64,000 bases of DNA from Trissonchulus latispiculum (lineage: Eukaryota > Nematoda > Enoplea > Enoplida > Ironidae), in assembly GCA_030248195.1 (NCBI GenBank), contig JASAND010013007.1, forward strand, positions 1-64,000, given 5' to 3'. The first letter of the stretch is position 1. The number at the start of each line of letters is the position of its first letter. Below are positions 1-64,000 of the stretch, piece by piece. The translations under genes and the position numbers were made by a program. Below the pieces are notes generated by a model. It saw only the letters and a program-made list of their open reading frames with translations, did no database searches and had not been told where the DNA came from.

Positions 1-198
1 TCTCAAAATGTTCTCAATTTTTAGCTAATTTATGGACTTATAAGCTCATTTTAAGCTTAAAAATACTAATTTTTCGCTAAAAATTTTGGGATATTTTTAC
101 CTTTGGCTCGCACCCCCACTTTTCGAAGCCCCCCCCCCCCGCTTCCCCTCCCTAGGGGGTGAAGCCCCTTACACATTCAAAACCCTAAAAAATGCCAG

Positions 199-225
199 TA
201 TATATATATATATATATATATATAT
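199..225. repeat. TA microsatellite
   Basis: A run of about 13 TA units. It is mirrored at about 16335-16360 in the right arm. Surrounding sequence (100-800) is rich in C and G homopolymers and shows no supportable gene. Confidence 0.9.
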
Positions 226-839
226 TACGTCAGTCCAAATTCAAAAAATGTTTTCAAAAAATGACAATTATTTCTTTTTGGCTTCAAAAAGGGCTGAGGG
301 GGTCGGATAGGGGTAGCTGAAAGTTGGTGGAGGGAAAGTCACAAGTCTGGGGGGCAAAGGGGCTTAGAAACTTTTGGGAGGATCGCTACCAACTCCCCCT
401 CCCCCCAGGTGAAACTATGCCCTCCCCTCCCCCGAAACAGCTCCTATAAATACCCCTGACACCTATATATGGTTATCGCTTTCCGAAGTGGTGGGCTCTT
501 CTATGGCCAAAAACCCATAAATTTTCTATTCTTTCAATTTTTGTAAATCTCTGTCCCTCTCTGCTGTGCTTATTCTGGGCATGTTTTTCTAGCGCTATTT
601 TTCTTGCATGCAGTGTTAAAGGTGACTTATATTACGAAAATACGCATATTTAGTTTGAAAAAAATGCAAAAAATGAGTAAAAAAATCTCTGGCGGAGCAA
701 GAAAATTTTTTGAAAATTTGGGCTTCTCAGCGAATTTTTCAGGGCAAACTTCGATACCAAAAGGGGCACCCACTTTTATTTTGGGGGGAGGGTCGGTTAT
801 GGGGAGCCCCCCAGTAGAATAAGTTCAGCTGCCTCCTAA

Positions 840-2100
840 ATGTCTTCCCCGCGCGGCCCTGGGTTTTGTTTAGTGGGGGGTGGCCCAGGGGCGGATCCAG
901 GGGGGGTGGGGCGCCGCCCCCCCCGTCGCGATTTGAAGGTAGGAAAAATTAAGGAGAGAAAGAGGGAAAAGGGCAAAAAACACTGTTTTTTTGTGTTTTT
1001 ATTGTGTTTTCGCACACTTTTTTTTAAAAAAACACGCAAAATTTTAAAAAAACACACTAAAAAGCACACTCACATTTTCACCGGAAGGAGCGAATTTTAT
1101 ATTATTTTTAAGCCTAATTTTTTAAGTTTTTCCAAAAACTTTTGCGCCTTCGGCGCAGATATCCGCTATATATCTATGTTTTTACTTCTGTTTGTTTTCG
1201 TCTGTGCATTGGTTTTCGCGTAGCCTTCATTATTCTAAGCAACGGTGTCATTAGGGATTGTACAGGCAAAATTATTCTATGAAATTACGTTTTCAAATTC
1301 TGGAAATGACTGGAATAAAATAAACTGTCGAAAAGTAAAAGGTTTGAAGGATTTCAGACCAAAAATTTTCACAATTTTAAAAAAATTTTCAACGATTTTG
1401 GGGCTCCGCCCCCCAGACCCCCTGGTAGTGCACAACCGACGTCATCAATGCAAATATTTAACGTTCAGAATTTTCTTGAAAAAACACTAAATTGCACAGG
1501 TGAAATTTTGAAAAAACCCCGGCAAAAACTGTAAAAATTTCGCGCCGTCGGCGCGAATTTTCTGCTTTTTAACCGCATATTTATTGCATTTGCGAGGAAA
1601 AAGCTTGAAATGCATCCGATTTTTCGGAAAAAATTACCATGATTGCCTAAAAAGTCAAGAATTTTAAAAAATTTGTTCAGTTCTTCAGTATAAAAAGAAT
1701 TAAAGATCCGAAGGCCGATTTTATTGCAAAAACAAAAAATTTCTTTCACCCCCCCCCCCCACCCCCCCCCCCCCCTTTTTTGGGCTCCGCCCCCGAGGCC
1801 CCCCGCTGATGTTTTACGGCACCCCGTCACGAAATCCTGGATCCGCCAGTGGGTGGGCTCCCTCTTTTTGGGTTTCCCCCCACTCGTTCCCCTCACTTTT
1901 TTGGGCCTCCCCCCACTCACTATAAGGTGCCCAGAAAATGCCAAATTTCATGATTTTTGGTCAACAATCGTCTATTTTGGTACTAAAACTTGATTTTTGA
2001 GCACTTTTGAGCTTAGTTGTAGCAGTATACATAGAATACACGCAATTTTTTGGCCTATAAAAAACCCAGCGGCCTCCCCCCTCCAAAGAGTTCACCTCGG
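840..2100. repeat. Homopolymer-rich non-coding arm sequence
   Basis: Long C and G runs with short GC-rich patches alternate with AT-rich sequence (for example 890-930 and 1748-1815). Small inverted patches such as GCGCC..GGCGC near 1144-1156 and 1545-1556 occur. Open frames here are short, low-complexity and shared with the mirrored region 14700-15730. I see no splice-supported gene. Confidence 0.6.
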
Positions 2101-2847
2101 CAAAATTGTCTGGAATAAAGCCCACAGCTGTTTATGACATGTGTTGCACTATTTTAAGTTGTAGGCTTCCAACAATATCGTTTATGATTTTCACGTTTAT
2201 GTGTTTGTATCCTTTTTCGCCATATATACGTATAAAGCTGTATATACTCTTGTGTTATTCGCCATGGACAAGGATGGACTGGATAAGGACGTAGTGGACT
2301 GGCTTTTTAGTTCTGGCTTGGCTCAGTTGAAAGAGAATTTCCGTAAGTGTACATACGAAAGTATATATATTTGTACGTCTGGGTTATTTTAGTGGAGGTG
2401 GGGGCACCCCCTACTTTTTTGGGCGCACCTCCCCCTTTCGCCCCCCCCCCATTTTTTTGTGCTTCCACTCACCATAAGCGGTTTCAGAAAATTTTTCAGA
2501 TTTTCAAATCTCAAATATATATTTTCCGGCTTAGCAGGAATTTTGTTGTCTAAAATCGTTTATTTCGGCACTCTAACTTGATTTTTTGCCCTTTTTAGCT
2601 TAGCTACGTATATATATACAGCAATACACGTAGAAAACGGGCTATTTTTGCATACTGTTGATCCCCCTCACTTTTTGGCCCAGAGAAAAATCGGACATAC
2701 TAGCATGCGGTGTCGCGGCAGCGACCCCTATAATATGTGTGAAAAGTGGCTGGAGACAGTGTAAAATAAGCTGCGCAAAAGCTGCGCAAAATCCTGCGCA
2801 GATTTCATGTGCAAATTGTAGAACACATCGAGTTTAGTATATCTGCT

Positions 2848-3257
2848 GCATCTATCGAAAGATTTCGAGTACACAAACCTAGCAAGATTCCGCAGATTAG
2901 GCGTTTCAAAGATTTATTGGCGACATTCCGTGGAAAATTGTAGAGCTTAATAAATGGGAGGATGTCCATGGAATGTTTTGTCGCTTAAAACTGACTAAAC
3001 TAGATTCCGATAACTCGATTTAAAGACGAGGCTGTTTTATATGTATTAGATGTGTGAAACTTCACGGTTACAGGCACGGCTGGCCAGTTTCAGCTTCATC
3101 GGAGATTTTCCGTGGAATTATGAAACAGCAAAACTTAGACAGCAAGATTCCGACCGATACAGTGTTATTCCGTGGAAAATTTATAAGCCCAAACCCAGCC
3201 CACCAGTGTCTGCGGAATCTTGCTAGGTCTGTGTACTCAAAATCTTTTGATAGATGC
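2848..3257. repeat. MITE-like unit with about 48-bp terminal inverted repeats
   Basis: The segment 2848-2895 (starting GCATCTATCGAAAGATTT) is repeated in inverse orientation at 3210-3257, with few mismatches. The 410-bp unit contains further partial inverted matches around TTCCGTGGAAAA. It has no coding capacity and lies in an intron of the left-arm gene. A mirrored copy lies at about 13320-13740. No target-site duplication could be assigned by eye. Confidence 0.6.
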
Positions 3258-3520
3258 CTGTGGATTTCAGCCCCGTATCACTTACCGTTAAAAAGTTACG
3301 CCCCGGACCGGTTATGGCGGCGATGTTTTTTTCCGGTTTCTCCTATTTGATGGTTGTATTGTACATAATGTTCTCCGCTTTCACGTGATCTGCAGCGGTG
3401 GGCCAACCTCAAAGGCTATAGGGTCTAGTAGTACCCTCTAAAGAATTTAAGAATCGCTACTTTTTTGTCGCCGCAGCTGCGCCACAGTGCCACAGTGGCG
3501 CCGCAAAGTCGGCTCACAGC

Positions 3521-3830
3521 GACTTCCAAGAACACCATATAGGGCTGTGCAGAGCCTCTCAAAACTTTGTCCATAGGGGTTTTCAAGGTGCCCAGCTCAT
3601 TTCCGGTGTCCGTTTTGCCGTCCGACCCACCCATTTTGCTGGGCTGGTTCCACTTTGCTGTCGGGAGGGTCAAGTCGGTACCGACTTCCAAGAACACCTA
3701 TAGGACTGTGCATGGCCTCTCAAAACTTTGTCCATGAGGTTTTCTGGTGCGCCCAGCTCATTCCCGAGTCCGTTTCTGCCGTCCGACCCACCTAATTTGC
3801 TGGACTGGCTCCACTTTGCCGTTTGAAGGG
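3521..3830. repeat. Tandem repeat, about 162-bp period, two copies
   Basis: Copies start at GACTTCCAAGAACACC (3521 and 3683) and share the phrases TCTCAAAACTTTGTCCAT and GTCCGACCCACC. The same pair occurs in reverse at about 12740-13075. Apparent open frames across it reflect the repeat, not a gene. Confidence 0.8.
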
Positions 3831-3849
3831 TAAATTGGGTAGGGGGTCA

Positions 3850-4190
3850 AGTGGTCAAAAAGTCGTCATAGAATGACGTGTCATAGAACTGCATGCTCAA
3901 AGTGGCTGTAGAGTGCTGTGGTAGGGTTGGGGTGGGGACTGCAGTGATTTTGGGTCAAAAATAAAATTTTTCAAAAGTGGTCAAATTTGGTACCAAATGA
4001 AAGTTCCGTGTCGAACTGAGCTACTTTTGTCATAGAAGTGCGTGCCTAAAGTGGCTGTAGAGGGTTGTGGTGGGGTGAGGGTGGGACTTAGGCGATTTTG
4101 GGTCAAAAATTAAAATTTTCAAAAGTGGTCAAATTTCGAGTCAAATGAAGGCCCGCATCGGTCCGAATAACTTTCGCCATAGAACCACCC
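3850..4190. repeat. Tandem repeat, about 135-bp period
   Basis: Two to three copies of a unit containing CATAGAA, GTGGCTGTAGAG, TTTTGGGTCAAAAAT and AAAAGTGGTCAAATTT. The unit is mirrored at about 12400-12730. It is non-coding and followed at 4305-4345 by a TA-rich microsatellite. Confidence 0.75.
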
Positions 4191-6783
4191 ACCCAAACTT
4201 GCTGTGTCGGATTTATATGTACTTGCTTTCTCAACCTGAATTTAAACGACAGACATAGGCCCAACACACATATTATCCCCGTTTGTAGGGAGCATTTTTG
4301 TTACTTGTATATATATATATATATATATATTTTTATATATATATACGTACAAATGATATCTCTGTCTGGATTGCAGGCGGTTTGGCTCTCAATGGAAACT
4401 GTCTCGTTGGGCGTTCGATACTGTTTCATCGGTTGAGCCAGGTCAATCAGTTGCTTTGGTTGCTCCCAGAAATTTAGCTGATTTACTTGGCGTTAACCTT
4501 ATGACAGCTGCGAAAATATACAAAGCAATGCAGAATCTCCCATCGGACGCCTCCAACCAGGCCGGTTCTGCAGCAGTCAATGATGCAGTCGCCAATGATG
4601 CTGAAGCGCTGCCGGTATTGATATTTATTTAGTTTTTACTTTATTGAAGCAGTATAAATCCTGGCATTTTTAGTCATGTCTAGATTTAGGCAAAACATAG
4701 GTTAATCTGCTGTAAAATAAAAGTTTGCATGTTTTTGTTGCAAAACCTTCGGTATATATAAATATATAACCTAAAAATCCTGGCGACAGCAAAAATTTCG
4801 ATAGTGATTTCGGAGAGAAGTCGCTGTTTTGGTTGAAAACCGATGATTTTTCAAACAAAGAATGGTCATATCCAGGGTTTTTTGTCGCGGACAAGTGCAT
4901 TTTTTGCATTTTGAAAAAAATGTGTGCATTTTAGAAAATTGTTTATTTTGAACTATAACGTACATTTTTGGCCGTAAATTTGTATCCTACGTATTTTTGG
5001 CTTTAACTGGAACTTTACACTTTATATAGCTGATGTTTTAATCATGACTTTAGATCTTAACTTCGGTTAGCACACGTGTATACTGATATTTACGCAAAAT
5101 GCATGAATTAACTAACAAATTAACGTATATATAGGTGTTTTGCTTTGACATCTGCCATGCAGTGAACTTATTAACTATATATATACATATACACAAGCTG
5201 CAAATTGTGAAGAACATAAAGTAAACTAAAAGTAAAGTAAAGTAAAGTAACACATCATAAAGTAAGTGTCCATGAAGAGAATGTTTGAAATTTGTTCTAA
5301 TTCTTTCTGAAAGTTTGTGCTTTGGCCTAGAATGTGCAATATATTTAAAAGAATTTTTGGATTCTTTTTTGTGCAAAGAATTAACGTTTTGTAAAACCGG
5401 GATTTTGTTGCAAAACAAGACCGTCTTCAACTTTGGAGGTGACCCCCTCTACCCCCTTATAATTTCAGTAATTCCCACATGGTCCGGGGTCCTGTTAAAG
5501 CCAGTGAGGGGGGTTGAAGTTATGATAACTTAACGCCTCAAAGCGGTCGTCAGTAGAGCAAGATGGGTCTCGACCGCCAGGTGGAACTTTACCGCTGAAG
5601 CCATTTTTCCCATTGGGGCATAATCATCGTCGACCCCTACTCCTCACACCCGATATTCAGAGTGATTTCTTACGCTGACGTTTCACGCCCAGACAGGTCT
5701 AAAGGTTCGTCGTCCACTCCCAGAAACCCTCACGTACTCAAAATTCTCAGTGTCAACTCCATCTACCCGGGTTGCAGCTCAAGTGCTCCATCCAAATGTT
5801 TCTGGGTAAGTAAAATCTTCTTTTCAAGGTATGTATTATATTTACTGAAATCTTGCTTCTCGTAGTTAGGCTACATAATGTATATAGTAGGCTAACATTC
5901 AATAACATATTATTCATTTCATATTATGCCTGCTTCATAACATTATTATTATTATTGGTTGGTTGTTAGCACAGACATTATTATTACTACCTATAGCATA
6001 TGTATTTATGTAGATAGGGATGTAGGTTTTTGTGAGAAGACTTCTCAAAAACCGACTAAAAATGGGTAGATTCCCTCAGTGAGAAGCGGGAAAAGGGCAG
6101 ATTCTCTCGTCCAGCGAGGGAAAAGGGACATTTGCATAGTCAGCGATTTTTTACCAAAAATTGATCATTCTTCTGCAAATTTTGATGATGTTTTCAAAAA
6201 ATTTTTAAAAATCGTTGAGAAATCTTAATTTTTTACTAATTTTTTGCCAAAAATGTTTAAAATTCGCAAATTTTTCTGATTTCGGCGCAGACCCCTGTAA
6301 ATTTTGAAATTTTCAGGGGCAGACCCTTGGCCGAGCTCAGGGCAGAGAGACTTTCCTGCAAAATCCGACCCCGTATTAATGCATGGCCACATGCATATCC
6401 TGGTTTGCTGTGCTTTGCATGTAAGGTACTGTGATGGTCTTCGTCGTGTTAATGTCGTTGTGATTTCTCTGTGCTTGTCCCATATGCCATTGTGAACCGG
6501 CTTTTACCCACCCACACAATGGCTCGTCTCGGTGGGCCATTTTTGTTCCCGACTTTGCAGTTTAGCTTCACGTTTTGTTTGCCTAGGTTGATATTTCGAC
6601 GCTGCCTGCATGTGAATCCAGGGATGAGGGCTATGCCTCAGCAGGTGTTCTTCATTGCCCATGTATTTGGGGCCCGCATGTCTCCGTTGGTCCAGAAGCG
6701 TCATCTTGCACGTAGTCTTGGGCCAGACTTCTCCGGTGATGGATAACAGGTAAGTGTAATACGAGAGATTGTGGGTCGTGTGC

Positions 6784-6791
6784 ATATATAT

Positions 6792-6876
<85 letters not shown>
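6784..6876. repeat. Long TA microsatellite, left arm
   Basis: About 45 TA units in the intron after exon 4 of the left-arm gene. It is mirrored at 9780-9856. Such tracts can extrude as cruciforms and are hard to assemble. Confidence 0.9.
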
Positions 6877-6878
<2 letters not shown>

Positions 6879-8235
6879 GGACACATATGAATGTTTAAGT
6901 GCCAAACTATAAGCCATATTTTCAAATTGGCTTGTCTTCTCCTGATTTTTTCTCTGGCTGAGCTAGTACATTCAATGCTTAAATACATAAAATTGTTTCT
7001 TATTCAAATGTTGACACTTTATGTACATCATCAATGCTTTGGGAGTTGTAGATAGGCCATCTTCCCAATGTTTAAATGTCTTAAATATATTCAAACCCAT
7101 ATGAACCATAACGTATGTATAACTGCCTGTTTTCTTTATATTTTCACGCCGACTGCCAGTTAGTGGTGACGTGTCGACAGTGGAGGTGATGGGTCACCAG
7201 GTCGCCACTTCCAGTGATAGATCCAAGGATCGATCGTCCAGTGCTTCACGGAATCTACCAAGCATGGCCGGCGACGCCATGGTTTTTGACAGGTTAGGTT
7301 TGGGCGCCGCACCGAATTCGTGTCGCGTCCGTGTACATACACAGGCGCACAATTGCACATTGTTAAGTACGCTCAAATACGGTGATTCGTGTATGAATTA
7401 AAGAAATATGAAATGCGGCGCGCGTCATTTTTTTACGGGGAGAAGAGCCCCCTTCAATTTTCAAAATCTTCTAGCTTGCACAGTAGGGGCCTTTACCAGT
7501 CTATTTCGGTTCCAATTGAAAGACATTTTTGAGAATGTCGTCGAGAATGGCATTTTGAGGTTGTCACGATCATTATAGTTTGAAGCATGTACCAGCTTTG
7601 TTTACCTCTTTTGGTTGGTATTGCAACCTGATCCTGACACTGGAATTCCACTCGACTCACAAATATCTGTTCAATGCAATTTTCGATGGTCTCCTGTAAT
7701 ACATTAAAGCCTGAATGAGACATGGTATCTATCTCAGAATGTTTGACGATCTGATACAGTTTTGTTAAATTGCCTTTTCGAAATAATGAATGAAACAAAT
7801 GGTTGGTTTTTATAGACACAAATAATCAAATTGTCATATTGAGTAGTCATGTCATAACTTCCCAGTATGTATTTTGTAGAAATGATAATATCTGCGTATC
7901 TAATTTGCTTAAATTTAGAATAAATACACTGTTGAAATTTCTATCCATGAAAGAAATGCAATCAATCTTTTCATTAGAATGATAATTATCATCTGGAAAA
8001 TTTTTTTGAAAGTCATATGTTGATGAATTTTTTTCGAGGTACTTCCAGTCATCATTGAATTTTTTGTGGTAGTCGTCCGTGTGCACAACTCTGTCTCCTC
8101 GCCTGTTATTACACTTGGAAATACACACCTGATGTTAGCATATCTGGGATACATACACGTGTCATACCTCATACATACAAGTAGACTTTACACTGAATCT
8201 TTTGCGCTCCCCCCCAGCCCTAACTTTTGATTTTT

Positions 8236-8350
8236 TACCAATAACTGTAACATTTTGTATGTGTGCATATTGGAGGGTGATGAATTCAAAAATTTTATAA
8301 TTTAAAAATTTTTTAAAAAATTTAAAATTTTAGAGTGGGAAGGGAGGATC
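8236..8350. other. Palindrome loop with AT-rich hairpin
   Basis: This is the only sequence between the paired arms. It contains alternating A and T runs around 8298-8332, with TTTTTTAAAAAA self-complementary at 8309-8320, so the loop itself can fold. There is no gene. Confidence 0.7.
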
Positions 8351-8355
8351 AAAAA

Positions 8356-8564
8356 TCAAAAGTTAGTGCTGGCGAGGGGAAAGCGCAAAGGATCCGTTAC
8401 AGTTTCGTACATTTTGTTTCTGTGACAAAGCGGTGGTCGTGCATTAATGTTTTTCGGAAAACCCGGGATCCCAATACACAGTCCAGAGCTGCTTCGTCTA
8501 AGGTCAATTAGTAATAACAAGTAAGGGATGGGGTTATTGTGCCCACCATGAACGACCCCTCCCT
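8356..8564 (-). CDS. Possible terminal exon next to the palindrome centre
   Basis: On the minus strand a TTTTTTGCAG acceptor is followed by an open frame of about 69 codons ending in TGA at 8356-8358, right at the loop. The sequence is not low-complexity (segments such as GIPGFPKNINARPP). It lies just downstream of exon 6 of the right-arm gene, but the splice phase does not match: exon 6 ends in phase 0 and this frame starts in phase 1. It is therefore either a mis-phased relic or a chance frame. The mirrored left-arm sequence is not open. I recognise no domain. Confidence 0.25.
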
Positions 8565-8816
8565 CTGCAAAAAAGGGGTGCCCCATTTGGTAACAAATTT
8601 ACCTCAGAAAAATTCGCTCAGCATGCCAAACTTTCAAAAAATTTTCCGAATTGTGGAAGGGAACATGAACCCCCCCGCCATGAAAAAAATTAATTGCAGC
8701 TTTCTGCTGCTGAGATAAAACAGCAATGTATTTATTCTAAATTTAAGCTTAAATTAAATACACAAATGTGCGTTCACAAAATACATACTAGGAAGTTAAA
8801 AGTTGACACGACTTAC

Positions 8817-9776
8817 CAGCCGTTGTTCGTTAGTTGGCATGCCGTGTAAAACAGCCAGCTTTGTTTCATTCTGTTGTTTGAAAAACGGAGATTTTGCTTC
8901 ATTACGTATCAGGTCGTCAAACATTCTGAGATAGGCCACCATGTCTCCGTTCAGACTTTGAAGCGTTACAGGGCATCGGAAATTGCGACTGAACAGATGT
9001 TTGTAGTCAGGTGGAATTCCAGTGTCAGGATCAGGTTTGGCACCTGGCTAAAAGAAGGCAACAAAACTAATTTTGTACGTAATATAATGATCCGGACGAC
9101 TACTCAAAACATTCTCACATTCTCGACGACATTCTCAAAAATGTCTCAATTTAGGTTAAAAATAGACTAGTAAAAATTCTATTGCGAAGCTGGAAGATTT
9201 TTGAAAATTGGTCTCTCCCGTAAAAAATAACCTGCACCGCATTTCATATTTCTTTAATTCATACACGAATCACCGTATTTGAGCGTACTAGCTAATGTGC
9301 AATTGTGCACATATATGTATGTACACAGACACGTACAAGATTAGATACAACACCCAAACTAACCGCATCAAAACTCATATGGCGTCGCCGGCGTTGCTTG
9401 GCAGATTCGGCGAAACACTGGACGATCGATCCTTAGATCTATCACTGGAAGTGGCGACCTGGCCTTGACCGCTCGCACTGTCATTTAGAATACTACTAGC
9501 AGCAGTCGAGGTATCCTGGAAACAAACAGTTATACATACGATGCCGCATATAGGACTAATTATATTTAAGACATTTAAGCATTGGGAAGATGGCCTATCT
9601 ACAACTCCCAAAGCATTAATGATGTACATAAAGTGTCATCGGTAACCCAAGAAACAATTTTATGTATTTAAGCATTGAATGTACTAGCTCAGCCAGAAAA
9701 AAATCAGAGGGGGCAAGCCATTTGAATATGTAACTGTCGTTTTGGCCTTAAGCATTCATATGTGTCCATTATATAT

Positions 9777-9859
<83 letters not shown>

Positions 9860-12800
9860 TGTATATATATATGCACACGACCAGTCGCTCATGTTGCATA
9901 CCTGTTGTCCATCACCAGAGAAGTCTGGCAGACTTCGTGCAAGACTGTTGCTTCTGGACGGAGGAGACGGCGCCACAGATACATCTATAATGCGGGAGCC
10001 TGCTGAAACATTGCCGTCATCATTGGATTCACGGCCGACAGCATCAGAGCGCAACTAAACAAACAAAACGTGAAAGCTAAACTGCAAGGGTCCGGATCCC
10101 CCTGGCCCGCCCCGGACAGGCCATTGTGTGGATAGGTAAAAGCCAGTTCACAATGGCGCATAGGACAAGCACAAGAGAAGTCACAACCACAGCAACACGA
10201 TGAAGACGATCACACTACGGCACAAAGCACAGCAAATAGTATATACATGTATACATGCATTAATACGGGGTCGGATTCTGGGGAGGGTCCTCTACCCCGA
10301 CCTCGGCCAAGGGTCTGCCCCTGAAAAATTCCAAAATTTTAAGGGGGTCTGCCCCGAAATAAGAAAAAATTGCGAATTTTAAACATTTTTGGCCAAAAAT
10401 TAGTAAAAAATTAAGATTTGTAACGATTTTTAAGAAATTTTTTGAAAACATCGCTAAAATTTGCAAAGAATGATCAATTTTTGGTAAAAATCGCTGACGG
10501 GGCTATCCTTTTCCCTCGCTGGACGAGAGGGTCTGCCCTTTTTTCCTTCTCACTGAGGGGGTCTACCTGTTTTTTGTCGGTTTGGGGGGGGGTCTGCACC
10601 ACCCCACGTTATCCTATGCATGTATATATATAAATAATAATAATAATAATGCAATGCTAATAATAATAATAATAATAATAATGTTATGAAGCGAATAATA
10701 TGAAATGAATAATATGTTATTGAATGTTAGCCTGCTATATACATTATGTCGCCTAACTACGAGAAGCCAGATTTCAGTAAATATAATACATACCTTGAAA
10801 AGAAGATTTTACTTACCCGGGAACGGCGAGATTGCGGTACAACCGGAGTAGATGGAGTTGACTGAGCCCGAGGAGTACGTGAGTTTCTGGGAGTGGACGA
10901 CGAACCTTGAACCTGTCTGGGCGTGGGCGTCGGCGTAGGAATCATCTGAATATCGGGTGAGGGGATAGGGGTCGACGATGGTCCGGTATGGGAAGCATGG
11001 CTCGGTGTAGAAGGTCCACCAGCATCGGGAACCCGCCTCTTCTGACGACGCTTGGAAACCTGAAATTATCATAACCTGAAATCAAGTCACTGGCGGATAC
11101 AGGACTTCGCGACGGGGGTGCGGTCGCCCGCGGGGATAGGAGGGTAGGGGGGTCCGCCTCCAAAAGTTGAAGACAGTCTTTGTTTTGCAACAAAATCGGT
11201 TTTACAAAACGTTAATTCTTTGCAATTTAAAGACCCGGAGAATCTTTTAATGTATTGCACATTCTAGGCCAAAACGGAAACTTTCGAAGAAAATTCGGAC
11301 AAATTTCAAACATTCTCTTCATGGACACTTACTTTAATGTGTTTACTTTACTTTACTTTACTTTTAGTTTACTTTATGTTCTTCACAATTTTTAGCTTGT
11401 GTATATGTATATATATAGTTAATAAGTTCACTGCATAGCAGATGTCAAAACCCGACACCTATATATACGTTAATTTGTTTGTTAGTCATGCATTTGCGTA
11501 AATATCAGTATACACGTGTGCTAACCAGTTAAGATCTAAAGTCATGATTAAAACATCAACTATATAAAGTGTGGGATTCCAGTTAAAGCCAAAAATACGT
11601 AGGATACAAATTTACGGCCAAAAATGTACGTTATAGTTCAAAATAAGCAATTTTCTAAAATGCACACATTTTTTCCAAAATGCAAAAAATGCACACTTGT
11701 CCGCGACAAAAAACCCTGGATATGACCATTCTTTGTTTGAAAAATCATCGGTTTTCAACCAAAACAGCGACTTCTCTCCGAAATCACCTATCGAAATTTT
11801 TGCTGTCGCCCGGGATTTTTAGGTTATATATTTATATATACCGAAGGTTTTTTGACAAAAACATGCAAACTTTATTTTACAGCAGATTAACCTATGTTTT
11901 GCCTAAATCTAGACATGACTAAAAATGCCCAGTTTATACTGCTTCAATAGTAAAAACTAAATAAATATCAATACCGGCAGCGCTTCAGCATCATTGGCGA
12001 CTGCATCATTGACTGCTGCAGAACCGGCCTGGTTGGAGGCGTCCGATGGGAGATTCTGCATTGCTTTGTATATTTTCGCAGCTGTCATAAGGTTAACGCC
12101 AAGTAAATCAGCTAAATTTCTGGGAGCAACCAAAGCAACTGATTGACCTGGCTCAACCGATGAAACAGTATCGAACGCCCAACGAACGGTTTCCATTGAG
12201 GGCAAACCGCCTGCAATACAGACAAGATATCATTTGTACGTATATATATATAAGTATATATATATATATATATACAAGTAACAAAAATGCTCCGCACAAA
12301 CGGGGATAATATGTGTGTTGGGCCTATGTCTGTCGTTTAAATTCCGGTTGAGAAAGCAAGTATATAAATCCGACACAGCAAGTTTGGGTGGGTGGTTCTA
12401 TGGCGAAAGTTGTTCAGTTCGATGCGGGCCTTCATTTGACTCGAAATTTGACCACTTTTGAAAATTTTAATTTTTGACCCAAAATCGCCTAAGTCCCCAC
12501 CCCACCCCACCACAGCCCTCTACAGCCACTTTAGGCACGCACTTCTATGACAAAAGTTGCTCAGTTCGATGCGGGCTTTCATTTGGTACCAAATTTGACC
12601 ACTTTTGAAAAATTTTATTTTTGACCCAAAATCACCTAAGTCCCCACCCCCACCCTACCACAGCACTCTACAGCCACTTTGAGCATGCAATTCTATGACA
12701 CGTCATTCTATGACGACTTTTTGACCACTTGACCCCCTACCCAATTTACCCTTCAAACGGCAAAGTGGAGCCAGTCCAGCAAATTGGGTGGGTCGGACGG

Positions 12801-14319
12801 CAAAACGGACTCCGGGAATGAGCTGGGCGCACCAGAAAACCTCTATGGACAAAGTTTTGAGAGGCCATGCACAGTCCTATATGGTGTTCTTGGAAGTCGG
12901 TACCGACTTGACCCTCCCGACAGCAAAGTGGAACCAGCCCAGCAAAATGGGTGGGTCGGACGGCAAAACGGACACCGGAAATGAGCTGGGCGCACCAGAA
13001 AACCCCTATGGACAAAGTTTTGAGAGGCTCTGCACAGCCCTATATGGTGTTCTTGGAAGTCGCTATGAGCCGACTTTGCGGCGCCACTGTGGCGCTGTGG
13101 CGCAGCTGCGGCGCAAAAAAAGTAGCGATTCTTAAATTCTTTAGAGGGTACTACTAGACCCTATAGCCCTTTAGGTTGGCCCACCGCTGCAGATCACGTG
13201 AAAGCGGAGAACATTATGTACAATACAACCATCAAATAGGAGAAACCGGAAAAAAACATCGCCGCCATAACCGGTCCGGGGCGTAACTTTTTAACGGTAA
13301 GTGATACGGGGCTGAAATCCACATGCATCTATCAAAAGATTTTGAGTACACAGACCTAGCAAGATTCCGCAGACACTGGTGGGCTGGGTTTAGGCTTATA
13401 AATTTTCCACGGAATAGCACTGTATCGGTCGGAATCTTGCTGTCTAAGTTTTGCTGTTTCATAATTCCATGGAAAATCTCCGATGAAGCTGGAAACTGGC
13501 CAGCCGTGCCCTTAACTATGAAGTTTCACACATCTAATACATATAAAACAGCCTCGTCTTTAAATCGATTTATCGGAATCTAGTTTAGTCAGTTTTAAGC
13601 GACAAAACATTCCATGGACATCCTCCCATTTGTTAAGCTCTACAATTTTCCACGGAATGTCGCCAATAAATCTTTGAAACGCCTAATCTGCGGAATCTTG
13701 CTAGGTTTGTGTACTCGAAATCTTTCGATAGATGCAACAGATATACTAAACTCGATGTGTTCTACAATTTGCGCATGAAATCTGCGCAGGATTTTGCGCA
13801 GCTTTTGCGCAGCTTATTTTACACTGTCTCCAGCCACTTTTCACACATATTATAGGGGTCGCTGCCGCGACCCCTATGATACGTAATCGATTTTCTCTAG
13901 GCCAAAAAGTGAGGGGGGGATCAACAGTATGCAAAAATAGCCCGTTTTCTACGTGTATTGCTGTATATATATACGTAGCTAAGCTAAAAAGGGCAAAAAA
14001 TCAAGTTAGAGTGCCGAAATAAACGATTTTAGACAACAAAATTCCTGCTAAGCCGGAAAATATATATTTGAGATTTGAAAATCTGAAAAATTTTCTGAAA
14101 CCGCTTATGGTGAGTGGAAGCACAAAAAAATGGGGGGGGGGGCGAAAGGGGGAGGTGCGCCCAAAAAGTAGGGGGTGCCCCCACCTCCCACTAAAATAAC
14201 CCAGACGTACAAATATATATACTTTCGTATGTACACTTACGGAAATTCTCTTTCAACTGAGCCAAGCCAGAACTAAAAAGCCAGTCCACTACGTCCTTAT
14301 CCAGTCCATCCTTGTCCAT
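8817..14319 (-). CDS. SAM-like domain protein with Ser/Thr/Pro-rich tail (six exons)
   Basis: Minus-strand exons with consistent phases are 14241-14319, 11975-12210, 10817-11059, 9902-10054 and 9375-9515, plus exon 6 at 8817-9047 (acceptor TTTTAG, donor GTAAGT). Exons 1-2 encode about 100 residues with a SAM-like pattern (DVVDWLFSSGLAQL, then NLADLLGVNLMTAAKI), usually a protein-interaction or oligomerisation fold. Exon 3 has a basic patch (SKRRQKRR) and many TP and SP sites. Exons 4-5 are Ser-rich and acidic. Exon 5 meets TGA at 9375-9377, giving about 283 residues. If the AT doublet at this point is a micro-insertion, the frame would reach a phase-0 donor (GATGCG/GTTAGT) and continue into phase-0 exon 6, which encodes 77 compact residues I do not recognise. 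The gene reads toward the palindrome centre. SAM assignment is by motif only, and the function is unknown. Confidence 0.6.
9780..9856. repeat. Long TA microsatellite, right arm
   Basis: Mirror of the 6784-6876 tract, in the intron between exons 4 and 5 of the right-arm gene. The length differs from the left tract, as expected for independent slippage. Confidence 0.9.
10625..10690. repeat. AAT trinucleotide repeat
   Basis: Two runs of TAA units separated by GCAATGC. A much shorter ATT run sits at the mirrored place (about 5940-5960), so the repeat has expanded in one arm only. Confidence 0.7.
13320..13740. repeat. Mirrored copy of the MITE-like unit
   Basis: Reverse complement of 2848-3257, with the same terminal inverted repeats (CATCTATCAAAAGATTTT near 13324 and CTTTCGATAGATGC near 13722). 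It is non-coding. Confidence 0.6.
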
Positions 14320-16563
14320 GGCGAATAACACAAGAGTATATACAGCTTTATACGTATATATGGCGAAAAGGATACAAACACATAAACGTGAAAATCATAA
14401 ACGATATTGTTGAAGCCTACAACTTAAAATAGTGCAACACATGTCATAAACAGCTGTGGGCTTTATTCCAGACAATTTTGCCGAGGTGAACTCTTTGGAG
14501 GGGGGGAGGCCGCTGGGTTTTTTATAGGCCAAAAAATTGCGTGTATTCTATGTATACTGCTACAACTAAGCTCAAAAGTGCTCAAAAATCAAGTTTTAGT
14601 ACCAAAATAGACGATTGTTGACCAAAAATCCTTGAAATTTGGCATTTTCTGGGCACCTTATAGTGAGTGGGGGGAGGCCCAAAAAAGTGAGGGGAACGAG
14701 TGGGGGGGAAACCCAAAAAGAGGGGGCCCACCCACTGGCGGATCCAGGATTTCGTGACGGGGTGCCGTAAAATTTATCCAGCGGGGGGCCTCGGGGGCGG
14801 AGCCCCCAGAAGTTGAAGAAATTTTGTTTTTGCAATAAAATCGGCCTTCGGATCTTTAATTCTTTTTATACTGAAGAACTGAACAAATTTTTTAAAATTC
14901 TTGACTTTTTAGGCAATCATGGTAATTTTTTCCGAAAAATCGGATGCATTTCAAGCTTTTTCCTCGCAAATGCAATAAATATGCGGTTAAAAAGCAGAAA
15001 ATTCGCGCCGACGGCGCGAAATTTTTTGGTTTTTTGCCAGGGTTTTTTTTTCAAAATTTCACCTGTGCTTTTTAGTGTGTTTTTTAAGAAAATTCTGAAC
15101 GTTAAATATTTGCATTGATGACGTCGGTTGTGCACTACAGGGGGTCTGGGGGGCGGAGCCCCCCAGTCGTTGAGAATTTTTTTAAAATTGTGAAAATTTT
15201 GGTCTGAAATCCTTCAAACCTTTTACTTTTCGACAGTTTATTTTATTCCAGTCATTTCCAGAATTTGAAAACGTAATTTCATAGAATAATTTGCCTGTAC
15301 AATCCCTAATGACACCGTTGCTTAGAATAATGAAGGCTACGCGAAAACCAATGCACAGACGAAAACAAACAGAAGTAAAAACATAGATATATAGCGGATA
15401 TCTGCGCCGAAGGCGCAAAAGTTTTTGGAAAAACTTAAAAATTAGGCTTAAAAATAATATAAATTCGCTCCTTCCGGTGAAAATGTGAGTGTGCTTTTTA
15501 GTGTGTTTTTTAAAATTTTGCGTGTTTTTTTTAAAAAAAGTGTGCGAAAACACAATAAAAACACAAAAAAACAGTGTTTTTTGCCCTTTTTCCTCTTTCT
15601 CTCCTTAATTTTTCCTACCTTCCAATCGCGACGGGGGGGGCGGCCGCCCCCCCCCCCCCCCTGGATCCGCCCCTGGGCCCACCCCCCCCCCACTAAACAA
15701 AACCCAGGGCCGCGCGGGGAAGACATTTAGGAGGCAGCTGAACTTATTCTACTGGGGGGCTCCCCATAACCGACCCTCCCCCCAAAATAAAAGTGGGTGC
15801 CCCTTTTGGTATCGAAGTTTGCCCTGAAAAATTCGCTGAGAAGGCCAAATTTTCAAAAATTTTCTTGCTCCGCCAGAGATTTTTACTCATTTTTTGCATT
15901 TTTTCAAACTAAATATGCGTATTTTCGTAATATAAGTCACCTTTAACACTGCATGCAAGAAAAATAGCGCTAGAAAAACATGCCCAGAATAAGCACAGCA
16001 GAGAGGGGGCAGAGATTTACAAAAATTGAAAGAATAGAAAATTTATGGGTTTTTGGCCATGGAAAACCCACCACTTCGAAGCGATAACCCTATATAGGTG
16101 TCAGGGTATTTATAGGAGTTGTTTCGGGGGAGGGGGAGGGCATAGTTTCACCTGGGGGGGAGGGGGGAGTTGGTAGTCCTCCCAAAAATTTCAAGCCCCT
16201 TTGCCCCCCAGACTTGTGACTTTCCCTCCACCAACTTTCGGCTACCCCTATCCGACCCCTCCAGCCCTTTTTGAAGCCAAAAAGAAATAATTGTCATTTT
16301 TTGAAAACATTTTTTTGAATTTGGACTGACGTAATATATATATATATATATATATATATACTGGCATTTTTTTAGGGTTTTGAATGTGGGGGGCTTCACC
16401 CCCCCTAGGGAGGGGGAAGCGGGGGGGGGGGGGGGGCTTCCGAAAATGGGGGGTGCGAGCCAAAGGTAAAAATATCCCAAAATTTTTAGCGAAAAATTAG
16501 TATTTTTAAGCTTAAAATGAGCTTATAAGTCCATAAATTAGCTAAAAATTGAGAACATTTTTG

Positions 16564-17265
16564 AAAATTTGACCTCAAAAACCTAATTTTTTCACACTTT
16601 TGGGCGACCCCCCCCCAAAAGTGGGTGGGGGCTTGCCGAAAAGTGGGGAAGGGGGCTCCGAAAAGTGGAGGGAGAACCGAAAAGTGGGGGGACCACCCCC
16701 CCCCACTGAAAAATATATAGCTATTTATATATTAAATAGCTAGATATATAGCTTTAAAACCTTGTAAAAACGCCTAAAACAAAATAAATATAAGCCTTGT
16801 TTTGTCGAAATAAGCGTTAAATACAGAAAATGTGTATTTTTAGGCCATTTTTTGGATTTTCTGAGGTCCCATTTTGGGGGAGGTGCCCTTATCACATTTT
16901 GGAGATCGACCGACAAATTTCCAAAATTTACCCCCCCCCCGCCAAAATTTCCGGTGAAACCATGGGGGGAGATTTATTTGCAAAAATGAGCCAACGATGG
17001 TATTTTGCTTATTTTGCATGGTGAAACGCTAACAGTTCTCAACAATACCTGGATGTGGGCTAAAAAATACATTTTCACGAAAAAATTCCGGCGAAGCCGG
17101 AAACTTTTTTAAAAGTCGCCTATTTTTGACAAAAATTTGGGCACCCAAAGAATCCAGAGGGGGGAGCAGAAGTCCTGGGAGGGGGCAATTTGGGGAGAAG
17201 CATTTTCCCCTGCCCGACCACGACTAGTCTCCCCTCCAAGCACGACAGGTGACACACACATATAT

Positions 17266-17323
<58 letters not shown>

Positions 17324-18400
17324 ATATATCTATATATGCCTATAATATCGTACTGAGGGTGGAGTGCATACGTGTAACGTGGGGGACCCATTCGTTTGTC
17401 CAGCCCCCAGAATTTTTATGGGGGGACGCCCCTCCCAACTGAGGGGAGTATAAACTTATTATTCATAAAGAAATAATGACTTATTATTGTGAGAAATATA
17501 CACACATTGTTCGCCGTTTTCTAGACTTCCGGACTGAATTTTACTAAGTTGTAACGGACTTTAATTAAAAATATCAACAATATATATATTTGTCATATTT
17601 GTGCAAAAACGTCAAACTCTTACACCAAAACGAGACTTATATAAAATCACAGAAAACGCTGCGAACCATATCTGAGGAAATTTCCCCCAAATGGACAACC
17701 TTCGAACTTTTGGAGGCTGCCATGACCACCAAATGGCTAGCTCTAATATCCCAGCATTATCATATAGGCATAGTTTCCTTGGGGGGGGGGGGGGTCGGGG
17801 GGGCTATCCCTCAAAAATTTTTGACCAAATTTACCCCCCCCCCCCCGATTTTTTGCTTACACTCCCCCAACTTTTGGCTACCCTCCACGAACCCCCCCAC
17901 AACGATTTTTGGACCCAAAAAGTTAGCTAAATTTGGTCGAAAAATGGTCATTTTTTGAAACATTTTTCTAAAATTTTGACCTAAAATCGCTTTAGAACGG
18001 TGCAAAAACACCTAAAACGTTAAGAACAAGCCTTATTTTGATGAAAATAGGGCTAAATTACAGACAATTTTGCATTTTTGGCCATTTTTCGAAATTTCTG
18101 AGGTCCAAATTCTGGGGGGGGGTACCCCCATCACATTTCGGAGGTCGGCCAAGATTTACCCCCCCCCAGACCCAAAGTTCCAGGGAAACTGTGATATAGG
18201 TGTACCAGACTACAGTTTGTTTCCTGTCAGACTTCCCCCTCCCCAAGAAAAAGTCAAAATGACCCCCTGCCCCACCTCGGCAACTCTCCCCCCAAGACCT
18301 GCACTACCTCGACAACATCGCCCCAACCCCGACAGGCATAGGTCTGTTAGGAATGAAGGGGGGACCCCTCCGCATAGGTGTGGCTGGGCAAAAAATCGGC
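16564..18400. repeat. Homopolymer-rich dispersed repeats
   Basis: Alternating poly-C/poly-G tracts and AT-rich sequence. Two related copies contain GGCCATTTTT, TCTGAGGTCC and ATCACATTT (about 16838-16945 and 18070-18175). A TA microsatellite lies at 17260-17335. All open frames cross these repeats and look spurious. I see no gene. Confidence 0.6.
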
Positions 18401-18404
18401 TAGC

Positions 18405-18670
18405 AATTTATGTGTCTCACAAGGGGGGGGGGTTCGTAGATGCGTCTCGCATTACGCATTCATGTGTCTCACTCTTCTTTTGTCGTTTATGTGTCTCTCG
18501 TTTACGCCATTCATGTGTCTCACTTTGTTGTCGCGTGTTTTATGTGTCTCTCGTTTCAGCCATTCATGTGTCACTTTTAGTTGTCTTCTTTTCATGTGTC
18601 TCTCTCTCGCCGTTTATGTGTCTCTCTCAGTTAATTGCCATGCTTTCAGCATTTTATGTGTCTCACTGTT
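18405..18670 (+). repeat. Degenerate tandem repeat built on TTYATGTGTCTC
   Basis: The phrase ATGTGTCTC or a one-base variant recurs about nine times at irregular spacing of about 20-40 bp, often after CATTC or CGTTT. In one frame it reads as a repeating F-M-C-L peptide, which I take to be a by-product of the repeat. No promoter or splice site supports translation. Confidence 0.7.
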
Positions 18671-18859
18671 GGTTTTACTCTTCACTTTTGTTTGTTGCTT
18701 TTTAGTTCGTTTTATGTATGGTTTGTTATGCTATGCATCACCTTATTGTTGTTTTTTTGTCAAACCCTTCCACCTTCCACGGCCTTCTCCTCTTTATACT
18801 GTTTGACCATTTTATTTATACCATTTAACTGATTATTTGAAGTTCATACCGGAACAGTA

Positions 18860-18925
18860 CGTCTAGTGTAGTGGCTATGTTGCAAGGTGCGTTGTTCAAT
18901 TCCTGGTTCGAACCTTTTTTTATTT
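18860..18925 (+). other. tRNA-like / SINE-head-like sequence
   Basis: A box-A-like TAGTGTAGTGGCTA at about 18868 is followed about 35 bp later by a box-B-like GGTTCGAACC and then a T7 run, matching the layout of an RNA polymerase III promoter and terminator. The T-arm and acceptor stems do not pair well, so this is not a working tRNA. A tRNA-derived SINE head or a decayed tRNA fits best. Confidence 0.35.
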
Positions 18926-19299
18926 TGCTCTATTTTGCCCTTCTTAAGTTTGTATTGGTTTCTAGTGTGCACGTTGTAATTTGTAATAGTGAAGGGCGTA
19001 ACTAAACGCTGCCTGAGTACACCAGATTGTCTTCTCTAGCAACTCCAAAAGACACATTCAAATCGGACACTTCAATCTACAAATTTTGGCCGTCTACTGT
19101 ACAGTTAACTAAGTGTTTATGCTATCGCAATGTATGTCGCGATTTCAATGCGTTTTGTCTTCGTTTTAAGACCCAGCGGAACTGCAAATTAAGTTTTGAC
19201 AGCTCAAGCGTTTATGAGGAGATTCTGCAGGGAGACGGAGGGAGTGAAGCCGAGACACATGCCGCTTTAAGCTGCCCGGGTCCTATAGATTAATTTTGT

Positions 19300-22200
19300 T
19301 TCGATCACTGCAGAACGCACATGTTGCAGGTGGACGGGGAACAAATGAAAGTGACTGTTAGATTATTTATGTTTCGATCACTGCAGGACGCACACGTTGC
19401 AGGTGGACGGGAAACAAATGAAAATGACTGTTATGTTTCGATCACTGCAGGGGGCATATCCTGTAGGCGAATGTGAAAAAAAGAAAACGATGACAGCAGT
19501 ACCGTTTGTGTTACTAATTTTTTCCACGACAACTCTAGATCTGTTCCTATCAAACTGTACCATTAATAGCATAAGATGCAGTCTTACAATGTAGAGACAG
19601 TTTGCTATCATATACTGTAGGCGTTGTTACTTGTCATTGTCACAATTATATTGCAAATGGAAACTAAAATCATTTTTGTGTTTGTAACACTGACGGTAGA
19701 TCTGTGGCTATGAAACTGTACCATTGAAAACTCCCCGCGTCCTGTATAATAGTTCTGTTTTGCTCTCTGAAATCTTCCACGCCAACGAGAGGAAATGAAA
19801 ATGATGACAGTAGTACGGATTCGGCGTGTTTTTCTAAATTATTTTCGCAACATTAATAGCATAAGATTGTTTCCTGAAGTCACATAATTATAGCCTAGTG
19901 AAAGGCTAGCCAAACATGTTTTGGTCTCTTTCCACGCCAACGAGGGGAAATGAAAATGATGACAGTAGTACGGATTCGGCGTATTTTTCTAAATTATTTT
20001 CGCAACATTAATAGCATAAGATTGTTTCCGGATGTCACATAATTATAGCCTAGTGAAAGGCTAGCCAAAAATGAACGGTAGCTATCGATATGTCAACCAG
20101 ACACAGTTATGCGCAATTTTACTTAAGGTGATTTTGATTTATTTCTGTGACATGTTTCATTAGTTGACTTCCAGGACAAGAAAAACGCAAGCAGAATCAA
20201 CCAAACAAATACTATTCAAGCGCCACCTAGTGGCGCTGAGTTCAACGCTAGTTTTACATGTTTGTTAATTTGCATTTCCATTAAGAATACAGTCTCTGCG
20301 TCAAGCGTTTTAAAAATTGATTTTAAAAACAGTTTACTAGCCATACACTGCTAGCGTTGTTAATAGATCTTGTCGCAATTATATTGCAAATGGAAAACTA
20401 AAATGGTTGATGTGTTTAAAGCACTGACGCTTCCCTGGATGTAAGTTTTGGGCGCCACAGGCAGCTCTGTTAATTTTTGACTAGTCTTGTAAAAGACTTC
20501 TCTTTTGTGTCTTCTATGGTGATCCGTTGATAACACTAGACAGACATTCGGCGTATGTTACTAACTTTTTCTCGCAGGTATGAGAGAACTGTTTCTATCA
20601 AACTGAACAATTAAAAGCATAAGTATAGCGTTTGTTACAAAGTTTAACACGCGAAAACTGCAGATCTGTTGCTATCAAACTGTACCATTAAAGGCTCCCC
20701 GGGTCCTGTAGATTAATTATGCTTCGATCACTGCAGGACGCACATCTTACAGGTGGACAGGGAACAAATGAAAATGACTGTTATATTTCGCTCACTGCAG
20801 GGGGCACATCCTGCAGGCGAACGGGAAAAAATGAAAACGATGACAGCAGTATCGCTTGTGTTGCTAAGTACTGCTAGCGTTGTTAATAGATCTTGTCGCA
20901 ATTATATTGCAAATGGAAAACTAAAATGGTTGATGTGTTTAAAGCACTGACGCTTCCCTGGATGTAAGTTTTGGGCGCCACAGGCAGCTCTGTTAATTTT
21001 TGACTAGTCTTGTAAAAGACTTCTCTTTTGTGTCTTCTATGGTGATCCGTTGATAACACTAGACAGACATTCGGCGTATGTTACTAACTTTTTCTCGCAG
21101 GTATGAGAGAACTGTTTCTATCAAACTGAACAATTAAAAGCATAAGTATAGCGTTTGTTACAAAGTTTAACACGCGAAAACTGCAGATCTGTTGCTATCA
21201 AACTGTACCATTAAAGGCTCCCCGGGTCCTGTAGATTAATTATGCTTCGATCACTGCAGGACGCACATCTTACAGGTGGACAGGGAACAAATGAAAATGA
21301 CTGTTATGTTTCGCTCACTGTAGGGGGCACATCCTGCAGGCGAACGGGAAAAAATGAAAACGATGACAGCAGTATCGCTTGTGTTGCTAAGTTTTTCCAC
21401 GACAACTCGAGGGGTGGACGGGAACAAATGATAATGACTGTTATGTTTCGCTCACTGCAGGGGGCACATCCTGTAGGCGAACGGGAAAAAATGAAAACGA
21501 TGACAGCAGTATCGTTTGTGTTACTAAGTTTTTCCGTGACAAGTCGATATCTGTTCCTATCAAACTGTACCATTAATAGCATAAGATGCAGTATTACAAT
21601 GTAGAGTCAGTTTGCTAGTATATACTGTTGGCGTTGTTACTTGACATTGTCACTATTATATTGCAAATGGAAAACTAAAATCATTTTTGTGTTTGTAACA
21701 CTGACGGTAGTTTGCAAGCATATACTGTTGGCGTTGTTACTTGACATTGTCACTATTATGTTGCAAATGGAAAACTAAAATCATTTTTGTGTTTGTAACA
21801 CTGACGGTAGATCTGTGGCTATGTAACTGTACCATTGAAAACTCTCCGCGTCCTGTATATTAGTTCTGTTTCGCTCTCTGGAATCTTCCACGCCAACGAG
21901 GGGAAATGAAAATGATGACAGAAGTATGGAGAAATTCGCCGTATTTTTCTAAATTATTTTCGCAACATTAATAGCATAAGATTGTTTCCGGAAGTCACAA
22001 AATTATAGCCTAGTGAAAGGCTAGCCAAAAATGAACGGTAGCTATCGATATGTCAACAAGACAAAGTTATGCGCAATTTTACTTAAGGTGATTTTGATTT
22101 ATTTCTGTGACATGTTTCATTAGTTTGACATCCAGGTCAAGAAAAACGCAAGCAGAATCAACCAAACAAATACTATTCAAGCGCCACCTAGTGGCGCCGA

Positions 22201-23750
22201 GTTCAAAGCTAGTTTAACATGTTTGTTAATTTGCATTTCCATTAAGAATACGGTCTGTGCGTCAAGTGTTTTACAAATTAATTTTAAAAACAGTTTTCTA
22301 GCCATACACTGCTAGCGTTGTTACTTGACATTGTCACTATTATATTGCAAATGGAAAACTAAAATCATTTTTGTGTTTGTAACACTGACGGTAGATCTGT
22401 GGCTATGTAACTGTACCATTGAAAACTCCCCGCGTCCTGTATATTAGTTCTGTTTCGCTCTCTGGAATCTTCCACGCCAACGAGGGGAAATGAAAATGAT
22501 GACAGAAGTATGGAGAAATTCGCCGTATTTTTCTAAATTATTTTCGCAACATTAATAGCATAAGATTGTTTCCGGAAGTCACAAAATTATAGCCTAGTGA
22601 AAGGCTAGCCAAAAATGAACGGTAGCTATCGATATGTCAACAAGACAAAGTTATGCGCAATTTTACTTAAGGTGATTTTGATTTATTTCTGTGACATGTT
22701 TCATTAGTTTGACATCCAGGTCAAGAAAAACGCAAGCAGAATCAACCAAACAAATACTATTCAAGCGCCACCTAGTGGCGCCGAGTTCAAAGCTAGTTTA
22801 ACATGTTTGTTAATTTGCATTTCCATTAAGAATACGGTCTGTGCGTCAAGTGTTTTACAAATTAATTTTAAAAACAGTTTTCTAGCCATACACTGCTAGC
22901 GTTGTTAATAGATGTTGTCGCAATTATGGAAAACTAAAATGGTTGATGTGTTTAAAGCACTGACGCTTCCCTGGATGTAAGTTTTGGGCGCCACAGGCAG
23001 CTCTGTTAATTTTTGACTAGTCTTGTAAAAGACTTCTCTTTTCTGTATGCTATGGGGATCCGTTGCTAACACTTGAGGAAAGTTCGGCGTATGTTACTAA
23101 CTTATTCTCGAGATATGAGAGAACTGTTGAGAACAGAATCAAACTGTACCATTAAAAGCATAAGTATAGCGTTTGTTACAAAGCTTAACATGCGAAAACT
23201 GCAGATCTGTTGCTATCAAACTGTACCATTAAAGGCTCCCCGGGTCCTGTAGATTAGTTATGTTTCGACCACTGCAGGACGCACATCTTGCAGGTGGACG
23301 GGAAACAAATGAAAATGACTATTATGTTTCGCTCACTGCAGGGGGCACATCCTGCAGGCGAACGGGAAAAAATGAAAACGATGACAGCAGTACCGCTCGT
23401 TTTGCTAAGTTTTTCCACGACAACTCGATATCTTTTCCTATCAAACTGTACCATTAATAGCATAAGATGCAGTCTTACATTGTAGAGACAGTTTGCTACC
23501 ATATACTGTTAGCGTTTGTTTCAAAGTTTTCTCGCAGGGATCAGATCATGCAGGCGAACTCTGTACTGAGATATACCAACGCGAAGATTCTGATAAGACA
23601 AAGATATGTGCTTTCTACCTTGTATTAATTTCTTTTCATTTTTCTACGAATACCGCAGTACATTGCCTTTGCATTGGTAAGAAATATTGTAGCCTAGTGA
23701 AAGGCTAGCCAAAAATGAACGGTAGCTATCGATACGTCAATTACCTCATA
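19300..23750. repeat. Complex tandem satellite array
   Basis: The region is a patchwork of a few modules: a short one with CACTGCAGGRNGCACATC and ATGAAAAYGATGACAG, one with GCGCCACCTAGTGGCGC (itself a palindrome), and one with GACGCTTCCCTGGATG. Two large recent tandem duplications are clear: about 523 bp (20348-20870 and 20871-21393) and about 584 bp (from about 21740 and again from about 22324), both almost identical. Small open frames repeat with the modules and shift between copies. There is no gene I can support. Confidence 0.85.
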
Positions 23751-24830
23751 GTTTTGTACAATTTTACTTAAGCTGATTTTGTATTCTTTCTGTTGCACGT
23801 TTCATTATTCAGACTTCCTGTAACACAGAAGCGTCTAACAATCTAGCCAGCTGTTCCCTATTACAGCACTATCTAGTCGGTTAATGTTTCTCTTAATTTG
23901 CATTTTTAATTACAAGACACATCTTGGAGATGCGGGAAAAAAGAAAAAGATAACAACAGTACACCGAGTGTTACTAGCGTATCCCCTAGTTGATTGATAT
24001 TTTCCAATAATAATGTACAATTAATACCATAAAGTACTGTCTCAAAATGATACGAATGACACGTTCCACTAGTTTCAACTTTATTTTAACAAAAACTCGT
24101 AGAATCAAAAAACAGAAGGATATTTGCTCATCACTTTATATTATTTCACTTAAAACATTTCGGTGTACATCATTTCACAATGCATTTTTCATTTGTTAGA
24201 TTTATTATATCATAAACAACTTCTATATTTTAATATCAGAAACATCTTCTATAACCAATAGCTTCAATAATGTAATATCAGAAAACCAATTGTGAAATTG
24301 TCAAGTTGTTTCTTAAATTATTGCAAGTATAGTTACAAAAAGAATATACCATATTCTGATAATGAAAAACTTCTTCGTATCATTTTAAGTATTACATTGC
24401 TTTTAGGACGTCTAGTTGCAAAAGAAGATAGTATATTAAATGTACAACAACAATGTGCCGTAAAAAGTGCATAGCCGATCACGGGCTAGCAAACACACAT
24501 TTTGTTAACGTAATAAATTAAAGTAAAGTAGGAACTTATCCACTTCTATTATTTACCTAATTCATTACATCTGCTGTTTGTAGTTCCGAAACGTGTATGC
24601 TGAAATCCGACACAGATTCTTACCACCACAAAACTGCACACTTCCTAAAACACTAATTCACATGAATCTAGCGAAACAGTGAAATAATAAAGAAGTCATT
24701 AGCAACAAAGGCAACGTATAATTTATAATATCAAAATTCATAAGAAAATGAACCAATGGCGATAGCTAGTAGAAACAAGCCTGTCATTATGCAACAATTG
24801 CAATGGCAGAATCCGTGAAATAGACATAGG
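23751..24830. other. AT-rich non-coding stretch
   Basis: The edge of the satellite (to about 24000) is followed by AT-rich sequence without splice-supported or conserved-looking frames. Nothing else is recognised. Confidence 0.5.
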
Positions 24831-25619
24831 TGTACCAGTGCCCGCCAGACTTGTTTACGCCCCACCCCAACCGAACGGAACATCCACTACTCTCCCCAGG
24901 CCTGCGTTACACACATCCAACTTTTTAACCTAGGGCAGCATAGGTGGGATGGGGGGGTGCGGGGATACCCTTCCCCTAAATGGGAGGGGTCACAGACTCT
25001 CTACCCTAAAATTTTTTCTTCCCCCCCCTCAATTCTGCCTTAGGCCGTTCCCCCCCTATAAAAATTTTCAACCCCCTTCCCAAATTTTTGAATTCCGCCT
25101 TAGGCCGTTCCCCCCCTATAAAAATTTTCAACCCCCTTCCCAAATTTTTGCAATTTGTTAGACAAAAAATCAAAAATTTTCAAAAAAAAGTGAAAAATTG
25201 CTAAAAGTTGCCTTATAGACTTAAAAATCGCTAAAAATAGCTGAACTCTAGTTTCCCCCCCTTCAGTAGTACCCGCCAGACTTGTTTAGGTCCCCTCCCC
25301 AACCCAACGGAACATCCACTACTCTCCCCAGGCCTGCGTTTCACACATCCAACTTTTTAACCTAGGGCACCATAGGTGGGTTGGGAGGGGGGTGCGGGGA
25401 TACGCTTCCCCCAAAAAGGAGGGGTCACAGACTCTCCACCCTAAAATTTTTTCTCCTCCCCCCTCAAATCTGCCTTAGGCCGTTCCCCCCCCCCCTATAA
25501 AAATTTTCAACCCCCTTCCCAAATTTTTGCAATTTGTTTGACAAAAAATCAAAAATTTTCAAAAAAAGTGAAAAATTGCTAAAAGCTGCCTTATAAACTT
25601 AAAAATCGCTAAAAATAGC
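24831..25619. repeat. Direct repeat, about 430-bp period
   Basis: Two copies begin at CCCGCCAGACTTGTTTA (24840 and 25270) and share CATCCACTACTCTCCCCAGG and TAGGCCGTTCCCCCC. The first has an internal duplication of the TATAAAAATTTTCAACCCCC phrase (25050-25150). The copies end in CTTAAAAATCGCTAAAAATAGCT, which also occurs at about 31728-31750. Non-coding. Confidence 0.8.
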
Positions 25620-25706
25620 TCAACACTACTAATTCAACTGGTATTTTCAAATAAAAAGCACAACACTTGACAGATGGAACACTTACCTGGTTCAATTTCA
25701 GCCCAA
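25620..25706 (-). pseudogene. Inverted 87-bp copy of a gene-B-family exon/intron junction
   Basis: Base-for-base reverse complement of 34050-34136, covering the end of a relic exon, its GTAAGT donor and the start of the intron. Here it lies exactly between two unrelated repeat families: CTAAAAATAGCT ends at 25619-25620 and the 25.7-kb array begins at once with AAACTTGGATTTTC. Confidence 0.85.
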
Positions 25707-27115
25707 AACTTGGATTTTCATATACTGTTTTTGACATTTAATGCAATCGATTTTTTACCGATGTGCGGAAAAACCGGGGTTACGAGTATATTGCTGCCCA
25801 CTTGGCTGTGCAATTTAAATGAGGCGGCCCCCCTTCCTTGTTTATTACGTTATTTCGTGTAAAGGCTGTGTACGTGTAAAAAGGCATGAAAGCCTATTCT
25901 CCGGTTCATCGGCAAAAAATGCTGCTGTCATCAGGGAAAAATTGCTGCTTTTGCTGCTGCAGGGAGTATAATGCAGGAAAAAAGGAAAGGGGTGCGGAAA
26001 AAACCGGGGTTACTCTGTTCAGAACAGCCTGTATACGAAATGTCGGAATAAACCAAAAAAGGGGGGCCCGTTTCGTTTAAAATTTCGCATATACGATGCC
26101 CGCCCCGATCATCGTTGCTTTTCTTCTAACGCCCCTGCTTTGATGATCATTTCGCGCACTCCCCCCACTTGCCTGTGCAATTTAAATAATTCGGGCCCCC
26201 CTTCCTGGTTTTATACGTTATTTCGTGTAAAGGCTGTGTACGTAGAAAGGCATCAAAGCGATGGTGCCGCCATCCCGTTTTTTTCTTTATTCGGTGAAAT
26301 ATAGGCAAATTGACATTTTGCCGCTATTGCAGGAAAAAGGCAAAAGGGGGCGGCCGAGGTTACTCTCTTCAGAACAGCATGTATACGAAATGTCGGAATA
26401 AACCAAGAAAGGGGGGCGCGTCACGTTGAAAATTTCGCACATACGATGCTCATCCCGTTCATCGTTGCTTTTCTTCTATCGCCCCTGCTTTGAAGATCAT
26501 TTCTCGCACTTTATACGTACATAGCCTGTACAAGTTTTTCACGTCCTTTTTATCAGTGTTCGATGGAGGCGCACTCCCGGTTTTTTCTTTTTTCGGTGAA
26601 ATCCCTTTTTCCATGGACGAGGCGGCCCCCCGATTTTTCCTGCTGTATGGCACTATCCCCCTCCCCCATTCGGCCTTCGGTCGCCCCCCCCCCAAAATTT
26701 TCATCAATTGCGATAGCCGGCCGCCCATTACCGATTTTGAGCAAAAACTTGGATTTTCATATACTGTTTTTGACATTTAATGCAATCGATTTTTTACCGA
26801 GGTGCGGAAAAACCGGGGTTACGAGTATATTGCAGGAAAAAAGGAAAGGAGTGCCCACTTGGCTGTGCAATTTAAATGAGGCAGCCCCCCTTCCTGGTTT
26901 ATTACGTTATTTCGTGTAAAGGCTGTGTACGTAAAAAGGCATGAAAGCCTATCTCCCGTTCATCGGCAAAAAATGCTGCTGTCATCAGGGAAAAATTGCT
27001 GCTTTTGCTGCTGCAGAGAGTATATTGCAGGAAAAAAGGAAAGGGGTGCGGAAAAAAGCCGGGGTTACTCTGTTCAGAACAGCCTGTATACGAAATGTCG
27101 GAATAAACCAAAAAA
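25707..27115. repeat. Repeat array, left part
   Basis: Tandem-like units share CGTTATTTCGTGTAAAGGCTG, CATCGGCAAAAAATGCTGCTG, TCAGAACAGCCTGTATACG and CCGGGGTTAC. 26605-27115 is nearly identical to 31868-32377. Open frames up to 140 codons cross it but differ between units and have no splice support. The array is interrupted at 27116 by the Penelope-like element. Confidence 0.8.
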
Positions 27116-27378
27116 CCACCACCTCTTCCCCTGGTGCCATGGCTTTGCGTGGTCTATCCACGCTTTAATTCTCTTCACGTTATGTTTCTCTTGTTTATTA
27201 ATGTTATGTATTTTTAAACTTTTTGTTCTGTGTCTCCACTTTTATTTAGCATATTTTGCCCCATATATAGCCTATATGTCCTCACCATGCTTCCTTTCTC
27301 TCCTGTTGCCCACAACAATGATTACTGACTACAAAATGGACCTGAACGTATGATCCTGTTGCTTTCTTATATTTCATT

Positions 27379-30254
27379 ATGACTAGTCCTTATATGAAGA
27401 ATGCCTCCATGGGCTCGGTATCGCGGGAGGAGAATATAAGCCCAACCGGTGATATTATGGATTCGACCTCGGACCGCTCTCATAACCGGGCATCAAGGAG
27501 AGATAGTCCTCATCTGCTCAACAGTCCTAGCCAGTCTATACCTCCTCCCCATTCTGATATAGACCCAATATCAAGCAACATTAGTATATGTAACAAAAGT
27601 AGATGTAGAACTTGTAAACTATATATTACAGATAAGAATTTTACAGGATATTATAGCAATAAACTGTATAATGTAGCTAATCAAACTAGTTATAGCATTG
27701 ACTGTAATTCATGTAATGTAGTCTATCTTATTACATGTAATGATTGTGGATTACAATATGTTGGTGAAACTGGTAGGAAGTTGAAACGTAGACTGTCTGA
27801 ACATCTTTATAATGTAAATAATCCTGATAAGTCTAACTGTAAGCGTCTGTCTGCCCATTTTAATATAGGTAATTGCAAAACTTTTAATATTAGAATTATA
27901 TCAAAGTTAACAGATTCCGATAATTTAAATGAATGTAATTATAACAGAAGAATGTGTGAAGCATACTGGATACGTAAACTTAAAACTAAATACCGGTATG
28001 GCTTAAATGACATGTTAAAAGGAGAGGATGTTAATAAAAGTATATTTGAGAATCTCTTAGTTAGAGATAATACTACTACTATAAATAAAAAAGTTAATAA
28101 AACTAATCGCTTAAATAAAAATGCAAATATGGTCAATAGTAAGGATGTGGACTTATTATATATGGATGATGCAACTAATAAATTTATTTATGAGTTTATA
28201 AATAAAGCTAGCAAAAAACAGGTAAAATATATCATTAATCGTAATGAATGTAATATCAACCACCCTAAATATGAAATTATTCAGGATATGTGCGAAGGTA
28301 AACTAAATTTATTAAAGAAACATTTAGCTAAACACACTAAAACTAAAAAGGAATGCTTAATTATTAAGTACAACAAAGTTTTTGACCGTATTAATCTAAA
28401 TAAAATATTTAAAGATAATTATAGCAAATGGCCTTTTGAATTGAGTAAATGTAATGCTTTCAATCCCCAAATATTTTATAAATATGATAGTCCTGTAGGC
28501 AGTGTTATATATAATTATAAACAAACTATAGAGGAACTCGATGTGGATAAATACATAAATGATTTTATTAATAATAAACTCATTTGTAACTGCAGTAATA
28601 GCTCTTATAAAGACATTCACCACAACCATGTATTAACTGGCGACCTAAATGTTATAGAGAATAAATCCGTATCGCAGATACTTACATATGGCCCTAAATA
28701 CAGGTTCACTAAATCATACTGTAATGAAGATATTTATAGTAATATAGTTCAGGCATTCAATGCGTATATTAAAAAATTAAATAAAAAATATAAATGGGAT
28801 TTAGATAAACTTAATCATTGGTCGGATATTATCCTAAACGAGATAAAACTTAAACTTGTGGGACTTAATTATAATAGTAACGTAACCAGCTCTACATTTA
28901 TCCAGGACTTTATTTGTAGCATCAAGTCATTGCATCGTCAGTATGTGTTTTGTCCTGTGGATAAAGCTAATCAAAATATTGCTGTTGTTTGTAAAAATTA
29001 TTATATACAGGTCGTACTCAAGGAATTAGGCATTCTCGATATAAATAACTCTAACACGTATTGTCAGGTTAACTCTCCCCAATCCGATATCATAAACTCA
29101 ATTCTCAAATACTATAGTTGTAATAATGTTAATAGTAATGGATTTAAACAGCTCCCACACATTTATGTTATACCTAAGTTCCATAAAACTCCTACCAAAT
29201 TTCGTACTATTATTGCTAGCAAAAATGCTGTTACTAAACCTTTATCTGTTTTGATTGATAAAGCTTTAACATTGGTTAAACAAAGTAGGAAAAGATATGG
29301 TAAACTAATAAAAAGTATTTACTATTGTAATCCGTATTGGATTATAGAAATAATGAACCTATCTTAAATTCTATTAAGAAAATCAACATGTCTAACTCAG
29401 CTAATACTATAAATACTTATGACTTTACTACACTTTATACTAATCTTAGACATGACACTATTATAAATGCGTTAGATAAATTGTTATATACTACTATGCG
29501 TAATCCTATGCACTTAACATATTTAGGAATGCGTTGGGGCTATGGCCGTAATCCAGCTAATACAATAACCTACCCTACACTTATAAATCACATAAAATTC
29601 CTTCTAGATAATCTATATTTTACATGTGGTAATCTTATTTTTAAACAGACAATAGGAATACCTATGGGAAGTAACTCTGCTCCCAACATAGCTAACTTAG
29701 TTTTACATCAAATGGAATATAGTTATATATGCAATAACCGTAATAACGATAATAATAAATGTCTTGAAGTGGTAGGTAGATATATTGATGACATGACACT
29801 TATTAATGATAACAATTATTTTGATATAATAAAACATGATATGTACTCTCCGGAACTTGAATTAAATAAAGTTAATACCTCTAACCAGCAAGCAGACGTA
29901 TTAGACCTAAGTATTTGCATCTCTGGTAATAAGTTTATAACTAAACTATATGATAAACGTGACGATTTTCCCTTCAATATCAATAGATTTCCTATGAATG
30001 GTAGTAATATCAGCAAAAACATTATTTGTAATACTGTCATATGTCAAGTCGCCCGATTTGTCAAAATCTGTGATCTACTGGATGACTTAATTGCTGGTCT
30101 TGATAAGCTTAAGAATATGTTAGTGCTAAGAGGATACTCCAAAAAATTTTGCAAGTACATTCTTAGATGCAGTATTGTTTCTAATACTGATATCAAGGAT
30201 AAATATGGCTCCACCCCAGACGTTGTACATAAACTATATAAAAGCATTTCTTGA
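27379..30254 (+). pseudogene. GIY-YIG endonuclease / reverse transcriptase of a Naiad Penelope-like element, one frameshift
   Basis: One polyprotein split over two overlapping frames (27379-29367 and 29337-30254), consistent with a single indel near 29340-29365. Order: a Cys pair (CRTC); a GIY-YIG nuclease (VVYLITC, YVGETG, KRRLSEH, then EAYWIRKLKT..YGLN with the usual E and N); a linker with the C-x-C motif (LICNCS) diagnostic of N-terminal-EN elements; the DKA motif (CPVDKANQNIAVVCKNYYI); then RT motifs (IPKFHKTPTKFRTI, YDFTTLYTNL with the first Asp, GIPMGSNSAP, GRYIDDM with the catalytic DD) and a thumb region. RT reverse-transcribes the element RNA; EN nicks the target. The permuted order (EN before RT) marks the Naiad/Chlamys group. 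It is inactive as read unless the shift is a sequencing error. Confidence 0.9.
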
Positions 30255-30354
30255 AATTTAGTATGTTTTGTTTTCTTCTTGTTGTTGTATACTGTTATGG
30301 TTATTGCTATTGTTATTGTTATTACTTATGCTTTTCTTATTGCAGGTAACTCGG

Positions 30355-30425
30355 GCGTATGCCCACTGTAACTTGGCCTTTGGCCACTGTAACTTGGGCT
30401 TTGCCCACTGTAACTTTCGGGCTTT
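30355..30425 (+). repeat. 21-bp tandem repeat in the element 3' region
   Basis: Three units of CACTGTAACTTGGGCTTTGC with small variations. Each can form a short GGGC..GCCC hairpin. A further CCCTGTAACTT occurs at 30471 and 31278. Confidence 0.7.
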
Positions 30426-30629
30426 ACTCGCCCAGCAATTTTTCTATTTTTATGCTTTTTAGGGAATTTCCCTGTAACTTAGGGCACATCGCCCAATACA
30501 ATGTCTCTTTAAATTTACGGTCCATCGAACCTTTTATTCTTAATTCTCCTCTTGCTTAGGCTATAAAACTGTCCATTCTTAAATTGTACATATTTAGCAA
30601 GAGATAATTCTACGAATGTATGATTGGTA

Positions 30630-30841
30630 GGATTAGACTCATATGACTCTGGTTCCTACATATGTAGGAGCTGGCCCAACCAGTACATATTCCCATTTGA
30701 TATAATTATATCAACCAAAAAGTACTGGATCTCTCTGATGATGAGCATATGGGTCCTAATCCCGCCCTGGTCTATTTTTGTAGACCACATTCAAATTTTC
30801 ACACTTTCAATTTGTCAGGGCCTGAGGGATTAGGGCCGAAA
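30630..30841 (+). ncRNA. Highly structured RNA region downstream of the Penelope-like ORF
   Basis: Nested complementarities: an outer stem (30630-30645 with 30746-30762) encloses hairpins 30655-30668 and 30680-30686/30722-30728, the latter enclosing the palindrome TTGATATAATTATATCAA (30697-30714). Next comes a hairpin at 30769-30786 (GGTCTA/TAGACC). The segment 30752-30769 can instead pair downstream with 30816-30837 (GGTCCTAATCCC with GGGATTAGGGCC). CTGATGA (30735) and GAAA (30838) flank that second helix, recalling a hammerhead core, but spacing and stem III do not fit. Likely a folded 3' end of the element RNA. Confidence 0.5.
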
Positions 30842-31303
30842 GACTTTGACCAATTGTTAAGTTTTCATCGTCACTAAAATCCCAGATGTGCATTAGGCAC
30901 TTAGATTGTATATATCTGTAATGTTTGAGCTGTATCAAAATTCTTTTAGTTCATAAAATGCTTATAAAATTCACTTTTCACTTGAACTGCTGTTCAACTT
31001 TGAAGTTGTTTAAAAGATGTTTATTTTTATTTTTCTTTTTTGAAAAATTTTTAAATTGTATGAAATTTTACTTAATGGTATTGTTACATCACATTGCATT
31101 ACATAAGATAGCACTTTCTGTTTTATTTATTTTTCATCAGGAGTATGCACTTGTTTTGGCAAATTAAATTATGCTCAAGTATGTATACTATTGCATCGGG
31201 TGTTTCTGGATTCTATGAGACTCAGTTAAGTTCTTAATTGTTGTATTTTCCCTATGTTTGTTCCCTCACTACGTTTCCCTGTAACTTTGCTAACTTCGTT
31301 CTA

Positions 31304-33330
31304 TTTCTTCTAACGCCCCTGCTTTGAAGATCATTTCGCGCACTCCCCGCACTTGCCTGTGCAATTTAAATAAGGCGGGCCCCACTTCCTGGTTTTATAC
31401 GTTATTTCGTGTAAAGGCTGTGTACGTAGAAAGGCATCAAAGCCTTTTGTCCCGTTCATCAGCAAAAAATGCTGCTGTCATCAGGGAAAAATTGCTGCTT
31501 TTGCTGCAGCAGGGAGTATATTGCAGGAAATAAGCAAAGGGTGGCGCAAAAAACAGGGGTTCTCTTTTCAGAACAGTCTGTATACCAAATGTCGGAAAAA
31601 ACCAAGAAAGGGGGGCGCGTCTCGTTTAAAATTTCGCACATACGATGCTCGTCCCGTTCATCGTTGCTTTTCTTCTACCGCCCCTGCTTTGTAGATCATG
31701 AAAAATTGCTAAAAGTTGCCTTATAAACTTAAAAATCGCTAAAAATAGCTGAACTCCGGTTTCCCCCCCCCCTTCCCCTTTTTCTGCAATATACACCCTG
31801 CTCCAGCAAAAGCAGCAATTTTTTCCTGACGACAGCAGCATCAGTGCGGGATAGCGACAGCCTCTCCCTTTTTCCATGGACGAGGCGGCCCCCCGATTTT
31901 TCCTACTGTATGGTGCTATCCCCCTCCCCCATTCGGCCTTCGGCCGGCCCCCCCAAAAATTTTCATCAATTGCGATAGCCGGCCGCCCATTACCGATTTT
32001 GAGCAAAAACTTGGATTTTCATATACTGTTTTTGACATTTAATGCAATCGATTTTTTACCGAGGTGCGGAAAAACCGGGGTTACGAGTATATTGCAGGAA
32101 AAAAGGAAAGGAGTGCCCACTTGGCTGTGCAATTTAAATGAGGCAGCCCCCCTTCCTGGTTTATTACGTTATTTCGTGTAAAGGCTGTGTACGTAAAAAG
32201 GCATGAAAGCCTATCTCCCGTTCATCGGCAAAAAATGCTGCTGTCATCAGGGAAAAATTGCTGCTTTTGCTGCTGCAGAGAGTATATTGCAGGAAAAAAG
32301 GAAAGGGGTGCGGAAAAAAGCCGGGGTTACTCTGTTCAGAACAGCCTGTATACGAAATGTCGGAATAAACCAAAAAAGGGGCGCCCGTTTCGTTTAAAAT
32401 TTCGCATATACGATGCTCCCCCCGATCATCGTTGCTTTTCTTCTAACGCCCCTGCTTTGAAGATCATTTCGCGCACTCCCCCCACTTGCCTGTGCAATTT
32501 AAATAAGGCGGGCCCCCCTTCCTGGTTTTATACGTTATTTCGTGTAAAGGCTGTGTACGTAAAAAGGCATGAAAGCCTATTCTCCCGTTCATCGGCAAAA
32601 AATGCTGCTGTCATCAGGGAAAAATTGCTGCTTTTGCTGCTGCAGAGAGTATATTGCAGGAAAAAAGGAAAGGGGTGCAGAAAAAACCGGGGTTACTCTC
32701 TTCAGAACAGCCTGTATACCAAATGTCGGAAAATACCCAGAAAGGGGGGCGCGTATCGTTTAAAATTTCGTACATATGATGGTCGTCCCGTTCATCGTTG
32801 CTTTTCTTCTACCGCCCCTTACGTACATAGCCTGTACAAGTTTTTCACGTACTTTTTATCAGTGTTCGATGGAGGCGCCCTCCCGGTTTTTTCTTTATTC
32901 GGTGAAATATAGGCAAATTGACATTTTGCCGCCCTTTGCCGGTTTTGTGCTAAAACTTAATATAGGCAAATTGACATTTTGCCGCCCATTGCCGATTTTG
33001 TGCAACAACTTGGATTTTCATATACTGTTTTTGACATTTAATGCAATCGATTTTTTAACGAGGTGCAGAATTCGGGGTTACTCTGCTGAGTGAAAGCATT
33101 TTTTTGCCGATAAACGGAAGAAAAGGCTTTCACGCTATTCTATACGTTTTAATATGTCTCCTCTATTATACGTACATAGCCTGTACAAGTTTTTCACGTA
33201 CTTTTTATTAGTGTTCGATGGAGCCACCATCCCGTTTTTTTCTTTATTCGGTGAAATATAGGCAAATTGACATTTTGCCGCTATTATCTGAATCAGTGTT
33301 TGAGCTGCGGCCCCCCGTTTTGGCATTTTG
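31304..33330. repeat. Repeat array, right part
   Basis: Continuation of the array at 25707-27115, with several units. A 510-bp block (31868-32377) nearly repeats 26605-27115. Near 33100-33330 the units become short fragments (ATAGGCAAATTGACATTTTGCCGC recurs at 32910, 32962 and 33258). No gene. Confidence 0.8.
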
Positions 33331-33865
33331 CCGCCATTTGCTGATTTAGTTTTCTCGAACTTTTTCCTGTGTTGGATGGGGCCTCTTACTAAAGCATTAG
33401 TTGTATTTGATAGAACCTGATTTTTTTATGATGCATGTTTAAATGATTTCGATGGATTTCTCCTCCTGTATTTATTCTCGCTTATATGATCTCAGCGCAG
33501 ATTTTGACTTTTATTTGGCTATGTATGCGTAAGCTCAAATTAATTTTTGAGCTTAAAATATCCATAAAAATGGAAATCGTGGCATGACTAAAAGCTACAA
33601 TAACAAACGTCCGGTACTCAAACCTATACCTTCAAACATGCATCATAGATTAATTGCATCCCATCAAATTCTACTATCTTTCTTTAGAGTTTCCATTGTC
33701 TAGACACTGAGCATCCCCCCTCTTTTTCTGAACTTTTTCAGGCGTGTGCTTACTTCTCTTCTTCAGTAGGGGGCCACCTCACCCCTCCTTCATATCGCAT
33801 TCAAGACAACGGCAATCCACTGTATACACCCGTTACCTTTTCTTTACATGATATACTCTTTGTAG
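33331..33865. other. No feature seen
   Basis: AT-rich unique-looking sequence between the repeat array and the relic exon. No open frame, repeat or signal that I can support. Confidence 0.4.
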
Positions 33866-34069
33866 AGCGGAGCGTGACGGATTCCCTACACCTTATTCAC
33901 CGATTCCAGAAAATCTCGTTGATTTATCAAGTCTTAGTAAAAATTCAAACTACAAGAAACCGTTTAACGTTAGAAACTGGTCCAGGGCCGGTAACTCCTG
34001 AACAAACAGAGATAACTGCAGCGGGCGCAGTTGCCACAACATCGAACAGTTGGGCTGAAATTGAACCAG
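33866..34069 (+). pseudogene. Relic exon of a third gene-A/B family member
   Basis: A GTAG acceptor is followed by an open phase-1 frame ending at a GTAAGT donor. Its last 40 codons align with exon 2 of gene B (53707-53877): TGPGPVTPEQTEITAAGAVA here against ATGPTTPNQSEATAEGAVA there, including the phase-1 donor after Pro. No matching first exon with the conserved N-terminal domain is visible upstream; the repeat array lies there instead. I read it as a truncated paralogue of gene B. Its 3' junction was copied in reverse to 25620-25706. Confidence 0.6.
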
Positions 34070-35421
34070 GTAAGTGTTCCATCTGTCAAGTGTTGTGCTT
34101 TTTATTTGAAAATACCAGTTGAATTAGTAGTGTTGATTCTTTACTATCTGTACACTTGTTTGTTATTGATTTTTTGTTTTTAAAACAAATTAGGATGTTA
34201 AGTAAACATTATAAACTTAAGAATTTCGAAGACTAACAATGGGTATCCCTCCTCGCATTATGCATTAACGCAGATATCTGTTTTTCTAGAAAAACCTAGA
34301 TCGGGATCAACAGCAGTTCAGCTTCTGAACAAACTGAAAGGAGAATTAGCAACCATCTGAGGATACTCACAGTGGGAACAGTTTCGCCACCCTACAGATT
34401 ATTAGCCAACACTAGCGGGATCATAGCAGTTTCTGGACCGTACTGATCTGAAGGCAACACTAGCGGTTCATAATTCTCACAGTTGCCCCGACAGATTCGA
34501 TTGTCTTATTAGTTGCAAAGGTACTACTACGCTGCTGTTGTTTCACTTCTCCTATGTCGTAGCCAGCTCTTTATATACTACTTTGTCCGTTAAAATATGT
34601 ATTTTCAGATTTTGCATATATTCAAGACCTAAACATGTCTTAATCTTTTTTGTCTTTCGTCACTTCCATAGTCATCAAGAAATAAGTGTGATTGACGAAA
34701 GAAAAGCAAATCGTTAAATTTTGCCGTAATTATTACTCCTATTCTAGAGGTCACCGGAGGACGGGCATCTAGATATACACTACCTTTCTACGCCAAAGCT
34801 GTCGATTAAAAATTAAACATTATGACATTATTTTAGAGATTAATCATTGTTTTCGTTTAATAGTTTCTTCAATTTTATCTCATACCAAATCTAACTATTA
34901 TTGGTATCTTTTAAGTGGACAGATTCGTTTCTATCACAACATACCAGGAACTGCTATATGTTTCCAACACGCGTCTCTATCCCGGGTTCCCCGAGCTTCC
35001 CCCTGTGTTTACACCAATTCTACTTATTCCATTTGTACTTTACTAAAAACAACTTTTTTATGATAATAACATGAAATACTTACGTTAACTTATAAAGAAA
35101 TACTTTTCTGTTTCAGAGAGTACCTCATGATAAATTAGACTTCTTCATCCATGATCAGATTTTCCTGTCTCCCCTATCCTGTCTCGGTGTTTGCGTTAAG
35201 GTTAATACAGTCACATTTAATCCTTCTCTTATTTTTTGGATAATTTGTTTGACTTCATTTAATTCTTAGCGTACTTGCCGAATCAGTCGACATTAAAAAT
35301 CTACTATTATTAATTTTAAAATCTACTACGAGTATCCTTCGCAGCAACGTATGCTACTGATTTTTATTGTACTCTTACATTTTTACTACTTGTTTTTCCT
35401 TATTACCACTTCTCTTTGTAG
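34070..35421. other. Intergenic or intronic sequence
   Basis: Possibly remains of further exons of the relic gene (for example after the TTTCTAG at 34284-34290), but none has both a clean frame and splice sites. Nothing firm. Confidence 0.35.
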
Positions 35422-35467
35422 GCTCATCTGTGTCTCACTGCTCCTGCAGAGTCTGGGTCCGTCTACA

Positions 35468-38421
35468 ATGAAAGACCGGACATGCGTCGATTGGTCACAA
35501 ATCCCGGAAAGGCTGACAGAAGAACCGACCCAACAACCAGTTCTGACTTCTTTCATCAATTCAATCCAAGAACAGCAGCAGGTAAAACTGCTTTCGTGGG
35601 ATCCTGTCGCGACATTCCCAAACCAAATCAAGTGTCCTATCCACAAAACACCTTTACGGAAAACTCGTTCAGCCAAGAGGAAGGACCGCCCTCCTCGCAT
35701 TTTCTGGGATATTACTTTGCCATTGTTTGTTTTCCATCGCTTCTACTCCTGCCGTGAAGATCCTACAGATGAGCATCAAATTTCGTCCTGCTCTCTCTCC
35801 ATTCTGGATCAGGTGAATAAAATAGTTCCGGTGCCTTTCATTTCGTTATGGAAATCTGGCATGACAAACGACTTTATTCATCAAGTTCGAGAGCTCTTTG
35901 GCGAATTGCGATCACACCGAGCTATAATGGAACATTTTCAGAGAGTCTACGGCAAAAAAGGATACAGCTGTTTCCCTAAGGAAAACTATTTAAGGGACTG
36001 GGTTTTATTTGACTTCCGTCTAAACTATCCTCTCTCACTTCTCCACAAAACCTGTACCTACTGTCTCCGTTTCACACGCCCCTGCTACTTCCTCTCCATT
36101 GACCATACCTTCAAATTCGTAAAAACAATTGGCCTGACCTATAACGGAAAGTGGAACAAAATTTACTATACACTGGCTACAATTCTTGATGGTTTTGGGG
36201 AGGTTATGGGGCTGAAATTCTGCGATAGCACGAGCTTTGCGGAAATCACGGATTGCATACGGGCAGCGGCCGATGAGCTTCGGGCATTAGGGAAAACCGT
36301 CGACTATATTCTGGTTGACAATTGTTGCACTGTCGCACGCTTTTTGAAAGAGCTGTTTGGCGAACAGGTCGTTATTAAGCTGGATGTCTTTCATATCACG
36401 CAAAGGCTGTCCGACTGCATGAGCAAGAAACGAAAAGGGTACAAGGAATTTCTACTCGCAATTCGCCGTGTCTTCCGGCGCCCGTTCGACTGGCAAGAGC
36501 AACGCATGGCTCCAACTCCGGATATTCCGGAAACTCTCGCCAACTTCGACAAATTCGTCAGTGAATGGAAAGACAAAACATATTGGAATCCAAAAACCAA
36601 GGAAACAGAACCTTTGCTGTCCAACTCTTTCCAACGTATTTGTGCCAATCTGAGAATTCATATTGCAAACGGTTGCACTAGGTAGATTCATTATTCATAC
36701 TACCTGTTTCTGTCCCTTTTCTTCATAATATAATGCAGTTTTTCTTATGAAATGATATAGCATCTTAAACACATATGTTCTGCTCTACCCTGGCTCATTC
36801 TCGTACCCTACTCATCTTGTATAGAACTGTACTGCATGAAGCCATACGAAGAAATATTTAAATATTAGATTACATGATTTTGTTTGTAGAAAGTTGTCTC
36901 TGGTATATAGCTCTGTCTTTTTCTATACAGTCTAAATAGCCAGTTTAAGTGAAACTGAGTTGAAGCGAAGCCTTCACGCGAACAACAACAGCAACCGGCT
37001 GGCTCTCACAGCAGCTTTCAAAGTGGCCTGCCGCGTTAAAATTTTTTGAATAAAAAAAGGAAGGTTGAAAAAGGCGCAGTAGCGAAACTAGTAAAGTTAC
37101 TCGGAACAGGCATCCTGTATTCTCTACTAAAAACTCCAAACGAATAGATTCAGAGCAATAGAGATTCAGAACATTTTAATCACACTATTGTATCTGTTTT
37201 ATTATTTTCAGTTGTATTCCGGTTGGTGTGGGAACGCATCTCAACGAAGTTTTCCACTCCTGGATTCGTGGGACCACAGAACGCGGCGGCACAGAAATTG
37301 GCTTGGATACAGCAGTGGCGCACATCACCACACAGCGGGATAAATGGAATTACAACAAGCACGCTGCCTGCACCGGTGTAATTGATTTCACTTCCAGCCA
37401 GCTGATTCTTTCTCAAACAATTAATGAACTGTCCCTCTGTCCACCTGAACCAATACAGAAAGCATCTGCACTGCGCCTACGTTACTGGGCTAAGCTGCTG
37501 CTACAGGAATCTCCGGTAATGGAAAGAAACATGTCTCTCTCTCTGCTCGCAGCCCTTGAAGATCCTATCACGGCCTTGCCAATCCTTCAACAGAACGCTG
37601 TCCCGCCCGAATCCTCGGAAGAGCACTGGGCCAAAGTAAATTCTGTTCTGCCATCTCCTATTCAATGGGGCCATCCAGTAGATACTTTCTGCAGAACCTT
37701 CTGTAGCGACGAGGGTAAACTGAAGCTAAAAACCTACATGGACGATAATCGGTACTCCACCCTGCAGAATCCAGAACTGTTTCTACAGAGCCTGTATCAA
37801 TATATATCCGAATCGATAAACTGGAACCGATATACAGGCACCGGACTCTCGGAACAGGACCAGACAGGTATGGCTTCACAATATCCTGAACACTGGCCAC
37901 GGAAGTTCGCGTGCGTGCAGATGATTGTTGACTACTGTCAGGTCCCAGCCGTAATCAGCACGGACACCGAAAACGCTCCTCAACTGGTAATTTCGCCGCT
38001 ATCAATGGGGTTTCTCAAGTATGACACTGGGTGTCTCCTGGTTTTTTGGCGCTGCTACGATAACTGTTTCTGGTGGGAATGGCTAAGCTTGCCTTCAGCC
38101 CTTCTCCCAATTCTACTGAAGAAACGGAAACGACGTCCTACACTGCGACCTCCCGAAGTCGGCACAGGCTGCCACTGCTGCGCCAATGTTGAGAATTGCT
38201 GCACATTAGACGGAGTGAGCAATACATACACCTCGAGGTGCCCCTGCTTCGTCAATGATATGTCGTGCGAGTCCTGTACCTGCAGATGTTGCGGGAATCC
38301 GTTTAATGAGTTCCAGCAACCTGCCTCTGCTAATGCTCGCGAAATGAATGTACCAATTCTCATAACGCGGCATGTGTCTCGGCTTCACTCCCTCCGTCTC
38401 CCTGCAGAATCTCCTCATTAA
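35468..38421 (+). CDS. DDE-type transposase-like protein with Cys-rich C-terminus (two exons)
   Basis: Exon 1 runs to 36681 (donor GTAGAT, phase 2) and exon 2 from 37212 to 38421, giving about 807 residues from the ATG at 35468. An upstream TTTGTAG acceptor at 35421 means a 5' exon is possible. Candidate catalytic acids: Asp at 36101 (SIDHTFKF), Asp at 36316 (YILVDNCC), Asp at 36383 (KLDVFH) and Glu at 37246 (GTHLNEVFH). The splice joins GCTS to CIPVGVGTHLNE, a motif I associate with a widespread animal transposase-like family; I cannot name the superfamily. The tail (about 38164-38303) is a Cys cluster (GCHCC, SRCPC, CESCTCRCCGNPF), probably zinc-binding. By analogy it would cut and join element ends in the nucleus. 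The intron holds a 66-bp copy of a gene A exon. Confidence 0.7.
36963..37028 (+). repeat. 66-bp perfect copy of a gene A exon segment inside the transposase intron
   Basis: Identical to 46145-46210 (starting AAGCGAAGCCTTCACGCG, ending TTTCAAAGTGGCC). A short upstream AATAGCCA is also shared; beyond that the sequences differ. Same orientation as gene A. It sits within the intron at 36682-37211. Confidence 0.9.
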
Positions 38422-38424
38422 CCT

Positions 38425-38691
38425 GTACGGTGGTGTTTTCTGGAATACCTCTCACTGATGCAACTTGTACGTCAGCAGCAAGGGGGGCAAGGCCCACTTG
38501 ATTTCCCCGCGCTAGCAGCATCATTTAATTCTCGAAAACTGATGCTCCTGTCTGCTGGTATTCGTCCCGCTGAAGCTAACTGTCAACGTATAAAAAATCA
38601 GCTATTCATTCTATTTACGAAGATGCAGGAGGCAGGAGCAGAAACATTCGCTAGTCCTGCCCTTCTGCAGTTACAAGATTTTTTTCATTAG
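38425..38691 (+). CDS. Short open frame after the transposase, possible extra C-terminal exon
   Basis: A frame open from just after the transposase stop to TAG at 38689-38691 has normal composition (QGPLDFPALAASFNSRKL, LFTKMQEAGAE), unlike the T-rich frames further right. It is in a different frame from the transposase end, so it could be a continuation lost by a small indel or reached by splicing, or a chance frame. No domain is recognised and no own promoter or start context is convincing. Confidence 0.35.
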   Translation, partial: VRWCFLEYLSLMQLVRQQQGGQGPLDFPALAASFNSRKLMLLSAGIRPAEANCQRIKNQLFILFTKMQEAGAETFASPALLQLQDFFH

Positions 38692-38699
38692 TTTTCATT

Positions 38700-40910
38700 G
38701 TTTATTATATTTTTCAATGCTTAGTTTATGTAATATATTGACAATGCATAGCGACTAGAGAGAGTGGCATTCATAGAAGCTGATTAATAATTTCTCTCAC
38801 TACGTTATGTCCTTCTGCTGTTTTTTTCTGCTCTGGGTCTCTATGAGTTTATCTATGTTCGTCTATTGTAATTTGTTTTCCCTCTTCTGCTGTTTTGTAT
38901 TCCCTTTTGAGTCAGTGTGGTTTTGTCTCTGTTGGTTTGCTGTTATTTTTTGTTGTTTTCCTTGCCTATTTCCCCAGTAGAAGCTACCATCTTTACTGTC
39001 GTAGCTATACGCTCTCCCTCAAAGGGGGAATAGGAATTAAGCGAACTGTTTTTTTGCCTTTCTACTAACACTTTGTTTATGATTAGTTACTGTTGTAAGT
39101 TTGGCTTTTTCTCAATATTAATGTATCTATTGTGCGTTGCGTCTATCTGTTTAAAGAACATGCTTATGGCTGTTTCTGTTTCGTTTATGTTATTCTTCTA
39201 TTAACTGCTATTTTTCTCATTCCCTAGTCCTCATCCACCCCTGCACCCCTATCGTTTGGGGGTCCTACTCTCCATGACATTTTAATGGTCAGTCAGAAGT
39301 TTCCCCTGCTTAGCGAACCAAATTCAGAAATTTCCCCTGCTAACCGAACTACCTTTATGACTTTTTACCTGCACTTTTACATTTTTTTAGTTCTTTAATT
39401 TTGTAATAGTTGCCTTTTTCCTATAATTCTTTTAAAATACTGTGTCTCAGCTGATAGTCTTCCTTAATAGCGTTCTCATAGTCTTCCTTCATAACACTCT
39501 CCATGAAACGGGAAAAGAAATTAAGCGAACTAATATTGTGACTTTCTGCTTTTACTGTGCTTTAGTCTTGCTGCTTCTGTAACTTTGCCTTCTTTTCGTC
39601 ACTATTTTTGTTTTTCTTGCGTATTGCTCATAACTATTTCATGAGCATGCTTCCAACGTTTTCTGTTCCTCTATGTTGTTATATTATTAGCTGCTGTTGT
39701 TCTCATTCATCGTAGTATGATCTTACATTTATGTACGTATTTGGCCAGTAATGTTGTTTTATTTCAACTCAGAAATTTGCTGTTTCTTCTTCACCTAAAT
39801 AAGGCTACCGAACACTACACAGATAGTAAACTCATGCATTTGTCCCCCGTGTACACTGCGTTTTCTGCATTCTGCTGCTTTGCATTATGTTCTCTGTACC
39901 CGTGCGGTGTTGGATTATGTTCTCTGTTTTCATATTTTTGCATTAGTTCGTCAGTTAGATTTATTGTGCGCTTTGTCCAATGTTGTATTATTGTTATATT
40001 TCATTCTTATGTTCATCTAGCCACGTTTTTGCAGTTAACATATATCTTTTAGTTTCAATACTGTCCCTAGTTCTTTACCTTTCAAAATAAAAATTAAACT
40101 CACAAATTTCTATTCTGTGGCCCGCCCATGTTCTGATATCAGTATAAACTTAGAGTCTCCTCAAACATTGCTTTTTCCTTTAGCCATAAATAACTGGCCT
40201 CGTAATAAAACTGTATAAACACTTAACTCGTTGAAATATACACCCTTCTTTGTAACTGTTTAGGATTATGCTGCTTCGCTTATTCTTCTCTGTCCCCCGT
40301 GCCCTCATGTTGGCTTCCCCCTTTTGTATCTTTTTACTTTTCCAACAATTATTTATTACTGCTATTCTTCATTCTATTGATTGTTTACCTGCAATATCAT
40401 TGTCATATAGTACCTATTATATTGGCAGTTGTTTCCCTGTAACGCGAGAAAATGACCTTTTAAACTCGTTACAACTTGCCAAACGATCGTTTAACAACAC
40501 TAGAAACTGCAACTTTCCGAAACACTATTCATTCTTCTTACCATTTCCCCTTTCATTTTTGAACTTGTACTGTTCCTATTGTTATATTTTGCTCCGTTCA
40601 GTATTCCTTTTATACAGTCTTTTAACTGTGTCTTTTTGTATTACGAATTTTCGCAGTTATTGGTACTATAAATTGCCTATATACAATAAATTTCTTTTCA
40701 AATTTGTGTCGTGTTTCGCATTTACAACCACCGTCTTTGTGATGCGTTGGCATATTAACATTGTTGCTTTTATATGACTGTTCATTTTTCTCATCATGTC
40801 TACTTTCGCTGCCATCCCCTGCAGATACCGCCTACTATTTATCATTAAATAATTCAACCAGTTTCTTTCCGATATAGCCTCTCTGCCTCTTTTATTAATA
40901 CAGTTTAAGT
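38700..40910. other. T-rich intergenic stretch
   Basis: Strongly T-rich on the plus strand, with GTTTCCCCTGCT-type phrases repeated near 39300-39345. Open frames such as 40268-40777 are rich in Phe, Leu, Ser and Tyr as expected from composition, and have no splice or domain support. Confidence 0.5.
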
Positions 40911-40913
40911 ATA

Positions 40914-41619
40914 AGCAAAGCCAAAAACACATCTCAACTTTTACTATTCTTAGTGAAAATAATATGCAAATTAGTTGATGAAATAGACGTCAACCTACTA
41001 TATACTTTCTAATATAATTCCATAATAGCACACTAATTCACTTGTCTATCATCTCGAAATTTTTGCGAAAAAGGGGTTGTCTCATAATTCTAAACACGTT
41101 CCAAGAGCGAATACTCAATCATTTACATATTTACGGAAGCACATATTTTGTAGCGAGTTTCTTTTTGAGAATTGAAACTATATACATTTAGCTACTCTTT
41201 GCTATCCGAGGAAATAGTAATTTACTTGTTTTTCATGTTCAAATTATAGCGAAAAAGGGATTGTCTCATAACTGTTAACACAAACTAAAAATGATTACTC
41301 AATCTATTTCATGTTTTCGTAAGCACAAACTTTTCAGCGGCTTTCTTTTCGCCATTTGAACCAATATACATTTAGCAGTTCTTTGTCAGCAGAGGAGAAA
41401 ATACTATGTTAGCAACACATAATCAGCGTCTAAAGACCCAGCAAAGCCAAAAACACATCTCAACTTTTACTATTCTTAGTGAAAATAATATGCAAATTAG
41501 TTCATGAAATAGACGTCAACCTACTATACACTTTCTAATATAATTCCATAACAGCACACTAATTCACTTGTCTTTCATCTCGAAATTTTAGCGAAACAGG
41601 GGTTGTCTCATAATTCTAA
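40914..41619. repeat. Higher-order direct repeat
   Basis: 40914-41094 is nearly identical to 41440-41619 (offset 526 bp; AGCAAAGCCAAAAACACATC to TGTCTCATAATTCTAA). Between them a second pair of related blocks (about 41055-41220 and 41235-41395) share GAAAAAGGG.TTGTCTCATAA and TATACATTTAGC. Non-coding. Confidence 0.8.
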
Positions 41620-41812
41620 TATAGGAATATTCTTGTAGCTAGACTTCAGATTTTATTGCCCCCGCTTCTGATTCCCATATGACCTCTGCGCTGTTCCTGG
41701 TGAGCCTCTAAGATCTGAGGATGCTGCAGATATTTGCTTTTGAAAGTGTACGTATCGAAGAGTATCACGGCAGTCTCCCTCACATCCAATACTTCGCAAA
41801 CCGTACCCGTTC

Positions 41813-42073
41813 CTAGTCTATTATGACATCAGGTGTACGGACAAAACGATACAATTCCGTGCACTTTTTTACTAAGTAAAGGGGTACCGGACAAAATATC
41901 ACCCTTCCTCCTGGAGATATACCCGGGTTGCAGGTATCAATGTTATGAGATAACATCCAACAATCAGGTTTCTTTTCCGCAAAACGATGGGGCGTCCCAG
42001 GATTATACGGAGTGCCCCCCGTTAGAATCATTGTCACATTCTTTTCTGTAAAATAGTCAAGGGATGCAACCAC
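41813..42073 (-). CDS. Unrecognised minus-strand open frame or exon
   Basis: About 86 codons of non-repetitive composition (ILTGGTPYNPGTPHRFAEKK, SPGGRVIFCPVPLYLVKKC). A TATTTTACAG acceptor lies inside the frame near 42049, so the true coding part may be an exon from about 42045 down. No homologous domain is recognised, and no neighbouring exon was found on the minus strand. It may be a relic of another mobile-element gene. Confidence 0.3.
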   Translation of the reverse strand: MVASLDYFTEKNVTMILTGGTPYNPGTPHRFAEKKPDCWMLSHNIDTCNPGISPGGRVIFCPVPLYLVKKCTELYRFVRTPDVIID

Positions 42074-42079
42074 GTTACT

Positions 42080-43615
42080 GATTTGTCACCACAATAAGGG
42101 CCACTGGGCAAGCTTTAATATGACGCTTACTTATGGTGAATGTAGTTTTTAGACAACTACACAGAAAACGGTTACTGTTTTATCTTATGTCAAATGGTTA
42201 AAACCGGGGCTCGTTAACAGAGGGCTGGCGTCTGAGCAGGAATTACTGACTCCGCTTCATCTGTTCCGGTTACAACTAAGCCAAACCACAAAGCTATTTG
42301 TCTACACAAATCAAGCTAAGGTAATTCATTCTTAACATTGTTCGTAGACTCCTAGTTACTCTAAATTTATCCAATTGTCCCTCAATTTTAATACATATAC
42401 TATATTATTGTGTTGTTCATTGTCGCCATATAGAACTACTCCATTCCATCTTCCGAATACTTGCTTTAGAGCCTCTTACAAAACGACTCTGACAAATTAA
42501 GTACACAAACTTCAGCAAAACTCTTTTTAGGCTAAAGACGAAACAATCTATTTTAATCACTTTTACAACCAATTTGATCATATTGCTCTACTATATGCGG
42601 ACAAATCCCTTTTTCTTGTTCCATTGCCCAATACGAACTACAACATTTTATATGCAAATGTTAGCTTTATACTTACTTAGAAAACTATATTTATAATTTC
42701 ATTTCGCAAACTTCTATTAGTTACACTGCTTCTTAGTTTTCTAAACAGACTTTTGACCCATCTTCTTAATGCAACAAATAAATAGAATCATTCAACTGTC
42801 TATTAAGCACTTAATATAAATATATTCTTCAGTACCCCTTCCTTTCTCCTAATTTGCATACAGCTGTCTTCAAAAATAACATCTGCATTCTTGTTGTGTA
42901 ACGAAAACAATTCCACTATGTACCAGCAGGACAGCTTACGTTTCCCATGCACGTTCTCAAACTATTGTCTTATTTTCTGTTACTGCATTAACGATTACCT
43001 ATCTCTGTTCACATCATTCTTCAATTTTCTAAACACATAATTTTTGTTCTATTTCTTTACTAATTTGATTTATAACCAATTTTTATTTTTTCTTCTTCCT
43101 ATTTCACTATATCTCTCTTTTACATTTTGCCGCCCTCATTTGGTTTGTTGCGAATTGCCGTACAGTCAATGTACGACCCCGTTCTAAACCCATATACAAT
43201 ATTCGCCCCCCCTGTTCCCCTGCATGTTTCTGCCCCCCGGGGAAAGATGCTTTAACTGTTCTCCATTTAGACCAACTAGCTTGTCATTTCTATAATTTAA
43301 TTATTATAATACCTCACTCCCACCTGTTTTTCATATCAACCAAAAATGGAGCCCACAGATCCACCCTATACACTGTGTAACCTCCATTACTAAAAACCTA
43401 GCACAAAATTTGTTATATAGTTTGTCACAGCGAATTAGAGAGGACATTAGAACCAAAAAAGCCGGGCCTGGTTCCTTTCCATCACAAAGTTCAGATGACA
43501 TCAGTGCCGAGATAAAACCCAGCCTAGCCGCACAAGACTAGTTTCAACTTTGGTCCACAATCTATCTAGTTCCCTGTTGGAAACTCATATTCATATTACT
43601 TTTTCTAGAGAAATT
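42080..43615. other. No gene seen upstream of gene A
   Basis: AT-rich sequence with scattered short frames only. A C-rich patch at 43205-43250 and a TTTTTCTAG just before the gene A start may belong to its 5' end. Confidence 0.4.
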
Positions 43616-43623
43616 TTTTTGCT

Positions 43624-46600
43624 ATGAGAGAATCCAAACGTATTCTCTATCTCAATGATGATGACGTTGGAAATACTATATATTCTATTGAACGCTTGGC
43701 CTATGTGCTTCTTCTGAAAGAATATGGCCACTATTCCACCTATGAACAGGCTGCAACAGCGCAACATGTGGATGTTGATTCATTACTGAAAGCCGAACAG
43801 CTCATACGTGCGAAAAATGAAACCAACATTACACATATTGCTTCATCCACCCGTAAACGTATGCTCATAATAGAATATTTGTTCATTTCGGAATTTATCT
43901 AAATTGTCATTAGTGTCAACGCCATTTATTACTCTTGCCGGACTGTATTCACACTTATAGAATAGTACTGTCACTGATTTATCAGCAACACTATACCAAC
44001 AACAACTGTTGAATCTAAAACTTCAGCATGTGTTTAAAAAATTCGTACTTTTATAAACAAAGGTCATTGCTTCACTGCGCACAATGAAAATATACAACTA
44101 TGACACATCTATTTCAGCATACACGGCGACTTCTAGTGTTTCTGTCTGCGTGGAGCCGGAGCCAGCCGTCCAGTATGGAAACACGTCCGAGGAAGCAGTT
44201 GGAGATACAACCTCCAGGAGTGAAGATCCGTCTCAAACTAATTCAGGACGTGATGATTTCAATAGTCCTAGCCCGCATATTGTCGTGCTGAAGAGAACAG
44301 CTCCCGACGGATCTGAACAGGGGGCAAATGAACAATTAGAAGTCCGTGCTGAGGATAGTGTGTCAGGTATAACAACAATATCGTTGTTGTTAAGTCCCCC
44401 ATTCATCGTAGGCTACGCTTACCCTTCCCTTGTTTTCAGTCATAAGCAGTACTAACTCCGAAACGTACTAAAAGTTATCTTATCAATCTAAAAATCCCAA
44501 TGTTGCTTTCATGAATTGCTTGTTTTTCCATAGCCTAACACCATTTGATTCTTATGTTTGTGTCCCAGAAATGACATACAAATAAAAACCTAATTTCTAT
44601 TTCCCCTTTTACCCGCATTTATGTCATTTTCTCGTTTTTCATTTTTCGCTGATATGTATCCTTTTATGTTCATTTACTTTTTAGATTCATCTCGCCAGGT
44701 GAAGCCAATGCCTCAGAGTAGCACAAGCGATGGCACGAGCAACGCACCTAGAATTTCATTTGCTCTTGCCTCAACTGCTGCTCAATCTATCTGCTCTGGT
44801 CCAGTTGTGCCCTATTCCGCAACAAGTAATGTCTTCTTTTTTTGGCTTTATGTTACGCTTTTCTATATTAGCTGCTTTTTTTAGGAACTTCCAAAAAAGA
44901 CTTTTACCACTATAGATTGTCCTCTAAATCACGTTTCTATATCCACATTCCTGGAGTCTATTTTTAAACTACATTTGGTCTATGAGAATACTAATGCTGC
45001 TCTCCTATTCGCCCTATAATCAGTGCCATCATGGATCAGAATATATCTCCACCCTAGAAACAGTTATTTTTACATCCTCCGCCATCTTACACAATCTCCC
45101 ATACTTCTCCCTCAGCCAGATTAGATAACGAAAGGAAGAATGAATCTACAACCTTCAGCATAATCGAAGAACTTAACAAGTTGTTAACAAAAGGGCAAAC
45201 CCTATAAAAAAGGGGGACAGCAGTAGGGGCCACCAGAACCACCAAAAACATGCTACAAAGTAGCGGAATCTCGTCTTTTTGTTCTTCATCTCCTTTAACA
45301 TCATTTCCTCCCCCCCCCATTCCCCTACTATAGTTCGGCTAAATATCTAAATATCAAAACTTTTTACTTTTTAGTAACATCTCCTCACATCAAGCCTAGA
45401 TCTGAAAATACCACAAGCGAAGATAATAGCACCGCCCCCACATTATCGGTTGGTCTTGCCCAAACTGCTGTTCAATCCAGCTCCGCTGCCTCTTTCCCCC
45501 CGCTGTCCCCTGCTAGCCATTTCATGCCATCAAGCAGCAACACTTCTCCTCCTGCATCTGGTGGTACATCTTCTGGTACCTTTTTCTTGCAGTTTTCTGT
45601 TATTCTTTTCATTATAGTCTACTTTTTTGCCACGTCAAAATATACGAATTAAGCTACTATACACTTATCTCCTAATTCTCTCCCCCTCTGCTTCTGCCCC
45701 GTAGTCTCCTTCTAGCCGTTTCATGTTCTCAAGCTCCAAACTGTATTTGGTGCAATATCATCTGTTACCTTTGTTGGTGGTTTTGTGTCAATCTCGTCAA
45801 TGTAGTGTGCATTGTTTTTTTTTCAACGTCTGAACAAACAAATTAAGCAACTATTCACGTCTCTCCTACTTCTCTCTTATCCTTTTTTTCATATGGTAAG
45901 TATGACAATGAAGTTTTAAACCTCACCTAGCCTATTGAGAATACTGTTGCAATACGCATTCGTTATTTCATGTCTGTCTTATTTCAGCAAAAATTTCTTC
46001 CAATCTTTAAAATGTTATTTTTAGAATGTAATCCATCTTTAAAAATCGTCAACACTTACTCCCTCAGCCAGAACAGACGACGGGGAGCTCGAATGAGTGT
46101 TGGACCTCCAGGATGGCGACAGCGAATAGCCAAAAAGAAGCAGCAAGCGAAGCCTTCACGCGAACAACAACAGCAACCGGCTGGCTCTCACAGCAGCTTT
46201 CAAAGTGGCCAAAACGAGTCACTCGGCGTTCATGCTCTCTCCCTTATGAGTGATCAAGATACAACTAGCGGTGAGACACCAATTTTTTTTATCTGAATTT
46301 CATTGTTTCCCGCTTTTCAATATAATTTCGCATAATTTTATAAAATGCGTAGGTAACTGGCACACGCCTTTTTTATTGGAAACTGTGTAATCATAATTGC
46401 AGATTTCCTGAACGAAATATATCTGGATCAATTTTATAGCTTCCATTATTATTAATTTTTTAAGTTCGTGTTGTTTTAATTAACCCTAATGCCAATGTTA
46501 CAATTCATCTCATTTTGTTTTATTCAAATATTGTTTTGCATCCCACGTGTATCAGTCTTTGTATATTGACTTTGAGTAACGTAACCGTACCTTCAATAAC

Positions 46601-49595
46601 GTTAGACCTGATTGTTTCAGAACTAGTGGAGACAAATGTAGCGCAGCCAAACCGTGCCGCAACTCCTATAAATCAGATTCCACCTGTGGTGGATCTAACT
46701 TCATCGCCAGAGAACTCCGCATATGACCTGTGCTCAGTCGATGGTGAGAATTTCCCTATACTCTCCTGCACAAATTATGTTCTTTTAATTTCTTGTGTAT
46801 TGAACTTAAAGCAATCCTCTCTTCTCATCTCAACATATTGTTTTTGACAAAACATATGACGGCTTTGTGATAACTATTGGCGGGAATAGTGTGCTATTTT
46901 ATTTTTAAAAAATAACATTCTTTTTCAAAAACACTAACAAAAGTTAGAACCTGAGTATGAGTGACAAATTCAATACCGGGCACTGAGGGGAATTGCTCCT
47001 CTTATTGCCGCCATTACTGTCTGGTATACTATCCACTGCCCTTTTTTAATCATTTCAGATAGTTCGTCCCGCCCCAGTACTCCGCCCCCTGGTAAGATTG
47101 TTTCTTCTATTTGTAGTTTTACTGTCATCACTACTTCCATTTATAACTATCTCTAATTATCTTTTTCCAGTGTCCTACTCTTATCTTTTCTCTAAAACAA
47201 TGTACTATTCATATTTTACCATCCTTACTTTATTATTTCAGACAGTTCGTTGCGCCCCGCTACTCCGCCTCCCGGTAACTCTTATTCTTCTAATTGCTCT
47301 GTAGTCTTCTTGACAAATTATATGATGGCTTGTGATAACTATTGGAGAGTATCGTGTAGTCTCCTATTTTTAAAAAATTGCATTCTCTTCCAAACTAACA
47401 AACGTATTAACCTGAGTAGAACGGGGCAGACAAACAATTTGCGAAATTTACAAATTTCTGCCACTGAAGGAAATTGTTCCACTTAATATTCCCGTTACTG
47501 TTTACCATAGTATGCTTTGTCCTTATATTATTATTTCAGATAGTTCGTTTCGCCCCGCTACTCCGCCCTGTGGTAAGATTGTTTCTTCTAATTTCTAATT
47601 ACTTGTTTTCTACTACTCTATTTCAAGTTTCTCAGTCATCACTATTTCCATTTATTACTATCACTAATTATCTTTCTCCAGCGGTCTACTTTCATCGTTT
47701 CTCTAAAACAATATACTAATCATATTTTACCATCCTTACTTTATTATTTCAGATAGTTCGCTGTGCCCCGCTACTCCGCCCACCGGTAAGTCTTATTCTC
47801 CTAATTTCTGTTAACTTGTTCCCTAGATATCTATTAATACTCTTGCTGCCTGCACTATTTTCAAATATTACTATCTCAAATTGTATTTCAAAATTAAAAT
47901 TTCCTACCCTAAACATTTCAATTAAACAATCCACCAACTATAACTAGTTTACCAATCTGACGCTTCTTTTTTCAGATACTCCTGCCGCCTTAATGCAGCC
48001 TATAATCTGTAAGTATTAATCCAATTCTCTAAATCATGATTTTCCCGTAAGCATAGCCCGTAAAAAAGCCTTTGCTTTTTGATACAATCTGATCATAATT
48101 ATCGCGATACGCTCTACTTCGTCCCATATCGCATCTAATTTTGTACATTTTATTTGTTTCAAGCTTTGAATCAGTTGGATCTAGAGAACACAGGCGGGAG
48201 CGTAATCATCAAAGGAAAAAGAAAATTGGTCGAAGAAGACTCTACGGAAAATTCAGGCACATCAGGTTAGTTTTCTGTCGGTGCTTCTACCTGTCTATTA
48301 TATTGCGTATTAATTCGCTTTGAGTTCACGAACTGTATTTCATAATCGAGGAAGAATACATATTAATAGCACAGCTCTTCTTGCAAATGTTACATTTTGT
48401 GTTTTGACTCTTTCAGATAGCAACGCAGACAGCAGAATTCTACGTCCAAAGACTTCTAAATCTGCTGTAGCCCCCATTCCAGCATCGAAACCTGTGGCAT
48501 CATCGTCCAGGAGAAAGAACAAGAGCAACAAAACTACGAGAACAACAAAAGGTAAATCAACGCAATAACATAAATTTATCAATCCCTGCTAGCTATTCCT
48601 CAACAGAAAGCGAGCTGTAACACCATTATAAGTGCGAGCAATGTTGCTTCGAATAGAGGAGCCTACCGCGCCTTTTGTTTTCATTATCAGATTCTGAATA
48701 TTTTGTAACAATGTGTCTGTGTTTATAAACGATACCTGGACAACAAAGTAACCAGTATAACTTCGTTTATTATTTCAGGGAAAGAACCTGTCTCTCCTGC
48801 AGCCGGCCGTCAAAACCGAGCTCAATCGTCTGGCACCAGTGGTGCATTTAAGTCCAGAACTACAATTGGCTATCGTAATTGCTATTTTTTTCATTGGTTT
48901 TTTTTTGTAAAATATCTACCAAGAGTAACCTAACTAATTCTCCTACGTTGTTTCTGCTATTCCTTGACTTTACTCGACACCCCCTCAACTTTTTGCGCAA
49001 CTTTTTGTTTCTATTGCGCTACTTTTTGTTTCTATTCATAGACAACATTCAGTCCCACGAGCAGCCTGTTAAATGGAACATACCTTCGCTACTGCTCTTG
49101 CTTCATTCCAACTGTCACATTTCTTATAACATATATGATCAGTATGTTCTAAGCGTATTTTTAAAATCCACCCGTTTTACGATCATTTCAGCCTATCAAG
49201 TACAGGATACGCCCGGATTCATTTTTGGAGTTGGTGATGAACTTGCCCGTCCGCTCAACACCTACAATGAATTGGAAAATCTAAATCTGATCCTCTACTC
49301 GGTGAAAGGCGAAACTGATCGTTCAGCGCTCCATCTCGGTTTAATTCGCCACTTGGATTTTCAGACGAAAAAGGCAGATATTGCCAAATTCTGCAAAACT
49401 CACTCATTCGTCAACACGGGACATACTTGGTTCCGCAGTCCCGTGGCATCACCATCCACTACAATTCCTTTCACCGATATCATGTTCAAAATCAATACTC
49501 CTCTCTGGAACTTTACCCGTGATCAGTTCGCAATTTTTTCTGATGATTTTGTTTTTTCTCTGACCAAAAACATTAATAACCCGCGTGACATTTAA
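43624..49595 (+). CDS. Gene A: modular Ser/Thr/Pro-rich protein with helical N-terminal domain
   Basis: Supported exons: 43624-43852, 44118-44366, 44685-44825, 45375-45575, about 46085-46270, 46621-46743, five 33-nt exons (47059, 47242, 47540, 47753 and 47976 as starts), 48164-48265, 48417-48551, 48779-48874, one starting near 49042, and a last one ending at 49595. Almost every junction is phase 1. Exon 1 encodes a helical domain (YSIERLAYVLLL..YEQAATAQHVDVDSLLKAEQL) shared with gene B, perhaps helix-turn-helix. The middle is Ser/Thr/Pro-rich and probably disordered, with HIVVLKR (exon 2) and PPVVDLTSSPE (exon 6) resembling SUMO-interaction motifs, and basic patches (KGKRKL, SSRRKNKSNK). The last exon is globular-looking (FVNTGHTWFR). 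The start of the fifth exon and the 49042-49200 junctions are unresolved. Function unknown. Confidence 0.65.
45225..45365 (+). repeat. Dispersed repeat copy in gene A intron
   Basis: Matches 52826-52965 upstream of gene B (CAAAGTAGCGGAAT, GTTCATCTCCTTTAA, CGGCTAAATAT..AAATATCAAAACTT) at perhaps 80-85 percent by eye. Same orientation in both places. Confidence 0.75.
45690..45785 (+). pseudogene. Decayed duplicate of the preceding exon
   Basis: TCTAGCCGTTTCATG..TCAAGC and ATCATCTGTTACCTTT repeat the end of the exon at 45375-45575 and its donor region with indels. No clean acceptor or donor remains. Confidence 0.5.
46850..47785 (+). repeat. Tandemly duplicated two-exon unit in gene A
   Basis: Unit 1 (about 46850-47274) and unit 2 (about 47310-47785) each contain a long intron part, a 33-nt exon, a short intron and another 33-nt exon. 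Introns align as well as exons (TATGAYGGCTTGTGATAACTATTGG; TATTTTACCATCCTTACTTTATTATTTCAG). The exons encode DSS-x-R/C-P-S/A-TPP-x, 11 residues each, all phase 1 at both ends. Confidence 0.9.
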
Positions 49596-52265
49596 TGTAC
49601 TAGTTCTCTTTGTACACTGTTGTTCTGTAATTAGTTTTTGCTAACGTTGTTTGTTACTGCATCAAAATTTACTACGTTTGCTTTTGGTTTTTGTCGTTAG
49701 CTTTTCCATATATATTTCACTTCAGAGTTGTTTCTACTTAACATTGTAATTTCATTTATAAACAGATTAAGACTGCACTTGTAGTACTTAAGCAACTCGT
49801 AATGTGTCCTCTGCTTCCATTCGTTAATGTTGTTATCCTTGGTTCATTTGAAACTGTATATCTTGCATTTTCCATTTATCTTTTGTTACAGTTATCTTCA
49901 TTTTAAACTGTATATTATGCGTTTTCTATTTTTCTTTTATTCCAGTTATCTCTACGCGCTCCTGCATACATTAAAATTAAAAAAACTGCAAGCTTCAATC
50001 AGATGCATAATCAACATTGTTTCAGTTCCATAAATTTTGGAAGTATTTCATTGTCACAAGTTAAATCCCTGCGAACTCCGTACTCACACATATCTTCTGC
50101 TGAAATTCAGTGATAGTCTGCATTGTTACCTCTCTTATGTTGTCAGGGACCCTCAGTACCGCTGAAAAGGGTAACCCGCGTGACCTATGCTCTATTATTT
50201 GCCATTACTCCTGTCCTTTGATTCATTTGAACCTGTATATTTTCGTATGTATCTGTTATTAGAAGTACGTCTACGTCTCCCTGCCCACTTCTTAATACAA
50301 TAAAATTATACAAGCTAGAAGCACACGCATAAAAACAAGATTCCTCCAATTCCACAATTTACGAAACTTTTTCTTATCTGCAAAATATTTTTCTCCGAAC
50401 TGTTGTACTCATACATATCTTCTACTGACCTTCTGCGCTGTCATATTACATATGTTGTTAGTGAGCCACTCTGCATCTGTAATGCTCACCTCCGTGACTT
50501 TTGTTCCCGTGATTTTCATTGTTTCTGTATTTCTTGTTCTACGTTGTTCATTTTCGTATCAAAAATTACTGCGTTCATATTTGCCCCTTTTCCGTCAGGT
50601 TTCCGAGTTTACATTTCTCTGTTGCGTTAGTACTATTTACCCTTTTTACGTGTGATTCTATTTCTCCTTTTGGTTTCATGCAGGCAAACGCAGCACTTTT
50701 TCTACTTGACCAGAACAAACCGCTGTCGCCCTTTGCCATTTGAAACTCTTTTTGTACTTCTTAATCTACAACTGTGTATTCTGTTTTTTCCATTTATCTA
50801 TTACCACAACTCCGACTATTTGTTCTAGTACACTTATTACAAAAACTGAATTATCGTCGATATTCGCGCCCATTTGCTCTCTCCTTTTACGAACAACATC
50901 ATTTGGCTTTTTGAATTCTTTTTATGTCATCCTGTCCGCATAAGAATGTCTACAAATGTGTTAAATGTATTTGTTTGTTTATCTGTTCTTTATTTCTCCC
51001 TTTTCCGTCAAATTTCCGAGTTCACATTTCCCTGATCCGTTGATACTATTTCCCCTTGTTTTCTTATGTTTCTATTGCCCCTTTTCGTTTCATGTAGCCA
51101 AACACAACCATTATACCATTTGACCAGAACAAACCGCTATCGCCCTTTCACATTTGAAACTGTTTTTGTCCTTTTTTATTTACAACTGTGTATTCTGTTT
51201 TTTCCAAATTTTCTATTATCAGAACTACGACTATTTCATTTACCACACTTAATGCAAAAACAGAATTATCGACCATGATAGCGCCCATTTGCTCTCACCT
51301 TTTACGAACCAAATCTTTTGGCTTTTGGAATTCGCTGTATGCCATCTGACATCATACCCGCATAATAATGTCTAAAATATGTGTTTAATGTATTTCCATG
51401 TTTTTCTTTTGTTTTCCAGTTTGTCTTCGCGATGTTGCTATGTTGCTTTTTTGTCATTAGACTAATAAACCTTCTTCTTCCTGTGTTTTCTGCTAACTAT
51501 ACGAAATAGAAACTATTCATCGTTGTTTACAACATTTACAAGCATGACGAACAACACTTGACGTCTATTTATGAAAACAAATGGCAACAAACTGGCACAA
51601 CCCCGACGCAACATCGTTCTGCATACCAAAACATGGCTCAGGTCCGCAAAGGCACAATCTTTCATCAAGAGTGCCAGTAAGTTGCAAAGGAATGGTTTTG
51701 AAATAATCTAAAGCCAGTGAGAGAGAAGCAGAGCAAACACAGGGTGATATCGTGAGTGGGACGATGCAACTGTAGCAAGCGATGCAAATACATCAGCAAC
51801 CAACAGCAACGCTGAATGTTTGGCAGAGAGCATGGTTAATCACTGTTCCTGTTTGATTGACAACATGGTTAATCACTATTCCTTTATAACATTTTTCGCT
51901 ACTGATGACTGTACATAGTTAATACACGGTGCATCACACTGGGCCATTTTATTCCCGCTGTTTTCTTCCCCTGCTATTGAACATGTTCTTCCTAATTTAT
52001 AATGCACTTCAAAATGATTCCCCTCCGTTTTCAACAACCTCCTGACACTATTGATATCCCTCACACAGTTGAACACAACACTACGTTTGTGATCAGACCT
52101 AGCTGACTGTTAGCTTCTATGACCATGCGCGGGGAACAGACTATTTAAAGTTATCCTCGAGAAAACTAGTGAATTACGCAAAAGCATAAAACAGACAGAT
52201 TTTAACAAACTGAACATAATTTGGATTTCACTGGCGCTTAAACAACAATCCTAGGATTACACATT
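49596..52265. other. Intergenic region between genes A and B, with internal duplications
   Basis: T-rich on the plus strand. About 50580-50940 repeats at 50995-51360 (GTCARRTTTCCGAGTT, TTGACCAGAACAAACCGCT, GCGCCCATTTGCTCTC). A shorter pair lies at 49835-49970. AATAAA at 50299-50304 could end gene A. Open frames are composition-driven. No gene seen. Confidence 0.55.
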
Positions 52266-52269
52266 CTCC

Positions 52270-53100
52270 ATTTTTCTTCGGCACTTCAAATTTTTGTTCC
52301 TAATTTTTATAACTGTTCCAAACGATTCCACGTTATCGAAACGACTGCCATGAGACCAAAACAAAATCCCGCGAGACGCTCCCCCCCCGTCCAGAAGAAA
52401 TATCCGGCATGCCCCCTTCCTCACAGATATAACGTACGAACGAACATACCAGATGTAAGCTGAGGGGGGCAAAGGATATACAATGTGTGGATATCCATCC
52501 TCCCCTCAAACTCTTCTCCCCAAGCATACGTGTAGCGGGGGGAGATTCTAGCTTTGTTACCTCATACAATTAATTTCCAACCCCCCGTCTACATTCTTTT
52601 ATTCCTGCACGAATTTGGTGAACTGAAGAAGAGCCATTTATCCCTCTTTATACATTTCAATGTGTCTCTTCTTGCATGCGTATACTGCCTGTACAGGTGA
52701 AATAGACCAGGAATGGGGGGAGCACCACCTCTTTGTAAATTTCCCAAATCCCATATGCGCCCCGTTCCTGATGTATTAGAACAACACGTGTAAAGTGCCA
52801 ACGTGAGCGCTTCTCCCACAGCAGAAGCGGCCACGAGAACCGGCAAATACATGCTTCAAAGTAGCGGAATGCCGTCTTTTGGTTGTTCATCTCCTTTAAT
52901 ATTATTTCCTCCCCCCTTTCCCCTGCTTTATTTCGGCTAAATATGTAAATATCAAAACTTCTTCTCCTCTGCAAATTTTTCTTCGTAATTTATATAATAG
53001 TTCCAATGGATTTCCCGTTTTCGAAAAAACTGCCTTGGCAGCAGGAAAAAACCTGCGAGACGCTCCCCTCCCTCCAGAAAACACGCAAGGGGGTACAAAC
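52270..53100. repeat. Duplicated upstream block before gene B
   Basis: 52275-52412 and 52975-53095 are related (CAAATTTTT.TTC.TAATTT, AACTGCC, CCYGCGAGACGCTCCCC). The copy of the 45225 repeat lies just before the second block (52826-52965). C-rich runs alternate with AT-rich sequence. The second copy ends about 60 bp before the gene B start, so it may hold its promoter. Confidence 0.65.
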
Positions 53101-53157
53101 TGAACAAGAAGTATATCTCATGTCGTGTCAATTGATTTACATATCAATTTAGATATT

Positions 53158-56100
53158 ATGCCTGTGGTCCGATATTACACCATTAGCAGGCTGAACTCTG
53201 TACTGGCAAAGGTGGATAATGGCGAGTACACAAACATCCAAGACGCGGCTAAAAGGACAAAAATAGCGGAACCGGCACTACTTACTGCCCAGGAACTCAG
53301 GGACAATGGGAATCCCAACAACATCACAAAGATCCCGTGTGGAACCCATGAAGCAAGGCAAGCAAAGGCGAACGCTGCAGCCGTTGCGGCACTAAAGCTG
53401 AAAAGAGGTATGTCGCATTTCTGGTTAATAGAACCCCAGAACTAACTGTATCCAACTTTAGAGGTAACTCAGTTTTCGTCTGTAATCCTGTAAAATTGTC
53501 ACTTTGAGAAAATAAACTTAACATATACTGGAACAATTGTATCATCTCATTTGATCATTGAAAGAAAAAAGGAACGTAACATCTGGACGACAGATGGTTT
53601 ATTGGTTGTTTCGAGTGAATTTAAATCTGTGGTCTCATGACTAAATGTGTCACAATTTTATAATTTATTATTGACAAGCTCAACAAACAAACAATTCATT
53701 TTCTAGAGACAGATACCACGAGTCCAAAACAGGGAGCTAAGCGAAAAGGCATACATTCAGCAAGGACACGACAAAGGACGGAAAATGCTACAGGGCCAAC
53801 GACTCCTAACCAATCAGAGGCCACTGCAGAGGGCGCAGTTGCCAGACGACCTGTGGTTTTCGCTGACACAGGCCCAGGTACCTCTTCTATTCTTCTCGCG
53901 TATGAATAGTGACATGCAGGAGAAACGCGACTTGCTGCTAGCCTAAAAAACTACTAGTCAATATTTATAACTTTTACTTGTCTCAGCATTATTGCTGTAA
54001 TTAACTCTAGTCTGTCACTATAACTGCTTAACGGAGACGACGTTCCTGTCTCAATTGAATGAACTCAGAGGCATTTCCTGATTTAGGAACAGATTCATTG
54101 CAGCAAAACAACAGGACGCCCAACGCGAACAGTTCTCCCCCTGTCTCTGCTGAGAGAAGTGTATCAGCAGCTTCTGACAAACAAATGGAACCTGGAGCCG
54201 CAGCACAAGATCATAACTCTGACAGTAGTCTGGAAAATTCGCCTAGGCTAATTATCGATGAGAATCCTGGTAAGTCCTCCCTTTTCAATTGTTTATGTAT
54301 ATCTTGTGCACGAACTTTTACCTTCATTTTCATTGGTTGCTATATAGTCAGACATGTGAACAAGATGTTGGTTGAATGAATTCTATACCATTCGATTTTG
54401 TTTCGACGATCTAATAAAACACTCCCGACCCCTGTTAGCTTGTTTCTTTGTCTTTACTAGTAAATATTTTGAGCTTTCGTTTGAACTATTTTCTAGTTCT
54501 TGCAAGCCCAATGGTGATTCCTCCCAACACTGGTTTGCAATCTTCTTTCTCAGCCTCCTCAGGAACAACGAGTTCAGTAACGCCTACACCACCTCAAAAC
54601 GCTTATGCCATGATATCTGCACCTCAGATGAAGTTGCCAACTGGCGCCGTCACAATGCGCAGTAAAAGTTTGTATATTATGTTTGCCTGCCGCCTTCTCT
54701 TTTGATTTCCCATCTAATTGTCAAGGGCAAATCCATTTCATTTTGCAGTTTCCATTCAAGCATGATTTACAAATTGACCTTTAATTATTTGATATAAAGT
54801 AAAATAACTACATTTACTCACATTTTGTGTATGATCCAGTTTACTTTACATTTTCTGCAGATAAGAACAAGCGATATGCCGACACGCCCGCTGATACCAC
54901 TGCCCGTCGTACAAGTGCTAGACTTCAGGAGAAAGTTTCTTCTTCAAATCTTCAGTCTGAACTTCCTTCGGCCGACCAGCAAAAAGCATCACAAAAAGTG
55001 GCAACAAACCAACAGGGGCCTCCAGGTACAGACACGATACTACCTGTCTTTCATGAATACAACTTTATCCCCTGTATGTGCAAGCATTTACCTATTTCTA
55101 CTATTTATTCAATTTGTGCCCACGTAATAACCTACTTATGGATATTGCTTATTTCAAATCTAACACTTAATTTGCCTATTCCTTTAAAGTCAATTTCTAA
55201 TGAAATTTAAATTGTTACAGAACCTGCACAGCGTGGACAGGTCAACAAGGTTACTCGAGCTACGGACCTCGCGTCTACTTCAAAGGGCACATCAGGGGAG
55301 CCAAATCCGCGACAACTGTTATCCATTGCATCCCGTAAGTGATTAGATTTTCAATTGTACAATTCGATTGTTGTCAATTTCTCGTTATTTCTCTTATCCA
55401 AAACTCTTGGCTTTTTACTTATCTTATTGCAAAATGCATTAAGCTAGTCATTTATCTTCAGCTTTAGTCTACGCTCAATCGATATGTAGGATCTCGTTAA
55501 CTGATGCATTTTTCACATACTATACTTCAACACAAACAGTTATTGTCATAAAGTAGTCCAAATGTAGACACGAACACCTGCTACATGCTGTTTGCTGTCT
55601 CCTTTTTTTAGAGAAGAAATTGCAAACGCTGATGAGAAATGTGCGAACTGCAGAAAAACAACACGAGGAAGATGAGGACGAAGAGCAGACAAGAAAACTT
55701 CCAGATTACGCTTATGATCTCATCAAATATCTCAACAAATATGGTTTTTCTGGATCATTTCTCCTAGAAGGTAACGTATTCCACTATTTCAATTCTTTTT
55801 CTCAACAAATAAAGGCTCACCGCTTTTTAAGCAAACGCTATGGTAAATTCATAATATATGGAAGCCCGTCCGCCACATGAGAACAACAACTCAAACGATC
55901 AAAGTAGCCATTAAACAAATAATAGAAAGAACATTGTCTCCACTCCCCCATTCTTCCCCCTGCTATCTGCTCATACAGTCACACTTCTCTTTTTCTTCGT
56001 TTTTTACTGTTAACGTTAATGTTTTTAATTCAATCCCTGTGCGTTGTACAATGACATTATTTCAATTAATTTAAATTCAAACAAGTTAACTCTACCTAAA

Positions 56101-56542
56101 TTCGTTAACATTTTTTCAGCGGAACAGACTTTACCGAACGAGAATGTGGTACCCGCTAATGAACAGCACCACATAGTACTGGACAGTGAAGAATCAGCTG
56201 ATGTAGTAGCTGGCCTCCCCATCATGCTCACCTTGAATTCAGTAGTTGCCACTGATTACATCCCCGTTGACAGTAACCAGGCATCGAAATGGTTAGCTGT
56301 TATCAGAGAAATTGTCCCGGAGTCCCCCAACTGTGCAGTTGAATTCTTTACTTCTGCCCCTCCCCTTTGAAGACCATGGATTTCACTGGTTCCGTCTTTC
56401 TGATCCCCCCTGCATTAAAGTCATTCCTGTTAAGAATGTTCAACTGAAACTGTTCACATTTGTACAGAAAATTAATGGATATGTATACTGCGTGTTGACC
56501 CCAAACTTTCATCAGCGTGTATCACAGTGGTGCTCTCATTGA
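53158..56542 (+). CDS. Gene B: paralogue of gene A, eight exons, frameshift in the last
   Basis: Exons 53158-53407, 53707-53877, 54087-54269, 54497-54661, 54861-55025, 55221-55334, 55612-55770 and 56120-56542 all join in phase 1. Exon 1 encodes the domain shared with gene A (YTISRLNSVLAKVDNGEY, IQDAAKRTKIAEPALLTAQ, NNITKI against NETNITHI in A). The middle is Ser/Thr/Pro-rich with a basic stretch (GAKRKGIHSARTRQR), an acidic helix (EKQHEEDEDEEQ) and SUMO-interaction-like HIVLDSEES. The last exon runs in frame to TGA at 56368-56370, but the next frame continues as LPFEDHGFHWFRLS to TGA at 56540, resembling the HTWFR end of gene A. A one-base indel near 56350-56365 (CCCCTCCCC) best explains this. 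Possible poly(A) signal at 57181. Function unknown; probably nuclear. Confidence 0.65.
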
Positions 56543-56700
56543 CTGGCTATTATCATTTCTTTACTTCACTTTTTTCGCATTCCCATTACTTATTTTTATC
56601 TTTTGATTGACTGTCCTCATTGACTGGCTATTATCATTTCTTTACTTCACTTTTTTCGCATTCCCATTACTTATTTTTATCTTTTGATTGACTGTCCGTT
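56537..56700 (+). repeat. Perfect or near-perfect tandem duplication, about 79-bp unit
   Basis: CTCATTGACTGGCTATTATC through TTTTGATTGACTGTC occurs twice in a row directly after the gene B stop, probably in its 3' UTR. 56760-57110 also contains two related blocks ending in GTTTTAAATGTTTTACTT. Confidence 0.9.
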
Positions 56701-57180
56701 TTAAGCCTTTTGTGCTATTTCAAATTCTTCTTGTTTATGTTTGTTACCAGTTCCATGCTTACAAAGATTACACGTACCGCGTCTGTACATCTGTTTCACT
56801 ACTCGTCATTACGCTTTTCCCATATTAAAATTTTGACAATTTCTCTCAACGATCACTGCAGCGACGGAGTACACCTGAGACTCCCATCGTGTAATCTTTC
56901 GAACATCACTAACAATCGTTTTAAATGTTTTACTTGAGTACGTACATCATTCGTACATCAATTCTGCCTCTTGACTTTACACTTTCCCAACAATGAAATT
57001 TTGCCAAGTTCTCTCTACGAAGACTGTGGGCACCTGATACTCCTATCTTGTATTATTTCGACCCTCACTTGCAGTCGTTTTAAATGTTTTACTTCGTTGT
57101 CGTTTTTGGCGTTTAACCTGCTGTTCAGTATTTCTTTTAGTGTTTTCAATGTGTAGTTACTGTTTTAACTGTACATATCA

Positions 57181-57186
57181 AATAAA
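57181..57186 (+). terminator. Poly(A) signal candidate for gene B
   Basis: AATAAA about 640 bp after the gene B stop, followed by a T/G-rich stretch (TTTGTTGCC, TCTGTTTGTCGTTGT). Gene C converges from the other side, which fits a transcript end here. Confidence 0.5.
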
Positions 57187-57264
57187 AATTTGTTGCCTTC
57201 GCTCTGTTTGTCGTTGTAATTAAGGACCCCTCTGAAGATATCTTGAAACTGAACCACTTTTTTA

Positions 57265-57705
57265 TTAATAATTAACAACACTTAGAGAATCTCCAGGCAC
57301 GGGAGACGATAAACAGCAGATGACAATTGACCAGTTCTGCCGCTTCTCTGATATATCCGGCGCCTGGCTGATGTACCCAGAGGGGCCAGGCATAGCCGGT
57401 CCAGAAGGCTGATATGGAGGCGTCCGGAAAGGCATAGACGCCACCGTTATGGCCAGCTGCTGCAAGCCAGGAGGTAATTGTTCCAACAAATTAGATGGTA
57501 TAGAGTCCGGCGCGCTGCGCAGGTTTCGTTCTTCGGTTTCTGTCGACTCCCCGCTGTCGGATTCATCAGAATCGTCTACCGTGACAGTGGGAGCCGCCGA
57601 TGCTGAAGGCATAGGATGTGGCAGCGTCGAGGATCCGATGTATCTATCTGTAACCTCTTCCAAAATTTTTAATTTTCTGGTGGACATGGAAATTTCACTT
57701 GACAT
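57265..57705 (-). CDS. Gene C: small acidic Ser/Pro-rich protein, antisense
   Basis: A single open frame of 146 codons on the minus strand, converging on gene B. The N-terminus is basic and helical (MSSEISMSTRKLKILEEV). The centre has a hydrophobic-acidic stretch (PTVTVDDSDESDSGES) of the kind seen in SUMO-interaction motifs with an acidic and phosphorylatable tail. The C-terminal half is Pro/Gly-rich (PPYQPSGPAMPGPSGY). Composition is unlike the T-rich spurious frames nearby and resembles the disordered middles of A and B. AATAAA overlaps its TAA stop, so its poly(A) site is unclear. No family recognised; the plus-strand frame here is its shadow. Confidence 0.55.
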   Translation of the reverse strand: MSSEISMSTRKLKILEEVTDRYIGSSTLPHPMPSASAAPTVTVDDSDESDSGESTETEERNLRSAPDSIPSNLLEQLPPGLQQLAITVASMPFRTPPYQPSGPAMPGPSGYISQAPDISEKRQNWSIVICCLSSPVPGDSLSVVNY

Positions 57706-57719
57706 GGATACTCTTTATT

Positions 57720-58640
57720 ATATTCTTATCTCACTTATCCGCAACTCAATTTCTCAATTCACCACCCTCATACATCTATTAGAACCAACATTCTAATATG
57801 AGACTAAAACGATTTCTAACACACAGTGATAAAGAAAATTATTAAAAGTGAGCAAAACGGTTCCTTTGCCTCGCATACTTCAATAAGCATTTACCCTCGC
57901 TTGTCGTGAACAGAGTAAGGAGAAATTAGACAACTAAACGAAAGCTAGACAACAAGAACATACAATAACAAACATGTTAAGGAGACTCATCTCACACTCT
58001 CCATGCGGCCACTCTGACCAAAAGTTTCTGGTAACAATACTAAAATTTTTCTAACATTATTGTTTTTAATTTCTCGCAACCCTTCTCTATGCCCCCCTGC
58101 AGCGAACTCTATTATTGCCTCATTTTTCTTTATTTCGACATTACAAATTAAAATGTTCTTTTTCATTGCCTTCAATTTTCATCTTTTCCCTCTCCCGGCA
58201 TTCAACTATCTTATCGCCTCACAAACTCTATTAAATTCTACATTCCACATTTGGTACCCAACTAAACTTTTCTTCTCCACTACGAATATTGTTCTTCCTC
58301 GCTTTTTTCTGGACATCGTCTTGTTTATCGAAAAATGACGGAACCGATAAAATCCCTCATGATTGCGCACTATGCGAAAATGGGGACTTCTCCACCCCTT
58401 CCCCCTTCATAGAACTTTCTTCATGCCTTATATTATCTTTTTATCGTCATTTTAACTTAAATTGTTTGTTTTCAGTCCCTGCAATTTTCATCTTTTCTCT
58501 CCCCAACATACAGCTATCTTTTCGCCTCAAAATCCCCTTTATTCCCCCATTCCATATTTTCTATCCAACTAAACTTTTCTTCTCCACTATAAATACTATT
58601 CTTTCTCGCTATTTTTCTAGATATCGTCCTGCTTTCCGAA
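57720..58640 (+). promoter_or_regulatory. Upstream region of the primase with a duplicated start segment
   Basis: About 58165-58390 and 58475-58700 are related at a fixed offset of 308-309 bp (TTTTCATCTTTTC, AACTAAACTTTTCTTCTCCACTA, then ATGACSGARCCG). The first copy carries its own ATG (58335) and 25 codons ending in TAG; the second opens the primase. A tandem duplication has thus copied the 5' region and first codons. A TTTTTCTAG just before the second start may be a 3' splice site. Confidence 0.65.
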
Positions 58641-58642
58641 GA

Positions 58643-59876
58643 ATGACCGAGCCGGTCAAATCCCTCAAGATTGCGCACTATGAGATTATGGAAACTTGCT
58701 CATGTGTAACTCTGCCTCTATTTGAAATCTTCCCACGTCAAAATGAATGTCTAGCTTTCCTGGAAAACGAACGGCACCACTGCCCACTGTGTATCTTCTC
58801 ATATGAGGTTACTGATTACGGCTCCCGCATATACATTGCTTCAACTGCTGAACACTTTTCCCATGTATATATGAAAGTTCCTTCCTATGAGCGTTTCTTC
58901 TATGAAATCCTTCCAGAGAAACGGCCTTGCAAACTTTTTTGATATTGAATTGACGCACAACAGGGAGAAAGACTCGGCTCTATTTAATAGATTCTTGGAC
59001 AGTCTGCCATCAGCCATTGAAAGCATGACGAACACTGTGTCGAAAGAAGATGTGAAATTCTCTATGCTTACCTCCCATAATGACCGAAAACTCAGCTATC
59101 ATCTAATCGGGACCAATTTTCTGTCATTTTCCTCCATTAAATTGGTTGGCGAATTTGTGAATAAGTTGAGAGACCAGTTGCCTCTTGATTTACACATCTG
59201 GGATACATCAGTATACTCGAACAACCAGAACTTCAGAATATGGCTGTCAACGAAGAGGAAGGAAGTTCGCCCTCTAATCCGCCCTGGCCACTCTGATTCT
59301 GCTACTGCCAAATCTTTGGTTGAAACTTTTGTTGGCAATTATTCGTGTCTGTGCTCTCCTCAGAAACAGAACAGGCTCTTTGATAAAATCTGTATGGCAC
59401 CGCTGTATCAGTTCCTGGCACCCACATCTAGTTCTTCAAAGAAGCGAAAACGACCCGCTCCTATATTTGATTTTCAGCGTTCCCAAACGGCGGGTCCCTC
59501 CACTCCTTCTGCCTATGCTTATTCTGATGAGCCTCCGCCTCCAAAAAGAGAAGCAAATCAAATGGAAACAATTCCTCAAAACGTAGAAACGGATCCAATC
59601 AAGAGTCAGATATGGAAGGATATTGCTATTGCTTGCCCAGGATATTTGATCACAAATTTCATTTTTTATGATTCAACCGTAACAGTTTCTGTCCAAAATT
59701 TGAAATGGTGCCCAATGCTGAAACGAGAACACTCAAGTAATCATTCGTATTTCGTCTACGACATCAATTCCAAAACCTATCAATGGCGATGTCATGGTGT
59801 TGCATGTAAAACTGGAAATCCGCCCCCTGTCCCGCCTTATTTTAAGATTGTAAATGGTGAAAAGCTGAATTTGTAG
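58643..59876 (+). CDS. Primase-polymerase (archaeo-eukaryotic primase superfamily), one frameshift
   Basis: Read as about 411 residues in two frames meeting at a T run (58935-58940): 58643-58942 ends in KRPCKLF then TGA, while the overlapping frame continues FFDIELTH. The catalytic set of PrimPol-type enzymes is present: DIE (58941-58949), SYH (59094-59102) and the third Asp in WDTSVYSNNQNFR (59202), a segment very like eukaryotic PrimPol. A basic patch (SKKRKRP) and a disordered linker follow, then a UL52/PrimPol-type zinc finger (C at 59709, REHSSN, C-x4-C near 59790). It would make primers and extend them on element DNA. A one-base surplus or two-base loss at the T run, immediately before the active site, disables it unless it is a sequencing error. 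It is shorter than human PrimPol. It precedes the helicase on the same strand. Confidence 0.85.
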
Positions 59877-60252
59877 CAGTTTTCTTGTCTTTATTTTCTA
59901 TTATATTTTGGTACTAGTTCAAAGCAGTGACATATAGTTAACAATCTGCAATTACAAAATCTTCTTTTATCTCGACATTATTTCAATATCTGCCATTCAT
60001 TTTAAAATCAGTCGTGCGCTATGACTGCTTTGAACCAGTCCTCTTTCCGAGTTTTGTCTTTTGCCTTTCTCTACTTCTGATATGTTTTTCATATGTTTCT
60101 TTATTTTATGTCGTGCTTACTGTTTTTGATTTCTTTCCCCTTGTATCTCAATTCATTACTATCTTTATTATATTCTCCTTTATGTTTATAACATTTTTTT
60201 ATCTTCCAAAAATTTTTTTTCTACTCCATCCCCACACTCCAAATGAAATCAC

Positions 60253-60258
60253 AATAAA
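60253..60258 (+). terminator. Poly(A) signal candidate for the primase
   Basis: AATAAA in ACAATAAAAG, about 380 bp after the primase stop. No competing signal nearer. Confidence 0.45.
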
Positions 60259-60364
60259 AGAATCTGTCAAAATGATACAATGACTAGTGTCAATAGTCTA
60301 AAACTGAACGATACTAGACCTGCCCTCCACTGATGTATGTTCAGAAATTTCCTGTTTTATCATT

Positions 60365-60485
60365 TGAGCGTAACTATTTCTGTCCAAAATTTGAAATGAT
60401 CCTCTTTGCTGAAATAAGAATACAACACCAATTTGTCTAATCTAAAGTACAACATCAATTCGAATCTCTAATAATCACCCTGCCA
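60365..60485 (+). pseudogene. Relic copy of the primase zinc-finger region
   Basis: GTAACTATTTCTGTCCAAAATTTGAAATG..CTGAAA.AAGAA followed by ACATCAATTC repeats 59685-59775 of the primase with frame-breaking changes and loss of the Cys codons. A tandem pair at about 60573-60662 (TATGATTTTT.ATAATTATGTACA, CCAACCGGTGACATA) resembles the primase 3' flank. Confidence 0.65.
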
Positions 60486-60699
60486 GTATGATGCATCAAT
60501 AAGAGGGCTCTCCTCTCCTTGCCTGGTTACATTGTCAGTGGTGATACCCTTATATTTATAGCAATTTTCTTCTTTGTATGATTTTTTATAATTATGTACA
60601 GCTACCAACCGGTGACATAGTATGATTTTTATAATTATGTACACCTTCCAACCGGTGACATATTCTTAGTAATGTATTGCTAGCAAATCTACTTTCAGT

Positions 60700-61560
60700 T
60701 GAAAAATCATTCAAGTCTATCATTCATTTTTTCCAGAGTTATCTTAATCCGCGGTACCTAATACTCAACATTTGTTCACATAAAAACAAATCGCAAACAA
60801 TTGCAAACTTCCACTTTTAATATCGTAAATGTTTATTTGCAGAACATTAACACTATACACTCTCTTTCTACTATGGTATAACAGCAGCCCCTTCTTCTTC
60901 TCTCTACTACGGTATAATTCCAGCCCCCCTTCTTCTCTTCATGCTATTTTCCTGTTATGGTTTGTCGTGTTTCAAATGTTTTTCGTCGCAACGTCATATT
61001 TATCAATTGTGTATATATTCCTCTCTATGCTTAATGTTTGTTATTTAACCTATCATGTTCTCCGTAATTCTGTTTACATGTTATGTTTCCCACATACATT
61101 TCTCACATCAGTCTTCAAAATTATGCAACGTATCTACTTCCATTATCGCTCCTCCTGTTCAGTCTTCGCTTTTCGTGATCAGTTTACAGCTCCTTTTTCG
61201 TGTTCAGTTTACAGCGCCCGTTTACATTGCTTTTTGTACGCCATATATGTTTACTTTATTTTATTAATATATGTTTTTGTATTTCTCTGTTAGTGTAACA
61301 ATCCCATGTAACCCATTTCCAGTAATCACGACATAATTTCACAACAAAGCGGGGACTGCGTGCATAATGAAACGAGAGAAACATCGCTGACTCTAATCAG
61401 ATGCTAGCGCATATACAACTACACCCATGTGCAATCTAAATGATGCCTGTCCCAAGTGTATTTCTTTCAAATAAATTGTTTTTCCCCATTCCCTCCATAT
61501 CCTGTGGTGCGAACTTTGCAATGTATTTGTCCTACTTTCACTTCTACACTTACGCCTTTA
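60700..61560. other. Intergenic, no feature
   Basis: T-rich stretch with composition-driven frames and a short duplication (CTACTATGGTATAA, CTACTACGGTATAATTC near 60868 and 60905). No signal supports a gene. Confidence 0.45.
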
Positions 61561-61567
61561 GTTACAA

Positions 61568-61744
61568 ATGTCCCAACACTCTGCAGTGGACAACGATCTC
61601 AATGACAACAATTCTGCTTTCATTGAGGAAGAGGCCAATGGACCGGGGGCAAGCCAATCCCAATCCCCTCCGCACTCAATTGCTCCTTCGTTTGCTGAAG
61701 GCAACAACTCTACATTATGTTCCCATATGTTCCCATTATGTCTT
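61568..61744 (+). CDS. Possible first exon of the helicase gene or small ORF
   Basis: A 58-codon frame from ATG with an acidic, Asn/Ser-rich composition (DNDLNDNNSAFIEEE, GASQSQSPPHSIAPS) that looks like a disordered N-terminus. The next acceptor (TTTTACAG at 61899-61906) would need a phase-0 donor, which I do not find, so the connection is unproven. Confidence 0.3.
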
Positions 61745-61852
61745 TGAACATATTACTCAGTATTCACTGCAACGTACAATCATATCGTGCATAATAGTAC
61801 CATTTCTTAATAATCTTAAATGCCCATCATACTGCTCCTAATGTCTATTTAA

Positions 61853-64000
61853 ATGAGTGAAAATATCAAAGCAGCTTACATAAATGTTCACCAACTTCTT
61901 TTACAGGCCAATGTCAACAAAAATGTCCGAAATGTCACAGGTATAATTGATTCTATTGATCTCTCAGCTCTGGAGGCCCAGTTCGCAGAACAACGTTCCG
62001 TTCCTTTCAGTTTGGACAAAATTCTGCCTGATGACGAAGTCATAGAATATATTACACTACATAGTGTTACATCTCCCAAATCTACCACTCATATCCTCGG
62101 TTCACTACTGCAGCTCAGCCTCTTCCTGGGTCAAGGTAACCCCATCCCGTTCAGAGTAGTCACATAATTCAACTTACATTTTGTAGCTAGTCCTTTCACA
62201 TAAACATGTATCGCGTATAATTTGTTATCATAAATACATTTATCTATTTTCCTATTCCAGATACGGTTGTAAACTACGAACTTCCTGGTACGCGGAAACC
62301 TGCAAAGCAACATCTCGCCAGTATTATCAAACTAGCCGGGCGATCATGTACTGGCAAAACTCCTGCCATGGAAACATTTTTCCGAAATCCGCTTATCGAT
62401 AGCTTTGGCGCAGAGTGGTATCACACTAAGTGCAGGGGAACATGCACACTGCAAGGCCTCCACAAGCATCAGAGGAAAGTAGGTACCCTCAATTATACGA
62501 CGCCACTTACAACTTAATTATGATCAAAATACACTTTCTAAATTGATTTCAACACGTCAAACAGCCCGCCTGGCGTGTGTCCTTTTAAGATAATTTCGGG
62601 TTTTTCGTTGCAATTAACGAAGTAAACGGTACCGTATTTGATTTGTCCACGTACAGAGGAACGTTCCCTCCTCATATGAATTCATTTAAACAACTCACCC
62701 TGTCTCCGTGGCATGTATTCTTTCACGATATTTTCTAGATACTCCTACAATTTGCAAGTAACGGCACCAGCATTAACAGTTACCCATGTGTTTGCCCCTA
62801 AATCTGCAGAAGATATCTCAAAATGAATAACTCGTAGTCATCACTCACGTAGCCAAACAGCCCCCACGTTCAAAAATTCAGTGTATCGTTTTGACTTTTG
62901 GAATTATTACCTCATCCAACAAATATCTAAGTATCATTGGCACGTAGATTTTACTTTCAGCTCGTGAATGACAAGAAGGATCCAACAATGGCAATTGTAA
63001 GCGATGAACTATACGGTGCAATTAATATGCTTGGCAAAAGTGGCAACGGGGCAACCTATGACGGCTACTTTTGGTTGAACGCGCGGTGGTCAATGTTTCC
63101 AACAAGTACAGCCTTGAAGCATACAGATGATGAAATCCCTGTAGATGCTACTGTGCAAGTGTTGGGGGCGTTGGCTCACAAACTACTGCTAAAGTTTTTC
63201 CATAATGCTTAAACGACAGACGGACTCTGGGAACGGTAACTTATGTTCTCTTCACATTTCCTAATTAATTTTGTATTTTACTTCTACTCTCTATTTTAAT
63301 CATGTATACCCTACTTCCACACTTTCGCCTACAAGTACCTCGGGATTCCTATAACAATGATCTTGATTCTCTATTTTAGTGTCATCCTATTTCCGGACAA
63401 TACAACTTATCATACAACTACTGCCATGAAAAATTCTATTCTCGATAGTCAGTACAAAGCGAAAACTCTGCAGGAATCATTCATGTTCGTGTGGCATCTC
63501 CACAACTCAAGATACCTCAACACAATTACACTAAACTAACAGAATCATACTCCTCTGTCCTCCTCTCACATAGCTACCCTTCTTTTGCCCCCTACTTTGT
63601 GTTTAGTCTGGCTTTTTTCTCAACATTTTGTATTTCTCAGCACTAACACTATCATTCTCTAATGAATAATTGAAATCCCACATCATCTTTCATAATTTCA
63701 GTAACCAGCCAGTATCCTACACCTGCTCTCCTGAAGCAATCGAACGATTAGAATGGTACTGGGACAAACAAGTGAATTCAATTAATCATGATCTGAACAG
63801 CGGCCGACCATTCGACAGTAATCCGAAAACCATTCAAATCGGAATCCGCCTAGCAGTGGGTTATCACATTCTGCGCTACATCGTAATGCTAATGTGCTAC
63901 GGAGATGAAGTGCTTCCCTACTCGTTCATCTTGACTGCCACTGATGTGGACTGCGGACTAGCCATTGGTGATCAGAATGAGGATTGGAAGAGAACTGTTC
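61853..64000 (+). CDS. DUF3987-like P-loop helicase/ATPase, partial, with in-frame stop
   Basis: Exons in consistent phase: 61853-62135 (or from the acceptor at 61907), 62261-62478, 62961-63235, 63380-63451 and 63702 to beyond the window. Exon 2 holds a Walker A motif (AGRSCTGKTPAMETF) and exon 3 a Walker B-like AIVSDELYGAINML, in the order and spacing of DUF3987 proteins, which accompany primases in plasmids and phages. Exon 3 then reads through TAA at 63210-63212 into TTDGLWER, and the next exon continues VILFPDN, matching the DGLxxRF..P pattern of the family; so the TAA looks like a nonsense mutation within real coding sequence. Exon 5 (YTCSPEAIERLEWYWD) is open to the right edge. By family it would unwind DNA for the primase. 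Without read-through the product would lack its C-terminal third. Confidence 0.65.

Follow-up and report, generated by a model that had tools for sequence, protein, structure and literature searches.

What kind of unit is a stretch of nematode DNA in which a transposase, a primase and a helicase-like gene lie on one strand? We addressed this question for the first 64,000 nucleotides (hereafter the window) of a contig of Trissonchulus latispiculum (JASAND010013007.1, here C8830). A preliminary description, made from the sequence alone, had proposed that these genes belong to one large self-replicating element, or to a remnant of one, together with two proteins called A and B.

A large block shared with three other contigs

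Positions 33361–64000 of the window (+ strand) are collinear with the contigs C10408, C9729 and C5838 (blastn against stretches of these contigs), which show the same gene order and ~78–95% DNA identity to the window block. On C8830 the element goes on past the window end, to ~75.6 kb, as seen in an alignment with C5838. The part of the window from ~33.4 to 64 kb makes up the greater share of a single copy of a large mobile element. This element probably measures ~42 kb or more, with the window copy as one damaged member of a eukaryotic DNA transposon family, a judgement made jointly with the explanation discussed below. To its left lies a scrambled repeat region (25700–33360, no strand assigned) that includes a retroelement; in C10408, C9729 and C5838, too, pieces of it flank the collinear block on the left. 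The left end of the element dissolves into these repeats and the right end lies in tandem arrays; terminal inverted repeats and target-site duplications were not identified, and the collinear copies yielded no exact shared ends.

All four near copies carry lesions, located in the primase, the helicase and gene B of the window and in transposase exon 1 of the other three. In a divergent copy, C10544, the transposase, primase and helicase genes share a strand, with ~27–46% identity and a different gene order. The near copies all share an excess of C over G in the orientation of the genes, which in the window extends to noncoding DNA. This asymmetry flips at a large inverted duplication in C10408 (another occupies positions 5–16561 of the window), stops near 74 kb and is weaker in C10544 (GC skew –0.024 to –0.137).

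Transposase and primase are linked and have diverged together

Across the genome (734 Mb), at least 59 loci match the window primase, with identities to it of ~30–100%. At 44 of these 59 loci the transposase of the window block also has a match no more than 30 kb away on the strand of the primase, compared with 0.2 expected at random; the remaining 15 have no same-strand transposase within this distance. For 38 of the 44, the transposase is found within 6 kb (0.04 expected at random) and in each case (38/38) downstream of the primase. Seen from the transposase, 43 of 52 strong loci are on a contig that also bears a primase; the figure for the full set of 85 transposase loci is 45, and the other 40 lie on contigs without a detected primase. 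Two gene orders exist: in the window clade the transposase is placed ~22 kb upstream of the primase, at the 38 other loci directly downstream. The collinear block from ~33.4 to ~75.6 kb in other contigs and the linkage at 44 of 59 loci bear out the proposal of a unit, as the genes recur together rather than singly and the transposase regularly accompanies the primase.

Divergence of the two proteins is correlated across nine elements (Mantel r = 0.872; 6 of 20,000 permutations as high). The dN/dS values range from 0.06 to 0.22 for the primase C-terminal piece and from 0.12 to 0.28 for transposase exon 2 in 6/6 near-copy pairs, a comparison that covered these two segments in all pairs and left out five of the six exon-1 pairs and the helicase exons. 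The near copies were under purifying selection for a time.

A DxxH transposase encoded by two exons

The transposase consists of two exons on the + strand, separated by a GT–AG intron, and is open over 807 aa under the standard code. Exon 1 (35468–36681) encodes the catalytic Asp residues and the DxxH motif, and exon 2 (37212–38421) an NE..H segment, a region with an OTU-like layout (by eye) and a Cys-rich tail. Three database relatives were retrieved with exon 1 (best E = 2.4e-22), and D212, D284 and D306-x-x-H309 are invariant in all eight sequences of an alignment restricted to this exon. In single comparisons with one relative, P0001, the Cys tail aligned at 30% over 53 aa (E = 0.003) and the NE..H segment aligned as well, marking a candidate third acidic residue. 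The transposase that had been read at 35468–38421 from its acidic residues and Cys tail is thereby confirmed. A Pfam scan placed no transposase family above cut-off, the best being DDE_Tnp_ISL3 (E ~0.1). The intron holds an exact 66-nt copy (36963–37028, +) of a segment (46145–46210) from one exon of gene A. The exon 1 frame is interrupted in C9729 and C5838.

The primase resembles PrimPol

The window primase is split over two frames of the + strand, an N-terminal piece (58643–58939) and a C-terminal piece (58935–59873) that carries the DxE and SxH motifs, the third Asp and the zinc finger, with the break in a T-run at 58935–58940. Compared separately with the relative P0004, the two pieces gave E values of 3e-14 and 0.001 (single comparisons). 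The DIE, SYH, third Asp and zinc finger first noted at 58643–59876 correspond to residues that are invariant in 11/11 aligned primases, namely D101, S152-x-H154 and D188 and the zinc residues C357-x6-H364 and C384-x4-C389 (a UL52-type CHCC zinc finger). Further downstream lies a decayed extra copy of the zinc-finger part with six internal stops (60223–60498, +), and many primase copies elsewhere in the genome have open frames.

The Pfam family Herpes_UL52 matches 3 of the 11 primases at E ≤0.1 and none above cut-off, and a sequence-profile search of the PDB returned human PrimPol as the only hits. For the predicted model of the C10408 primase (pLDDT 76.8, pTM 0.58), the ten best matches of a PDB fold search were all human PrimPol (best E = 7.9e-13; TM 0.62–0.71 by target and 0.42–0.44 by query). 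Judged by motifs, profile and predicted fold, the primase is of PrimPol type.

A probable P-loop helicase

The gene that starts at 61853 comprises three exons with canonical introns (61853–62135, 62261–62478 and 62961–63209, +), an in-frame stop at 63210–63212 and a fourth exon (63706–64000, +) that reaches the window end and probably continues in the ORF C8830:64762–65709. Recoding of the stop codon was dismissed as an explanation, since the transposase has an open frame of 807 aa in the standard code. By eye, GRSCTGKTP is Walker-A-like and the ISDE and DGLWER segments resemble DUF3987. The gene is also found near the primase in the near copies, C10544, C7404 and C7483, and it probably encodes a P-loop helicase.

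The preliminary description had called this gene a DUF3987-like helicase. The gene stands, with its canonical introns, Walker-A-like motif and recurrence near the primase; the DUF3987 name is unconfirmed. The DUF3987 profile (PF13148) has no match in the window protein and scored 11.8 bits with the C10544 helicase, against a cut-off of 27 (E = 0.14), and hhalign gave a probability of 0.1, no better than two controls (0.4 and 0.1), with one input row misframed. Family searches with the helicase gave no significant match, a protein search with 250 aa returned nothing at E 1 in a length range that left out full-length relatives, and tblastn of phages found no relative.

Genes A, B and C

Genes A (43624–49595, +) and B (53158–56370, +) are described by approximate models from splice scoring, with 15 exons and 757 aa for A and eight exons for B. 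Gene A is matched in the three near copies, and gene B in near copies too; the frame of B is broken in its last exon (by eye), with a downstream piece to ~56530. Both proteins are long and of low complexity. Four 33-nt exons of A encode DSSxRPxTPPx-like repeats, and a VVDLT motif is visible by eye. The two had been presented as paralogues with SUMO motifs: paralogy holds through 57 N-terminal residues (35%, E = 3e-5 in that comparison), and the SUMO-interaction motifs are seen by eye only. In C10544, the sole divergent copy examined at length, the C-terminal part of A is weakly matched and B is without match. An acidic 149-aa ORF on the – strand (57265–57714), defined as an ORF only, is probably the small acidic gene C noted earlier.

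Discussion

In our view, the element most probably belongs to a family of DDE transposons which encode a primase of PrimPol type, what is probably a P-loop helicase, and the A/B proteins, and which prime their own replication. As the element carries a primase and a probable helicase, it may help to copy its own DNA and not rely solely on the host; it is on this ground that we infer self-replication. The transposase would cut and insert the element, the helicase would open its DNA, and the primase would lay primers that host polymerases or PrimPol itself would extend. Copying of the element would thus escape the usual replication timetable of the host and take place ahead of transposition or in the course of it. 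A and B would attach to the element's DNA and bring in nuclear factors of the host. The scanned parts of the element held no recognisable DNA polymerase. More tentatively, we suggest a class of eukaryotic DNA transposons that are self-replicating and have not been described before. They would combine a DxxH DDE transposase with a PrimPol–helicase module, each be large, have diversified over dozens of loci within a single genome, and be able to amplify their DNA starting at one end, with no need for a protein-primed polymerase. No counterpart of such a transposase–primase element was found in the literature searched.

An unlikely alternative is that a conventional cut-and-paste transposon took up a PrimPol of host type for another use, such as damage tolerance or repair of the excision gap, and not for copying itself. 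Cellular PrimPol is a repriming enzyme and the closest solved relative, which together with the lack of a recognised polymerase suits this view; against it speak the recurrent helicase beside the primase and the strand asymmetry, which is compatible with one-directional copying. We regard it as improbable that the locus is what remains of a large endogenised DNA virus (similar to herpesviruses or giant viruses) which had gained a transposase, as in Teratorn. Behind human PrimPol, the PDB fold search did list herpes helicase-primase, poxvirus D5/E5 and ASFV PrimPol, and the best match in a viral library was a pithovirus primase (E = 7.4e-14, TM by query 0.40, beside 7.9e-13 and 0.44 for human PrimPol in the PDB, although the libraries differ). 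However, no capsid, terminase or PolB occurs among the 20 entries (part of the element) scanned with Pfam, four scans of IMG/VR viral contigs gave no relative, the PDB sequence profile matches human PrimPol only, and the element genes contain introns.

That a cluster of host genes, next to old transposase genes, spread through segmental duplication is very improbable: large inverted duplications do exist in this genome, and the four near copies taken by themselves could be explained in this way, but the linkage at 44 of 59 loci, the wide range of primase identities and the two gene orders speak against it. Finally, the earlier caveat that the transposase may have inserted on its own, nested within the element, could appeal to its upstream position in the window clade. 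Yet all four near copies have the transposase in their collinear block, 38 other primases have it directly downstream, 44 of the 59 primase loci are linked to it, and it has co-diverged with the primase; we therefore reject such a chance insertion as next to impossible.

A 2019 review of giant transposons considered that a primase and a nucleic-acid-primed polymerase joined to an integrase could yield transposons of unprecedented size (PMC6431247). The family described here has a primase and a transposase, and dozens of loci within a single genome show the two linked. If our explanation is true, it would represent a second route by which eukaryotic transposons control their own replication. 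It might then also connect cellular PrimPol with viral primases and with transposons, and its many open-frame primase copies would be a source for tests of self-priming.

Comparison with known systems

Prokaryotic plasmids and phages carry modules that pair an AEP primase with DUF3987. The element resembles these in having a primase near a P-loop ATPase with DUF3987-resembling segments (by eye), whereas it is eukaryotic, has introns and falls below the DUF3987 profile cut-off. To our knowledge, no member of the Dada, hAT, Kolobok, MuDR or P superfamilies has a primase. The transposases of these five are described as sharing a C/DxxH motif with DxxH after the second catalytic Asp (PMC10045372). 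The transposase studied here has DxxH at the same place but, unlike theirs, exceeds the cut-off of no Pfam transposase family.

Among animal elements, Teratorn, a 180 kb piggyBac–herpesvirus fusion, likewise joins a transposase with primase and helicase genes; its transposase is piggyBac-type and it has virion genes (PMC6431247), whereas no virion gene was seen in the scanned parts of our element. Polintons/Mavericks are likewise large elements of eukaryotes and encode both a DDE enzyme and a replication protein of their own, there given as a retroviral-like DDE integrase and a protein-primed PolB (PMC6431247). The present element instead has a PrimPol-type primase and a DxxH transposase, with no PolB or retroviral-type integrase among the 20 entries scanned with Pfam. 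Its primase shares with cellular PrimPol (human CCDC111) the catalytic motifs, the predicted fold of the AEP part and the zinc-finger spacing. Unlike cellular PrimPol, this primase is encoded many times over, with dozens of loci in a single genome, most of them beside a transposase.

Gene content of the window

The window comprises the first 64,000 bases of C8830, a contig of 79,944 bases from a source genome assembled into 21,732 contigs (734 Mb). Genes named in the preliminary description were recovered by ORF, Pfam and splice analysis; they are split, with GT-AG introns, which marks the DNA as eukaryotic. The transposase (807 aa) comprises two exons, 35468-36681 and 37212-38421, the primase (58643-59876) is spread over two frames, and the helicase starts at or near 61853, with an in-frame stop at 63210. 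For the two long genes A and B, splice-site scoring by a custom script yielded 15 exons and 8 exons respectively, the last exon of B being broken; this choice of exons is approximate. Four 33-nt exons of gene A (47059-47785), each encoding a DSSxRPxTPPx-like repeat, sit inside diverged tandem duplications.

Judged by their sequences, the window transposase and the PrimPol-type primase are both real. Transposase exon 1 matched three database relatives, one of which, P0001, aligns with the transposase at 30% over 278 residues, with a second alignment in the Cys tail. Across eight aligned transposase sequences, DxxH and two Asp are invariant. P0001 shows weak Pfam matches, below cut-off, to an OTU-like domain; by eye, a segment of exon 2 (about 37600-38140) has a similar layout, gives no profile match and apparently lacks the catalytic residues.

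The open C-terminal piece of the primase matched a single database protein, P0004 (E 4.3e-6), which the N-terminal piece also matched. P0004 in turn matches human PrimPol (E 2.2e-26) and Pfam AEP_C962R (E 1.1e-6). Aligning ten primase loci of the source genome with P0004 revealed that the first Asp of DxD/E, SxH and the third Asp are invariant, as is the zinc finger (C-x6-H, C-x4-C) throughout. A profile of this alignment retrieved human PrimPol with an E-value of 1.8e-27, or 2.2e-19 when P0004 was left out. At 58093-58697, primase 5' sequence forms a tandem duplication (78% over 299 bp).

The helicase carries Walker-A-like, ISDE and DGLWER segments and looks DUF3987-like by eye, the family to which it had been likened; profiles gave no confirmation of this identity. 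DUF3987 proteins occur elsewhere in the source genome (10 matches on six contigs, the window gene not among them). In one stretch, L001 on C19024, a DUF3987 ORF adjoins an ORF that by eye resembles an ISXO2/IS1595-type transposase, and similar ORFs of 566-568 aa lie on four contigs (L003-L006). These ORFs perhaps represent another helicase-bearing element family.

A collinear block in several copies

Collinearity indicates that the block is one unit. It recurs in the same order on C10408 (about 100.4-131.9 kb, plus strand), C5838 (77.5-45.9 kb, minus strand) and C9729 (27.5 kb to the contig end, minus strand), the last stopping short of the helicase core. At the DNA level the collinear pieces are about 78-95% identical, and the transposase is present in all four copies. 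Similarity between C8830 and C5838 reaches about 75.6 kb of C8830. On C10408 it runs to about 137.7 kb, where the contig folds into an inverted duplication (131561-146000; stretches L034 and L035) of the element's right part, at 98.6% over 4.4 kb and then 89%. Primase loci on C7404 also show an inverted arrangement.

A divergent copy on C10544 carries, on one strand, the primase at 26389-25136, the transposase at 24635-21870 and the helicase from 19307 to about 15978, at about 27-46% identity to the window genes, and its gene order is thus unlike that of the window. Upstream lies a piece resembling the C-terminus of A (30% over 59 aa, E 7.7e-5); B had no match in this contig, and neither A nor B had one in the 1.5 kb flanks of 20 primase loci. 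Those 20 loci with flanks comprise ten with the transposase, three with the helicase, four of the window clade and three (two of them one gene) with neither transposase nor helicase.

Genome-wide linkage, co-divergence and constraint

The primase piece gave 89 genome matches (59 loci after clustering) and transposase exon 1 gave 103 (at least 85 loci). Since 103 of 173 transposase candidates were scored, the counts are lower bounds. A same-strand transposase lies within 6 kb of 38 of the 59 primase loci, downstream in every case. Six further loci have one within 30 kb, always upstream, and four of these correspond, by coordinates, to the window element with its near copies. With loci placed at random, 0.04 (6 kb) and 0.2 (30 kb) primase loci would be expected. 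One locus, on C3459, has a transposase on the opposite strand. Fifteen loci have no same-strand transposase within 30 kb; seven are weak zinc-finger-only matches (E >1e-4) and three adjoin helicase matches (two on C7404, one on C7483). Conversely, 43 of 52 strong transposase loci share a contig with a primase (45 of 85 for all loci). The helicase gene is again found close to the primase in C10408, C5838, C10544 and C7404, and in C7483 on the basis of one short match.

In a set of nine elements, the identity matrices of primase and transposase are correlated (r = 0.872), a value reached by 6 of 20,000 permutations. In pairwise comparisons of near copies, the C-terminal primase piece has a dN/dS of 0.06-0.22 and transposase exon 2 one of 0.12-0.28 (all six pairs each); for exon 1, where one pair of six was usable, the value is 0.06. 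The encoded proteins, we infer, were being used as the copies multiplied. All four near copies, the window included, carry lesions: primase, helicase and B are broken in the window, and transposase exon 1 has one stop in C10408 and frame breaks in C5838 and C9729. Some near copies retain an uninterrupted primase.

Strand composition and element ends

The gene strand of the window is G-poor beyond about 38.5 kb, with a GC skew of -0.235 in noncoding and -0.110 in coding sequence, against 0.005 in the first 24 kb. Read in gene orientation, the three near copies likewise have a negative skew (-0.09 to -0.23 in 10 kb stretches). The skew changes sign across the C10408 inverted duplication, is absent at C8830 74-80 kb and is weaker in C10544 (-0.024 to -0.137). 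We read it as a trace of asymmetric copying, although transcription is another possible cause.

Scrambled repeats make up the left edge, and the right end enters an array of about 103-bp tandem repeats in C8830 and C5838. The 15-base word ATGTGTCTC of this array occurs three times in the window (18.4-18.5 kb; one mismatch allowed) in the same direction, and arrays containing it flank the element, again in the same direction, at 18406-18656 and C8830:74.5-76.3 kb. Possibly these are direct terminal arrays, which would place the element's left boundary near 18.4 kb. Inverted termini and target duplications were not identified. Elsewhere in the window lie an inverted repeat (5-16561; arms of about 8 kb, 89.5% identity) and a retroelement (27346-30254) with a GIY-YIG domain ahead of its reverse transcriptase (Pfam 2.2e-8; RVT_1 2.9e-5, below cut-off), an order that recalls Naiad-type Penelope-like elements.

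Proposed mechanism and comparison with known primases

Transposase and primase are linked, have diverged together and have been under constraint, and the primase has the catalytic residues and the predicted fold of the PrimPol type. The gene set suggests a scheme in which the DDE transposase would perform transposition, the helicase would open the DNA, the element's primase would provide self-priming and a host polymerase or PrimPol would extend. A and B may have a host-interaction role. Among the titles and abstract openings listed for the open-access literature, no eukaryotic transposon with a PrimPol primase was recognisable; the novelty of a primase-bearing transposon is provisional, as preprints, most subscription papers and Repbase fall outside the scope of that search.

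Comparing the predicted structure of the C10408 primase (pLDDT 76.8, pTM 0.58) with the PDB, the ten best matches were all human PrimPol (best E 7.9e-13), followed by herpes helicase-primase, poxvirus D5/E5 and ASFV PrimPol. In a viral structure library, the best matches were mostly giant-virus primases (first E 7.4e-14), so the fold alone is compatible with a cellular as well as a viral source of the primase.
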